Shown one piece after another: positions 1 through 64,000 of a stretch of DNA of 64,000 nt. The first letter of the stretch is position 1. Every line of letters starts with the position of its first letter. Both the position numbers and the translations under genes were made by a program. The notes below the pieces were generated by a model, which searched no databases, had not been told where the DNA came from, and was given only the letters and a program-made list of their open reading frames with translations. This DNA comes from Viridothelium virens (taxonomy: Eukaryota; Ascomycota; Dothideomycetes; Trypetheliales; Trypetheliaceae), in contig ML991776.1 of assembly GCA_010094025.1 (NCBI GenBank), positions 124,001-188,000 of the forward strand, written 5' to 3'.

Positions 1-656
1 TCTGCGGTTGTCCTTGTACAGATTTGATGCTTCTACGTTCGCCGGAGAGGAGGTATTGGGATCGTTGAGGAGGCTACAGAATGTGTTTAGAATCTAACCA
101 TAGCTATTGAGGATAGCCCGATCAAGGTAGTAGAGGAGCGATATCCGGTATGGCAACATACCTTTGTATGCTGGTGAGGATGGCAGCCACGTCATAAGTT
201 GGGCTCCATCTGTTTTGTAATATATCCAAGCATAGCTCGCCAGTGCCGTATACGTTGGGGTGAAACATCGTGCTAATGAATTTGACCCCTGGAGGCTTGT
301 TCGGATATTGCTCTTCGAAGTGCATTACGAGCCTGAAAGTGCCATCTTCGAAAGGTGTGTCTGCTGGTCCAATTATAACGGCATTCCTGTGTCTTTGTAA
401 GTGATGCCGAACTCTGTTAGATACCACTGTCTTAGGCGGTCCTCACCAGGTCATAACGTTGTCTGCGACAGGTGACGCTGATACTCCAGCGGGAGGATCA
501 GTTTGCATTCTCTATAAAGTTCCATAATTAGCAAACTATTGCCCAACTCGAGTAATACAGAACCCAGCGCAAAAAAGCCCAAAGTTACTACAATAAAGCA
601 CAGGTAAGCCTTGCCTTGAAATCTCTCATCAATCGGCGGCGGGCGGAGGTAGACAT
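1..656 (-). CDS. rad6: Ubiquitin-conjugating enzyme E2, Rad6/Ubc2 (C-terminus beyond window edge)
   Basis: E2 enzyme of the Rad6 family, which carries ubiquitin for histone H2B and PCNA modification in the nucleus with RING partners (Bre1, Rad18 in yeast). Four exons are read on the minus strand: 656-615, 511-447, 386-162 and 73-1 (open at the edge). The start [14 protein letters not shown] is the canonical Rad6 N-terminus. The HPN motif and the catalytic Cys in GELCLDIL are present, followed by the stretch up to NLYKDNR, so only about 25 residues of the usual roughly 150 are missing past the edge. All joins keep frame (phases 0, 2, 2). Oddity: intron 1 (614-512) starts with GC rather than GT, and no nearby GT donor gives the conserved join FK-RMQTDP. 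I see the motifs directly; the cellular role is family knowledge. Confidence 0.97.
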
Positions 657-1309
657 GGTGAAAGCAGCTGCTGAACTCAAGGCCGAGCTGAAGGTGATGC
701 TGTCGAGATATCTAGATGTACTTGGATGAAGGCTCGATCACCGTGGGGAATATGGTGGGCGTTTGGTGGTGTGAGGACGCCGTCAAGGTCCTCGAGTGGA
801 CGTCATTTGCGGGAGCCAGTGACAGTTTTGCAAAGCTCAACTCCATTCCAGTGCTTGCTCTAGATCGGCAAGCCATCACGTGCTCTTTTTTTCCAACCGT
901 CATCGTATCAAGGTATCGAAAAGATCCTTCAATCTAGAATAATAAAATATCTCTGTCTTTCTCGCTCCTAGTGGTGGTGGAGTAATCCTAGAATAGATGG
1001 GTCAGGTCGATGAGCGTTCTTCGGGAAATATCTAAGGACAACCCGTCTTCAATAGGCCTTTCTATACAGAGTCGAGCTTCATAATATTACTAATAGTGCG
1101 CTACCTATGGAAGGATATAATCATCGTTCACCAGACTCCCCAAGTTAGGCGCAGTGGTGCTTCCCAGCATCGGCCCAGGCCTACCTTGACACTTTATAGT
1201 ACATGAATATACAGTCAGAAAAAAAAGGCGTGAGAACAGCTTTCTGCTCTATAAAATCCCGAAGTAGAAATTCGAACCGTTCCAAACTGGCGACCGCATC
1301 GGGAGAAGG
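657..1309. other. Intergenic: rad6 upstream region and helicase 3' region
   Basis: No convincing gene. The part nearest rad6 contains an ATF/CREB-like half site (gacgtcat, about 799-806) and an E-box-like CACGTG (about 879-884). The short open frames on both strands here mirror each other and match nothing I recognise. Confidence 0.5.
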
Positions 1310-3433
1310 TTAGTTGAAAGGTCCTCTCCCAAAGTCTTGGTTGTTATCTTGTCCGAAACGCCGGCCAGAACCTCCGCCATAACCATCGCCATTGTCATCG
1401 CGCCCAAAGCCTCGACCAGAATTCCTGTTGTAGCCCCCATCGAATCCTCCATCGTATCCACCTCGACTTCGTCGTTCGAATGGCCCAGGTCTTGGCCCAG
1501 ATGCTCTATCATACGAGCCCCCATATCCCCCTCCTCCGCTTCTGGGTCCTCCCCTGGGAGACGGCGCGTCAAAGGAGCCAAATCCGCCTCTTCCAGATCC
1601 ACTTCTAAACGACGACTGTCTGTCTTCATGTCCCACATTAATGCCATCAATCCGGGAGAGGCCTAGCCGATTTACGAGATTTGGACTCATGGCCGGTGGT
1701 GTTTCCCAACCCCATCCGAATTTGGTCCACTGGTTCATTGCGTCGATCAAGTGCTGTTTCTTTGGAAACCATTGGTAGTTTCCAAGCATAGCCATGTACG
1801 CTTTGGATTTGGTCCCTCGATCCACACGCTGCGCAGACTGCCCGATCAGTGAGAGAATCCTACCGACACTTGGAGTCACTTTGGCATTGCGAGTCATGTC
1901 AATGCTTGCGGTTTCCAGCGTGTCATTTGGTCGAATAGGCAGACCCCTCAGCTTGTTTCTCACTTCGCCGGCTTCGATGTCAGAGATAATCAGCCAACCT
2001 TCACCTTCTTTGCCAGCACGCCCAGTCCGTCCAATGCGATGAATGTAGGTATCCCGGTCTCTAGGCAACCCCACCTGGATGACGTGAGTGACGTCTGGAA
2101 AGTCCATTCCACGAGCGGTGACATCAGACGAGAAGAGAATCGCGGATCGTGTTGCACGGAACTGATCAGCAGCCGCCGTTCGTTGTGGCTGAGTCTTTTT
2201 CGCATGGATACTGAAGAACTTCGCTGGCGCAAGTGGATGTTGACGCCCGTCGCCAAGTTCATACAGTATCGACGATGCCAAGTCGACCTCAGCTGTGGAA
2301 CCGAAGTAGACGATAGCCTTGAAAGGCCTTTCTCCAGTTTCATTTCTCGTTTTTGTCTCGCGTTCAGCGAGCTCAAGCAGTGTAGGGAGAAGGTTCTCAA
2401 ACCCCCTTGCTGCGACACTGTGCTGAACCACTCGCTCTACAGTTGGCACATCGTCCTCGGAGACGGTCTTGACATACTTGAACCCAGGTTTCAGAGTTCC
2501 TTGTACGAGATCGACAACTTCTCTTGGTACTGTAGCCGAGAACATCATCGTTTGCCGTGGCTGTTCCGAGGGGTCGGGAAGGAGTCGCTGGAAGTTGTTG
2601 ATTTCTGGCCAGAACCCAGCGTCAAGAAGGCGATCGGCTTCGTCAAGGACAAGCGCGCTCAGTTTTGGTGCCTCCACCCCAGCATAACGGTCGGAAAAGA
2701 TATCATTGAGGCGTCCCGGCGTTCCCACTAGCAGGTGGCAACCCTGCATCTGCATTGTTCGCAAGCCTTGTGATTTCTGCGTCCCACCAACAGCAGCCTG
2801 CACAATGACACTAGTATTTCTTGTCAACCTCCTTGCCTCGGCTGCGATCTGTTCAGCAAGTTCTCTTGTAGGTGAAATGACCACGGCACGAATATCGGCC
2901 GCCGTTGATCGATTATACCGGCTACGTTGGGCCAGCTCGGGATCGACTTTGATGATGTTTTGCAGTATAGGAAGGAGAAACCCCAGCGTCTTCCCAGTAC
3001 CCGTCTTCGCTTGCGCAATGATGTCGGTACCCTTCAATGCCTCTTCAATAGTTAAGCTTTGAACATCGGTCATGGTCTTCAGACCCATTTCTTCTGTGAC
3101 CGTTCGCACCACATTGTCGTGAACTAGTCTCCTTGAAGAGAGTTCGTCAAATCTGGTGATCGGCCCGCCCGAATTCGCTTCATTTATCGACTGATCTGAT
3201 GGAGGTCTTTGCGCATTAACCTCGTCTCGGTATTCCGCTTCCACTGCCGCATTTTGCCACGACCGGGAGCCATTATGCAATTTTCGCGAGCTCAATGTGA
3301 AACCAGCGTTCCGATTTGTTATGAGTCTAGTCCGCTCCAAAGCTGGAGAGGGATGTGATGTTCTGGTAGCAGGGATCGAGGTCGAAAATTTACGGGTGAA
3401 AGATGCGAGACATCTTCTTGAAGCTCCCAACAT
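1310..3433 (-). CDS. MSS116: Mitochondrial DEAD-box RNA helicase, Mss116-like
   Basis: ATP-dependent RNA helicase, 707 aa from the chosen ATG, apparently intronless. In order: a basic, Ser/Arg-rich N-terminus (MLGASRRCLASFTRKFS) like a mitochondrial presequence, motif I AKTGTGKT (about residue 140), PTRELAEQ, TPGR, DEAD (about 263), SAT, TARGMD and HRIGRTGRAG, then a C-terminal tail rich in Arg-Gly-Gly and Tyr-Gly repeats. In yeast Mss116 and the Neurospora CYT-19 relative, this family acts as an RNA chaperone for group I/II intron splicing and mitochondrial translation. The frame stays open 95 codons upstream, but that stretch lacks targeting character, so the start just before the presequence was preferred. 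Some other mitochondrial DEAD-box paralogue is possible; helicase identity itself is certain. Confidence 0.92.
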   Translation of the reverse strand: MLGASRRCLASFTRKFSTSIPATRTSHPSPALERTRLITNRNAGFTLSSRKLHNGSRSWQNAAVEAEYRDEVNAQRPPSDQSINEANSGGPITRFDELSSRRLVHDNVVRTVTEEMGLKTMTDVQSLTIEEALKGTDIIAQAKTGTGKTLGFLLPILQNIIKVDPELAQRSRYNRSTAADIRAVVISPTRELAEQIAAEARRLTRNTSVIVQAAVGGTQKSQGLRTMQMQGCHLLVGTPGRLNDIFSDRYAGVEAPKLSALVLDEADRLLDAGFWPEINNFQRLLPDPSEQPRQTMMFSATVPREVVDLVQGTLKPGFKYVKTVSEDDVPTVERVVQHSVAARGFENLLPTLLELAERETKTRNETGERPFKAIVYFGSTAEVDLASSILYELGDGRQHPLAPAKFFSIHAKKTQPQRTAAADQFRATRSAILFSSDVTARGMDFPDVTHVIQVGLPRDRDTYIHRIGRTGRAGKEGEGWLIISDIEAGEVRNKLRGLPIRPNDTLETASIDMTRNAKVTPSVGRILSLIGQSAQRVDRGTKSKAYMAMLGNYQWFPKKQHLIDAMNQWTKFGWGWETPPAMSPNLVNRLGLSRIDGINVGHEDRQSSFRSGSGRGGFGSFDAPSPRGGPRSGGGGYGGSYDRASGPRPGPFERRSRGGYDGGFDGGYNRNSGRGFGRDDNGDGYGGGSGRRFGQDNNQDFGRGPFN

Positions 3434-4049
3434 TCTCCCGAAACCACGTCTAATCAGATCCAAGGGTTCAAAGGATCGATAGAGGATGGGATGAATGGAA
3501 GTGATGCGAATGGAAGAAACGAAAGGATGGGGCAAGGAGTGAGTGGAAAATTGATGGGCAGAAGGGCTTTCTTGGACTGGACATCTGAGATAGAGTGATC
3601 GGCAGAGAAAAAATACGCTCCCGACGCCATTCCCCTTTAAGTTCAGCAAGCATCCTATTAGAAACCCCAAGCGCTTGAGAGCAATGTGAACACAACCACC
3701 CATTGACACCAACTCCACTGGCTACATGAACAGAGCAAAGGCGCCCCTGGCTCAGGCCTTGGTATGGGACCCATTTCCGAATGATAACACGATCCCAGCC
3801 AGTCTATACAGCTTCCTAATAGCCAAAAATAATCAAGGAACCGCAAGGAGTGGAGAGCCAGCCGAAAGGACCAGAATATCTATTTTCACATTTGACAGCA
3901 CACAATGATATGCACAAGCAAGACTCTATCGTTCAAGCATGAATCATGACGTCGCACATCTCTACATCGCACGCAATGTCGTAGTCGCCTCGAAAATCCG
4001 CCACAGTTGGATGTCAATCATCCCTCATCCTCGCCTCATGAATTTACTC
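3434..4049. other. Intergenic: helicase promoter region
   Basis: Separates the helicase start from the 3' end of the next minus-strand gene. I see no gene or repeat here, only short overlapping frames without protein character. Confidence 0.5.
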
Positions 4050-5082
4050 TCACCTGCGCGCTTGCCGTGGACTGCTCGGAGTCGCTCCTACAATCGCTAA
4101 CCCCTCTCCGATGCCCTCGTGTAGACCACCGGCCATTCCTTGTATCCACCAGGAACCGAATTCCTGCATGGCTTGGCCCACCTTGCCGTCATTGAGTTTG
4201 CATACAGCGCCCACCATCTCGATCGACCTTTGTCCTACACTATCGATCGCATCCAGGGTAGATCTCACGACTCGCTCGCACACGCGATTCTCGCGTTCGT
4301 ATCGGTACATGAAAGCGAGCAGAAGCTTAACATACGGTAAAAGGTAATGGATGATGAGGAAGAATTGGATTGTTACGAACGCAAAAAAGCGATGGATTGC
4401 GGACACGTCTTCGCTGCTTGCCTTTACAGGCGCGACTTCCTCAGGGCGAGCCACGAGACTCTGATCTTGGCTGATGAGTGTCAATCTACAGCCTCGGGCT
4501 TTAATTGGTAGCGCCGCACGAATGCGCAAGTATTCTTCCGCTGTGAGATCCTCGGGTAATGCTCGCAGCAGATAAGTGAGACCATCCACGTATAGATGGC
4601 GACTGAAGAGCGGTGTATTGCATCCTGAATGTTGTGGTGGACGGTTAGACTCATGTGCAGCGAGATTCAAAAGATTGATTCCTATCTACTGTGAGTATGG
4701 AACTTCACCCACAAAACATTTCGTTCCGCAAATACTTGCCTTGATTCCCGTACTTCCAAAGGATGCCGCTTTTGGATTGGGCTCCTGCGTTGAGAAACTC
4801 CTCCGATATCATGGTAATGTCATCACTCTGCATATCGAGCTCTAAAGAACCCCTTGAGTCCGTCTCGGTACCATCAGAGAGGGTCGGTGGAGAATAGTTT
4901 GGCGGAGGTGTACCGACATCCAAGCTATCAATGCTATAGCTTCGTCTGGACTCGTGGTTGCCATCGGATGTTCGACGAAACGATGCGATCCTAGGAATAC
5001 GGTTTCGAACATACGATGGCAGAATTCTGAATAGCAGTGAACGGGCCTGCGTGCTGCTCGACGACCTCTGCCGAAGATTCAT
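4050..5082 (-). CDS. Unrecognised fungal protein with one membrane segment, 305 aa
   Basis: Two exons, 5082-4740 and 4624-4050. The start is the first true ATG (MNLRQRSSSS). The N-terminal ~115 residues are Ser/Arg/Asp-rich and probably disordered. After the intron comes a compact part with a hydrophobic stretch (FFAFVTIQFFLIIHYLLPYV) likely to cross or lie on a membrane, then an amphipathic C-terminal region ending in a Gly/Ala segment. The intron (4739-4625, 115 bp) begins GCAAGT after AAG: only this GC donor keeps frame with the acceptor TTCAG, which has a CTAAC branch site upstream; the GT four bases on would shift the frame. I do not recognise the family and assign no function. It sits in a run of four minus-strand genes. 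Confidence 0.78.
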
Positions 5083-5463
5083 AGTAACTAATGTCAAAAA
5101 TCATAAGGAGTAGCAGAAGCAAAAAGGACAAAGCAACCAGATTCCAAAATTTGAGCTCGACTGCAGTGCGTAAGAATGTGCAAGCAAGTTCCGCGGCAAA
5201 GAAGACAAAAAAAAGGTTGGCAAATCCGTCATCTTGGCGATCGCATGTGAACGTAGGCTTTTAATCCAACAAAAAGCGGGCCGATAGCTAGAGCTCCTCC
5301 TTGTTGAGGTCTCTAGTGCTAAAGCTTATCTAGTATTTGCTTTATAACAACACTCAAGATTGCCTGGCACCTCGCAAATATCCTACATTGATATACAAGA
5401 AGAGCCTAACTAATCCGTCAGTATCGATGGACCTACAAAATTCAGGGCAAAAGAATTCCCAGG
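5083..5463. other. Intergenic between two minus-strand genes
   Basis: Holds the upstream region of the 305-aa gene and the 3' flank of the SDR gene. AT-rich near 5320-5420. No gene seen. Confidence 0.5.
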
Positions 5464-6708
5464 TCAGGCCCATTTGCTCGACTCTTTGTCACACCATTTC
5501 CAGAATTTCGCCGACCCACCATCCTCATTCCTGAGGTTTTCTTGGACGTCGGGCCTTGGATCGCTAAAGCGGCCCCATGGAATGATGTAGCTGCCATTCT
5601 TATCCGGCGTCACTTCCGGAGAGCAGCCAGCGAAGAGTTCAGTGTACGCTCCGTATCTTGCTGGGTGGAGGAATATTTTCTCCTATAGGGCGGCGCAATT
5701 GTCAGCAGGTGCGTACCAGCCAGTACCATCAACTTCTGCATCAAATGACGCCTTATTCAAATGCCGCAATGCACTTACAATGACAAACTTCTCCAATCTT
5801 GGAGTGTGGCGATCTAGCTCCGTCTTCAGATTCCCTGGATTCCATGACTTTCATCATCAGTGACCGTGGCCGAGCAACCCGTCGATGGGGCCCACTTACC
5901 ACACTGACGATTCCGTCTTCTCCGGCTCGTTTCGCCAGCTCGTGCGCAAGAAACACGTTCCCAACCTTTGACTGACTATAGTCTGCTGACCTGCCGAGAA
6001 CTTTAGGGGCTCCTTGGGCATCGAATTCGATTCCACCCTCGGGAGCCATGACTTCTGTAGCAAGAGAACCTGCCCATGTAACGCGGACGGACCCGGAGGG
6101 CGAAGATGCTGCTGTACGTTCGAGCACAGGGAGAAGCAGCTTGGTGAATAAATAAGGCCCGAGGCAATTTGTTCCCATTTGAAGCTCATAGCCCTGCACA
6201 GATGATTGCGTTGGCCCCAAGCTGATGCTACCATCTACCTAAAGAGAAAGACACTTACTTGGACCGTCTTACTTCCATTGGGCGGATTCATCACGCCAGC
6301 GTTGTTAGTCAGACAATGCAGAGTATCGGATTTCGAGAGGAACGAGTCAACAGCAGGCTTTATAGAAGCCAGGTCGGCGAGGTCTACTTTCAAGAACTCA
6401 ATGTGACCTTTCGACTCTGGAATTTTTTCTTGGATTGTCTTGATCGATTTGAGACCCTTCTCTTCATTACGCCCTGCAAGATAGATAGTTCCGTTCCGTT
6501 GATAAAGGATTTTGGCAAGCTCAAAGCCACAGCCTACGTAGCCCGTCACAATGAAGACCTACTCACAATTAGCTAGCTTTACGGATACTTTACCCCGCGA
6601 TGTTCGACTAACCTTGCCCTTCTGATCATCGAGATTTTGCTCTGTAAGGCATGGTGGGGGGATTCTGAAGCTTTGATCGCAAACGTTCCTCAGAGACGAA
6701 TAACGCAT
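5464..6708 (-). CDS. Short-chain dehydrogenase, retinol-dehydrogenase-like, 325 aa
   Basis: Classical SDR fold NAD(P)-dependent oxidoreductase; substrate unknown. Five exons: 6708-6613, 6558-6259, 6193-5900, 5847-5779 and 5682-5464, all joined in phase 0 at GT-AG introns of 52-96 bp. Visible motifs: nucleotide loop VTGYVGCGFEL, NNAGVM, a Ser in the AGSLA strand, catalytic YSQSK, then SWNPGNLKTEL and a C-terminal YGAYTELFAG...IIPWGR typical of fungal retinol-dehydrogenase-like proteins. The chosen start gives MRYSSLRN..SF.IP...LTEQNL, the usual N-terminus of this subfamily; an open extension of 22 codons upstream is not used. Oddity: the Gly-rich loop has two residues between TG and GxG where the family pattern TGxxxGxG has three. 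Confidence 0.92.
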
Positions 6709-8277
6709 TTTGATTGGTAATGAAGGCACAGCTTGTCTTAGCGGGATTCTCTTCGAAGAGCGAATTCTAGGCATTTATGGAAGACATCATTATCGGACAG
6801 TCGGCAGTTAAAGCCATTCCAACTTGCCGCACTACTTGTCTCAGTGTTACCTTCAACGTCTCTTCACCTTGTATGACGTCTCATAGTGGCAAGTCGGCCG
6901 CATGGACTCATTTTCACATGCAGGACTTGGGGTTTAAGCTGGCAGGGGCGTGATTTTGACAGAGCAGGTCCTACTCTAGAAGTCAAGCAAGCATTCGCTC
7001 AAGGCCCTTAGAGGAAATGTCCACTCCCACCAAAAAATCATTTCATACCACAGAAACTTGTTGTATGAATTTTCAGTCATCATTATCATCTCTGCATCGC
7101 TACGAATTCAACTTTTTTGATTTGTCAGGGTCTTGATAGAGCACGCGATTTCGGCTTGGTGTCGCTGTTGCGCCGTATTCTGGAAAAGATGGGGTTCCCG
7201 CAATCAACACAGGATCAAGCATGGTAGCAATGTTCATGGAATTGCTACTTAGCCATCATGGGTGATTTTAGTCTTCTTCGCACCGACAAAGAACGACATC
7301 TTCCAGCATTCATTCAGTATCCTTTGATCGCCATTCATCCACAGCGATTCACCCCGGAGCGGCACTCTTCCTTCTTCGCTGAGTGGGAATTCTTCCCGAG
7401 CTCGACCTTTATGATCAATTCGAAGCACAGAGAGAAGAAAATGTCCGACCCCAATGCCGGAATGATCATTCTTGAGATATTATGTAACGGCAAGGTCTTT
7501 GCGACTCTGACGAGATAGCGCGCGTGACCCCATGTGCACAATCGTGGCTTACACAGAATATCTTCGAGCTGCTTTTTCGCTCAGAAGCACAACGCTCTAG
7601 AGCACAACAGTAATTTCACTAAACAGTCTTGTATCACGAAGAGATGGAAGGTGTGAATCAAAAGTGGGCTCTGCAAGCCCCAAAGTGCTCGCCCGTTATC
7701 GTAGCTGAACTCACGTGATGAGTTTCGCTCTCCGCCAAGGTTCACCATTACCGCAACACTGCCAAAACCTCCACTCTCTCTGCTGAGCATGGCGCAGGAC
7801 GATTGAGCGCAATATGTCGGCAATCCAAAACACGATGCGACTACAACGGTGAAGCATGTCCGAGATTCACTCGGCTTGGACAGACTTGAGTAATGGATTC
7901 CGCCTTTTACCGAGCCATTCATCAGGATGAGGTTGCAACATGACGAGACTTGCGTTCTGTGAGATATGTCTGATTGTCGACCTACCTACCTACCTACCTA
8001 CCCGATATATCCCCTAGTTAGGGAGCAATTGTGCACGTGATATCTTTCCATGGTTCCTCCCTAACATGGACTTTCACCTTCTTTACCGTAGCTGGTTCTT
8101 TAGACCTTCAGACCAAAACAATGACTTTGTGCCAGTCACTCTCAGCTTCCACGAGCATCCATAATATCATCGATACGGGCTTGGTAGCTCAGGGGTATCG
8201 AAATCCAGCAGACGGACAAGAGATCGAGAAGAAGCGGAAAAGCAACACAAATACAAGCGATGGAAGCAGAGCCATGA
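6709..8277. other. Gene-free stretch, about 1.6 kb
   Basis: Several open frames under 115 codons on both strands, none with recognisable protein character or coherent splice sites. Contains a CCTA microsatellite. Marks the left edge of a gene-poor segment. Confidence 0.45.
7981..8002. repeat. (CCTA)n microsatellite
   Basis: Five perfect CCTA units plus a partial one, in otherwise non-coding sequence. Confidence 0.95.
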
Positions 8278-10487
8278 TTAGCAAGTTGGAAGACGCTCTT
8301 CAGCCCCCTTCACATGCTCGATATACAGGAAATTCTCTGCACATGGGCAAATCCCACAGCTGACCTCGTAATCCACTCCACCCTTCTCAGGAAAAGGACT
8401 GTTTTCTCGCGCAAGGTTGACAATGTAATAGCACCTACATCTGCCGCACTGGTCTGCGTAGTCGAAGCGTGCAGTGATCGCTTGCCATACGTGTTGTTCC
8501 AGATGTCTCACCCGATCAGGATGACCGCTTTGGAATTTTGACCGGAGTTGCTGCCATTGCTCGTTTGATAGACGGTGTTTGGTATTGCCAAAAAGTTGAA
8601 TTTTCAACTCAGTCAGTTCTTTGGATGCTGGAACCAGATAATTGTTGCGAATCTCTTCGGGAACACAGACGTCTCTTGATTCAGAGAGAAAATTGCGCCA
8701 CGGAAGATTTTTCGTATTTTTCGAAGGCCAGAATGGCTTTGTCGCTCCAATTCTTTGGTAGGTTTCATCCAAACAAATGATTTTTGGTGCAGTCACAGGG
8801 GCGTTACGTGACTTTTTTCCTTTTTGAGGGCCAGACTTCCAGCGTCCGCTCTGAAGTTCAGATATGAAATTCCTCAAGGATTCCTGCTGAACTTCAATTG
8901 AACTAGCACGACTATCAGACTCTCCTTCCCGGTCGTTTGTAGCGACTCGAATAATAAGAATCACAATTTCTTGGGAGGTACGGCATATCCATCGATGTTC
9001 TTTTCTGTTGAATTCTGTGATGACATTACTACTAATATTGTTTTTATATTAGAGCTGAAAGCACGTACCAGGAACCAAATTCCATCTAGCAATGGAACTG
9101 CATATGCTCGCGGCTGAGGTATTGATCACTTCAAGATTGGTCGCCCAGTGAGCATCATCGAACGAGTGAGATTTGACCCATGTGCAAAAATGATCAAAAA
9201 GACACTGGTATTGTAAAATGATGCGACCTAAAAGAGGTAATAGACGATCCTGTAAGGCCTCCCGATTGCACATGGCTATTTCCACTGCCTTGTTTGCATA
9301 ACTGATGTTGTTCTGGAAATGTGCCATGGCCTCTCCAATCTCTTTGACTATGCTCTCTATCTCGGACAAAGCCTTCTCTTTGCTCGATGAACGAGTGAGT
9401 ACCGTATACCAGCTGTCGAGATCAAATGTTGGGAAGGCGGTATATTGTAAAGAAGGGTAACTCCACCCTTTCGAAATCATCATCGGAGTTAGTCTGATCT
9501 AAGGGAGCCATTGCTCTTCAACTATGTCCTCTAAATACCCAACGATCGCAAGAGATAGCCATGACGATTTGTGCATATGGACGTTTGTAAGTTTGTTCCT
9601 CAAACAACGTACTTGCTTGCTGCGAGAACAAAGCCTCCCCGATGTACTTGCTCAAAAGCAAATTCCTTTCTTTCAACAGTACGGCTAGCATTCTCCTGTT
9701 GCATCCCTTCGTCATGCTGCAAACTCTCTATGTCTGCTTTGAGACGAGCACATGAAAAAGAGTCGTGGAAGCCGTCTAGAGGGTATGTCCGGAGCTGAGG
9801 CTCAGTGACTTCGTATTCCTCGTCTTCATGGTGGTCATCTAACTCTTGAAACCAAGGTCTAGCAATAATCCAGAGTTGGTTGTTATCCAATGACTTCACA
9901 ACACTGAATCGTGTGTCTGACCAATTTTCTTGGACGGAATAAGTTACTAATGAGCCTATCTCTATAAAGCGGCGAATGTCGGGCATCTTTGAAAGCCTCT
10001 CTTCGACTTCAGCTCGTGTCTCTGTGGTAGTGTTCTGTAGAAGAGAAGAGGACTGCTCTGAATCGTCATCATCGGTCTGAATAGTTTCAGAGCTTATGTC
10101 TTGACCAGTCATGTTATTCTTTTCTGATGAGATTCCTCGCGAATTGGTGTTGTTTATGAAATAGGCACTGCCAATCTTCAGTGAAAAATGCGTGTCGCCT
10201 TGCTGATCCGGTAGATTACGTGTATACGGGTAGTCTTCGGTCAGATCCAACGTATCCACTTCATCAGTTCCGTTCGTCCAGATGCCATACTCAAACTCGC
10301 CCCGAGATCCAAGATATAGAATTCCAAGACCAGCAGTGTAATATCTGTCGTAGAATTTATATATTTCGTTATTCGTATATTCGTCGGTTATAGCATTTAG
10401 ATCTTCCTTAAATTCTTCAAGTGGAATTCGTAGGTCGTAGAACAGCGGTTCAATAGCACGCTTCCACGAAAGTGGTGAAGATGCCAT
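8278..10487 (-). CDS. Unrecognised 678-aa protein with a twin CxxCxC C-terminus
   Basis: Proposed three exons: 10487-9613, 9493-9069 and 9014-8278. Both joins use GTACGT donors and keep frame. The first acceptor (GATCAG) is less certain than the second (CATCACAG). The N-terminal part is acidic, with a Ser/Thr/Asp-rich linker around residues 130-165. The middle exon is mostly helical and leucine-rich. The C-terminus has two clusters, Cys623/626/628 and Cys653/656/658, each C-x2-C-x-C, that could bind a metal. No signal peptide or membrane span. I do not recognise the family. It sits in the gene-poor segment with another unrecognised gene, so it may be lineage-restricted. Confidence refers to the gene model; function is unknown. 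Confidence 0.68.
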
Positions 10488-11875
10488 ATTCAAGATTGAG
10501 ATACCGTATGCTTGACGTGGACTATAGCCGAGGCCTGAGGATCGAAGCTATTGTCAAATTCAGTGTGATGCAAGTGCACACGTACGCTGATTGTTAATGT
10601 TTGCCTTTTCTGCTTGATAGAGATTGATCTCGATGGGTAGAAAGAAGATGCTGATATATGATATTTAGGGAAATGACCTCGCTCAAGCCTGCATGTGGAA
10701 CGGAATGCAACCATCAAACTCGCATGCGGAATGCAATGCAGCCACCAACTCGCATGCGGAATGAATAATGGCTATACGCGGAGTAATGAAGCATCTTCTT
10801 TGTTCATTCTCGACCACCCTATATGTTAAATGCTGCAATAATGCAAGCCGAGCAGAATGACCGATGGCCGCAAACGTAGTATCAATGGGGAATTCACAAA
10901 GGAGAACCAGTCAACCAAGGTAGGTATGATTAGGTAGAGTGCACGCTAGGCGCTCACATGACCTCACTTATCCTTTCATCTCTCCTCACCGTCCTCCTGT
11001 TGACCCGGACTTGGAAAGCGCTAGATTCCTTGCGGAAAGGACCTTTGTAGGGCATTGGGTCAATTTGAGGATTGGCAGTCCGAAGGTATTCGAGGCAGGA
11101 AGGTGATAGCAGCCACAGGGAATTAGAGATTGTGGCCGATCGGCGGCTAGAGGGAATTCTAGAACGTATACAGTATCACATGGAGTTGTTCGACTTCGAT
11201 AAAATCCACCATTCTCTTGAGTCTATTCACACAATAGCCGCACCCCGAGTCCTTGCTATCTTTCACTGGAGATTATGGATTTCTTGTATCGTTGTATTGA
11301 ATCATGACGTCCTGTTATGATTTGGCCCGTGATTTGCGTCCGTCGTACCATGAACACACCTATTTTGAGCATCACAAGCCATGATTCAAACTCAGATCAT
11401 AAGTCAGCCGCGATGAGTTGTCACTGCGCTGAGTTCCATTCAATTGCCTGTTATATTTGACATGTGAATAGTGCTTGAGTCAATGCGATGATTGAGTTCT
11501 CTCTTGCCCAGTGGATTTTTCGGCCCGGAAGTGCAAGTAGCCTGATTCAGAGAGTCCGCCAATTGATCAGTAGCAATGAAAAAAGGCTCACTAGGCCAGC
11601 ACTCTTCAACATGTCTCTAATTCACCCGAGGTCTGAGTGAGTCTGCGTCGTTGACTCGACAATTCACCATGTAAGGGCAGTCAGAGGCCCATCTTGCTGC
11701 CATGCTCCTTAACATAAAGCTTTCGAAAGTCCAGTACCGTCGACTCTATTCCAGACAGATCGATTTGATATCAGTCTCCTTGCAGATATAGTACATCCCT
11801 CTAGTGTTCTAGAGAAGAATCAGCCTCGGGTCACAGTTTCTTGTTTCTAACAGCTATTTCGCCAGAACGATTCAA
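10488..11875. other. Divergent intergenic region between two unrecognised genes
   Basis: Upstream of both the 678-aa gene (minus) and the 349-aa gene (plus). Contains the degenerate tandem repeat described separately. No gene model could be supported. Confidence 0.5.
10691..10771. repeat. Degenerate tandem repeat, about 30-bp unit, 2.7 copies
   Basis: Three consecutive units begin GCATGtGGAA / GCATGCGGAA / GCATGCGGAA at about 10691, 10722 and 10752. The first two continue through AATGCA..CCAnCAA; the third breaks off. Lies about 200 bp upstream of the 678-aa gene start. Confidence 0.85.
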
Positions 11876-12979
11876 ATGTCCCAGTCATCCCAGGCCGCGG
11901 GAAATACATCTGAGGTAGCGAGCGATGGTGATTGGCAGCGTCTTATCCAAGAAGGCGCTGTGTTGGTCTCTAAATTGGAAAAGGGTCCGAAAGGCAAATC
12001 TGAATGGACGTATAAGAACATGCTGAAGCAGGGCTGGAAACAAGAAGACTGGAACAATGCTTTTAAACCGTTTCTGGAGGGTTCTATTCCTAGGGTCAGG
12101 CTTGCCAGTGTTCTGGAGCTCCTGAAGGTTTCTCACAAAGACAAAGCAGTAGGTGGACGAAACGATTACCAGGTCCTCAAACTTGACCGTGAGCGATTGG
12201 ATCCCAAAGAGCGCGAGCTACTTCAAACTGATGTAAGTTCTTCAGCACATTTCAACCAGTTGAACATACTAAAAGCTGAATCTTAGCCCAACCATGGAAA
12301 CTTTGAGAATGCCTTCAATCCCAAGGATGGAGTACTCCTTTGTCACCGCAATGACAAACCAAAGCGGACCGCGTATGACGGAGCAGGAAGAGAGGTGCAT
12401 CTTCATATACCCCAGCCCCTTTATTGGTCTGATCTGATTTTCCCACAATGGGAGCATTTCGCCGAGCAGGCCGGCTGTGATGCAAGAAATCTCAGATACG
12501 TCTTTAGAAGCAGGATCACCAACGATCTGACTAAGAAGATCATCCGTCGCGCTATTAGAGCAAAGATTAATACTTCAAGTTCGACGCAAGCCTCAGGTGA
12601 CTTGTCAACTAGGACATGGCCCGGTCATACTTTTCGGACCGATTCCGACGAAGGGCGAGCTCTCTTGGCAACACCGAATGCCAGAGGAATCGCGCTGGGG
12701 ATGATAGATCGACCAGAGAAGTATCACGGCAGAGTTATTGAGGAGATTCAAGTATTTCTAGATGATCCTCCTCGTCCTTATACAAGTTCAACTGTACCAG
12801 ATACATGTATGCTCATCCGCATCGTTGACCAGAAACCAAAGCAACAGACACCCCAAGCTTCTCAGCAGAAGGTTGCAGTCGCGAGTAAGGGTCCTTCGAA
12901 GGCTAGGCGAGTCCTCAAGTCGGCCAAAGACACGACGAAGGACACTTTCAAAGAAGGTTGCAAGGGTCAGTCCAATTAG
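11876..12979 (+). CDS. Unrecognised fungal protein, 349 aa
   Basis: Two exons, 11876-12232 and 12287-12979, joined in phase 0 by a 54-bp GT-AG intron (GTAAGT...TCTTAG). The join gives a smooth reading LLQTD-PNHGNFENAF. The N-terminal ~100 residues are charged and helical, with Trp/Lys repeats around residues 45-60; the central part has aromatic and Pro-rich strands; the C-terminal ~45 residues are very basic (Lys/Arg/Ser) and may bind nucleic acid or act as a nuclear signal. No membrane span or signal peptide. I do not recognise the family. The first ATG of the frame was used. Confidence 0.72.
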
Positions 12980-14700
12980 ATCCTGCTTGAAATCATGTGG
13001 CATTCTGTACGAGTAGTGCTACAGATGAGGGTGGTCTGTCATTAGCATTTCCCCATTGTATCAAATCTCCTTATCAAATAGTGTATTGCATGCGGGCATG
13101 CAGTTGTATGAGTAATAGGAACGAGACGCAACTTGCGATCTCAGTGCCCGATACGCTTGACCAAATGAAATCTCATCCATAAGACCCCATTCTTTGGAAA
13201 CCTTTGAATTGCCGACACTTCAAGGTCATCCATCTCGTACGCACCTCCTATTGCTTTTCTGTACAGCTGAGTACGTTGGGAGTATAAAGCCTCTTTCGTA
13301 CCAGAGATACGAGCTTCGCTAGCAACGTCATATGTCGTTGGAGGGAGCCGGAAGTTGGTAGTTATGTCCGACCGTTATGTACGACCATCTACTTTGCAAT
13401 AGATAGGCTGGCATCTGTCCCGCTGTTTTGGCTTGTTTCCACGCGGTTTGCAGGTGTACGGATGGATATCTGAAGTCGTTTTCCCAGTTCTTTGTACTGC
13501 AGTAGTTACAGAAACAAAAAGGTGTAAAAGAATGAAGCTTCAGGAAATCTAGTCCCATCTGAGTTATCACACCATTGTACAGAGGTAGGATAGAAGGGGT
13601 TGCAAGCGTGGAACCTCTGCTCGGGAGAAGGAGTCGGAGTCGAAGTAGTGGAGTACGGAGTATGGAATACCGCAGGCAGGTGCAGGAAAATATTATGTCG
13701 TAGGCTAAACCCTATACGGTAGGGTAGAGTAAGCATCACCAACGTCTCCTAAAACCATCCAAATTGGGTGTAGCGCAGCCGAGAAATCCTACACCCATGC
13801 CCAAACCTAGATACCTAGGTACGTACCGTACATACACCAAGACATCGATTTCAATACTTTTCATCTCAACAAGTGTCAGTCGAAACCCTGGGTAATTACG
13901 CAATATCTATTCTGTCCAGTCATTGCCCAAATACTTTGACTTCGGAACTCTAGACTGCACTCCGTACTCATTTTCTTTCTGCATGTATTATTTCCCATGT
14001 GTTTAGTAAGTCTGTACAGATCTGTGCAGATTTATTCAGAGCTTTAGCATCCGCCGCCGCCGCACGCAATCGTACATGCTTCATCGCCATGGGATCCGAA
14101 AGGATGATTAACTTCGGATGAGCTCGCGCAAATCTAACCTGACAGACAAGGGGTCGAAGTCTAGTGGACGAGGAGCTATATTTGGCTGAAAGGTATTGGT
14201 GGGTTCTTTTGACTTTTGATCCTGGCTAAGCCCAAACCATTCCCATACGATACAACTCTTGTTTGTAGGGACATCAGCTTCGTGGCCACTCCTCGACGAG
14301 ATTCGCGAGTCTTTCCTATTGATCGTCGGACTTTACCGAACCAAGGTCAGTCCTGGATTTTTCCGGACTCAGGATTCTCCAGCCGGGATTGATACATTTA
14401 TGTACGTGGCCGCGCGCATGCAAGTCTAGGGTCATGGGTGTCTCCACCTGACCAAGATGATGCTTCAACGTTTATCTCCGCGCTTCTTGCGGTAACTGGA
14501 CAAGAGTATGGTTATGAAGTAGAGACTGCGGGGTATCTTGTATCTGGTTCGAGCTCGAGGAAAGGTGATTAGCTTCATACATACACTTACAGGCCTATAA
14601 GAGCTTTCTATCCTCGACCCAAACCAGCCCACACGATATTGCTATTTCCCAACTTCTGCCGCACATTTCGACCCCAAATATCCACAAAATATCTGTCCAG
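12980..14700. other. Gene-free stretch, about 1.7 kb, ahead of the broken GMC gene
   Basis: No supportable gene. Around 13800 there is a short palindromic-looking CCTAGGTACGTACC stretch. The missing 5' exon of the GMC gene, if there is one, should lie near the 3' end of this interval; I could not find an ATG-bearing exon with a convincing join. Confidence 0.45.
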
Positions 14701-16435
14701 GACGATACTCGCCTCGATTTCATTGTCGTTGGTGGAGGGACTGCCGGCAACACCGTCGCTGGCCGTCTTGCTGAGAATCCCAATGTCCGAGTCCTAGTTC
14801 TCGAAGCTGGGGTTGGCAACTCCAAGGACATTGAGGAGATTCGAACTCCTGCGGAGGCCATGCAGCTACGAAATAGCAAGTACGATTGGGCCTACAAGAC
14901 TACTATGGTCAAACGGGACGACTACGAGCGTATCGAAAAACCAAACACCCGCGGAAAGGCTCTCGGGGGTAGTTCCTCTCTGAACTACTTTACCTGGGCT
15001 CCAGGGTCCAAGGGAACCTATGGTATGTGGGAGGAATACGGTGGAAAAGAATGGACTTGGGACCCTCTTGTCCCTTACCTTCGGAAACCTGCCACCTACT
15101 ATGACGATGAGAAGGCCTATCCTGAGGAGTTAACGAAAATTGGTGGAGGAGGTCCCATCCCAATTGCTCACTCTGCACTTATTCCGGAGATGCAGCCTTT
15201 CCGTGATCTTCTCACCGAGGCCTGTAAATCCACTGGACATCCAATTACCGAAAATATCTTCGATGGTACAATGCTTGGCTTGATCCATAGCGTGAATACT
15301 ATATACCAAGGTCGTCGCTCTGGTAATTTCTTATCTGTCGCAGACAAATCAAACGTCACTATTCTTCCGGAAGTGCATTCCAAGCGATTGATTATCGACG
15401 AAGCTTCCCGTACTTGTAAGGGTGCTACCGTTATTACGACTTCTGGACAGGAGAAAAGCTTTTTCGCTACTCGTGAAGTCATCGTCTCGCAAGGGATTTT
15501 TCGAAACGCCGAAACTGTTGATGTTAAGCGGTATCGGTCCCGCACCAGAGCTAGCTAAGCATAGCATTCCACTGATTGTTGACTCGCGCTGGGTTGGTCA
15601 AAATCTTTTGGATCATCCGGGTGTGCCGTTTGTCCTTCGTGTCAAAGATGAGTACGGCATGGATGATTACATTCTACGAAAGGGGACCCCAAAGCACGAT
15701 CATGCCTTGAATGCCTATAGCAAAGGTTATGGTGGTCCAATGGGATCTGGATTCCTGGAGCTGGTTGGATTCCCTCGTATCGACAACTACCTTGAAAGAT
15801 CTCCTGAATATCGTGCTGCAAAGGCTTCCAACGATGATCGTGATCCTTTCTGTCCGTACGGACAGCCTCATTTCGAGCTCGACTTTGTCTGTTTGTTTGG
15901 CAGCGCCTTCCAATGGCACTATCCAACTCCAAGTGAGGGCAGTTACATCACTGTGATGGTGGATCTTGTCCGCCCTGTCTCCGAACCCGGCGAGATCACC
16001 TTGAATAGCGTCGACCCACTGCAGCAAGCAAATATCAATCTGAACTACTTCAATAATGACCTTGATATCATTGCTATTCGGGAGGGTATCAGGTACGCGT
16101 ATGATATTCTGAAACATGGCGAAGGATTCCAAGATATTGTTCTCGGCAAATACCCCTGGAAGATGCCGTTGCATGACGATGAACTAATGAAGCGGACTGT
16201 GCTTGACCGCTCGCAAACATCATTCCACCCTTGCGGCACTGCTCGTCTGTCCAGAAACATTCAGCAGGGAGTCGTTGATCCTAGTCTTAAGGTCCATGAA
16301 GTCAACAATCTGCGTGTCATCGACGCTTCTGTGGTCCCTGTTATTCCTGATTGTCGAATCCAGAACTCTGTTTACATGGTGGCCGAGAAGGGTGCGGACT
16401 TGATCAAGCAAGATCACAAGGACATCTATGCTTAG
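14701..16435 (+). pseudogene. GMC-family oxidoreductase, frame broken once
   Basis: FAD-dependent glucose-methanol-choline oxidoreductase; substrate unknown. The dinucleotide fold FIVVGGGTAGNTVAGRL, the EAG at the end of strand two, the RGKALGGSSSLNYFTW signature, the active-site SQTSFHPCGTARL and the C-terminal RVIDASVVPVIPDCRIQN motif are all present, so both halves belong to one gene. The frame changes at a run of five T (15497-15501): four T would read SQGIFETPKLLMLSGIGP, the family sequence. Also no ATG lies in frame ahead of the FAD motif; the first in-frame ATG (14860) would drop it. A short 5' exon may exist. Either a recent pseudogene or a base-call error. The 3' half is otherwise intact to its stop at 16435. 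Confidence 0.85.
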
Positions 16436-17425
16436 GCGGGGCCTGTGCTGGAATCGGGGTACGATGCGCTTAATCATCTATCTCAAGTTAATCAGATCCA
16501 TATTGAAACGTGATAATACGTTGTCCACTCCAATCCTAGTGTTAGAAACGTTTTCACGATCCCTAAATCCTCGCAACTGCAGATTGAGGACTATCCCCGG
16601 CCATCTATCCCAGGAACACTTGTACCCCAAAGTCCAGGTAAGACCTATTTTCAGAACCCAAAAATCATGCGCACTGATATCCAATTTCCATCCACTTCTC
16701 GATGGATCGGAAGAGGGCACAAAATTTCGTGCAGCATGGTGGCACCCTTTCAACTTCTTCTTACCTAGACCCTACCTATTGGGGTAACGCCATTGCGGCA
16801 GGGGTATAACAGAAAATCCGTGAGCCCTGAGCCAATTGCGATTTTAAATGCCCTCAGTACCACCGAAATAACCAAGAGACGTAGATTTTTCTTTGGTACG
16901 AGCAGCCAATCCCGCTCCCAGTCATTTCTGCCGTACCCAAGTGTCTGTGATGGCCACAGTGACCAGGTCAGAAACTCACGATCCAACAAGTTGCGCATAC
17001 CTACAATTGATTCTTCAATGCAAGTAGCGCCGACGAAAGCATAGACGGGGGAGTACTCCAGCCTTATTGCCGACTAAAGAAACATGTGAACGCTTATATG
17101 ATCTGTACTTTTCAATAGCGTTCCCTTTGCTGCTAACATTTGCATCCTTGGAGCTTGACAGATGAATAGCAACATTTGCACACGTAGTCGTTTTCATCCT
17201 TACTTCACAAAGAAGTCAATACCCAACATCCAATAAAATGCAAAATGCTATGAGGAGATCACGATATCGACTTGGAGATGTGGTACACCATGCAACGCAA
17301 ATAAAGGGAAAAAGAGACGAATTCTGTCCAGATACCGTAATGTCCATGCAATGTCGGAAAGAAAATCTTCAAATAACACGTATCTGTCTAGTATCCACAC
17401 TAGCTCCATCCTGTCGCTAGTCCTC
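16436..17425. other. Convergent intergenic region
   Basis: Between the 3' ends of the GMC gene (plus) and the APSES-type regulator (minus). No gene or repeat found. Confidence 0.5.
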
Positions 17426-18922
17426 TCACCATGCATTTCGATATACCTCTCGCTTCTCAGAGGAGTCAAGGGAGCTTGCCCAAGTCTGATTTCCTCCGAG
17501 GCTCAATAGCGTCTCAGCAGCCTGCAACTCCTCATCGCCAACGGCCTTATTCGTGCGCTCCTCCGCTTTTGAAGGCGGCGAGGAAGCCCCTTGCAGCCCT
17601 GCATCTGCCCTCTTCCTCTTCTTGAAGTAACGCCCTCCCTGCTGACCATGACTCGGTGGCGGACCAATTTCTGCTGAGACCGGCCTGTCGAAAGGGGTGG
17701 CCGGCATTGACCGAGGAGCACTTGTCGGCGCTGGTGCCTTCTTTGTCCGGGAATTGATTGGAGTGAAGGCTCGCACAGGTTGGGTTTTCGGGGAGACTGG
17801 CGAAGAAGACCGGCGCTGAGGAGTTTCGCGATAGTTTGTCTCACGATCACTGTCAGTGTCGATGTCAGCGTCGGTATCGCTAAGCTGTTTGTAGGTTCGC
17901 TTTTTCTGTGATCGCAAGCGTCTTGGCGGGGCTGGAGACGCAATTCGACTATTCATGGTGCTTTCAGAGTCATCGCTAGCTTGTGCTGAAGTGCAATCGG
18001 TTTCTTCAGGGATTTTGGTGGAAGGGGCTCCCCTACGCAGCTGATTCATTCGCTGTGTACAGTCTCTTATGATGTCCCTCGGCATCTTGTAGTTTCCGAA
18101 ATCGGGATGGCCGGGATGCAGACATTCTGCCGGAAAGTTGTAACCAAAGATTGGCGTCAGCGCCCAACGAATATGGTAACAGAAAGTAGTGCACACTGCT
18201 CGAGCAGCTTCAAAAGGCATCCAGTAGCCTTGAGCAATGATGGAACCGCCAGTAATGCTATGGGTAATATCACGAAGGCCAGGATTCCGGTCCAACGACT
18301 TGGCAGGAGCGGTCTGTCACCATAAGGTCAGTTTCGCTCTAAAGGGGCCAACTGCAGGATTGTATTGGACTGACCTTGACAAGACCAAGAGCTTTGAAGA
18401 AAGGTGTGATGCGAACCAGTCCAACATTGCAATCCCACATTACTCCCCAGGACTCGCCATTGGAGTCGAAAGTATAGCGAAAGACTATCTGACAGTAAGC
18501 CAAATTTTCAAAATTCTCGGATTATTGGGACTTGAAAGCTTCTTACCATCAAGTGCTTCAAGTCCCGTCTTTGCAGTCAGGGTCCGTTTGTCACTTGTGT
18601 AGGGAATGTGCTTCGTGCTCCGTGCAATCTGTCCGAGCGGCTTGATGTTGAATTGTTTCTGCTTAGCTTTCATTTGATCAGCAAGCTCAGCATTTTCTGG
18701 TTCACCCTCATGAGGCTGATAATTCCCAGGATGATCCCATGTAGTCACCAGTGATCTTCTCCTCAAAGGTCCAGGGGATGGCGGCGTTGGAGAATTGGAG
18801 CTTTGACTATCAGTTGGTGTTGCCGAGGACATTCGCTCAGGGGTCGAAGATGTTGAGATAGTTGAAGTGTATGGTGACTGAATAAAGTCCAATGCAGGGT
18901 TGAGCAATGACTGTATTCTCAT
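17426..18922 (-). CDS. KilA-N/APSES-type transcription regulator (Xbp1-like)
   Basis: Sequence-specific DNA-binding regulator. Three exons: 18922-18547, 18484-18375 and 18313-17426; GT-AG introns of 62 and 61 bp; 457 aa. The DNA-binding domain spans the joins: FRYTFDSNGESWGVMWDCN, VRITPFFKALGL, then GGSIIAQGYWMPFEAARAV and FCYHIRWALTPIFG, the pattern of the KilA-N/APSES fold seen in yeast Xbp1 and fungal relatives. N-terminal Ser/Pro-rich and C-terminal Ser/Pro/Arg-rich flanks look disordered and hold several SP/TP sites. The start MRIQSLLNPA was preferred because LLNP starts are usual in this group; the frame stays open another 116 codons upstream with an ATG at 19270, so a longer form is possible. 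Target genes cannot be inferred. Confidence 0.88.
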
Positions 18923-21437
18923 GATATCTGGAGAAATTGTGTAGGCTTCGAAAGCGTGACTGAAGAGGGCAAGATTGGTAAGGCCAATCGGATAGCTCTG
19001 GGCAAGTGAAACGTGCTCAATGCCTGCTCTGGGCCTGAAAGTGTCAGTAGGCCTGCCTCTTATCTCCTTTGGTCTTGAGTCAACCCAAGCCAAACGCAGA
19101 GCATTGCTGCAGTTTTTGAGTACGTGCCAACATGGCAACGCAGTCTTGTAAGTGTGGCGTAAAGTGCGGTCAGGTAATTCAATGAATTCAAAGAGAGTAT
19201 GACCCCACTCCCTGGAAGGCTGCAGAGCATTATGCACATGTGTGGCTAAGGCATGTCTCATATGTCTCATTAAACAGTTCTAGATCAGTACAGATCTTTG
19301 ATGCACTAATGTTCTTGCCTCTGTGGCTTTGTCGTCGGCCGTTCTCAAGCTACTGGGTGCAAACATGAATCGAGAACAGATCTTTGTGTCTGTTTCTGCA
19401 GGCGTTGAGACTTAGGAATCCCTTCCTATCCCGCTGCTTTCAAGGGCAAAATCAGGGCAGGGACAAGGATTGCAGTCAAAATGACTTCTCGCTCCTATCA
19501 TTCCCTTGGCGGCTTTTACATAGGCACTGAAAGGCCTGCAATTACGAAAACAATTCGACCAAACGACACAGCAATGCCATTCTTTGAAGTGGTCCCTAGG
19601 AGGACGCGCAATGACAAGCAGGAACAGAAGCAGAGAGTCCCGTTCAAAATCGCTTCAACGCTACCGAAACATGTCAGTGCGGGCGGAATCTTGCTGCTTC
19701 ATGTCCACCCATGTCAAAGCCATTCGATCTGAGTGGATTAGAGAGCGCAATGCATGAGCCTTTACCCTTCGACAGGTTTGGTTCAAGGAGAAGTAGGCCG
19801 AAGCTTACGGCGCTAGAGCAACTGGCTTCCGAATAGTTATGCGGACGTCCACATCCCTAGGGCTTCTTGCCACACTGACAGAGAGACTCTGGAAACTATC
19901 TTTTCATGTTGCATATTTAGACACTTGACGAGACGACTGAGATCTCGGTGTTGTTTTCCAGCGCCTTGCAAAATTCTGGACATCCCCTCAAGCACAGGAG
20001 CGTGAGCGAATCTTTAGGAGATAGTTTTGGGCGAAGTGAATGAGGCGGTTTTGAACATGGATCGACCATGGACCCAGTTGGCTCATAGGCGTATAGTCTA
20101 GAGCATAGACCGCTGTGCAAGCAGGCTAATGCGTAACATCTTTCCGAGCTGTGCGGAAGGCCATTAGTCCCTTTCAAGTTGACAAGCACGACCAGCGCCA
20201 GACTGCAGGAACAGGCTGTTCTCCCGGTTTCTGGGACCAGTGATGGGACTAGCGAGATGCAGCTATCCGTTTGATTGCATTGCCGCCGTGGCCCCACATC
20301 CACATTTCAGGAGACATCCACCGCCAAAGGGAACCTTGATTGCTTGACGAGCGCATCGCACGGGAACTCGAGTCGAGTTCGATCTGAGTATCTTACAAGG
20401 TGTGGCAACACGTCACCAACGAGATGAAGGCACCAGAGGCCCGATTCGCTGAGTTGTGGTTAGTAAGGAGAGAAATGTCGGCGCTGGCGTGCACGTGGGA
20501 TTGTAGCAGCAAGAGCCTGCAGCCGGCCATGCATGGCGTTTACGCGTCAACTCGTGAGAAGAACGTGGGTTTCCTTAATGTGGTAGCCAATCAAGCAGCA
20601 ATGACGATAGCCCGGTATCGAACAGCAAGAATTTCTGCGATTAGACATCACTCGCAAGCCCGCTCACTCACCGCTTGATTGTCTGACTTGAGATCTGCTT
20701 TTTGGGTCGCTCTCAAGTGGAAAGGCCTTCTCCACTCAACTACTTGGGGGGCCCAGTCATGGGTTTTGCGACTGCGATGAGGTCGGCCATCCCGTGCTCC
20801 GCATCTCTGAGGCTTTCAACGGCCAAAAGGATCCAAAGTGGCAAGACTCATGCTCACGAAGGTCAACGATCTTTCCGATTCCAGACTGAGCGGTACTACG
20901 AGCCGTCCAAAGCCATTCTACCGAGTTTCGAGACGAGAAACCCCTAAAAGACGACAAATCGATCAACATGTCCGAGAGGCATTACCTGAGTATCAGAATT
21001 TGGCGTTAATTGACCCGTCTCCCGTTTTGTAAGACCGAGTCGCAAGGGAGAAAGACCTCTAGACACTGACCCGCTCCTTCGGAATGCTTATGTGCTCTGT
21101 ACAGCTAGCCGTAGATCTTGAGCGGTGTGAAACTGAATTCTGGATTAAGCCGATCCAGCACAAACTCGAAGTCTGAGCGGAGGGTAGAGTAGGCTACGCG
21201 CTTGGCAAATATGCAGCCTTCCGCCCAAGAACGTCTTCTCTGATTTTAGCTCTGGGGTCGGATAAGCTACGTGGCCTTTCGGCTGAAACGGTTGTTCGAG
21301 TACTCTCCAAGCAGTGGCGAGACCAATATTGAAGTTTGGTCAATGGCTCGCCAGCTCGGGACTGACCAAGATAGTAGATAGACACAGTACGATGACTCGG
21401 CCGCCGTGGTTTTCCCTGATGATAGATCCTAAGATGC
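18923..21437. other. Long upstream region of the APSES-type regulator, about 2.5 kb
   Basis: Largest upstream interval of any well-supported regulator here. The first ~350 bp stay open in the regulator's frame. Beyond that I see only scattered short frames. Long leaders and promoters are common for fungal regulators; nothing here proves it. Confidence 0.5.
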
Positions 21438-22633
21438 TCATTCCTCGCGGTCGGAGGTCTTTGCTGGCTTTTTAAACCCTGCCATGGCCTTATCAACTCC
21501 ACTCATCCACCTGACGACTCTTTGGAGACTAGCAGGCAAGACCCCATACCACTTTATATAGCGCGCGTAAGCAGGTATACTGAGCTCTCCGCTGTACCCT
21601 GCCTGAACCATATCCACGATTTTCTTTACTAGATCAAGAGGTTCCACGATAGGGCCGAAGAAAGACGATGGTGTCTCGACGCCTTCAAACATATCTGTGC
21701 CTAATTGGCCCGGTGTGACAAGAATCGTGCGAACATTCTTGGCACCAACGTCGGTCATCTCGTTGAGCTCAGCCCGTAGCGATGCATGCATTGCAATGAG
21801 ACCTGATTTTGCAGCTGTGTAGTCCGACAGTCGAGCGGCACCTAAATGTGCAAGGACGGATGAGATTGTCACGATAGTGCCTCCGGTCAGAGACTGAACC
21901 ATTTTAGGCAAGAATACCTGAATAGTGTGGAAATGCGCCAATAGATTTACTCGAAAATTACTTCGCTTTTCATAAGCGTAGTCTGCAAATGGAAGCATGA
22001 GTTTCAACTTACCTATCGATTTCGCTTGAAGACAGATCCAGTAATCTTTTTCCGTTGACAACACCCGCGTTATTGATGAGAATCGTTGGTGTGCCGAGCT
22101 TGTTTGCACCGGGTCAACTCATTGCTTCGCTTCGAATACGCTGCCCAAGATGAGACACAATAAGCCAGACTCACCTCATCCGTAATCCTATTAGCCACAT
22201 CCTCAAGCTCACACCTTTCACTGACGTCACATTTGTAAAACGACACGCCTTTGGCTTCATCTTGCTCTTTCAGATCGAGTACTGCAACACTAGCTCCTCG
22301 CATGCCAAATGTCTCGGCAAGAAGAAGACCTAGCCCACTGGCGCCGCCTGTAATCACGACCACTTCTTCGCTCAGCTGGATTTCTCTTGCTGGTCCGTAA
22401 GCGAGACGCCGATTCGCAATTGCAAGTGTCCAGACAAGTGATACCACGATAGCTCCACAGGCCGTAATCGTCAACAAACGATCGGACAGTGAAGCTCCCC
22501 GCGCAAGGACCATCAAGGGAATCATCCACGCGTAAAACGCGCAGACACCCAGATCATTGGAGCCAGGGAGGAATAAATCAATATTGAATCGCTTGTACCA
22601 TGCCACTGGATGACCACCTTTGCGTGCAGGCAT
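21438..22633 (-). CDS. Membrane-anchored short-chain dehydrogenase (SDR16C/RDH10-like), 355 aa
   Basis: Three exons: 22633-22175, 22098-22013 and 21960-21438, joined at GT-AG introns of 76 and 52 bp. An N-terminal hydrophobic part (two segments, about residues 25-45 and 52-70) precedes the nucleotide motif TGGASGLG, then NNAG, then YTAAK with the upstream ISSV serine. This layout matches SDR16C-type enzymes that sit on the ER or lipid-droplet membrane and oxidise or reduce retinoids, steroids or long-chain alcohols. The C-terminal WYGVLPASLQRVVRWMSG is the usual end of this group. The second acceptor (GCGAAG) has little pyrimidine but is the only nearby one that keeps FRVNLLAHF in frame. Substrate unknown. 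Confidence 0.88.
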
Positions 22634-23403
22634 TGTACAATATCATTGCTTTCGATGTCGCGGCAAATGTCAAGGATGTGATGACGAGGCGAGAGCGCCG
22701 CAAACACCTGAAAGGATTGTTGACGCGCTCTGACGGTTGGTGCTATGTACTTCCTACTCTACTGCACAGGATCCACGTCAGAGGCGTAGCCGCACCACGC
22801 CAGTGCTTCTTCAATACGGAATAGCGCAATACTACGCACGTCTTAAAACAGCATATTAAAGGGTGTGGTCACCTTGCAACTGCCACGCGTTTTAGCGTCG
22901 ACAGCATTGATACACTATAACTAAATAATGACGGGGCGTCATGATGCTTTCTTCTTGAGATCTAAAGTACATTGCGCACCCCTGTACATCATCTAAGATC
23001 AGTACTAAGCCATATCGAGAGATACCATCCCAGAAAGCGTGCTGAATAGTTTTAGGAATGTAGAATTATATTTATCCGACCGACTTTATGTAGGGGATTG
23101 AAGCAACGTCAGCCTGCACACTGGACTTGCTAACAGATGACCATCCGTCCGAGTTCAGGGGAAATGATTATGGAATAAGACCACCACGCTAATAGTAGCG
23201 TACAAACTCCAGGCTGAAATGAAAGGCCGCTTCGTAATCTATATCATGATATCAATCTCAGGGATCTAGCTGAAGCAGAAAATTCCAATGCGTGAATATG
23301 AACTTTGATGCGATATTGAGGAAGAGTAATGCATGTCAGGCAAGAGAATGGAGGTGATGTAGTGCGCAAGACATTCACCAGCTCAAACAATGTGACAGTG
23401 GAT
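22634..23403. other. Intergenic between SDR and kinase genes
   Basis: Upstream of the SDR and downstream of the kinase. No gene seen. Confidence 0.5.
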
Positions 23404-26100
23404 TTAGAAAACTGCCGCGAGCCCGTTTTTCGAATGTCTTTTGCTAAACCGTTTTCGAGATTTCGAGGATTCGGAGTCGAGGTCTTTGCGCAGAGCGCTC
23501 CGGGAGACGTTGACCGCATCCAGACCAGCGTCACCCCCGATGGTACTGGCAGGGCTGGATATGGCTGAATCGAGATCGTTGAGTGCTGAAGCGCCAGAGT
23601 ACGAGTTCGTGATGCTTTGTGTGATGGCAAATTCTTTTGCCCGCTCCATCGTCTCTAGCCACTCCTGAGCGGTGTATTTACTTCCCTCTGGATCGATTGA
23701 GGTGGCTTTGGGATCTTCGAAGAGGTGGTGCTTGTCACGCTGCACTAGACGTAAGCGATTGCCGCGCATAGGTTCAACAAGAGCACTTACCGTATCAACG
23801 CACCAGACAGTTATTCCCTTCGAGTCCTTGTAGCTTGTCCATGAAGTCCCGGGGTTAAGCAGAGGTATCTCCATCTTCGCCTTTTTCTCCTCCCCACCAG
23901 CGGCAGCCATAATGATCCGAGCACTTGAGGTGATCATGACAAGACGTTGCTTCTTTTTGTCGTCTTTTGGGCCGAAGAATCGTGAGAACTTCTTCGGCGC
24001 CTCAGCTGGCACGGCATGCTTGGACGTTGGGCTCTGCGCTGCTGGCGTCGTGGTAATGATGAGGTTGCCTAGCTTCAGAATACGTTCGTTGTTCCGCGTC
24101 AACACTGGAGACCAGTCAATATCCAATTGACTGGGAGGAGGCAGTTCAGTAATAGCACGCAGCTGTGGTCTCGAGACACTAGCACTTGAAGAAAGAATAT
24201 TCTGAAGGCCGCTACGAGAGCCACCAGCTACCCCGGTATTGCTCATTTGGGCGGGACTGTTGCCGTTCAACTTGATCGGCTCTTGCGTAGGTGGAACGTA
24301 TGCTCTAAGCTTTGGTGGCCGTTGCTGCCATAAGCCCTTGCCCCATCTTATACCGTCGAAGAATTGATGGTTCTTAATGTGTTCGATAGGTAAACGTTTG
24401 GCCGGATCAAGGACAAGGAGCCTTTCCACGAGGTCACGCGCCATCTCTGGGAACCCGGTAGGGAAAGCATAGTCAAGGGCGACAATTTTCTGAAACGTTT
24501 GATACTCATTCGCAGCTTTGAAAGGCGGTCTGCCTGCCAGAAGTTGATAGATTATGCAGCCAAGAGCCCACAGATCACTGGCCTTGCAGGCGTTTTTGTC
24601 GGTGAGGAGTTCCGGGCTCACATATTCGGCAGTGCCGACGAAAGAGACTGCCCTATCTGTTTCGGAACCATCTAGAGGACTTCCAGAAGAGCTTGCGTTT
24701 TGGGTTTCCTCTGCACTTTCGTTTGATGACGATAAGGATGGGAGATCTAGAATTTTTGCAGTCCCAAAGTCGGTTATCTTAACATGCATCTTGTCATCGA
24801 GAAGTACATTCTCAGGTTTCAAATCCCGGTGTATTATTCCGCGTAAGTGCATATACTCAACAGCATCTAAGATCTCAGCGCTGTAGAACTTTGCGCATTC
24901 GAGGTCAAAAGTCGACAATTTCTTGAGCACGCCAAGAAGCTCACCGCCAGTCGCGAGATCCAGAACAAAATATAGCGATCGCTCGTCTTGGAACGTATAG
25001 TATAGCCGCACGACGCCGGGATGATCAGTGAGACGGTTGAGGGTATCCTTCTCAATGTTGACGTATTTGACCTTCTTTTCTTTGATAATATGACGTTTAT
25101 CCAAAACTTTGATAGCGTATTCTCGTCCCGTTTGACGATCTGTGGCCGCCAGTACCGTGCTATATGATCCCTCGCCCAGCGTTCGGCCAAATTCAAAGTC
25201 TTTAACTCCTTTCTTGACCACGCGTGTGACTGGTCTGCCGCTTGCATCAAGTTCCCGACGGACGCCAACTGCTGCACCTCTTTCTCTCCATTCTTCGCTG
25301 CTGGGTAATGGGCCTCCTTCAACATATTGCGGTACACTCGAGGGAGTGGTGTTTTGTTGACTTAATCCGCCAACCTGTCCCATTGGTACTCGGCGTGAAC
25401 TTCTTCGTGGAGGAAAAGGTCCGTTCATTACCGGCTGTTGGGTTTCCCGATAAGAACGGTCGCTACCGCTCCTTTCTCTCCCCGTGTATAGACCTTGCAT
25501 TGCCCCAGCCGCTCTTCGAGATGGGTTCCGAGCTATGCCAGCCGGCACGGACTTGGGTTGTGCATCTTCTCGATATCGATAGGAGCTTTGATTTGAGATG
25601 CCAGAGCTGGAGGAGAGGTTCGGGTGGTTGTAGATTCCGGATACTGGACGAGATGACATCAAAGATGTAGGGTTATTACGCGACTGGTTTGCTGCAGGAG
25701 AAGGATGTGGTGATTGACTTGACTGTTGGGAGTTCACACCAAGGGGCATTGATCGTCTTCGATTTAGCTGTGTAGTCGGATGGGTGTGGTCTGGCGGAGC
25801 CGTTGACAGTGGGGATTGTATTGAGGACTTGAATGGAGTTGGAGTGTCTAACGAGAACTCGTTTGGATTGAAGTCAAGAGTGTTTGCTTCTAGATTGCTG
25901 AAGGATGGCACTGCTGGAGGCACCTGCGTCTCTTGAGGCTCGATATCCTGGCTCGAGGGGTGTGGTATTGGATCGGGGGGCGGTCCAACGACTGCTGAGA
26001 CAGCAGCAGGAGGTGGCGATGGAGATTGCTGATCGTCGTCGTCAGGGTTAGCAATCCGTAACCCCCCTAAGGACTGAGAGAGGCTCAAGTCTCCGTTCAT
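23404..26100 (-). CDS. PDK1-type protein kinase (Pkh1/Pkh2-like)
   Basis: AGC-family master kinase that phosphorylates activation loops of other AGC kinases; in yeast Pkh1/2 link sphingolipid signals to eisosomes, endocytosis and cell-wall integrity. Start at MNGDLSLSQSLGG; about 881 aa after removing one probable 51-bp in-frame intron (23790-23740, GTAAGT...GTGCAG), which turns WCVDT-VSAL..VQ-RDKHH into the smoother WCVDT-RDKHH. Order: Ser/Pro-rich disordered region to about residue 295; kinase domain from FEFGRTLGEGSYSTV (about 302) with HRDLKPEN (about 424), DFGTAK and VGTAEYVSPELL; linker; C-terminal PDK1-type PH domain containing KLGNLIITTTP, KKKQRLVMITS, WCVDT and W(L)ETMERA. Kinase residues look intact. 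Confidence 0.93.
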   Translation of the reverse strand: MNGDLSLSQSLGGLRIANPDDDDQQSPSPPPAAVSAVVGPPPDPIPHPSSQDIEPQETQVPPAVPSFSNLEANTLDFNPNEFSLDTPTPFKSSIQSPLSTAPPDHTHPTTQLNRRRSMPLGVNSQQSSQSPHPSPAANQSRNNPTSLMSSRPVSGIYNHPNLSSSSGISNQSSYRYREDAQPKSVPAGIARNPSRRAAGAMQGLYTGRERSGSDRSYRETQQPVMNGPFPPRRSSRRVPMGQVGGLSQQNTTPSSVPQYVEGGPLPSSEEWRERGAAVGVRRELDASGRPVTRVVKKGVKDFEFGRTLGEGSYSTVLAATDRQTGREYAIKVLDKRHIIKEKKVKYVNIEKDTLNRLTDHPGVVRLYYTFQDERSLYFVLDLATGGELLGVLKKLSTFDLECAKFYSAEILDAVEYMHLRGIIHRDLKPENVLLDDKMHVKITDFGTAKILDLPSLSSSNESAEETQNASSSGSPLDGSETDRAVSFVGTAEYVSPELLTDKNACKASDLWALGCIIYQLLAGRPPFKAANEYQTFQKIVALDYAFPTGFPEMARDLVERLLVLDPAKRLPIEHIKNHQFFDGIRWGKGLWQQRPPKLRAYVPPTQEPIKLNGNSPAQMSNTGVAGGSRSGLQNILSSSASVSRPQLRAITELPPPSQLDIDWSPVLTRNNERILKLGNLIITTTPAAQSPTSKHAVPAEAPKKFSRFFGPKDDKKKQRLVMITSSARIIMAAAGGEEKKAKMEIPLLNPGTSWTSYKDSKGITVWCVDTVSALVEPMRGNRLRLVQRDKHHLFEDPKATSIDPEGSKYTAQEWLETMERAKEFAITQSITNSYSGASALNDLDSAISSPASTIGGDAGLDAVNVSRSALRKDLDSESSKSRKRFSKRHSKNGLAAVF

Positions 26101-27255
26101 GATGCCGATTTGTCTATTGCGAATAATGCTGGACCTTGGTAACGGGAACAAGGACGAGGTAGATTGTCATACGGCAAAGGTGACCAGGATCTCGAGACTG
26201 CCAGCACGCCGACAAGTCGACGGCCGCAAGGGCAGAAATGAAACGAGAGAGAGGTTCCAGCGTCGCTGGATAAATGATCTGGCTGTGGGTGGTGGAGGTA
26301 ACGTAGCTGGCATTGGAGAAACGGAGCTCGGTACGGGAGTACATCGACGATGTCAACGGCTTGCGCGCACCATGCCCAACCACAGGAGGTGACATCCAAC
26401 CTAACTCAATGCCACTACCGCTACGATACTGCCTTGTAATGGCGCGAGTCGACTCACCGACACGAATAGCATGCCTTGGAAATTTTCTAGCACACAACAT
26501 CGCCAAACGTCTCCCATATAATATAATTACACCTATTTCAGAGCGCAAGAGTGGGCACCCTCACTTCTTTAAGGACAGACAATCCTTACCTTGAATTTGG
26601 GAGAGCCAGGTAGCAAGCTCCTGGGTCTCACTTCCTGGAGAAGAATACATGCGGTTAAAGACTTCGAGTCCATAGAAATCCTTTGCGTGATTCAGCAACG
26701 TGTGGGAGATCCTCGAGGTCAGCCTGATTGCCAGCAACAGGGAGACTCGCGTGAGTTGTCCTGTTAAGTTTTCGACAAACCTGTAGCTACCCTTAAGATG
26801 GACGCAAGTCGCTCAGCTACGTACCTATCTGAGACCCTCTTTTAACTGCTAGCCAACTTGACAATGCCTTGCATTATTACAACCGCGACAATGGGCGCAG
26901 GCTCTTCCCTTATGAGGCAAAATCCCTGTCTCCCAAGCTTCATTCCTCCAGGCCCCTACAGTTCTAGCTACCGGACATGCCGAGATATTACAGAGCCCTC
27001 GCTTGCGCAAAGACTAAACAAATTCTCGTGTCTACGGAATAGGCCGAGCTCTTATCACTGTTAGAGGAAACAGTTGTTCTATGGACAGCGCGTAGCGACT
27101 TACCTGGCTGACCTTCGCTAGTTGATTCCAACCTGCTAATCAGTGCGTAGCGTGAACAACAGTTTTTCGAGACTTCTCTAGCTATAATTGATCTCAGTTT
27201 CTAGAATTTTTCCTGTTTCCCTTGACGCTCCTCTTACTCTGTCACCAATCTGAGC
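26101..27255. other. Divergent intergenic region, about 1.15 kb
   Basis: Upstream of both the kinase (minus) and the secreted-protein gene (plus). On the minus strand 26780-26590 is stop-free for 63 codons in one frame and bounded by an acceptor-like CTACAG and a donor-like GTAAGG. It reads like protein but matches nothing I recognise and has no start. It could be an upstream exon, a small gene, or chance. Confidence 0.4.
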
Positions 27256-28401
27256 ATGCATACGCTACTCAATCCATTCAACATTTTAGTAATACTTGCC
27301 ATATTCAAAATCTTTGCTTCTTGCCTGACTCACCATGCTGACAACCCCATCACAATCCTACCATACAATGAGCTAAGAAGTACAGATTCATCTCTAGAAA
27401 GTCGAACGTCAAAAGTCCAAGCCTTGGGTGCTGAAGAAGAGTGCGCCCCTGGAAATTGCGGCGCAGCGTGCGCCGAGAACAGCGGTATCGCGGCGGGAAA
27501 CATTACCAGCGGGTCGACAGTCCCTTTTGCTAGAAATCTCTCTGGCGGGCCAATCCACACGAACTCTTTGCAGGATATTCGGAACAACCTGCAGAAACGG
27601 TACTTGGATCCGGTCCCTGATACAAGAGAATATGTTCATATTCTCTCATCAATCATCTCGCACGAAGAGCAATGGCTTCTTCCAAGTAGCCGTCTCCATG
27701 GTGTCCATGGCACAACTACGACAAGTTTCCAATATCCTCTGGACGAATTCAGTACTCTCTTGGGTGTTAAAGGTCTGTACGGGTGTACTTCTGTGATAGT
27801 AGCATCAAACACAGGCGTCTTCATCTCCCATATCTGGGAGAGCCCAACATTCAAGAACAAAGGAGACCTCTCCCAATCAGACGAAGAGGTTTTCTGGAGG
27901 ACTGGCTATAACATACTGAGAGATGGAAACCCCACCGACAGAGAGAGAAGCATTGGATTTACAAGTCTTATGGGTCCAGGCGGAATTCTAAATACTACGC
28001 AAAGGCCGGTTGTCTTTATAATTACGCCGTTCGCCTCGCAAATACAGAGGCAGTATCTTGGTATTACTACACGCCTGAGATATGAGCTGCGGGTCAACAA
28101 ACTCGCGCTAGCTTTACGAAAACGTATTCGGAGTCCGGAAAGAGCTCAAATCATAGGATACAGTAGGACGCATCAACACACTGCACATGATCGTGAAGGG
28201 TATTTGGGACGAGCCATTGTGGAGGTTGAACAAGGATCTGCCGAACCCCGCAGAGGCAATGATAGTGATGATGAAGGCCCTTTTACGTATGACCGTACAA
28301 TTGAGGGATCGTGGAGGTTGTGGGTTGAGGATCGGGTGGTCTTTGAACAACGTTATTCTCACCCTCTCGTTCCTTCACTACGAAATATTAGCAATCCGTG
28401 A
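27256..28401 (+). CDS. Secreted fungal protein with an LxGC...His motif, 381 aa
   Basis: Single exon. The N-terminus has a typical secretion signal (hydrophobic residues about 8-24, cleavage probably near residue 25-30). A Cys-containing Gly/Ala segment follows (Cys63, 68, 72), then a basic KR site near residue 117. The central part reads LYGCTSVIVASNTGVFISHIWE: Cys177 and His192 sit 15 apart on two predicted strands. Similar GCT...SHFWE patterns recur in uncharacterised secreted proteins of Pezizomycotina. The LxGC...His arrangement resembles the active site of the CNF1/CheD/BLF1 glutamine-deamidase fold; that is inference from spacing only. The C-terminus ends with W(R)LWVEDR. No function is assigned. 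Confidence 0.85.
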   Translation: MHTLLNPFNILVILAIFKIFASCLTHHADNPITILPYNELRSTDSSLESRTSKVQALGAEEECAPGNCGAACAENSGIAAGNITSGSTVPFARNLSGGPIHTNSLQDIRNNLQKRYLDPVPDTREYVHILSSIISHEEQWLLPSSRLHGVHGTTTTSFQYPLDEFSTLLGVKGLYGCTSVIVASNTGVFISHIWESPTFKNKGDLSQSDEEVFWRTGYNILRDGNPTDRERSIGFTSLMGPGGILNTTQRPVVFIITPFASQIQRQYLGITTRLRYELRVNKLALALRKRIRSPERAQIIGYSRTHQHTAHDREGYLGRAIVEVEQGSAEPRRGNDSDDEGPFTYDRTIEGSWRLWVEDRVVFEQRYSHPLVPSLRNISNP

Positions 28402-28822
28402 CCATGTAGGTACCGACTTGTCAAGCTGGCCATCAATGATGAGGACGATTAACTTCGCCAATGTCTGGCGTGCGGCATCACTTGAATCAGCGTTTCTGCT
28501 TAGCTGTGCCAATCAGCGAAGACAGGAAGACTAGAAGATGCTTGATTCATCAGTGACAGTTGTAACATAGGCAGAGACGATAGAATGCGATGGTCGGTTT
28601 CGCATTCCCAACCGTTCTTTCGGCTGCTCTTTCCCATATCAAGTAGACTTGCTAAAGCTTTCCTTCATGCACCACGTTGCTTCCATACTGAGAAGGCAAT
28701 AAGCCCTTGACCTATTTCATCAATATATGATCCGGCTTTTCATATGACAGAGACTGGCGTTTTCTGAATAGTTGCTTTTTGGAAACATTTTGTCCTGCCG
28801 CATTGCCGGATTAGGACTCAGC
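28402..28822. other. Intergenic between tandem plus-strand genes
   Basis: No gene seen. Some reading frame from the upstream gene's other frames runs into it; no support for coding. Confidence 0.45.
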
Positions 28823-30974
28823 ATGCTTCGCTACCGACTCTCGGAGATATGCCTTACAGCAGCAGATATTGAACAAAGCAAGCGATACCAAAACATCCGA
28901 CAAAGTGTACTAGGAGATTCGCGGATCACAGGCCTTCCCCGGCCCTATCGTGTCAATGCCTACCCACAACTACACCGTGGATCTCAAAAATCACGAGAAG
29001 ATGCTATCGTTCATGTTAACATCGAGGATTTTCCGCGCCCACAATCAGCCGAGATATTTTCTGCCACCGACTCTCCCTCTCCAGGCAAGAAAGAATAACA
29101 CCTACCTCACCTTTGCACATATCTTAGCCAATTCAATGAGCGCTGACTATCACTCCACAGACGGTCACACCTCTTCCGCAGAACGAGTGGCAGTCCCTGA
29201 GGGATCACAGAATTCTTGGAAAACAAATGAGTCGGAGGAACTACCGACGAAGGGTAGCAGTATCATTATAGTGACAGAAAATTCAGAGAAGAGGGAGGAA
29301 TTAGCGAGTACACCGCAATCGCGTTCTCGTTCGGAAATATTGGAGAACCATCGAATGAAAGAACTCCACTGTATTCGGAAAGAGTCATCCGCAGGTGAGC
29401 TGAAACAGGGTCACGAAGATCCCAAAGGTGACTCGTCCGACACAAATGATGCTGAATATCAAGATCCAAGCAGCGGTAACCCCGAGTCACCCACCATGAC
29501 CCTTCGAAAAGACGCTAATGATCCCCCAGCTCATCCTGGGGTAGCCTCAAAGTCCCCACTTGAGTCTGCTTTTGGCTTGAACTCTGTATCAGGCCAAGAC
29601 ATAGAATCTAAGTACCTTTTAGCTCGGGCGCCAAGGCGGCCTCCAGCAAGATTGTCACATCAAGGAATTGCAAAGGTACATGATCAGAGCACAGACTTCA
29701 CTGAACTCAGCTCTCCGCGTAATCGAAAAGACCCAATTCCGAAAGCAGCTCGCTGTCTCTTCTACAATGATGCAGCCCGGGATCTAGATAAGCAGTCTAA
29801 CGTCCATAGCATTCGGACAAATTCTCATTCCTCCCAGGAGTTGGGACCAATAAGAAGTGCTCGAAAATACTCAACAGGTCAAGACCACAGAGTTACTCAG
29901 CAGCATCCATCTTTTCGAGGACGTTCGCTCCAGAATCTGCATGCTGGGGACTGTGAGCATTTCCCAGATGATCACAAGGATCAGACTGCAGCTTTGTGCC
30001 CATCAGTGAGCGATCTTCAGCATTCGTATGCTGAGCAAGGCGACAGCCAGAAGGTTTGCCAATACACTGCAAGACGAGCTTCAATTCCATGCACGAAGCC
30101 TGGATCCGATAAGAGCCCCCAATTGCCGTCTTGTCGTCCTGAAAGGGGAGAAGGGACTAATATGAGTCTTCTGAGTCTGGCTAGCTCCAAGGCGCAGGCC
30201 GACAGCCCGGAGTTTTGGCTACGCCAGTATACTTCGCAGGACTATCGTTTTTCCAGCAGTACATACAATGAATTGCCTGGTCAAGACGGTATCGTCACGC
30301 GCGGAGGTGTACATGGAAACTTTCTTGATTGCTCCTCACCTTTAGAGCGACTGGAGGAGACCTTCCAGAATGCGATACAGAGAAGATGGCACAGTGGTGT
30401 TTTGGGCGATGAGAAAAGCGGAGGCGCAGTCTTGAGAGTGCCAGGCGATAGCCACCATCTTGGCGGAGAATCTCGAGTGTCAGACCATTCCGGGTGCAGA
30501 ATCCCATCCACAGATCTTTCCACGGCATCAGACAATAGCGAGAATCGGCGAGCAACGTTTGCAATCTTTGACGACCGGGTTCCACACAGTATCCAACCAC
30601 GCACGCCCGCGGACTTACAGCGCCGTCAGAGAAGACACGTGCCGTATGCAACCTCTGGACAAAGAGATTTGGACGAAAGTAGCAACTATCACTCCCGATC
30701 ACTAATACTATCGCCAACACCGGCAGCGCACAGTTACGGAATTGACATCAGTGGTATGGGCTCCGCACATCGTGGTATCACAGGGTCGATACGCTTGGCA
30801 CATAGATCGAATAGATCTCATCCGGAGAAGGAGAACTCAGACGAAGCTGGAGACTTCGATGCAATCCATGAAGAGAGACGTATTTGGCAACAGCGCGGCG
30901 AGGCATCTAGAGATGGGGTCATGAACAGAACCCCGCCCCGCGTAGGAAGGTTCGAGAGATGGATGCATCAGTAG
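28823..30974 (+). CDS. Unrecognised, largely disordered protein, about 691 aa
   Basis: Two exons, 28823-29084 and 29161-30974. The intron begins GC (AG|GCAAGA) and ends CTCCACAG with a CTGAC branch site 13 bases before the end. This join links two frames cleanly (SPSP-DGHTSS) and is better than reading through, which would need an unrelated N-terminus in the second frame. The protein is rich in Ser, Arg, Asp, Gln and Pro throughout, with no membrane span. Two more ordered segments stand out: EFWLRQYTSQDYRFSS (about residue 420) and the C-terminal FAIFDDR...RTPADLQRRQ region with a closing GRFERWM. Unknown family. The start is the least certain point: the first ATG of exon 1 was taken, and a further 5' exon is possible. 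Confidence 0.68.
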
Positions 30975-31629
30975 AGAGGAGTACGGATAAAGTGGGTCGT
31001 TTGGAAACAATGGGTAGATGATAGTACCAAAGCGCTTAGGAATGCAGCAATATGAATTTGCATACCTAGGTATGGATTAAGACACCATGGTCAATGACTG
31101 AGACAGCGTCAGCCTTGCGAGACTGGGCGGCGTCGGCGTAGCGTCGCACCAAGCCTCATAAGTGCTAGAGCAGGCAGGTGACATCGCGAGGCCTCGCCTC
31201 TCACAGCCTGACAGCACATCGACATCCTCTAAGCACCAGCTCCTCACCATCCGCCCGTTGTGGGCTTCTTGCTTCTTTTTCCAAGTGGTCGTCCATCATC
31301 AGGCCCTGACATTTGCATCTGCCTTCCCTCTCGCCCAGGATATATTTTCATCCTCTCCCGTTGGATGTTTACCGCCATCTCTGCTTGCCACAAACGCGAT
31401 GTCACCCTAATCGCCAGCCTAACTTCTGCAGGTTGTGCTGTTCCACTGGCCTAGTCTAGTCTGCTTCTGAGTCGTGCACTTTGTGCCCAACATCACCACC
31501 TTGCTCTTGACATTACGGTCCGCCCAGCAACGACATCTTGCCTCATGCTCCCAGTCACGTCACTGGCGCGCGTGACATCTGTACCCCGCAGTTTGCTGCT
31601 GATACAGTAGCTGGCAGGCGGCTCCCGCC
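30975..31629. promoter_or_regulatory. Upstream region of the J-domain gene
   Basis: Non-coding. Just ahead of the start lies an inverted GTCACG...CGTGAC pair (31554-31576), an ATF/bHLH-like arrangement. The interval is pyrimidine-rich from 31190 to 31400, common in fungal promoters of constitutive genes. Confidence 0.4.
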
Positions 31630-34600
31630 ATGGTCAAACCGGATGTTAAGAAGAATTACTACGCAGACCTAGAGCTTCCGCCTGACTCCAGCGTCGATGA
31701 CGTTAGAAAGCAGTATCGCAAGCTTGCACTCAAGTATCATCCCGATCGCAACAGTGGAAAGGAAGCAGAATGCGTACCGAAATTTCAAGCCATCCAAGCT
31801 GCTTTCGAAGTTCTCAGCGATTCAGACCTGAAGGCCAAATATGACGCAGATCGACGAAAAGCCAGTCTGTATCCTAGGCCAAGCGCCCGACCTGGCCCTA
31901 CGTATCCCAATACATTCACGTCTACGTCGGCTCGTACTGCTTCGTTTAGACCTTCGCCCTCAAGCCCTCAAGACAATTATAGTGCGAACAGTGCCAACCT
32001 CAATGGCGCCTTTCGCTACACAAATGCGAACTTCCCAAGGCCGCAAGCTGGAGGCGGACCCCCTCGGAGGGAAAATCCACAAGAGAAGGCGGATGCGTGG
32101 ACACGAATGAATCACGCACGGCAACAAGGTGGCTCAACTCGGCGAGCAGAGGCAAACCCTCCTCCTCCACCCCCACGCTCAGGTGGTCCAGGTGGTCCCC
32201 CCCGTTCACCATGGGGTCATAAAGACGAGACGACGCAGCCAAAGCCTGCAATGGGCCGAAGTAACACGGTTCGTACCCCAAGATCTGGTTTCGATCCCCA
32301 ACATAGCCGCGCCGACGAACGTCAAGCAAGTGGGACTTCGGCCTATGCTCACCACGCTTTTCATCCCCAACGGCCAACAGTAGAGCGTCGCCAGACAGCG
32401 GACTTTCCACCTCCTCCGCCATCTGCCGGGGCCCCCCCAAAGACTGCTCCGCCCTACACTCACGAGAAGCCGGATCCATTTAGGCCTTTCAGATCCCGCT
32501 ATAGCGAGGAGGACGTTCCTTTCGCAGAAGGAACCCCACGGCCTCGCATGCCCTATACTTCGAGCACAGGTGAAAGGACATATTTATCAAATGAAGCCAT
32601 GAGGCGCTCCGCGAGCACGAGAGACCCATCCTCGCGGCCTGGCTCTAGTCATAGGGCACGTCATGCAGAAGGTTTTGATGGTTATCAAGCTCGACATCGT
32701 AGCGCAAGTCCCGCAGCGAATCGCAAGGCCTATACTTCTTCGCAGACTTCTGAAGGCAGTTCTGATGGGGGAGATCAAGGCGCGCAATTCATGGGTAAAT
32801 TTGAGAGTCGATAATTATAGGGCATGGATAACTGATATGGATTTATCTAGGCCCAGCCGCCGCATCACAACAACCCCCTCGACCGCATGCTAGATCCTCG
32901 GATCCGGAGATCTCAGCTACAACCTCAAGCAGCAGAAATGACAATCATTCGAATGCAACTGGCGCTGAGAATCGCAAGGCTGCACCAACCTCTGCTTGGA
33001 GGGGGCGTAGTGGCCAATTCCCGCAGAACGATGGACAAGGTGTTACCGGCAGTGCTAATGACAACGCGCCCAATGCGATGAACCATGGCACAAAGCAAGA
33101 TGACACCTCAGATATGTATGACGCCAACTTTTCTAAGACTCCGTCGACTCATTGGGCACATCAATGGCCGTTCGGCCCCAAGAAGGACCAACCATGCCCA
33201 GCAAGTCCCAGTCAGGTGCCCATTTGGGCATACCCTTCTAGCATCTGTCCGCCGAATCAATCCAAGTCTAAATCTTTCTCAAAGCAAACGCCAGAATGTT
33301 CCTTTCTGTCTGAAAATCCTCAAACAACTCACGGGACTTTCAAAGCACAAATTTCTGAACAACTAGCTGACCAAGGCCTTTGCAATAGTTTCACGATCCC
33401 GATCGAGAAAGACACGTTTGCACCCACTCGTCCTGACGCACCCCGAAGCCGAAGCCACGAGCACATGCGGTTTTCTCCCAGCGATTGGCAGGGCAAGTTC
33501 ACTGGAAGTGCGGATTATTTTGAGGCGCGTCCTTCGTCCCAGAAGCAACGGAAATCTCCTACTAAGGGACCTGATGCCTCGAAACAGAGGGGGCATTCAA
33601 CTGATGCAAGTATCGGGCAAATGCCACCGCCACCTCCAGGGCCGCCACCGCAACCTCAACATGCTCCAACAAAGGATGACGTGAGTGCATCTCAGCCTGG
33701 AGAAGGCAAATTTTCTGCAGAACAATGGCAGAATCAGTTTTCAGAACCAAACTGGGCTTACCCGGCTGAGAAGCCTCCTTCACCTACACGAGCCACGTCC
33801 AGGTCTCGTCCCTCAGGCCGGAAGCAATCCACGGCAAAAGCTAAGACTCCTGTCGTCCCGAAGGCCGCCAAGGTCGGTGGAGCAGTGGAAGAGGAGCCTG
33901 ACTCTGACGCCAAGCACGATAGCGGCGCAGCCAGCGCTAGCAGCAGCAGTCTGAAAGGTACTGAAGGTGATGGGGATGCTGACGGGGACGCTGACGGGGA
34001 TGGGGCCGATGACCAGGAAGGTGATGCCATGGATATTGATCAGGAGACATCAGCTTCTCCTACCTCGCAACCACAAGAACCTCGATTCATTCCTGTGCAT
34101 CCTGTCCGTCCCGAAGTCAACATCAACGCTCCTAACAATGCAACTCATACGCGACATGCTTCCCACCCAATATCATTACAACAGAATCAACCTCGTCACG
34201 TTAAACAACTTTCTGCAGGTGGAGCTCTCAAGACGAATCTTTCCGACTTAGCTGCTGCCGCACCTTTCGGGGCTGCTGGAAGTTCTGGTTTACAGTCGGT
34301 GTCCGATTTAGGGGCAAACTTACCCTTCGAATCCAAACCGAGTACCTCCCACCCAACCAAGTCCTTTACGCCGCGAAATTTCGATCTTCCTCTTCCTCCT
34401 AAACCACCCTCGGTTCCCACTGGTCGTCCAACACGTGCCAATTGGGAGGCCTGTCTTGCCGGTATGACCTCATACATGAAGGATTGGTCCATCTTCTACA
34501 AAACGATAATAGATCACTTCAATGCTCGATCTACAGCGCTTCAGCAACTTACTAATTCCTTCGCCGCACCGTTGACACCAACGGTGTCTTCAACTGGGAC

Positions 34601-34796
34601 TGGGGCGACAAGCAACTGGCTTGCCGCAACAGGAGAGACCACAGGTGCTCCAGGCTTCGATACGTACTTGCAGGGATTGAGGGAAGACGAACGAGTCCGA
34701 CAGCACTGGAACTCGAGCTGCGAGAAGCATAGGGAGACTCTGGAGAAGTTTCATCACCTAAGGGAAAAGGTTCGGGGGCAAGGAGGCGGTGGATAG
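31630..34796 (+). CDS. J-domain (DnaJ/Hsp40) protein with long disordered body, 1036 aa
   Basis: Co-chaperone that would stimulate an Hsp70 ATPase. Exons 31630-32794 and 32851-34796, joined by a 56-bp GT-AG intron that restores ATG-GGC-CCA. The J domain is residues about 8-75 with the essential HPD (KYHPDR) and the usual YYADLELPPDSS start and EVLSD..KAKYD end. There is no Gly/Phe region, zinc-finger or C-terminal peptide-binding domain, so it is a class C J-protein. Residues ~80-850 are low-complexity (Pro, Ser, Gln, Asp). A Gly-Asp-Ala run is encoded by a short GAY-rich repeat at 33965-34010. The C-terminal ~130 residues (from about TRANWEACLAGM to the end) are ordered and helical and are probably the client- or partner-specific part. 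Likely cytosolic or nuclear. Confidence 0.9.
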
Positions 34797-35617
34797 AAAT
34801 CCGACTTCTAGAATGCGGAAAATTCCTTGATATGATCGCACTTGGATGCTATGGTTCATTCACTGGACACGGAACCAGACCGCCATGTGATTCGCCGATT
34901 GATGCGATGCCGCTTTTTCACCATTTGTTTTGTACATTAACTATACCCTGATTTGATTGCAGCACTCACGACAGACAGACGGTAACGTTTTCTCTTCTCT
35001 GCAGGTGGTGATCTGAATCAAGCAGGATTGCTCATAGGCCACCAATGCCCTTTTATATACGACTGTTTTCTATTCACGATGGAGGGTCCTTTACTTCACT
35101 ACCTTCAATTCTTGTACCTTTATTTCGAGCGGCATAGCGAATGGGAGGGCACGGCTTTTGATGGATGACGCAGCCATTAAGTATCATTATAAAATAGATG
35201 ATAATAGAGCATATAATCTCTTGGAGATCGAATTTTGTTGGAGACGCCGTGACGACTATCAGCGACGCAGCAAATCATGGGAGCTAACAATGAGAGCTGA
35301 CTACCTTAGTTTCGCGGGCATCTCCGTATTTAGCCCTGGTGCTCATACTGGGTAAAGTAGAAGGCTTAAGGTACGGAGTACTACTGCTAAGATTGGGGTC
35401 GTCGTGTCGTGCTCGTCATTGCGCACAGCCACCCACGCCACGGCGGGGCGCGTCACCTGTGTGTATCATGTCCTTCTAATAGGCAAGGTGCAGCTGTAAA
35501 CCCTTATTAACCCAACACCCATCTTCCCTTCAGCCCGACCTCTGTACTCTACCTTTCCTACCCCGCGAGATTTCGCATCTCTGCTAGTATCTGTGGACAT
35601 CTGCCTCGCAGACGACC
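34797..35617. other. Intergenic between J-domain and WW-domain genes
   Basis: No gene seen; AT-rich around 35160-35230. The last 150 bp before the WW gene are pyrimidine-rich. Confidence 0.5.
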
Positions 35618-36750
35618 ATGGCAGACTACCTCCCGCCAACGGTAATTCGATGCTCTCTGTCCATGTCTCAGCTGTCATGTGCGGCAGAACTGACCTAAAC
35701 CCAGGGTCCACCTCCCCCAAAAGTTCCTCCGGGCTGGAAGGCTCAATACAATGGTGCGCAACTCCTGTTTCGATGCTCCATCGAGCGATCTTGCCATGGA
35801 CACTAGACTGACATTCTTTGACAGAACAATATCAGGAATGGTTCTACGTGAATCTATATACCAAGAAATCTCAATGGGACAGGCCAACGGAGCCAGCCCA
35901 TGATGACTCCGGCTCCTCAGCTGCCCCTCCACCTTATGCTCCTGGGCAATCGACGCCACTCGGGCCCGAGAAAGGCAGCCTATCCTCCAACAATCCCTAT
36001 GGCTCCAGCAGCAGCGCCGAGTCAGACGAAGCCATGGCACGACGCCTCCAAGCTGAAGAGGACGCCCGCTCTCATGGTCGTCCGCTGAGCCGAGGCGCTG
36101 CCGACTCGTACTACAGCCAGTCCGGCCCTCCGGCAGGTTATGCTCCTTCACCGCATCAGTCGGCCAACTACGACCAAGACCTTCCTCCCCGTCCTGAAGG
36201 TAAGAAGGGGTTCTTGGGCAAAATCCTTGGTAAGAGCAGCAGCTCGAGTCATCCACAACAGGGTTATCCGCCTCAGCAGCAGCAGTACTATCAGGGTCCA
36301 CCGCAGGGACAGTATGGATATCAGCCGCAGCAGGGTTACTATGGGCAGGGCGGATACCCTCCGCAGCAGCAATATATGCAGCAGCAGCAAGCTCAGAGGA
36401 GACACGGTGGCCTTGGCACTGGTGGTGCGCTGGCTTTGGGAGGCGGTGCTGGCTTGTTGGGCGGTCTGGCGCTTGGAGAAGCAATGGATGGCGGGGTGAG
36501 TAATGTACCGCTCTTTTGGATAGACCTACCTATGAAGCTGATTGATTCATCCTATAGGATGGTGGCGATGGTGGTGGCGATGACGGGGTAAGTGCTTTCA
36601 AAGCGAACTCCGCTATTTCGTGCAGCTAACCTGGGGCTCTCAGGGTGATTTCGGCGGTGATGGTGGCGTAAGTAGATCTTAGCTGTGCCGCAATGCTCTG
36701 AGACTAATGACCTGGCTTACTAGGGCGACTTCGGTGGTGGTGACTTCTAG
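35618..36750 (+). CDS. WW-domain protein with Gln/Gly/Tyr-rich tail, 274 aa
   Basis: Six exons: 35618-35641, 35705-35753, 35825-36495, 36558-36587, 36644-36667 and 36724-36750, all GT-AG, frame kept at every join. The WW domain is residues 16-45: PPGW (W19), central WFYVN, W42 and P45, with the 23-residue spacing of the fold; it should bind Pro-rich peptides. Residues ~50-170 are Ser/Pro-rich, ~185-235 form a Gln/Gly/Tyr/Pro low-complexity segment like those in phase-separating or membrane-annexin-like proteins, then a Gly/Leu/Ala-rich stretch (GGALALGGGAGLLGGLALGE). The last three exons (30, 24 and 27 nt) add Gly-Asp repeats ending DFGGGDF. Function unknown; role as an adaptor is inference. 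Confidence 0.88.
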
Positions 36751-36980
36751 ACTCATTGCAATGGCCTTAGCTAAACATGGCCAATTCTATGGTCAAGCTG
36801 GATTGAGATGGAACTAACTAAGTGGGTATGAGTTGACAAGGTTTTCGATTAGTACAGCAAATCTCCCGAATGATTCTGCGATCGTCTCAAGTAACCGAAC
36901 TCCCATTAGATATTACCAAAACAATCAAAATAGCAGCTAAACCCATAGGATAATACAGCAACCGCGAATTTTCCCTCAGC

Positions 36981-38198
36981 TTAAGTTTTCTCGATGTTTC
37001 CAATATCTGTGAGAATATACTTCTTGCGGTCCAATCCCAACCGATCGATCATTTTTGCGATTCTGTTTTGGAATTCGGCGATTGCTCCCGGAGCGAATCT
37101 TGATTGAAGGCTGTGCCAAGTCCTTTGCTGGCTCTCAGTAGCCCGGGGAAACATCTCTTTTTCATAAGCCTGCACGGCTCGATCCAGATCATGGGGGCTT
37201 TTCACAATCTCTTGAGCCAGGACCATGGCGTCTGTCAAGGCGAGATTAACTCCTTCGCCAGCGAACGGGGTCATCAGGTGGGCCGCATCTCCGATCACTG
37301 TGAGACCCTTTCGTGACGGCCATTTCAATCCCACAGGTAGCATATGCAGTGGTCTTGGCGTCATATCCCCATCGGCCTTTCGGATCAAGTCTTTCTGTCC
37401 CTCTGACCATCCCTCAAACTTCTCCAACAGCCATTCCTTCACCTTCTGCGAGTCCGCCCAGTCAACACCAGCGTCACGAATGAAGTGCTCCGGCGCCGTG
37501 AACCAGGCGTACGCCTGGATGCTCCGATCATCCTGACGCTGGCACAACAGCGCGTTCCCACGCTCCTCGCCAAACATGAAGTTGCTCCCTTCCCCGATCC
37601 TCTCCGAGATATCCGGATACCGCTCATCCACTTCCCGCCACCACAACTCCACTCCACTGACGCCGGCATAGAACGGCGCCAAACTCGACAACCGCGACCG
37701 CACCTTCGACCACGCCCCCTCCGCCCCAACCACCAAATCGAACCCCCCCTCCACACTCCCATCCTCAAACCGCAACACCACATCCTTCCCCTCCTTCTCC
37801 TCCTCCCCCACACTCCTCACCCGCCTCCCCCAGCGCACTCTCTCCTCGGGCACCGCATCCAACAAGATCTGCCTCAGCCTCGGCCTCCCGATCTCCGGGC
37901 GCCCATGCGCAACACCCTGCACGCGCACGTGCTCGCGCCCGCCCGCGTCCGTCAGCACGAAGTTCTCGCCGCTGAACCGCGCCTGCCGCTCCCACGCCTC
38001 GTAGACCCCGGCGTCGCGCAGCGCTTGCTGGCCCGTTGTCGGGTGCAGGTCGAGGCTGCCGCCTTGCGTGCGTGTCGCAGCCGACGCGTCGCTCTCGTAG
38101 AGCGTGTAGGGGATGGAGTGGTGGGTGAGGATGGCGGCGAGGCAGAGGCCCGCGGGGCCGGCGCCGAGGATGGCGATTTTAGGGGTGGTGGGGGACAT
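36981..38198 (-). CDS. FAD-dependent monooxygenase, group A (TetX-like), 405 aa
   Basis: Single-component flavoprotein aromatic hydroxylase family. One exon from MSPTTPKIAILGAGPAG (GxGxxG Rossmann motif), then the LRQILLDA region, the DG-type FDLVVGAEGAWSKVR motif, and GDAAHLMTPFAGEGVNLALTDA, the GD motif that binds the FAD ribityl chain. Length is normal for TetX-like enzymes. Substrate unknown. Expression could be shared with the methyltransferase gene on the other side of the 891-bp intergenic region. The 5' two-thirds are far more GC-rich than the 3' third and show a sharp C/G strand-skew change (see findings), so codon use is unlike its neighbours; this may be local mutation bias rather than transfer, since unrelated genes here show the same pattern. 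Confidence 0.93.
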   Translation of the reverse strand: MSPTTPKIAILGAGPAGLCLAAILTHHSIPYTLYESDASAATRTQGGSLDLHPTTGQQALRDAGVYEAWERQARFSGENFVLTDAGGREHVRVQGVAHGRPEIGRPRLRQILLDAVPEERVRWGRRVRSVGEEEKEGKDVVLRFEDGSVEGGFDLVVGAEGAWSKVRSRLSSLAPFYAGVSGVELWWREVDERYPDISERIGEGSNFMFGEERGNALLCQRQDDRSIQAYAWFTAPEHFIRDAGVDWADSQKVKEWLLEKFEGWSEGQKDLIRKADGDMTPRPLHMLPVGLKWPSRKGLTVIGDAAHLMTPFAGEGVNLALTDAMVLAQEIVKSPHDLDRAVQAYEKEMFPRATESQQRTWHSLQSRFAPGAIAEFQNRIAKMIDRLGLDRKKYILTDIGNIEKT

Positions 38199-38220
38199 GA
38201 TTTTAGTTTGGGAAGATAGG
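37600..38220. other. GC-rich island with C-to-G skew flip (near 38040)
   Basis: Plus-strand counts by eye: 37741-37800 has 35 C and 1 G; 38101-38160 has 10 C and 34 G. The change happens within about 100 bp inside one reading frame. Confidence 0.85.
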
Positions 38221-39089
38221 AGGGGGATATGGGTTTGATTTTAGTTCTTTGCTGTTTTTTTCGTCGGTGGTGGTGATGACTGTTGATGTGGCTAGGATGG
38301 GAGTTGTTTGCTTCGAACTGGACGCCGATAGAGTAATGATTTGATTGAAAGGATGGAGATTGAATGATTGAGAAAGGACTTTCCATGATTAAACAGAGGC
38401 TTTATATACTGCAAGAAATGATAGTGTACGTTGGAATAGTAACTATTTCCAGCACATTTGTGGTTGGGTTGAGGCTCTGATGCCAAATCTTCGGCCGATG
38501 CTTCGGCCGGAGGTCGCTGTACAAGCGAGACCCTTACTCTACAACACCTTATCTGAATCTCTTCATTGTGGGACTTCCATGGAATCATGAGTAAGAGCAG
38601 TGCATTAGCTGCTCAGCCAGTCAATCCCTCCATAAATCCAACGAATTGATCTGTTTCTCTGTTTCTCTGTTTCTCTATCTCCAAGACAATGGCTGCGCGT
38701 CAAGCCGGCGCATCCGTCGTACGTAAGCTCGTCGACGCTTTCTAAGATGGGAAGTTTCCAATACTGCGACTGCCACTTCTTCTCACTCGCAATTATGCTT
38801 TTACCGACAACTCCGCTGCTCATGATGTGCCGCAGCAAGATATTTACGCACAGCGACGATCGAAGAGCCTACTTCCGCTTTTCCACCAGTGAGTAGTGGG
38901 TAGCGGCAGGCTGTACTATTAGCCTTTCTTGTAGCAATGTACCCAACTGCGGAGGCAGACGAGCCTTCCGAATAGGTCTGGTGGCGGACATCCGTAATCT
39001 CTTCTTGCTTCTGTTGAACTTTACGTTTTGTGTCTTCTGTCCAATCGAGCAATTTTCTTAAATCAATCATTTCATTGTACAGCTATAAC
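38199..39089. promoter_or_regulatory. Divergent promoter region, monooxygenase / methyltransferase
   Basis: Separates the two divergent genes. Two CGGCCG palindromes at 38492-38497 and 38504-38509, 12 bp apart, are the type of site bound by Zn2Cys6 regulators (CGG/CCG). A CTGTTTCT repeat lies at 38651-38677. No gene seen. Confidence 0.4.
38651..38677. repeat. CTGTTTCT tandem repeat, about 3.4 copies
   Basis: Three near-perfect 8-bp units plus a partial, in the divergent promoter region. Confidence 0.9.
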
Positions 39090-40774
39090 ATGAGCTCCAC
39101 CGGAGATCAGGATACCACCCAACCCGCCGATGCAGCAAGGCTTCTAGGAGAAGATGCACACACATCTCCAGCTTTGTCAACCGCCGCCACTGTAGAAAGA
39201 AGTGATATCGAATCGCTTCACCGTGATGAGGCTATCGGCGATCTAGCTCGACCGTGAGACCTTTCTCGACTGGCCATTTCCTTCTGCGTCCATCTACTGA
39301 CTCGAACAAAGCCAGCCTACAGTTATAATGGAGTCGGAATGTGTGGAGAATGGAGACGGGCACGGCCGAACCTATGATACGTTCAGACGAGGCAGTTAGT
39401 GTTCTTAATGAAGATACTTTGCGAGTTTTAGGACTGATCGGTTTCTACCCTACAGGAAACACGCTACCAAACGGTACTGTTAGTGTTCACAAGGAAGACC
39501 AGCATTACTCGAGCTAAAGAAACTCGTTTAATAGGAGGAGCAGGGCCGGCTAAGTATGTCTTCCGCTCCAAGTCTCGGTATACAACATTCCTATCTCAAA
39601 TGTCAAAGCATGATGGTTCCTATACCCATCCAATGCCTCTATGTGCCGTGCATGTGTTGCTTCGAGGCAACGAAGAATGTTACCTTGATACCCTCCGAAC
39701 GCGCTTGATACTTTTCATTGTTTGGGAGATACCGAGTCTTTCATTTGTTTTTTATAGAGCTGTGCTGAATATCGCCAAGATCACCAACATGATATACTCA
39801 TGCGCCTCATGGACGGCAATCTCTATCTAGCACCACTAGATCCGATCAATATACACAATGTTCTGGACATTGGAACAGGTGTGAAACTCTCTTTATATGC
39901 AAGCAACATGAAAATATGCTTACGAGATCCATAGGCACTGGTTCATGGGCGATAGACTTTGGTATCTTTCTCCGCTGTATTTTAATTCGGAGAATGGAAG
40001 ACTGACCAAATTTGCACAGCCCAACGGTATCCTTCGGCAAAGGTCATTGGAAGCGATCTAACCCCTTCCACGCCACTGCTGTGGGTGAACTTGGTACATC
40101 CCTTCAATTTGAGGCTGATATGCCATTATCCAGTGTCCCCCCTAATTGCAGCTTCGAGATTCATGACGCGGAAGAGGATGACTGGTCTTACTCCACTCCC
40201 TTCGACTATGTCCATGGTCGCTTGATTATCACTTGCTTTGCTGATCCTCTCGAAATTATCTACAAGTGTTTTGACAACCTCAAGCCAGGAGGCTACCTCG
40301 AAATACATGATCTGTCGCCGCTCGAATTTGAAGGCGATGTCTCAAGGTCCAAGCCTATCAGGAGATGGATGGATCTTTGCATTGAAGCTTCGACCCAGAA
40401 TGGACGTCCCTGGAACAATGCAGTCCACTTTGCTCACTGGATGCACGAGGTGGGATTCGAGGACGTTGAAGAGAGGCTCTTCAAACTACCCTCAAACCCG
40501 TACGAAGGCCTGTCAGCACATCAACAAGAGCTAGGTCGAGAGAGCATGCAAAATCTTAGTTCTGCTGTTGAGGCTCTTTCCTTGCGAAATTTCACAAGAA
40601 CACTGGGCTGGACGCCCGCAGGTGTTCGGGAATTGGCGGCGGCAGTAAGGAGGGACTTGAGTGAGGGCGTGAAGGCCTACTGCACTGCGTAAGTGTGCAC
40701 TTAGGCCTGTCTTCTCAAAGGTGACGAGCTGATCTTGACATAGACGGGCTGTGTGGGGACGGAAGCCGTTGTAA
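39090..40774 (+). CDS. SAM-dependent methyltransferase, TAM/LaeA-like, 354 aa
   Basis: Small-molecule or regulatory methyltransferase of the group that includes LaeA. Eight exons: 39090-39253, 39312-39394, 39466-39488, 39758-39878, 39935-39961, 40020-40080, 40134-40688 and 40744-40774. Joined they give motif I NVLDIGTGTGSWAIDFA, then RYPSAKVIGSDLTP, VPPNCSFEIHDAEEDW, the YVHGRL strand, LKPGGYLEIHD and the usual end VWGRKPL. The early region RTYDTFRRG...TLPN matches the family RYHAYKEGKY.LPN block. The third exon is 23 nt and its downstream intron is 269 nt; this join is the weakest, although phase 0 and the GTTAGT donor agree. True LaeA orthology cannot be decided, as many paralogues exist per genome. 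Confidence 0.85.
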
Positions 40775-41021
40775 GACAATGGTTCTGTTCGAGCATTTCC
40801 AACGTAGAGCAACGGTTCTTTTCAGGCGCGTTATCCGCTTGCGATTGGCGCACACAGTCTTTGGTCAGAAGATGCATGGCTATTCATAACTCTGCACTCC
40901 CACGCTCGGAATTCTTACACAAGCAGCCTTGCTGTCCATAACCATAATAAACACTCTCAATGCTCGCCAAAAAGACAACTCGGTGTGAACGCCGCTGTAA
41001 ATGCAAGCCATAAGGACTCCC

Positions 41022-44000
41022 TCAAAGTGCCTGAACCTTGCGATAACTCGGCGGACGAATTGTTCGTCGTAAAAGCTTCACTACATACGGCGGCACGAGA
41101 CTGACCGCACTAATCGCCAAAACCCGCCACAAAAACGCCACGCTAATGATATACTTCAGGTCAAAGTAACCCCCGAGCAGCGGCACGCTGCCAAAGTAGA
41201 TAGCTGCCGTCCCAAGTATCGAGAAAATCATGACAGGATGCCAGGTCGTGACTTCGGCAGCGACCATGATGAGCTCGTTGAGAATAAGCACAGTATACGA
41301 CACGGCAACCATGCGAGGGAAATTATCGAGGCCGACGAGCAGCTGGGCGAGCCCCTGGATGATGCAACCCTGGTAGATGGAAACAGCGACCCAGATGAAG
41401 AAGGTGCGGTAGCTAAGGGAGCGATTGAGCGCCAGCTCCTTATAAAGCTCGGGATAGAGAGCTGCGAGGTCCGGGTCAACGTCGCGGTCGAGGACGAGGG
41501 AGAAGACCGGCGCCATGGTATATATGGTGGCGTAGCCGACGAGGAGCCAGTCCTATATCACGCGGATTAGTGAGTTTTCCGAAAGGGGTTTGTGAATAAG
41601 AGCGCCTACCCTGTACAATGCGATCGGCTCGAATTCGCTCGCAATGCTGTAGAGGGTCTGGCACACGCTGATGATGAGACCGCGATGGATGACGAACTGC
41701 GCAAGCTTGGCGCTCCGCTTGTAGCTGTTCCGTCCATGCCAGACGAGGAGCTTGGTGAGGTAGCAGAACTGTTCGATGGAGAAGTCCGCCGCTAGACTGG
41801 CCTGCCGGCCTTCTTTGCCTACGATTCCGACGCCTACGTCTGCTGCTTGGATCATGGAGACGTCGTTACCACCATCACCAATGCAGCATGTGCGCTTCTG
41901 CGTGTAGGCGCGAATGAGTTTTGCGACGTCCGCTTTCTGGGTCGGAGAGCATCGGCAAGCAACCACGGCTGGGAGTCTGACGGCGGTCGCGATGAAAGCT
42001 TCGCGGTGGCAGGTTAGCATAAGTGCAAGTGATTCACCGTCGATAAGAAGGCAAGCATCGGTCTTGTTTCGGAGCAAATCCAGCGAATCCAGGGCGGCTT
42101 CCTTTCGTTTCACTTAGACAGTGTCAGCAAAGAATGCATCAAACAGAGGGCGGCACCTACTCTTTGCAATCGTGTGAATATATTGACCACGAGAGACCAG
42201 CTTAGCACTTACAGCCACGCAACGGGCTGTTTCAACTTTGTCACCTGTAAGCATCCATATCTTCACACCTGCATTGCGGAGTAATTCCAGCGATGGCTTG
42301 ACGTCTCGTTGCAATTTGTCCTCAACACCAGTGACTCCCAGAAGCTCAAGGCCGCGCTCCAGATGCTCACCAACAACTGCTGCCATGGACGCATCACGAG
42401 CATGTAATGACAGGGAGGCCTGCGCATACTGCTGTGAAAACTCTTGATATTGCTCATGTGATAACCTCTTCCGACCGACGACGAGTGTTCGTAGCCCTTC
42501 GCGCGCCATGTTTGCCGTCTCTTCGTCGAGCCAATCATTTGCGGCGACAATGGATGTCATAACAGTATCTGCGCCTTTCTGATAGAACCAGATCTCACCT
42601 GACTCATCCAGAGGCGAGTTTAGGTCTTGGGTGAACTGCACGATAATGCCCATTCGCTTACTGTCAGACGTAAATGGGAAAATGTTCAGAATCTTCACAC
42701 GGACGACAACTCGTTCCGACTCCACAGATTGCAGCACAATGAATTTGCGATCGCGGTGAAGGAGGCGGAGACCAACACTTTCCGTCCAACGCACAATGGC
42801 AATTTCATCGGGTGATGAGGCCTGGTACGTTGTGATCCTTTCTCCATGCTCTGCCTCTACAGTCGGGGTGACGTTATGACACAAAGCTAGAGCCAGCACT
42901 ACATCTCGAACGCGAGCGCCGATCTCCCGTCGTGTGCGAGTACCGGAGTTAGAAGTAGATGTGAAGACTGATGAGGGAGTAAATAAGGTGGTTTGGCCCA
43001 TATCTGAAGAGACGATTTGCCCAAACGCCTGCCGGATATAAGAGGCGACTTCGTCCATCGCATCGTTAGCGTAGGATACGGTCCCGACGTGGATCTTCTT
43101 CAGCTCCATTTCTGTGCAAAGTCAGCGTCAATCTGGATTTAAAGTCGATAGTTGCATACCATTTTGAGTAAGAGTACCCGTCTTATCACTAAGAAGGTAC
43201 TCCACCCTACCAAGGTCTTCTGGGATAGTGCTGGTTCTCACCACTGTGCCAGGAATTCCTTTGTCATTCTGGATATACCAGGCGTACACACTCTTTCCCA
43301 AATCGAGGTTCACGCGAAGGCTGATGGGAACAATGGTCGAGAAAAGGATCAAAAAGCGCATGACGGATACATACCACTTTCGACCATCTTTCTCGTCAAA
43401 ACCCTCAGCGGCTACGAGGATGAACGAGAGAGCTAGCGTGAGGAAGCAAAGAATCTTAGTGAGCGAGTTGATTTCGTACTCTAAAAGTCCGGTCTTTGAT
43501 CTCGATGGCGATGTTGACAAGGCCTGCCGCGTTTGCGATCCGGTATAAACGACAACAGCATACACGGTTGAGCTCGAAGCAAGAACCGTGTTCGCCCACG
43601 CAGTGTTGTCGATGGTCAGAGCTGCTTTTCTTTGTTGGTCCCCAACTGAGTCTTGGTTATTTCCAGTATTCCCGATAGATGTTTTGTCGATATGTGGATC
43701 ATAGCCTGCTCTAGTCTGAGGCAAAAGCTCCACGGTACCCGTGAAATCGTTGACTTTCTTATCTGGTTTTCCAGCCATGACCTGAAGTCTCGTATATTCG
43801 CAAATATCGAGAGTTTGAGTAAGCGGGGAAGGCAATCGAAGTTTCCAATCGGTTTCACCATCCAACTGGTCAGTTCGAATGAAAGCCTCAGCACCAGCAG
43901 TGTCTGGGATCGAAGCATTATTCGAGCCTTGGTTTGCTTGCGATTCAGGCCCAGAGCCTACATATTCGCCAGAAGAACTTGATTGATTTTCGTCCTCGTC

Positions 44001-45170
44001 GTTCGTAGCCTGATCAGCTACGACGTTTTGGCTCAAAAAGCTCCCAAGAATAACCACATCAGCAGGGATACGCTGGTCTTTGCTCAACTTCAGCACATCC
44101 CCGACCTTCAAATCTCGAGAGGCTTTCTTGATCTCCGCATACGAGGAGGAAGGAACCCCATCTTCCAGTGATTCTAAATCTTGCTCACCGCTCTCGCCTT
44201 CATGTAAGCGCCGAGTTTCTTCCCCATTTGGTTGACTGTGCTTGCGATGCCGTCGCAATTTTTTCTGTCGCTGAGGCGCTGCTCTGCCTCGAGATCTAGA
44301 CGGGAAAGCTCCATTTGTCTCGAACTTCAAAACATTGTAACTCTCAGCATTTGCCTCTGCATCTCGGCGACGTCGAGCGATGTCATCGTATGCTTCTTTC
44401 CCAAGCGTGATGGTTAAAACGAATGCAAGTGGAGCAACGTATGTGGAGAGGTACCCAATTCGCAAAGGGGGTATAATCTGCGATAAAGCCACAAGTAGAA
44501 AATACAGGTTGAAGAAGAATGAGAACTCGTTATACAGAGTCACTGGAAGGAAGCTCCAGGAAGTGTATTTTGCATTTGATACAGCGTTTAGGGGAAATCG
44601 AGAGGACTGCAACTGGCCAACAGCAACAGTGCGATTTGATTGTGGATCATGCTCAACCTCGCCTTCAGGATCGGTGTCAGTCAGTCCCTCCGGAGTAGGT
44701 AGGTGAGGAGAAGGTGCCACGAGACTGCGGAATCTTAAAGCGGAGCCAAGTCTGGCTAAAGTGCCTCGCCGATTGTGGGATCTTTGATCTTGCTGTCCAG
44801 ACCGCAATAGAGGTGCCTCGTCACCCTCTGGCCCTAGGCTTGCTGCTGATCCAGCTTTACTCCCATTTTCATCATCCAGCAAGGCTCGACTGTCTTCATC
44901 CGCCGCTACTTGGTTCGAGACACCCTGCGTGTTCCCCCTCCTTCGTCCACTTAGTCCATGTAGGCCGTCTAACCTGAGGTTGCGCAAGGGAATTCTAGGA
45001 CGACTTTCTTGACGACGAGCCTGGCCTTCAGCGGACCGACGATGCGCAATACCTCTGGGCTGAAAGGGATCGAGCTCTTGAAGGTCGATATCGAGGTCGG
45101 ATTCGGGCTCGGAATTGTCATCTAACGGCCCCGGAGGCTCTGGACTAGAACGTTGATGGAAGCTTGACAT
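41022..45170 (-). CDS. NEO1: P4-ATPase phospholipid flippase, Neo1/ATP9 type, 1331 aa
   Basis: Aminophospholipid flippase of Golgi/endosome membranes; in yeast Neo1 is essential and works without a Cdc50 partner. Four exons: 45170-43160, 43111-42161, 42112-41610 and 41552-41022, all GT-AG. Visible: A-domain DGET (about residue 433), phosphorylation site DKTGTLTQN (about 662), GDGGNDVSMIQAADVGVGI (about 1065), and the Neo1-type block PISLRVNLDLGKSVYAW...IPGTVVRTSTIPEDLG. Ten membrane segments are expected; hydrophobic stretches before DGET, around LCFLTLALSFILVAAE, and five in the last 220 residues are visible. The N-terminal ~165 residues are acidic and Arg-rich, longer than in yeast. The exon 2 donor is GTAGGT; it is the only one that keeps IAK-MKRKEA in frame. 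Starts 441 bp from the SEC16 start. Confidence 0.94.
41080..41530. other. Weaker GC island with C-to-G skew flip (near 41220)
   Basis: Plus strand: 41101-41160 has 21 C and 9 G; 41461-41520 has 15 C and 26 G. Same order as the stronger islands. Confidence 0.6.
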
Positions 45171-45611
45171 GCCTCATCTGGAAGTCGAGAATTTGGAAAG
45201 CGTCGTGTCGTACATGGGGGAGAGATTCGAGTATTTGTTCATCTTATGGTGTTGCCTTGAACTCTCAAACTTGGCGTCCAGCGAATCGGCACTAGACCGA
45301 AACCGACCGGGGGATGTTGCAACATAAGCCGACTCGCCTCACTACTTGCATCTATATCCAGCTTCAATCTCCGAGTCTCCGTGCTTCACTTTCTGTCCTA
45401 ATTCTCTCTCCCGGTTCCGGCCTGGCTGGAGTCCATACTCCGCCCTCCCTCTGCCGTCTGCTCTGCCCAACAGTAATGGAGTTGTCTGCCTCATTCTTTG
45501 GTATGCACCCTCCGCAGCTCCGACAAGGGATGCCTCAAGTTGGCACTTGACCTTGCGCTTAGCAATGATTGCTGATTAGCCTAGTATATATAATATAATA
45601 CCCACTACAAC
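45171..45611. promoter_or_regulatory. Shared NEO1/SEC16 divergent promoter interval
   Basis: 441 bp between two divergent start codons, so both genes must be driven from here. A TATA-rich stretch (45582-45600) ends about 12 bp before the SEC16 ATG. The middle is pyrimidine-rich on the plus strand. Confidence 0.7.
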
Positions 45612-48600
45612 ATGGCCTTGACGGAGGAGGGGCCTGATTTCAATTCCGCATGGCATCCCGCGATGAGACCCAACTCCTTGCAAGACGACTATCCTAATAT
45701 GAACGATCAAAAGCTTGCACAGGGTCCTCCGACCTCGTCGAAGCACACAGGAGATGAGGTGGACTCTAAAGACGATATGAGTACGATTGGAGAGATTAGC
45801 GGCCACCCACTTAGCCATCACGACGCGGATTCGGACGATGATTTTTTCCAACGATACGGTACCTCGGATTCAACCGGCGGATTATTACCCGTGCAAGCAA
45901 AATCGTCGCATACACGTGACACAACTCTCACTGAGCAGGAATCGCTAGCGAACGGGATCGAGTCTCTGCATTTGTCTCAGTCTGTCATGCATCCTCAGGA
46001 CCCCATGTCTGAAGTCGATGCTGTCCCTGCAGACACCGTCGGTACTCCGGAAAACTCGGCTCGAGAATTACCTGGAAATGATGATGGATCGGACAAAGAG
46101 GTTGGGCCTGCAGAGAATTATGAGCATCAAAGCAAATCGGCTCTTTTAGAAGAGGCTGTTGATGAGAGTGCGGCCGCTCCATTGCTAGCAGATACCGACG
46201 GACCGATCATTAGCAACGAACCCGCGGCGGCAACAGAAGTCGCTACACAGGAAGAGCCTAGCACAGCGATACCACCACCAGAGATTCACGTCGCTGCGGA
46301 ATCCTCGGCGACACTGGAACCTGAGAAATCTAGTGATACGAATATCGATTGGGGCACAACAGACGATTTTGCTCTCGAGTCGGAACACCAAATTACGGAT
46401 TCCACTGTACCTTGGGGCGAAGAGAACGAGAGCTCTTTTGGGTCGAAGGAAAATCAAGATTCAGATCGTGCGGTGGACACGTTGAATTCCATAACCCAAC
46501 TCAGCCGTGATGAGGGTGCCACAGAAGAACAAAACAAGGATAATCCCGAACCAGAAAAAGAGGAAGACCTGGATGCAATATGGAAGGCTGCTTTGGGTGA
46601 CGACGATTTCCTCGGTGATTCTGAAGATGTCGGAGACGCTTCTTTTTTTCCTGATGACGGGGAAGGCTTCCTGGATGACGCTGGGCTCGGAGAATCTGAA
46701 TCTCAGCGAGCAGATTATAATGAAAATGTCACTCACGCTTCGCAGACATCTACGCAGCGCTATGCTCCAACAAGTGCCGGTCAATCTGGTGTGCTCCAGA
46801 ATCAGGACCAAAGACAGATTCAGGGTCAAGCCAATGCGCATGGCTTGCAGACGCAGTCTTTTAATGCCGCAGCTACGATCTTCAAGCAGCAACAAAGCAG
46901 ACCCTCACCTCCTGCATCTTCTCAAAGTTTCGTCGACAAGTCCAAGGGTGGCTATTCCTCACCTTACGATCTACCCATGGATGTTTCTCGACCAAGGAAA
47001 CGAGCCAGCGCATACCCTCTTGCTCCTGGCCCAACTTCAGGCTCCATGCAGCGTCCAATAGCGCCGCCAAGAAGTAGCAGCATGCAAGTAACATCTCCGA
47101 CAGGACAGCCGACAAGCGTACCACCCCAATCCATCGCAAGTCTATCACCTCCTCCATCTCGTCATTCGAACGAACCCCCGCCGCCAAAACATCCAGTAGC
47201 TGGTGCATCAGCCCAACAGCCTTCGCTAGCTTCGAAACCCAGCAATAGTGACTTTTTTGCTGATCTTCCTGTTGGCGCTCGTCCTCGCGGCACGGGTCAA
47301 GGTGGCAGGTTCACACCCAATCCATCTTCGTTCACTCCACCTCCTTCGGAGCAATACTCTGTCGAAAAAGGCTTTTCTCCACTAAAGCCACAAGGCCAAA
47401 ACGTACGACCAAGTGCCGAGTTTAATAGTCAGCTGCAGGCACCTCCAAAACTTGATCTATTTCCTGGGTCAGGACCCACGGCCGACCACCCGGCACAGGC
47501 CGCAGCACTCCCGGCAAATAACAGATATTCCCCTGCAACACAAGCTCGACCCTCGCCGAGCGCTCAATATGCAGCGCCACCTACGAGCACTGCGGTAACT
47601 AGCTATGCTCCCAACCCAGCCTCACAGCCATCTCCTGCGCCAAGTCAGAACAGGTATGCCTCTGCGCCAAAGGGAGCACCGCCATCTTCGTACACCAAGC
47701 CATATGCACCAAGAACCTCGAGTCCGCTAGCGAGTCATCAAACCTCACCGCGGAGTGCAACAACGAATGCACGATCTTCCTCCAACCCTCCTGGCCCTTT
47801 GCCTACTGATAGTACTGTTGAGACACAACCTCGCCAACATAGTATTTCCATGTCCGTAAGTAGTGATGATTTTGCGTCAAACCCTCCGCCTCCTTTATCG
47901 ACAAGTCAATCCGCTTTCGGTCAACGAGCTGGCTCCTTGCAGCAGAATTTCAATGGTGCTGTGCCAGTTGCTGGTCTTGGCCTCTCTACACACGCATTTC
48001 CCGCCAAGGCACAGAATAGCTACGCGCCTCAAGTTAACTCGCAAGATGGTCTTGAAAGTTCCAATTTGAGCAGTCCTGAATGGTCTCGCCAGTCGTCTGG
48101 TCTGGCAATGAAAGGTCCAAAGGTGGATCCTATTTCAGTCCATAAAGCAGCTTTTGCTCACAGGCCTGGCTCGCCCACTGAGTCTCAGAGCCAGGTCATT
48201 AATGCCAACCTGGGCCGCCGGCGAGGTGCTTCTATCGACCTTGGCTTTGTGGCCCCTCCTGATGAGACATCACAAGATCCATTGAAAAGGTGGCAAGGCT
48301 ATCCTGTCTTTCACTGGGGTATAGCAGGCCAGATTGTGACGAGTTTCCCAAAGCAGATCCCCCGATATGGCCCTGGTCACGGAATCCCGATGATGAAAAG
48401 CGGACCCGGTGAAATCTGCGTGCAGAGCAGCAAGACACTCCTGCCATTGCCTGAGGGCATTTCTAAGTTCCCCGGGCCCTTGAAATCGAAAGGGAAAAAG
48501 AAGGAGGTCATCTCATGGCTCAGCCACAAGATCGATGCTCTACAGCAAGAAAATAACTCTTCAATTTCTGGAATGACCAAAGGCTCGGACGCGCAGACAA

Positions 48601-51248
48601 GGCTGGAGGAGAAGGTTCTATTATGGAGCATGACCCGGGTCCTTGTTGAGCACGATGGTGTTCTTGAAGGTAACGCTACTGTTGAAGAGACTGTCCGGAA
48701 TCTCTTAACGCCAAGAAAAGGAGATGGTTTAGGCGTGGATACCCCACTCAGCGCAGGCGCTGATATTAGTGGAATTGCACCATTATCGGCTACAAAGCTC
48801 ACCTCCGAACCGATCAACCCCAATACTGTGGAAGATTTGCGGCAATATCTAATGAAAGGGGAGAGGGATAAGGCTGTATGGCATGCTGTTGACAAGCGTC
48901 TCTGGGCGCATGCACTGCTAATTTCCTCTACTTTGGGCCCGGACTTGTGGAAGCAAGTCACTCGCGAATTCATTAGGCACGAAGTGAGGAATGCTGGCTC
49001 CAACACCAGTTCTTTAGCGGCACTCTACGAAGTTTTTGCCAGAAATTGGGAAGAAAGCATCGATGAACTGGTACCGGCCGCGACAAGAGCTGGTTTCCAA
49101 ATGGTCAGTAAATCAGACGGAAGTGGGTCTGCGAGGAATGCATATGAGGGGCTGGATCGATGGCAAGAGTCGCTTTGCCTCATTCTTAGCAATCGCACAC
49201 CGGATGATGGTCAGGCGATAATGGCTCTTGGCAAACTCCTTGCGAGCTATGGTCGGATAGAAGCAGCTCACACATGCTTCTTATTTGCGAGAAATTGGGC
49301 GCACATCGGTGGATCTGACGACCCTCTCTCGAACATCTGCCTACTTGGAGCCGATCACATTCACCGTGGTCAAGACTTTGCACAGGACATCGACGCCATC
49401 TTGCTTACTGAGGTATACGAATTCGCATTATCACTAGCCGGGCAGTCCGCTGCTATCCCGCACTTGCAAGCCTTCAAATTTCGACATGCCTCGTTGCTAG
49501 CAGAGAATGGGCACAGAAACGAAGCGCAGCAGTATTGCGACGCGATATTGACTGCAATGAAATCTACAACTCGACCGTCGGCCTATTATCATGGTGGCTT
49601 GATCTCCCAACTGGATGATCTAAGCAAGCGAGTCTCACAATCGCCCAAGGATGCTTCCTCTTCGTGGATCTCGAAACCAAGCATGGACAAGATGTCTGGA
49701 ACGATGTGGAACAAATTTCAGAACTTCGTGTCTGGAGACGACAGTGATGCAGCTTCTACGAGGTCTGGCGGAGGCGGTGAGGCTGAGATTGGTCCTTTTT
49801 CGAAAATTGCTGGTGATACGCCCGTCGTCAGCCGATCGACATCCTCAACCGACTTGTATGGCTCCTATGGTAGCGCTCCTGCATTGCAGCCAATCGGGGG
49901 CGTGAACTCCAGATACGCTCCAACTAATCACTATACCCTCAGTGGAAAGGCCGTTCCGGATCAAGGATCATATCAGCGTCAAAATTCTGCCGGGCTACAG
50001 TATGGCAGGCCGTCTCTTGAATCGAGCCACTCCTATGACCCTCTCATGCCGGCAAGTCATAGCACGAGTCCTGAGATGATGCGACCAAACGCTGGGGGTC
50101 ATGAGCCTCGTCCAAGATCCACACCATATGTGCCTAACGTCGGTTATTCTCCCCAACCTATGCCACCAAGCGACAGCCAGAGCCTCTCGCCTCCAGCCTC
50201 GTCAGCTTTGAATATGCAATACGCTCCTTGGGGAGGCTCTCAACCAGCTCTGTCTAGCTCGCCTGGAACAAATAATGAAGCTCAATTCTCGCAGAGCCTC
50301 CCGTCGCTTGGAGGGTCTTTGAATAGCGCCTATCAGCCATCTATCCAGGAGTCCTACGATCCTTCGTCTAATTCCTATGAGCCGCCAACAGCCTCTTATG
50401 AACCCTCTTCGTACCAGCCATATGAACCCAGTACCACTCACGATAATAAGGGTATGGATACGACTCAAGCGGAGCAATCGCTACCGAAGAAAAAGTCTTT
50501 TATGGATGACGATGACGATGACGAGCTCGTACGCCGCGCAGCTTCACTCAAGCCCTCGCAACCCGCCCAATCATCCCGCGAGCCCGACGACGCCGTCCGT
50601 AAAGCGGCCGAAGCAGACGCCGCACGGGACGCCGAGGCGAAAGCAAAGAAAGGTTGGTTCACCGGCTGGTTCAAGAAAGACCAGAACGCCGCGCCTGGAC
50701 CCATCCGCGCGAAACTAGGCGACGAGAACAGCTTCGTCTACGACCCGGAGCTCAAGCGCTGGGTCGACAAGAAAGGAGGCGCCCCTCCCCCCGCCCCCAC
50801 TGCCACACCTCCACCCCCCAAGGGCCCGTCTCGAAGCGCAAGCGCCGTAGGCCCACCTCCCCCTCCCAGCCGCACTGTCAGCAACAGCAGCAGCTCCATG
50901 GCGCCGCCGATGGGCGCGCGACCGCCTTCGTCCGTGCCGCTGCCTGGCTCTGGTCCGCCATCTCGGACTGCTTCGCCTGCTGTCGGCCCGCCTGCGTCAG
51001 GACTGCAGAACGAGGTCACGCCCGAAGAGCCGTCGGTCATGGCGGCAGCAGCGGGGCCGACATCGCATCCGGGTTCGGCTGGGGGCGTACCGCCGCTTCC
51101 GGGCTCGACGCCTCCTTCGCGGCCGACGACGAGTATGAGCAATGCGAGCTCGATTGATGATTTGATTGGGGCGCCTCAGGCGAGGAAGGGTGGGACGATT
51201 AAGGGGAAGAAGAAGGGAGGGAGATATGTGGATGTTATGGCGAGGTAG
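45612..51248 (+). CDS. SEC16: COPII coat assembly factor Sec16, 1878 aa
   Basis: Scaffold of ER exit sites that organises COPII vesicle budding. One uninterrupted exon. Residues 1-400 are acidic and disordered. Residues ~400-880 are Pro/Ser/Gln-rich. The central conserved domain (ACE1-type helical solenoid, Sec13-binding) runs from about residue 885, with KRWQGYPVFHWG, RYGPGHGIPMMKSGPGEI, then LLPLPEGISKFPGPLK and helical repeats (KAVWHAVDKRLWAHALLISSTLG, ELVPAATRAGFQMV) to about 1330. The C-terminal region is Pro/Tyr/Ser-rich, with a KKGWFTGWFKKD block followed by the short FVYDPELKRWVDKK element conserved in fungal Sec16, then a Pro-rich tail. Length is like other fungal Sec16. The last 250 codons are very GC-rich with a C-to-G skew change. 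Confidence 0.96.
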   Translation: MALTEEGPDFNSAWHPAMRPNSLQDDYPNMNDQKLAQGPPTSSKHTGDEVDSKDDMSTIGEISGHPLSHHDADSDDDFFQRYGTSDSTGGLLPVQAKSSHTRDTTLTEQESLANGIESLHLSQSVMHPQDPMSEVDAVPADTVGTPENSARELPGNDDGSDKEVGPAENYEHQSKSALLEEAVDESAAAPLLADTDGPIISNEPAAATEVATQEEPSTAIPPPEIHVAAESSATLEPEKSSDTNIDWGTTDDFALESEHQITDSTVPWGEENESSFGSKENQDSDRAVDTLNSITQLSRDEGATEEQNKDNPEPEKEEDLDAIWKAALGDDDFLGDSEDVGDASFFPDDGEGFLDDAGLGESESQRADYNENVTHASQTSTQRYAPTSAGQSGVLQNQDQRQIQGQANAHGLQTQSFNAAATIFKQQQSRPSPPASSQSFVDKSKGGYSSPYDLPMDVSRPRKRASAYPLAPGPTSGSMQRPIAPPRSSSMQVTSPTGQPTSVPPQSIASLSPPPSRHSNEPPPPKHPVAGASAQQPSLASKPSNSDFFADLPVGARPRGTGQGGRFTPNPSSFTPPPSEQYSVEKGFSPLKPQGQNVRPSAEFNSQLQAPPKLDLFPGSGPTADHPAQAAALPANNRYSPATQARPSPSAQYAAPPTSTAVTSYAPNPASQPSPAPSQNRYASAPKGAPPSSYTKPYAPRTSSPLASHQTSPRSATTNARSSSNPPGPLPTDSTVETQPRQHSISMSVSSDDFASNPPPPLSTSQSAFGQRAGSLQQNFNGAVPVAGLGLSTHAFPAKAQNSYAPQVNSQDGLESSNLSSPEWSRQSSGLAMKGPKVDPISVHKAAFAHRPGSPTESQSQVINANLGRRRGASIDLGFVAPPDETSQDPLKRWQGYPVFHWGIAGQIVTSFPKQIPRYGPGHGIPMMKSGPGEICVQSSKTLLPLPEGISKFPGPLKSKGKKKEVISWLSHKIDALQQENNSSISGMTKGSDAQTRLEEKVLLWSMTRVLVEHDGVLEGNATVEETVRNLLTPRKGDGLGVDTPLSAGADISGIAPLSATKLTSEPINPNTVEDLRQYLMKGERDKAVWHAVDKRLWAHALLISSTLGPDLWKQVTREFIRHEVRNAGSNTSSLAALYEVFARNWEESIDELVPAATRAGFQMVSKSDGSGSARNAYEGLDRWQESLCLILSNRTPDDGQAIMALGKLLASYGRIEAAHTCFLFARNWAHIGGSDDPLSNICLLGADHIHRGQDFAQDIDAILLTEVYEFALSLAGQSAAIPHLQAFKFRHASLLAENGHRNEAQQYCDAILTAMKSTTRPSAYYHGGLISQLDDLSKRVSQSPKDASSSWISKPSMDKMSGTMWNKFQNFVSGDDSDAASTRSGGGGEAEIGPFSKIAGDTPVVSRSTSSTDLYGSYGSAPALQPIGGVNSRYAPTNHYTLSGKAVPDQGSYQRQNSAGLQYGRPSLESSHSYDPLMPASHSTSPEMMRPNAGGHEPRPRSTPYVPNVGYSPQPMPPSDSQSLSPPASSALNMQYAPWGGSQPALSSSPGTNNEAQFSQSLPSLGGSLNSAYQPSIQESYDPSSNSYEPPTASYEPSSYQPYEPSTTHDNKGMDTTQAEQSLPKKKSFMDDDDDDELVRRAASLKPSQPAQSSREPDDAVRKAAEADAARDAEAKAKKGWFTGWFKKDQNAAPGPIRAKLGDENSFVYDPELKRWVDKKGGAPPPAPTATPPPPKGPSRSASAVGPPPPPSRTVSNSSSSMAPPMGARPPSSVPLPGSGPPSRTASPAVGPPASGLQNEVTPEEPSVMAAAAGPTSHPGSAGGVPPLPGSTPPSRPTTSMSNASSIDDLIGAPQARKGGTIKGKKKGGRYVDVMAR

Positions 51249-51300
51249 GGTGGGGTGCGTTCTCTTTGTGGTGTGCTCCGTTGAGGGAGGATAGATGGAG
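50500..51300. other. GC-rich island with C-to-G skew flip (near 51000)
   Basis: Plus strand: 50761-50820 has 32 C and 12 G; 51181-51240 has 2 C and 29 G. Lies in the SEC16 3' end. Confidence 0.8.
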
Positions 51301-51592
51301 TGCGGGCGTTTTACTGGTGAGGGAGAGAGCCGAAATTCGCACGTTTCCATCCTGTTGTATTGGTAACCCTTGATCTTGTATATTACTACTACCTTTAGAC
51401 CTTTGTGCAATCGAAAGTGACGACCTCGGGCGGTACAATTTTGGCGTTGAACGTACGCTTGGTAATATTTCACAAGATCACAAACTCGAAAAACGTTGCT
51501 TTATTCTATGGGTATATCTATCCAGGGTCATGCTCTGTCAAGTATTAATAACTTCCAGGCAATTAATATTACAGTCCTCCATATGTACACTC
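51249..51592. other. Convergent 3' interval, SEC16 / ABC transporter
   Basis: Two 3' ends face each other across 344 bp. AT-rich in the right half; no gene seen. Confidence 0.6.
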
Positions 51593-54500
51593 CTACTGCC
51601 GTCTGAACACTTTCGTGACTCTCTTGAGACCCCTCGCCTGGGACACTGACTTCTCTTCTCTGTGCTGGTTTTCCTCCTCAACATTATGTTTTCCCACAAT
51701 GTTCAGGAACACCTGATCAAGTGTCGTTTGGCTGACCGAGTAGTACTCAAAACCAAGCTCTTGCTTATGCGCTTCAAGCAGCGCAAACAAAGCAGCAATC
51801 CCGGCCCTCTGTGTAAATGCAGAAGTAGATGATTCGCTTCCATCTTCGATCTTGTCGTCTGCGTCGAGCGCCTTCGAGCGACTTTCCAGATTCTGCATCG
51901 AAGCGTTTGGAACCATAAAGCGCAATTGCCCATGAAACATCCGATCCTCAGTCACCGCACGTGGAATGTTCTCCTGCACCCAACTCCTCACACGCTGCAT
52001 CTCCTCGTCACTCGTATGTGGCGCGGCGCGGTGCACAAGATGCACATAATACGCATCCCCATACTTCTTCCTCAAGAAATCGCTCGTTCCCAGCGCTAAC
52101 ATCCTCTTCGCCATGATCCCCGCCCGATCCGCCAACGCATCCGCCTCCTCCATCGAATGCGTCGTGATGACCAATGCCCGCCCGGCCGTGACGCTACTCA
52201 GCGTCTGCCACATAACGCGCTTCGACGCGGCATCCATGCCCGAGCTCGGCTCATCAAGCAGCAACACCGACGGATTTCCCATGAGGGCAATACCCAAGCT
52301 AAGCTTGCGCTTATTGCCACCCGACAGCTGGCCCGCAAGACGGTGCGCGAAAGGCGCCAACCCGACCGCGTTCACGATCTCCGCAACATTGTGGCCCACG
52401 TCCGCGACGCCGCGCGCCATGGCGTAGAAGCGCAGGTGCTCGACGACCGTCATCTGGTCGATGGCGTCGAACTGCGGGCAGACGCCGAGGTGGTTGCGGG
52501 CAGCCGCGCGGTGCTGGATGATGGAGGTGTTTTCGACGAAGATGTCGCCGTGGGGGCCGGAGGGACGGAGGTCGCCGCGGACGAGGCTGATGGTGGTGGA
52601 TTTGCCGGCGCCGTTGGGGCCGAGGAGGGCGAAGACTTCGCCACGCTTGACGCCGAAGGTGACGTCTTGGACGGCGGTGGTGCGGCCGAAGGTTTTGGAG
52701 ACGTGGAGGACGCGGAGGCCGTCGTTGGAGGTCTTGACGCGCGTGAGCTCGTCGAGAATCTCGGGTTCGTGGGATTCGGTGTCTTCTTCGACGTCCTCGT
52801 TGCGGTGCTTCAGGAGGAAGCTGGGCTTGTAACCGCTGTCGTACCAGATGAGGAAGGTGAAGAGAGCCATGGCCTGGAGGAGGAGATACAGGATCGGGCC
52901 TCCAAAGACTTTGATGCCGCCTGCGTAGGACGCAATCGTGTCTCCTCCATCACAGAGGAGTGAAAATTCATTTAATGTTAAGAGGAGGGCGCGAAGCAGA
53001 TTACCAGAGGGAGTGATGAGCCCGAGCGTAAAGTGTCCTGTCGTGAGATCTGCATCGATGCGTCCAGCAGGGCTATACGTTATGATGCTGAGATACCTGA
53101 CGAACTTTGTTAGCAAATCAAGATTACCACCTAAAGGGTCGAGACTACTCACATAATAAAGTAGATCAGGAAGAGAATGGCCTGACCTCCAGCCGCAAAT
53201 GCGAACGCTGCTAGCTGCGATGTAGTGAATAATGAGATGACGTAAGAGAGAAGGATAGAGGTGAGTCCGTAGAGGAAGAAGACGACAAAGAGGTATCCAG
53301 GGAAGTACCAGATATTGTTAACACCGACCCAGATAACCGTGACGAGAACGCTAATCAATAATACAAATAGAAAGTCGAATGCAAGATAAGCTGACCATAA
53401 GGGACCAGCCTGAACACCATTGCTGAAATGCAATGCTCTGATTTTCCTGAGTCGTTCAACGGTCGGGTACAAAGCGAAAAAGCCAGGATATGCAGACATC
53501 GCTAATCCAAAGTACAAGACTAGCTGCAATGTCTTTCCGGCGCTTGGAGCAAAAGGGACGGCAAATGATTGGAAATTCGTTGCAATGGGAACCTGAGACG
53601 ACACAGTGTCGAGCAAATTCTGGGTAATAATAGCGAAAGAAATGTCGAAATTCCCAATATATGAGAATACTGGAGTGTCGGATGGATTATCACCCAAGAA
53701 GAACCCACCAGGAGTGACGTTATGGAAATTCTGCGCAATGAAGTTGTTGAACTCGCCCACGCTTTCCACTGCATGGAAAATACTGGTATTCATGCCCGAG
53801 AGACGCGCCAAAGCTTCTATTGATACGCGCGAAGACGGTCCCACGGGCACGTCAGGCTGTAAGACGTTAATGGCAAGCGAGCTTAGATCAGGGTTCGAAG
53901 ACTGATCGCCAGGATTGCACGAAAGGGGCGAGAATCCTTTCAGGAAGAGAGTTGTGAGCCCAGCTGCGATGATGGGAATCAAGACTAAGGCAAAGTACGG
54001 AAGGTAATTTCGTCGAAGGATTGTCACACGTTTTCGGAAAAGGATCCAGGCTTGACGCAGGAGGCTAGTACCTTTGCCTGTGACAAGCCGAGGCCCTACG
54101 TACTCGCCGTCCTTATCTTCCGATGTACCTTCAGATGGTGAATTTGGAGGTTTGTCGTCGGCTTTTGGCTGTACAGATTCATGAACAGCATTGGCTTGAG
54201 CCGTTGCTGCATCTTCCATGACCTCTTCTGCCAATCTCAAAAAGACATCTTCGATCGTAGGGCCACTGACCTGGTATTCGCGATGTCCGGCCTGCTCTAA
54301 TCCGGTTATGAAGTTCGCGGCCTTAGCAGAATCTTGTATATTGAAGACCGTCTGGTCGTAGAGTACCCTTTGGGGAATATTCTCACTTCCTTCCGGCAGC
54401 GCCAGCTTTTGGCCACGATTGTAGATGTGGACTCGATATCCCCCACCAAATCTGTGTTTGAGTTCTACCGCTGATCCCTCCGCTTTCAACTTGCCTTTTG

Positions 54501-56546
54501 AGAGGATCGCGATGTGGTCAGACAGAACATCTGCTTCGTCCAGAAAATGCGTAGTCATAAGCAGAGTCCGATGTCCACGCTCAGCCAACAGGATATCCCA
54601 GATCTTTCGACGTGACAATGGGTCTAATCCAGAAGACACCTCATCGACACAACAAACACGACTACCTCCTGTGAACATCATAGCGAGCTGCAACTTTCGT
54701 TTTTGACCGCCAGACAGAGTCTTTGCATGCGCATTAATCTTCAGGTCTAGGTCACAAGCACTCACTAAGTCGCGAACCGTTTCTTTCGATTCAACTCCCT
54801 TTCCTTGAGATTTGAGCCGTGTGAATATCATACAATGTTCAAACACTGTCAGATTGTCCCACATTACGTTCTTTTGCGGACAGAGACCGAGACCACCGGT
54901 GCCATCCAGGTCGATTGTCCCGGAAGTGGGTTTGCTAAGTCCGGCTATACAGTCCAAAGTGGTACTTTTTCCAGAACCATTTGCCCCCAAGAGGACCATA
55001 ATCTGTCCTTTTAAAGCTGTCAGACTAAAATCATCGACAGCTATCACTGCGTCCTTTCTTTTGCGGCCCAGCCTTGATGACACATTCCTGTTCCACCAAC
55101 TTGGCAGGTAGTGCTTGGAAAGCGAGCCAAGTTCAATGGTTTTCTCAGAGCTGGAGGCTTTTGAGACGTGTCGTGCTTTGGAAGAGGTACCGTAAAGGCT
55201 TCGCTCGATATACGCACCGAGGATTGGGAAGACTACTATTTGCACGATCAAGAAGATAAGAAAGACGTAGCCAGGAACTTGCCAAGGATTTTCCGGGGCA
55301 CCCTTTGCAAAGTTGCTCGCCAGCAGTTGTCTTTCCCACCTAGCCATATAGATGATGACGAAGGTGTAGTTCATGGACGGAAAAAGAAGCGAAAGGATTG
55401 CCACCGCCCCTGAACTTTGAGGTGCAACAACTTGCGCAATGATAGCAAGGATGATAGATACAAGCGTGACTGTGATCCCTGACAGTTGAGCCTTGCGGAA
55501 CAGACTGCCCACCAGAATGGACCAACTGGACAGGGCCAAACCAGCCAAGAAGTGCACGATAAACACGAGTCCAAAAGAAGTGGCGGGAAACACCAGACCA
55601 TTGACTATAGCGGCTGATAGGATCCATCCAGGAAAGTAAAGAATGTCGAAAGCAACATGGTACGCCATTAGGCGAGCAGCTTGGGTATGCCATTTGACGG
55701 GGCTCGGACTCATAGCTTCAATGAGCTGTGACATTCCCAATTCTCGCTCAGAAGCCATGAGCCCGGTGAGTTGGTAAGTAACACCGACAATTCCAAGGAA
55801 GAACGCTACGGCCAGAATATTAATCACACTGCCCATATACAGCTGTTCAATGTTGTTCGCGCGCTCCTGAGAGGTCTCCGACGTAAACGGGTATTCGTCG
55901 ACTTGCGGCAAACTGGAATTGTCAACTGAGGCGATCGTCGCATCGATGGCATGCTGAAACGGCAGTACGTAGATTTCGGCATCGTTGTCATTCCTGTTGA
56001 CAAATATCTTGGCTCCAAGAGCTCCATCTGCCCTTATTGTATAATTCCAGATGCCACCTGCACCCTCCGTTGGGGATGATACGAAGCTTGCCGCAGCGAA
56101 ACAGTCAGAGGCGCCACGAAGGGAGCTCCGGCACACCGTGAGAAGTTCCACATCCGAGCCCACAACCTGCACATTCTTGCCCGCACCCTTTACAGTATTT
56201 GAGACCTGATCGATGACATTCTGTATTTGACCTCCCGTGTGACCATTATTGACGAACGCGACTGTGTTTCGAGAGCTTTCTCCAGCTGCAAGGGCAGCAG
56301 GTAGACTTCGCAAGGAAGAAGCGGATCCAATTCCGTAATCCGAAGGAGGCACGAAGAAGTTTTTAGCATAGGATATGAAGAACATCTAGAACCGAGTTAG
56401 AGAAGTTCAGATTGGTTGATAATGTATGCTCTTACAAAAACAACCGGCAACACAAACGCGCGAAGCGGTGTCGAGAACCAATGGCGAACCAGAACAGTTA
56501 GTAGGTTCTTGTATGTGAGCGTCCATGTCTGCTGAAGAAAGGCCAT
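51593..56546 (-). CDS. ABC transporter, full-length ABCA (ABC1) type, 1615 aa
   Basis: Membrane transporter of the lipid-exporting ABCA family. Three exons: 56546-56436, 56385-53153 and 53096-51593. The first short exon (37 codons, MAFLQQTWTLTYKNLL) gives the cytoplasmic lead and start of TM1, usual for the family, and joins in phase 0. Order: TM1, large luminal loop with the INNxxHT-like VNNGHTGG segment, six-helix half, NBD1 (Walker A LLGANGSGKSTT about residue 504, LSGGQKRKLQ, CCVDEVSSGLDP), second TM half with its own luminal loop, then NBD2 (LLGPNGAGKSTT about 1273, LSGGNKRKLS, LLLDEPSSGMD). Both ATP sites look intact. The second join (FIM-YLSII) is phase 2 with acceptor GTCAG. Substrate unknown; vacuole, endosome or plasma membrane are all possible. 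Confidence 0.93.
52000..52780. other. GC-rich island with C-to-G skew flip (near 52430)
   Basis: Plus strand: 52081-52140 has 28 C and 10 G; 52561-52620 has 13 C and 30 G. Lies in the second nucleotide-binding domain of the ABC gene. Confidence 0.8.
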
Positions 56547-59500
56547 TATGGCCTGAAGCCGTTATGAAGCTTCAATTCAGGCAGTGCGTTGGATAGCGAT
56601 AGAAAAGAATAATGTACGAATGATTACTGCATGGCGAGAACGTTCAGTAGTTAACAAGGAGAAATGACAATTACGAATGAATACTGTTTTTCGCCAAGAA
56701 AGAAATACAGCCAAACCTGCGGTGTGTCCATATCAGAAGAAGAAAAGTCAAGGAGCTCAGCCTCTTGCTTTGCGTGTTGAAAGGACGTGTTTCGCCTCCT
56801 GAGGCTTTACTCTACGTCCGTACGGCTATCGATGACGGGTACAACGGCAGCTACGATCCCGAGTCACGAAACTGCTGGGGTTTCGACACACCCCACTTTG
56901 ACTTGCATCCCACTCATATTCTGTAAGAGTTTCGAAGTGGTTAGGATTGGAAAGATGACCATTCTAGCTGTGCTTTAAGAGAACTTGGTGTTTTGTTGAT
57001 CGTACGGAGAATTTTCCACGTTTTTCGGAGGCGCATCCTTGACATTGTCCTGGGACACAATGCAGGTCGGAAACGTCCAAAGGAGTTTATTGGTCTTCGC
57101 CACCCAAGAGGTTCCCCAGAAATACGGTTACCAGATCCAGGAACCTAATCGACCCGAGTAATTAGTGAGTCCTTTGCCGATGGCTTTGAGGAGGCTCTCG
57201 AATTTTGCTTGGTAGCGCAATGACCTTGGAGAATCTTTGTTACTTCGCGTTCTCCTGGCCGAGAAAAACCATACAGAGTGTTTCTAACCGCTTTGAGGCC
57301 GTGCTCGCATCAGGAGAGCATTCACGATTTGCAGGTTGTTGAGCTCTGAGCTGTACGGAGCAGGCTTGACACACATAGATCTTAATCCTTCTCAGCTCTC
57401 TTGAGGTCTTTCCTTTTCTCCAGGCAATGTTTATTTTTAGCAAGTGGCCAAACAATCTATGTCGCATCAATTTAGAGTATATTCCATCGCTGGCGAGGAG
57501 AAGAAGAAAAAGAAAAAAAAAAAAAAAAAAAAAAAAGAGAGAGAAAAAACAAGCAAATGGAGTATTTTGGAGCAATGCGACCTCAACAACACCACATGCT
57601 GTCACTCCTGCTATCATCTTCGTAGAGCAGCTCAGACTTTTTTTCGGCCATGCTCAATGTCTGATTCGTCCACAGAAACAGCGATGCACGGGAGAAGGAT
57701 CCTCTACATTCAGATGCGAACGAGATCAATGATCTGTAGCTAAGAATGAACTGTCATTTTTAAGATGATAGCGTGATATGGGCTTTCCTCAATCTATGTT
57801 CTCTTCTGTACTGCCAATCGGCCTTGATCGCATCAATTCCGCTGTGAGAACATTGAGCGATGTGCGCTCTCATTACCCTAACGTTCAAAAATGCCGGCTC
57901 TGCGCACTACTCTACGTAAGATCACACAGCAGAGTGGCCCCTGGCCGCGAATTCATCGTCGACAAATCAGATCTCATCCCAAAAATCGAAATGGTGGCAA
58001 CTCTAGTCATGCGAGGCGCTCGACCATTGAAGGTTAATTAAGTTTCAGTGTGGTACATCCGGAGACTGAGCATCAATCAAGCCCCGCTGCACGGTACGTT
58101 GAATGCCATATACAGTGGGCCTTCAGGATTCATGAAGATTTTGCAACCGACGTGGAGTGTAGTTCGGGCAAATGGAGAACTCATCAAAATAGATTCGCGC
58201 GATATTGAGGCAAAGTAGCGACTACAATGTCGGTCAGTAAAGAAGCTGTAGGGCAGTGTAAATAGAGGTAGCAAGAGTCGTTTAATCAGTCTGTTTGTTT
58301 TGGCACCATTCAAGGTACGAAGTAGGTGATCGACAGTTGAGGATGAATTATCATGCACTGAACCTGTCGTCGTTAAATTTCGTCATCCAGGGACTCCCGA
58401 AACTACGCAGCAAGTCGCAACTCATGATGCAAGTCTTGAAAGCATGTCTGATGTCGCTGGTCCCCACTTCAATTGCGAAGCGCATGGAAAGGCGTTTTCT
58501 GCACAGTCACGTCGACCTCCTCTTTCAGGCAATAACGGCCACTCCCCTGTCAGTGGATCCTATATTATATTGTATGCAGACAAGGTGCCTCTCGAGTGCA
58601 GCAAACCGCACGGCGCCTCCCAACATGCGTCGTATGTCTTCATGCCCCGTCAGAGTGTACTTTACTCCGTACCGACGGCATCTGCATTATGCCCACCAAG
58701 TAGCAGAATCATGATAGTCGCAAAATTGATGATAGAAGAATGGCAGACAAGATAAGCGATTACGGATCTGGAGCGCGTCGACAACAGGAACAGGTAGATT
58801 ATTGCTTTTCTCGGACGCAGCTAATGAGAAAGCGGACTAGAAGATCCGAGCTCTTGGCGATGTTGGTTATGAGGGGAAGGACACCATCACTCTGATCCCC
58901 CAGCAAACAAAACGGCTCGGGTCGCTCAAAGCCTCGTGGCCACTGTTGAAGCACGCGGTGATGCCATCACGAACGGTCCAATCTTCGGCCAAGTTTGAGT
59001 TGCCGTGCAGATTCCCTGCATCGACTACCATTTACCAGCATGGGCTCTATTAGGCGAGGATCAGCCTGGCGGATTGTGCCGCCCAGGTCATTGATGTTGA
59101 TTTTGCTCAACCATACCGTGTCTCCTGTTGTTGTTTTTTTCGTAAGCTGAGTGGGCGTTCATCTCATCAGACTCGTTCCAAACCTGTCATCACTCTAGTT
59201 CCGTAAAATTGAAGCACCGTGCAAGAAATTGGTCGGTCGAGACCGGAGCATAATGCTTAGGGTAGGACCCCCGGTGTTGGATGTTGGTCGTCAAGACCCG
59301 TCAAGACCGAGGGACCTCCAGGAGCTGCAGCTTCCTGCAAAGAAACGTCTTTTCTTTTTCTCATTCTCTTACAGCCTACGGCGTGTCACCCTAGATCGCC
59401 TGCGTGCCATGAGGAAAACAGGGGACCAATCGCCCCCAGAAATGCCGATCAAACAGGCCCAGCTTTCCAAGCTCCTGCCCTGGCTACCCTCCATGACCAT

Positions 59501-59898
59501 CGACCAACATGTTCCCGCGCAAGATTCGGTGAATACCAACATCGACTATGTACCACGAAAAGCCCCATTGCAATGGAGCCTTACGCTTAGACGGCACAGA
59601 GGGCCCAGCACCCGGATTCCAGTTACACCTCGGTTCCCATGGCGTGCGTAAGATCACCTTATCGTTTGTCTTTTCTTGACCATACGGGACCTGACGGCCG
59701 GGAGATGATGCTTAATTCATTGGCGCGGCTTGCGAGCATGTTAAATGTAACCGTACCGGCAGAAGTACCTTTCACTGTCTCTCATCCCAGTGCGAAAGCA
59801 TTTCTCGTCGCTGTGCAATTCAACCCTCCCCACAGTGCTTTCCAATGGGTCCAGCGACTAAACGGTGACGGAGAATCTGTATTGCTGTTTTCCTCGAG
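56547..59898. other. Gene-poor stretch, about 3.35 kb
   Basis: No full gene. 57778-58041 (plus) is an 87-codon frame with a Cys-x2-Cys near the middle (CRLCALLY), reminiscent of the start of HET-domain proteins, but without the rest of the domain; treated as unproven. 59229-59651 is open but low in protein character. Contains a poly-A run. Confidence 0.4.
57513..57536 (+). repeat. Poly-A tract (about 24 nt) in a purine-rich run
   Basis: The uninterrupted A run lies in a longer AG-only stretch (about 57495-57548). No retroelement sequence was recognised just upstream, so a retro-insertion tail is not claimed. Confidence 0.9.
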
Positions 59899-61317
59899 AT
59901 GGGCTACCCACCGCGACAACAAGCCATCATTGGCGTCTGTACATCGCTCATAATTCTATCCACGGCCGCAATCGTTCTACGGCTGTTGTCGAAGCGGATA
60001 GCGATTGGTCGAAATGCTTCGATGAGACTTTGGTGGGATGACTGGTTGGCCATTCTAGGATTGGTATAATCTTTCCTGGACCGAGCATGCTCGAATATTC
60101 GCTAAACAATTCATAGGTCTTGTCATACGGTCCCAATATCATCATGCTTGTTGGTAAGTTCTAAGGTCCTCTTCTCGAAAAATATCCATAGGACTGCGTG
60201 ATAACGGAGCCTAGGTCTTAAATATGGCCTCGGCAAGCTTCATCTGGCTGAACTCTCAATGAATCAGCTTGAGACTTGTCTCAAGGTATGTCAAGAATCC
60301 TTTGGCATTGCTGTTTCAGGCCATTCTCATTCTAAGCATGGACTGACGAGACGTAGCTACTCTACTCTCTACAAATCCTCTGGACGGCAACAATGCCCTG
60401 TGTTAGGTGGTCATTGTTGTTCTTCTACGTGAGGCTATTTCCTGTGAAACAACTTCGGCTTGCATGCTGGGCTGTCGGGATCTTCATGGCCGTCTTTCTC
60501 ATCGCATGCGAATTCGTCATCATTTTTCAATGCTCACCCACCGAGTACACATGGAACCGCCTCATACCGAACGGTCACTGCATCAACCTCACGAACTTCT
60601 ATATCGCAGCGTCTGTCTTGAACATGCTGACTGATATTGTGACTTTGGTGCTACCGCTAGGAGTCATCTGGGGCCTGCAGATCGACACGCGCAAGAAGGT
60701 AGCGCTCTCTGTAGCATTCACGATAGGAGGATTGTAAGTCACAAGAGATCTTACAACGCCCTGTGGCGAATGAATAATACTTGCTGACTGGCTGTGAAAG
60801 TGTATGCATTGTATCCATCGTTCGCATTCAGCTTCTAGCAAGCCTGAATCCCAGCGATCCTACCTGGTCTCAAGTCTATCCTGGAATATGGACCTGCGTT
60901 GAATCGAGCATAGGAGTTGTCGTTGCTTGTATACCCTCATTCACTCCGATCATTCTCAGTTGTATCAGAGGACGCATGTCAGCGACCGAAGTTGTCATTG
61001 GCTACATAAGGAACCACGGCACAGTCGATACCTTCGAAGAGAAAGGCGACGTAATAGACCCTGGGAGAATGGCTGCTTTCAACAGCAGCGATGAGACCGC
61101 CGTCGCCGGAATTCGTTCCGAAAGCGCTGCACGTGTGGAAGCGGAGCTTTGCAGAAACTCGTCCGGAGAGTCTTACGATCATGACGAATTGCCATTGAAT
61201 GGTATATTTGTGACGAACGAGGTGAAGATGACACGAGAAGAGCGGACCAGAAGAGCACCAAGAACACCCACCCGTGAAAGATCGAGATCGAAAGCTCATC
61301 ATGCATCAAGGGCATAA
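59899..61317 (+). CDS. Fungal rhodopsin-domain integral membrane protein, 388 aa
   Basis: Seven-helix membrane protein of the fungal rhodopsin-like domain family (often fused to CFEM domains; none here). Exons: 59899-60063, 60117-60153, 60215-60285, 60357-60733 and 60801-61317; all GT-AG, frames agree. Family landmarks: MRLWWDDWLAILG at the end of helix one, KYGLGKLH after the third join, LQILWTATMPCVRWSLLFFYVRLF, the EFVIIFQCSP...W and GHCINLTNFYIAASVLNMLTDIVTLVLPLG segments, GGFVCIVSIVRIQLL, and a final helix before a cytoplasmic tail. The ~110-residue tail is charged and ends in a basic TPTRERSRSK stretch. Family function is largely unknown; the paralogues in plant pathogens are G-protein-coupled-receptor-like, an analogy only. 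The first ATG before helix one was used. Confidence 0.88.
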
Positions 61318-61364
61318 TGTTTTCATTACAAGCATACAAGTCATCTCAATGATACCCCCGTCTC

Positions 61365-61742
61365 TCAGAAGCATCGGCCTGTGATCTGCCACTGGCCAGG
61401 TAGACAGCACTAATAGATATGCATTGGGGGCAAAAGGCAAAGGGATGGCGTATATAGGATAGACAACAAGGAGACTCACGTCGACGATGACTAGTACTAC
61501 GAAGTTCGTGAAAGTGATCTTACCGATGAGGCCTTGTCCATCTGAGATTCGAGGGTCGCCATCTCCCACTGCTTCTGACACAATTTCCTCAATGTTCTTG
61601 TTTCTCAATAAGTGCTGCATCAAAAAATGTCGATGTCAACAAAAGTGCCGGCATTATTTACCTCTAAACGTTTCAAGAGTTTCTCACGCTCGCGCAGCTG
61701 ATCCCACTTGGCAACTAATATGAGGTCAGTATCGATGCGCAT
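61365..61742 (-). CDS. Possible small gene, 86 aa, facing the rhodopsin-domain gene
   Basis: Three exons can be drawn: 61742-61662, 61614-61480 and 61409-61365. Each join is phase 0 with GTAAAT/GTGAGT donors and GATGCAG/CTATTAG acceptors. The product starts with a charged helix (KWDQLREREKLLKRLEHLL), continues EEIVSEAVGDGDPRI, then a hydrophobic segment ITFTNFVVLVIVD, and ends GQWQITGRCF. I do not recognise it. Support is the agreement of phases and splice sites plus coherent amphipathic sequence; lack of homology evidence keeps confidence low. It may be the 3' end of a larger or decayed gene. Its stop is 47 bp from the rhodopsin-domain gene's stop. Confidence 0.42.
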
Positions 61743-62560
61743 CTTAGAGCAATGCTTCCCCAAGCCTAATTAAAATCGCTTGTTCTCTAGCCCGGTGGTT
61801 TCATTCAACTTCCACTTTTTCAGAGATTTAAATTCTAAACTCGAGTAACATATACTAGTAAACCCCCGCGCCGCTGGTTCTTAATCTAAATTAGAAATTG
61901 CTGCAATTATTCCAGCTCAACATTTCACTAAATCACTCCATGAGTAGGCTTGCGCTGTGCAGAGGTATTGGATACTCTATATACGTTTGACATCTATCTG
62001 TGCCATCTACCATTTTTTGTTTAATGCGCGCCATACGATAAACTATCCCTTGCGCTGCTGCAGCGGGCTGCCGCGCACGGACCACTTTTTTGATAGGAGG
62101 GCAGCACGTGACTTATAGTCCGTGCGCGGCAGCCCAGCAGCGCAAGGGATAGGAATGATTGAGAGCCCCACCTCTTGCCACACCTGAGATACTTCCATAC
62201 CCGGATATGTAGAATCAAACCTATGCCACCCAATTTTGAGGTCGCCGACTTTGACTCATAATTAGTACTGAACGGGCAGACTTTGACTTTAATTTGAGAC
62301 TCGCGAAATTCAAACAGTTCTGCGTGCTTTGGACTTATTGAACGCCACTTGAGCTCCATCAAAACAAATGACATCACACCCGCTAACCAGCATGCATTAC
62401 ACACATAATTCCGATCTGCCACAACTCTTCATGTTGAAAGCTTCCACATTGTCTTTCCTACGACGAATCCTCCCTCCGTGCAGAGACAGTTGACCCAGCC
62501 GTGCGCCCTCAACATTCCACTCAGCTTCCAAATCCTCTCTCAGGTCTTCCCATCCTAACA
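61743..62560. other. Intergenic with foldback element
   Basis: AT-rich left half (61790-62030), then the short inverted-repeat element, then the upstream region of the DAO-family gene. The minus-strand open frame crossing the element (62422-62021) is not accepted as a gene. Confidence 0.5.
62046..62149. mobile_element. 104-bp foldback/MITE-like element flanked by TA
   Basis: Left arm 62046-62081 and right arm 62119-62149 are reverse complements, identical except for a 5-base insertion (CAGCG) in the left arm. A 37-bp spacer separates them. The ends read TCCCTTGCGC...GCGCAAGGGA and are flanked on both sides by TA, the target duplication of Tc1/mariner-type DNA transposons. No transposase is present, so it would be non-autonomous. 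Alternative: a hairpin with a regulatory role about 410 bp upstream of the next gene. Confidence 0.65.
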
Positions 62561-64000
62561 ATGGCCTCTGAAAAAAAGAACATCGTAATAATAGGTAAGC
62601 CAGGCGTCCCATCTTCCTCAAAACTCCAGTCCCCCACACCAAACCAACCCCCCCCCAGATCCTAACCGTCTTCCTCTCTCCAGGTGGCGGCATCATCGGC
62701 ACCACAACCGCCTACTTCCTAACCCACCACCCCTCCTTCTCGCCCACCACCCACACCATCACCCTCCTCGAAGCAACGCGCATCGCAGGCGGCGCCTCGG
62801 GCAAAGCCGGCGGCCTCCTCGCCCTCTGGGCGTACCCCTCATCTATCGTGCCGCTGTCATTTCGGCTGCACGCGCAGCTCGCAGCGGAGCACGGCGGGGA
62901 GGAGCGGTGGGGGTATCGGCGGACGAATGTGGGGTCGTTTACTGCGAGGGGGAGGGCGGTGCCGCCACGGGGGAAGGTGTGGGGGAAGGAGGGGGAGATG
63001 GATGGGAAGGGCAATGGGGATAACGGAGGAGGAGGAGGAGGAGGAGCAGGAGGGGGAGGGGGAGGAGGAGAGAAGGGGAAGGAGGGGCTCAGTCTGGAGA
63101 AGTTGTCTGCGGAGCAGCAGGCGCGGCAGAAGGAGAGGAAGGGAAAGTTGAGGGCGGCGGGCGTCCCGGCGGATTTGGACTGGTTGGATGCGGGGAGTGC
63201 GGTGGGGTATGCGAGTATGGCGGGGGAAGGGGAGACGGCGCAGGTGCATCCGTATCAATTTACGACGAGTATGGCGGCGTTGGCGGAGGAGGCTGGGGTG
63301 AAGGTGGTCTTGGGGTCGGCGAAAAAGATTCAGTATAGTGGGGATGGGAAGGAGGTGAAGGGGGTGGTGTATCAGGAGAAGGAGTCTGGGAAGATGGTAG
63401 AGCTCCCTGCAACGGATGTGGTGATCGCAGCAGGACCGTGGACACGGGAAGTATATCCATCGGCGCCGATTGGGGCGATGCGTGCACATAGTGTGACGAT
63501 CCGGCCAACGAGACCGGTGTCTGCGTATGCGCTTTTCACAGAGATCGATCTGCCGAAGAACTTTGGAGGAAGGGGGAACGAGTCGCTGAAGTCAGTGCGA
63601 AAGGGCGGGAAGACGGTAACGCCTGAAATATATGCACGTCCTAAGAATGAAGTATACGCATGCGGCGAAGGAGATAACGAGGTTGCTTTCCCTTCATCTA
63701 CCGATCTCGTGCAGGTGGATGAAGGGAGATGTCAAGACATTGTTGATTATGTAGGAAGCATCAGCGACGAATTGCGGGACGGTGAGGTCACAGCCAGGCA
63801 AGCCTGCTATCTGCCAAATGTACAAATGGGCTCTGGTCCACTCATAGGAGAGACTGGCGTTAAAGGTCTTTTGATGGCAGCAGGACATACTTGTTGGGGA
63901 ATTCAGAACGGACCCGGAACGGGGAAGCTTATTAGCGAGTTTGTGTTTGATGGAATGGCTAAGAGTGCTAAGATCCATTCACTTGCCCCAGAAAGGGTAT
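62561..64000 (+). CDS. FAD-dependent oxidoreductase, DAO family, TDA3-like (C-terminus beyond window)
   Basis: Flavoprotein of the glycine-oxidase/D-amino-acid-oxidase (DAO) fold, closest in pattern to yeast Tda3, a protein tied to late endosomes and the cytosol. Exon 1 is 62561-62594 (MASEKKNIVIIG), joined by an 89-bp GT-AG intron to exon 2, 62684 to the edge, so the split codon rebuilds the GGGIIGTTTAYFL dinucleotide motif. Further motifs: ATRIAGGASGKAGG, the VHPYQFTTSMA segment, VVIAAGPWTREV and near the end AAGHTCWGIQNGPGTGK, the C-terminal FAD motif. Residues ~110-150 form a Gly-rich low-complexity insert (encoded at about 63000-63090) not expected in the family core. The first 600 bp are very GC-rich, with a C-to-G skew change near 62880. 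No stop before the window ends. Confidence 0.92.
62640..63400. other. GC-rich island with C-to-G skew flip (near 62880)
   Basis: Plus strand: 62701-62760 has 35 C and 2 G; 62941-63000 has 8 C and 36 G. The sharpest of the five islands. Confidence 0.88.

Follow-up and report, generated by a model that had tools for sequence, protein, structure and literature searches.

What lies in the stretch of Viridothelium virens DNA examined here, a window of 64,000 nucleotides? Five short GC-rich patches, which we call islands, are found in unrelated genes, each with a single switch from C-rich to G-rich sequence that includes the silent sites. Island 1 lies in a gene for a FAD-binding monooxygenase (36981-38198, minus strand; Pfam FAD_binding_3). 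Its C-rich left arm (37398-38060) has C at 32 of 39 fourfold-degenerate sites between -500 and -250 bp from 38040; its G-rich right arm (38060-38340) runs from the 5' end of the gene into the 5' flank and has G at 24 of 35 such sites between 0 and +250 bp, the flank itself (38199-38340) holding 50 G and 12 C. Counted in 100-bp bins, the monooxygenase has 60 C and 5 G in the bin that starts 300 bp left of the flip, and 23 C and 47 G in the one that starts at the flip. Island 2 belongs to a P4-ATPase gene (NEO1-like, minus strand; Pfam PhoLip_ATPase_C and PhoLip_ATPase_N), with a C-rich left arm in the last exon (41028-41232) and a G-rich right arm (41232-41868); split at 41232, the fourfold sites count C19 G5 on the left and C20 G57 on the right (threshold 0.7). 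It is the weakest of the islands, being visible mainly at silent sites.

Island 3 occupies the 3' part of a SEC16 gene (45612-51248, plus strand; Pfam TPR_Sec16 and Sec16), its C-rich left arm spanning 50462-50980 and its G-rich right arm (50980-51340) covering the end of the gene and the 3' flank, with G at 33 of 52 fourfold sites between 0 and +250 bp from 51000 and with 40 G and 13 C in the flank (51249-51340). Island 4 is in the 3' part of an ABCA-type transporter gene (51593-56385, minus strand; Pfam ABC_tran and ABC2_membrane_3), C-rich at 51866-52420 and G-rich at 52420-53009; its fourfold sites, split at 52406, count C53 G18 on the left and C12 G90 on the right (threshold 0.7). The C-rich left arm of island 5 (62515-62850) comprises the 5' flank, the first intron and the start of exon 2 of a plus-strand gene for a DAO-type FAD oxidoreductase (Pfam DAO). 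The intron was placed by eye at about 62595-62683, and 62596-62684 holds 43 C and 9 G; fourfold sites left of 62850 count C29 G4. The G-rich right arm (62850-63577), with fourfold counts of G97 C9 right of 62850 (threshold 0.65, to 63615), contains a GGA tandem array at 63025-63085. Comparison of the oxidoreductase with solved structures gave no relative at E <= 0.001, and searches of viral contigs with the C-terminal block of the ABC transporter, SEC16 and the P4-ATPase gave none either. Three bacterial contigs found in a genome-contig search with the other ABC block match around the ABC domain and are non-orthologous DNA.

The five islands had been singled out in an earlier note, and silent sites alone recover them: the top five C-to-G flips at fourfold sites across 16 modelled genes, at 62841 (33), 52481 (23), 41232 (21), 38079 (20) and 50903 (20), are the same five. 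The single sign of the flip on both gene strands (three minus-strand and two plus-strand host genes) was likewise borne out, as was the view that the flip marks a point. The pattern also continues beyond coding sequence, in an intron and in flanks on the 5' and 3' sides. Its stated width of 100-400 bp has to be corrected, each island spanning about +/-500-700 bp. Pooled within ±500 bp, fourfold sites number C 203, G 67, A 49 and T 34 in the left arms; on the right they number G 246, C 45, A 46 and T 17. A, T and the non-favoured strong base are all depleted. In the folded profile of the five islands, the target base makes up 56-76% of fourfold sites in the bins nearer than 500 bp, 43% and 41% between 500 and 700 bp, 31% at 700-800 bp and 23% at 800-900 bp; the excess of GC at these sites (GC4) decays in parallel, from 0.74-0.90 below 500 bp to 0.58 at 500-700 bp and to 0.49 and 0.46 at 700-900 bp. 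High CpG reaches beyond the centres, the bins at -500 and -600 standing at 1.33 and 1.24.

Mann-Whitney tests of the order of G and C at fourfold sites gave p-values, optimistic because neighbouring sites in the same island lack independence, of 1e-8 for the monooxygenase (FMO), 9e-4 for NEO1, 9e-8 for SEC16, 6e-13 for the ABC transporter and 4e-11 for the oxidoreductase. Permutation with 35 sites per side was significant in all five island genes (p 0.0002-0.0064), with combined p-values of 3e-10 for C-to-G and 0.26 for G-to-C. The test is scale-dependent. At 15 sites per side the combined C-to-G result was not significant (0.19). At 25, the island genes had p 0.0002-0.044, the oxidoreductase alone surviving correction for 16 genes, and among other genes g28 gave 0.023 for C-to-G and 0.049 for G-to-C, and g9 0.041 for G-to-C. 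At 45, G-to-C became significant too (combined 0.009; g9 0.0016, oxidoreductase 0.006, ABC transporter 0.015), the oxidoreductase and ABC signals presumably coming from the outer shoulders of their islands. The 99% point of the permutation maximum over the window is 22, and only two of the top five C-to-G flips pass it. So does the strongest change in the G-to-C direction (25, at 51599), which falls between the islands of SEC16 and the ABC transporter; two C-to-G islands that adjoin require such a change. In the raw sequence alone, the one-sidedness previously described is less marked, since G-to-C jumps of comparable raw size occur elsewhere (67, 64 and 64 against 99, 68 and 53).

Detection by GC content alone, in 300-bp windows with GC >= 0.62, yields six islands, five of which have a positive (C-to-G) skew change, one of just +0.07. 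The four long ones (37424-38293, 50491-51320, 52069-52910 and 62576-63377; 802-870 bp) are all positive and are four of the five islands above. With GC >= 0.60, eight of nine islands are positive, two at just +0.01, and with GC >= 0.58, seven of 11; the NEO1 region is negative at this last threshold because its GC peak lies off-centre from the flip. Across the whole window, the C-to-G skew gradient tends to rise with GC content (r 0.14-0.28, half-windows of 100-400 bp), a correlation that none of 2000 circular shifts matched at any of five scales and that persists with the islands masked (r 0.10, p 0.012). Positive flips occur in 57% of the 514 windows with GC4 >= 0.7, those of opposite sign presumably being island shoulders.

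Could the islands have arisen by selection on properties of codons or of the mRNA, or from the local amino-acid composition? In the four islands measured, each of the three codon positions has more GC than it has outside, positions 1 and 2 included, which speaks for this account, and the coding GGA array of island 5 is of low complexity. However, the largest gap is at position 3, the preference at silent sites changes from C to G inside one gene, and intron and flanks follow suit. Synonymous-codon shuffling (13 coding blocks, 1000 shuffles, the last two NEO1 exon blocks left out) rejects amino-acid content: of the four island genes in this test, three (the monooxygenase, the FAD oxidoreductase and, in its C-terminal block, the ABC transporter) had a C-to-G change that none of the 1000 shuffles matched. 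Lower significance was reached by SEC16 (p 0.032), g28 (0.006), the N-terminal ABC block (0.026) and NEO1a (0.042); for G-to-C, p was low in NEO1a (0.027) and in g33 (0.036), the latter owing mostly to amino-acid content (observed 64, null 53). Together with the fourfold sites, the shuffling upholds the earlier exclusion of protein content as the cause, and we regard selection or composition as quite improbable. Still further down we place foreign or mosaic DNA, acquired by horizontal transfer or as introgressed GC-rich tracts, which we consider very improbable: while the islands are sharp GC outliers on a fairly uniform background, reading frames continue through them in genes with recognisable domains, and a near-central skew flip in five of five cases would not be expected of foreign tracts.

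More serious is an explanation from transcription. The coding strands of fungal genes pass from a 5' C bias to a 3' G bias (McLean and Tirosh, 2011; PMC3315797, excerpt), a known polarity that yields C-to-G flips inside genes on either strand and that R-loops, or mutation or repair associated with the polymerase, could heighten in places. As excerpted, that study finds the polarity in almost all unicellular fungi, its data list including filamentous ascomycetes, and finds it at fourfold sites and reaching into the flanks, with AT skew flat along genes. Genes of our window free of islands share the pattern: skew rises from the first to the last fifth in 10 of 11 genes counted as non-island (mean -0.14 to +0.11), and in 10 of 10 once the exception, NEO1, is set aside as carrying an island; a weak C-to-G excess also remains in the 11 genes outside the five islands (combined p 0.019 at 35 sites). 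The assertion in the earlier note that transcription direction does not explain the flips was therefore too strong. However, the published polarity is a modest trend over gene length whose skew correlates negatively with GC content (PMC3315797, excerpt), whereas the islands have varying intragenic centres, skews of about 0.5 in the arms of the two strongest, and GC peaks of 62-65%, about 1 kb wide and declining on both sides, which gene polarity leaves unexplained. Nor is their placement that of a 5' bias: the C-rich part of the coding strand is at the 5' end of the gene in islands 1 and 5 only and lies 3' in islands 2, 3 and 4, with its start some 4.8 kb inside the gene in island 3 and some 3.4 kb in island 4, and in the gene of island 1 skew drops from +0.58 to +0.05 toward the 3' end. 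On balance we consider this account somewhat unlikely.

Of the two causes originally proposed, replication origins and centres of breakage with biased repair, the second appears to fit this sequence better. A fixed origin at each flip, with G-rich outgoing leading strands, would give a strand-symmetric point, and the GC skew at the islands does run from C to G, as at origins and in agreement with the classical leading-strand excess of G. Raw AT skew also passes from positive to negative across island 1, and at fourfold sites T tends to sit right of A in four of five islands, though the order is significant in none of the five (p 0.09-0.69; few A and T sites). Leading-strand bias usually brings T as well (PMC3315797 background, excerpt), yet pooled fourfold A exceeds T on both sides. 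What chiefly makes an origin less likely than a break centre is that the skew arms are over by 700-800 bp, with no kilobase extension along forks. Two of the islands are moreover about 1.4 kb apart, probably too close for independent efficient origins, and we know of no raised GC in the signature of replication origins, which we count against them; altogether, origins seem improbable.

What is observed, then, is an enrichment in GC at a point, over about +/-500 bp, with silent sites enriched in C on the left and in G on the right, whatever the strand of the gene. Such islands resemble the scar that a repeated DNA event, for example recombination, might leave. Our preferred reading, which we hold tentatively and at somewhat less than even confidence, is that each is the evolved footprint of a recurrent double-strand-break site at the flip point, probably one of meiotic recombination. 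A break resected 5'-to-3' would leave 3' single-stranded tails, the left one belonging to the plus strand and the right one to the minus strand. Each tail would pair with a homologous copy, and mismatch resolution might prefer that the tail gain C opposite a donor G. This rule alone, which is our own construction and of which we have seen no demonstration in the literature, would put C on the plus strand at the left and G at the right, raise GC and leave AT skew unchanged; repeated over generations, it would amount to a strand-asymmetric form of GC-biased gene conversion. In favour of such break sites are the folded fourfold profile, confined to roughly +/-500-700 bp, the GC rise at all codon positions and the signal in intron and flanks, the order tests and the 35-site permutation (five of five islands each), and the pooled excess of A over T in both arms (49 to 34 in the left, 46 to 17 in the right). 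Weakening them are the lack of combined significance at 15 sites per side, the significant G-to-C result at 45, the survival of a single gene after correction at 25, the 57% share of positive flips among windows of high GC4 and the spread of high CpG beyond the centres. The five centres, besides, have no motif in common beyond a marginal k-mer excess, with one 10-mer in three of five (null 0.07), three 9-mers in three (null 0.45) and six 7-mers in four (null 3.0). Repeats at the centres are chiefly degenerate pyrimidine/purine matches, a by-product of the skew.

Meiotic break hotspots in mouse are reported by Smagulova et al. (2011) to have a nucleotide skew whose polarity reverses at their centre, which we count in favour of break sites; this too would be a switch at a point across some hundreds of bases, although those hotspots are mammalian and mapped by experiment. 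Peaks of GC-biased gene conversion, as modelled in PMC3020949 (excerpt), resemble the islands in their rise of GC and GC3 near a point, decay with distance and strongest effect at silent sites; they differ in that the paper makes no mention of skew or strand asymmetry, whereas here C and G are segregated to left and right. Hotspots within coding sequence have a precedent in a filamentous ascomycete, 1435 of 2578 recombination hotspots of Z. tritici lying in exons (PMC5844332, excerpt), and this supports break sites at the islands. Against them stand the S. cerevisiae meiotic breaks, practically excluded from coding sequence (PMC3020949, excerpt), in which our centres lie, and the GC-biased gene conversion of two Zymoseptoria species, extremely weak or absent as judged from 10-kb intergenic windows (PMC5844332, excerpt, where skew goes unmentioned).

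It is a rather doubtful possibility that a filamentous fungus has fixed intragenic break or recombination sites with strand-biased conversion, in which the tail gains C, and that a C-left, G-right island locates such a site within about 100 bp. Even under the transcription reading, focal islands this strong would be a striking case of the fungal skew pattern. In either case, the islands would distort tests of codon usage, selection and horizontal transfer in their host genes. If they are break centres, base composition would provide a fossil recombination map for fungi whose meiosis is beyond study, and from the way C and G are segregated one could tell which strand repair corrects, which ordinary measures of GC bias leave hidden. 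If the strand-biased break reading is true, the sequence of a single genome could suffice to map long-lived recombination centres.

What can be discerned about the GC islands of this window, which is 64 kb long with 50% GC and, judging by its gene content and short introns, is presumably nuclear DNA of a filamentous ascomycete? An earlier note had claimed five points at which the plus strand turns from C-rich to G-rich, and the five largest C-to-G flips at fourfold-degenerate sites (20 coding blocks in 16 genes) are those of the same five islands. Island 1 (37398-38340) lies in a minus-strand monooxygenase gene (36981-38198; Pfam FAD_binding_3), island 2 (41028-41868) in a minus-strand gene with Pfam P4-ATPase domains, called NEO1 in that note, island 3 (50462-51340) in plus-strand SEC16 (Pfam Sec16), island 4 (51866-53009) in a minus-strand ABC transporter gene (Pfam ABC transporter and ABC-2 membrane domains), and island 5 (62515-63577) in a plus-strand oxidoreductase gene (Pfam DAO), for which TDA3 was the note's label. 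Among solved structures, the monooxygenase is closest to AbsH3 and to further flavin-dependent monooxygenases, the Tet(X) group among them; this implies no function for the fungal gene. The 16 genes tested include several mechanical models (g4, g9, g17, g18, g27, g28, g33 and WW), which are open frames without an above-cut-off Pfam match, or unscanned.

The compositional feature is real and rather strong. Pooled fourfold sites number C 203, G 67, A 49 and T 34 in the left arms and G 246, C 45, A 46 and T 17 in the right arms; base frequencies are near equal over all 4820 such sites (14 blocks, islands included). Of four island genes put through synonymous shuffling (1000 trials), three had flips that no trial matched. 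The oxidoreductase intron (C43, G9), the stretch flanking the monooxygenase gene on its 5' side (plus-strand G50, C12) and that flanking SEC16 on its 3' side (G40, C13) repeat the bias of their respective arms. Fourfold sites, shuffling and matching intron and flank bias thus rule out protein content as the cause, bearing out the note on this point. In its G-rich right arm, island 5 carries an in-frame GGA tandem array (63025-63085) encoding a glycine-rich stretch of the oxidoreductase.

Is the direction of the flips specific? When C/G labels at fourfold sites were shuffled within genes, with 35 sites per side, C-to-G p values were 0.0014 (monooxygenase), 0.0064 (NEO1), 0.0002 (SEC16), 0.0014 (ABC transporter) and 0.0002 (oxidoreductase), and the combined p over 16 genes was 3e-10, as against 0.26 for G-to-C; leaving out the island genes gave 0.019 and 0.53. 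The combined C-to-G p was 0.19 with 15 sites per side and 7e-12 with 45, where G-to-C reached 0.009 owing to g9 and two island genes. In raw sequence, some G-to-C jumps match every C-to-G jump in size except the top two; one, at 51329, falls in the gap between two neighbouring islands, immediately to the right of that in SEC16, and the strongest within-gene G-to-C flip in the shuffle test reflects mostly amino-acid content. A raw flip at 17654, in g17, gave fourfold p values of 0.99, 0.59, 0.08 and 0.023 at 15, 25, 35 and 45 sites per side.

The pattern is also present when islands are called blind to skew, from GC alone in 300-bp windows. At the strict threshold of at least 62%, all four long regions (802-870 bp) of six flip C-to-G, and the two shorter ones (32137-32458 and 35854-36224) show no clear flip; lower thresholds gave positive flips in 8 of 9 regions (two merely +0.01), then 7 of 11. 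At every one of five scales, GC content correlates with the skew gradient along the window more strongly than in any of 2000 circular shifts, with positive sign in both halves, and weakly once islands are masked (r 0.10, p 0.012). All five islands (37398-63577) fall within the right 42% of the window, its left part (1-37000) holding no comparably long GC island; islands 3 and 4 (50462-53009), about 1.4 kb apart, occupy the 3' parts of the convergent SEC16 and ABC transporter genes.

With the five islands folded about the flip, the target base (C left, G right) makes up 56, 63, 69, 76 and 64% of successive 100-bp bins and 43, 41, 31 and 23% of the next four, bins beyond 1100 bp being contaminated by the adjacent island of the SEC16/ABC pair. 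After folding, A and T are both depleted (80 and 66 of 707 fourfold sites). In each of the four islands for which it was measured, GC exceeds the outside value at all three codon positions. When the central 200 bp of four islands are summed, CpG observed/expected comes to 1.25-1.31 versus 0.91 for the window, but some outer bins have values as high. Outside the modelled genes lies an A-rich tract (57499-57548), an A-run of about 30 amid AAGAAAAAA-type repeats.

Part of the feature rests on gene polarity already known in fungi. McLean and Tirosh (PMC3315797), with many filamentous ascomycetes in their data list, report that coding strands in fungi are C-biased 5' and G-biased 3', fourfold sites included, and that AT skew is flat along genes. 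Being symmetric to the gene strand, this polarity alone would yield C-to-G flips within genes and the reverse in the intervals between genes, so that the note's dismissal of transcription direction was too strong. All ten island-free genes that were profiled share the polarity; NEO1 lacks it. What the polarity does not predict are the GC peaks of about 1 kb, or flips whose coding-strand C-rich arm begins kilobases into the gene. Among the matches listed, from open-access literature and few subscription papers, none was seen to describe focal GC islands that flip from C to G within fungal genes; in the gerbil papers among these matches, judging by passages of PMC7403616, 'GC skew' means GC enrichment.

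A recombination origin of the islands is plausible but unproven. The reading we favour, as possible rather than probable, is that they are the trace of recurrent double-strand-break repair: a break at the flip point would be resected to leave a 3' tail, which during conversion would tend to gain C opposite donor G, a strand rule that is itself presumed. An outward two-sided bias, with C on one strand, its mirror on the other, and losses of A, T and the remaining strong base, fits this expectation. The data establish the point, the extent, the bases and the independence from gene strand; strand-dependent repair is plausible, a support that does not extend to the base preference. Against break repair stand reports that GC-biased conversion is extremely weak or absent in Zymoseptoria, as measured in 10-kb intergenic windows (PMC5844332), and that in budding yeast coding DNA is practically free of meiotic breaks (PMC3020949). 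For GC variation in asexual Candida, mitotic-recombination-linked conversion or replication errors have been proposed (PMC3845650), which would be a further route, one for which meiosis is unnecessary.
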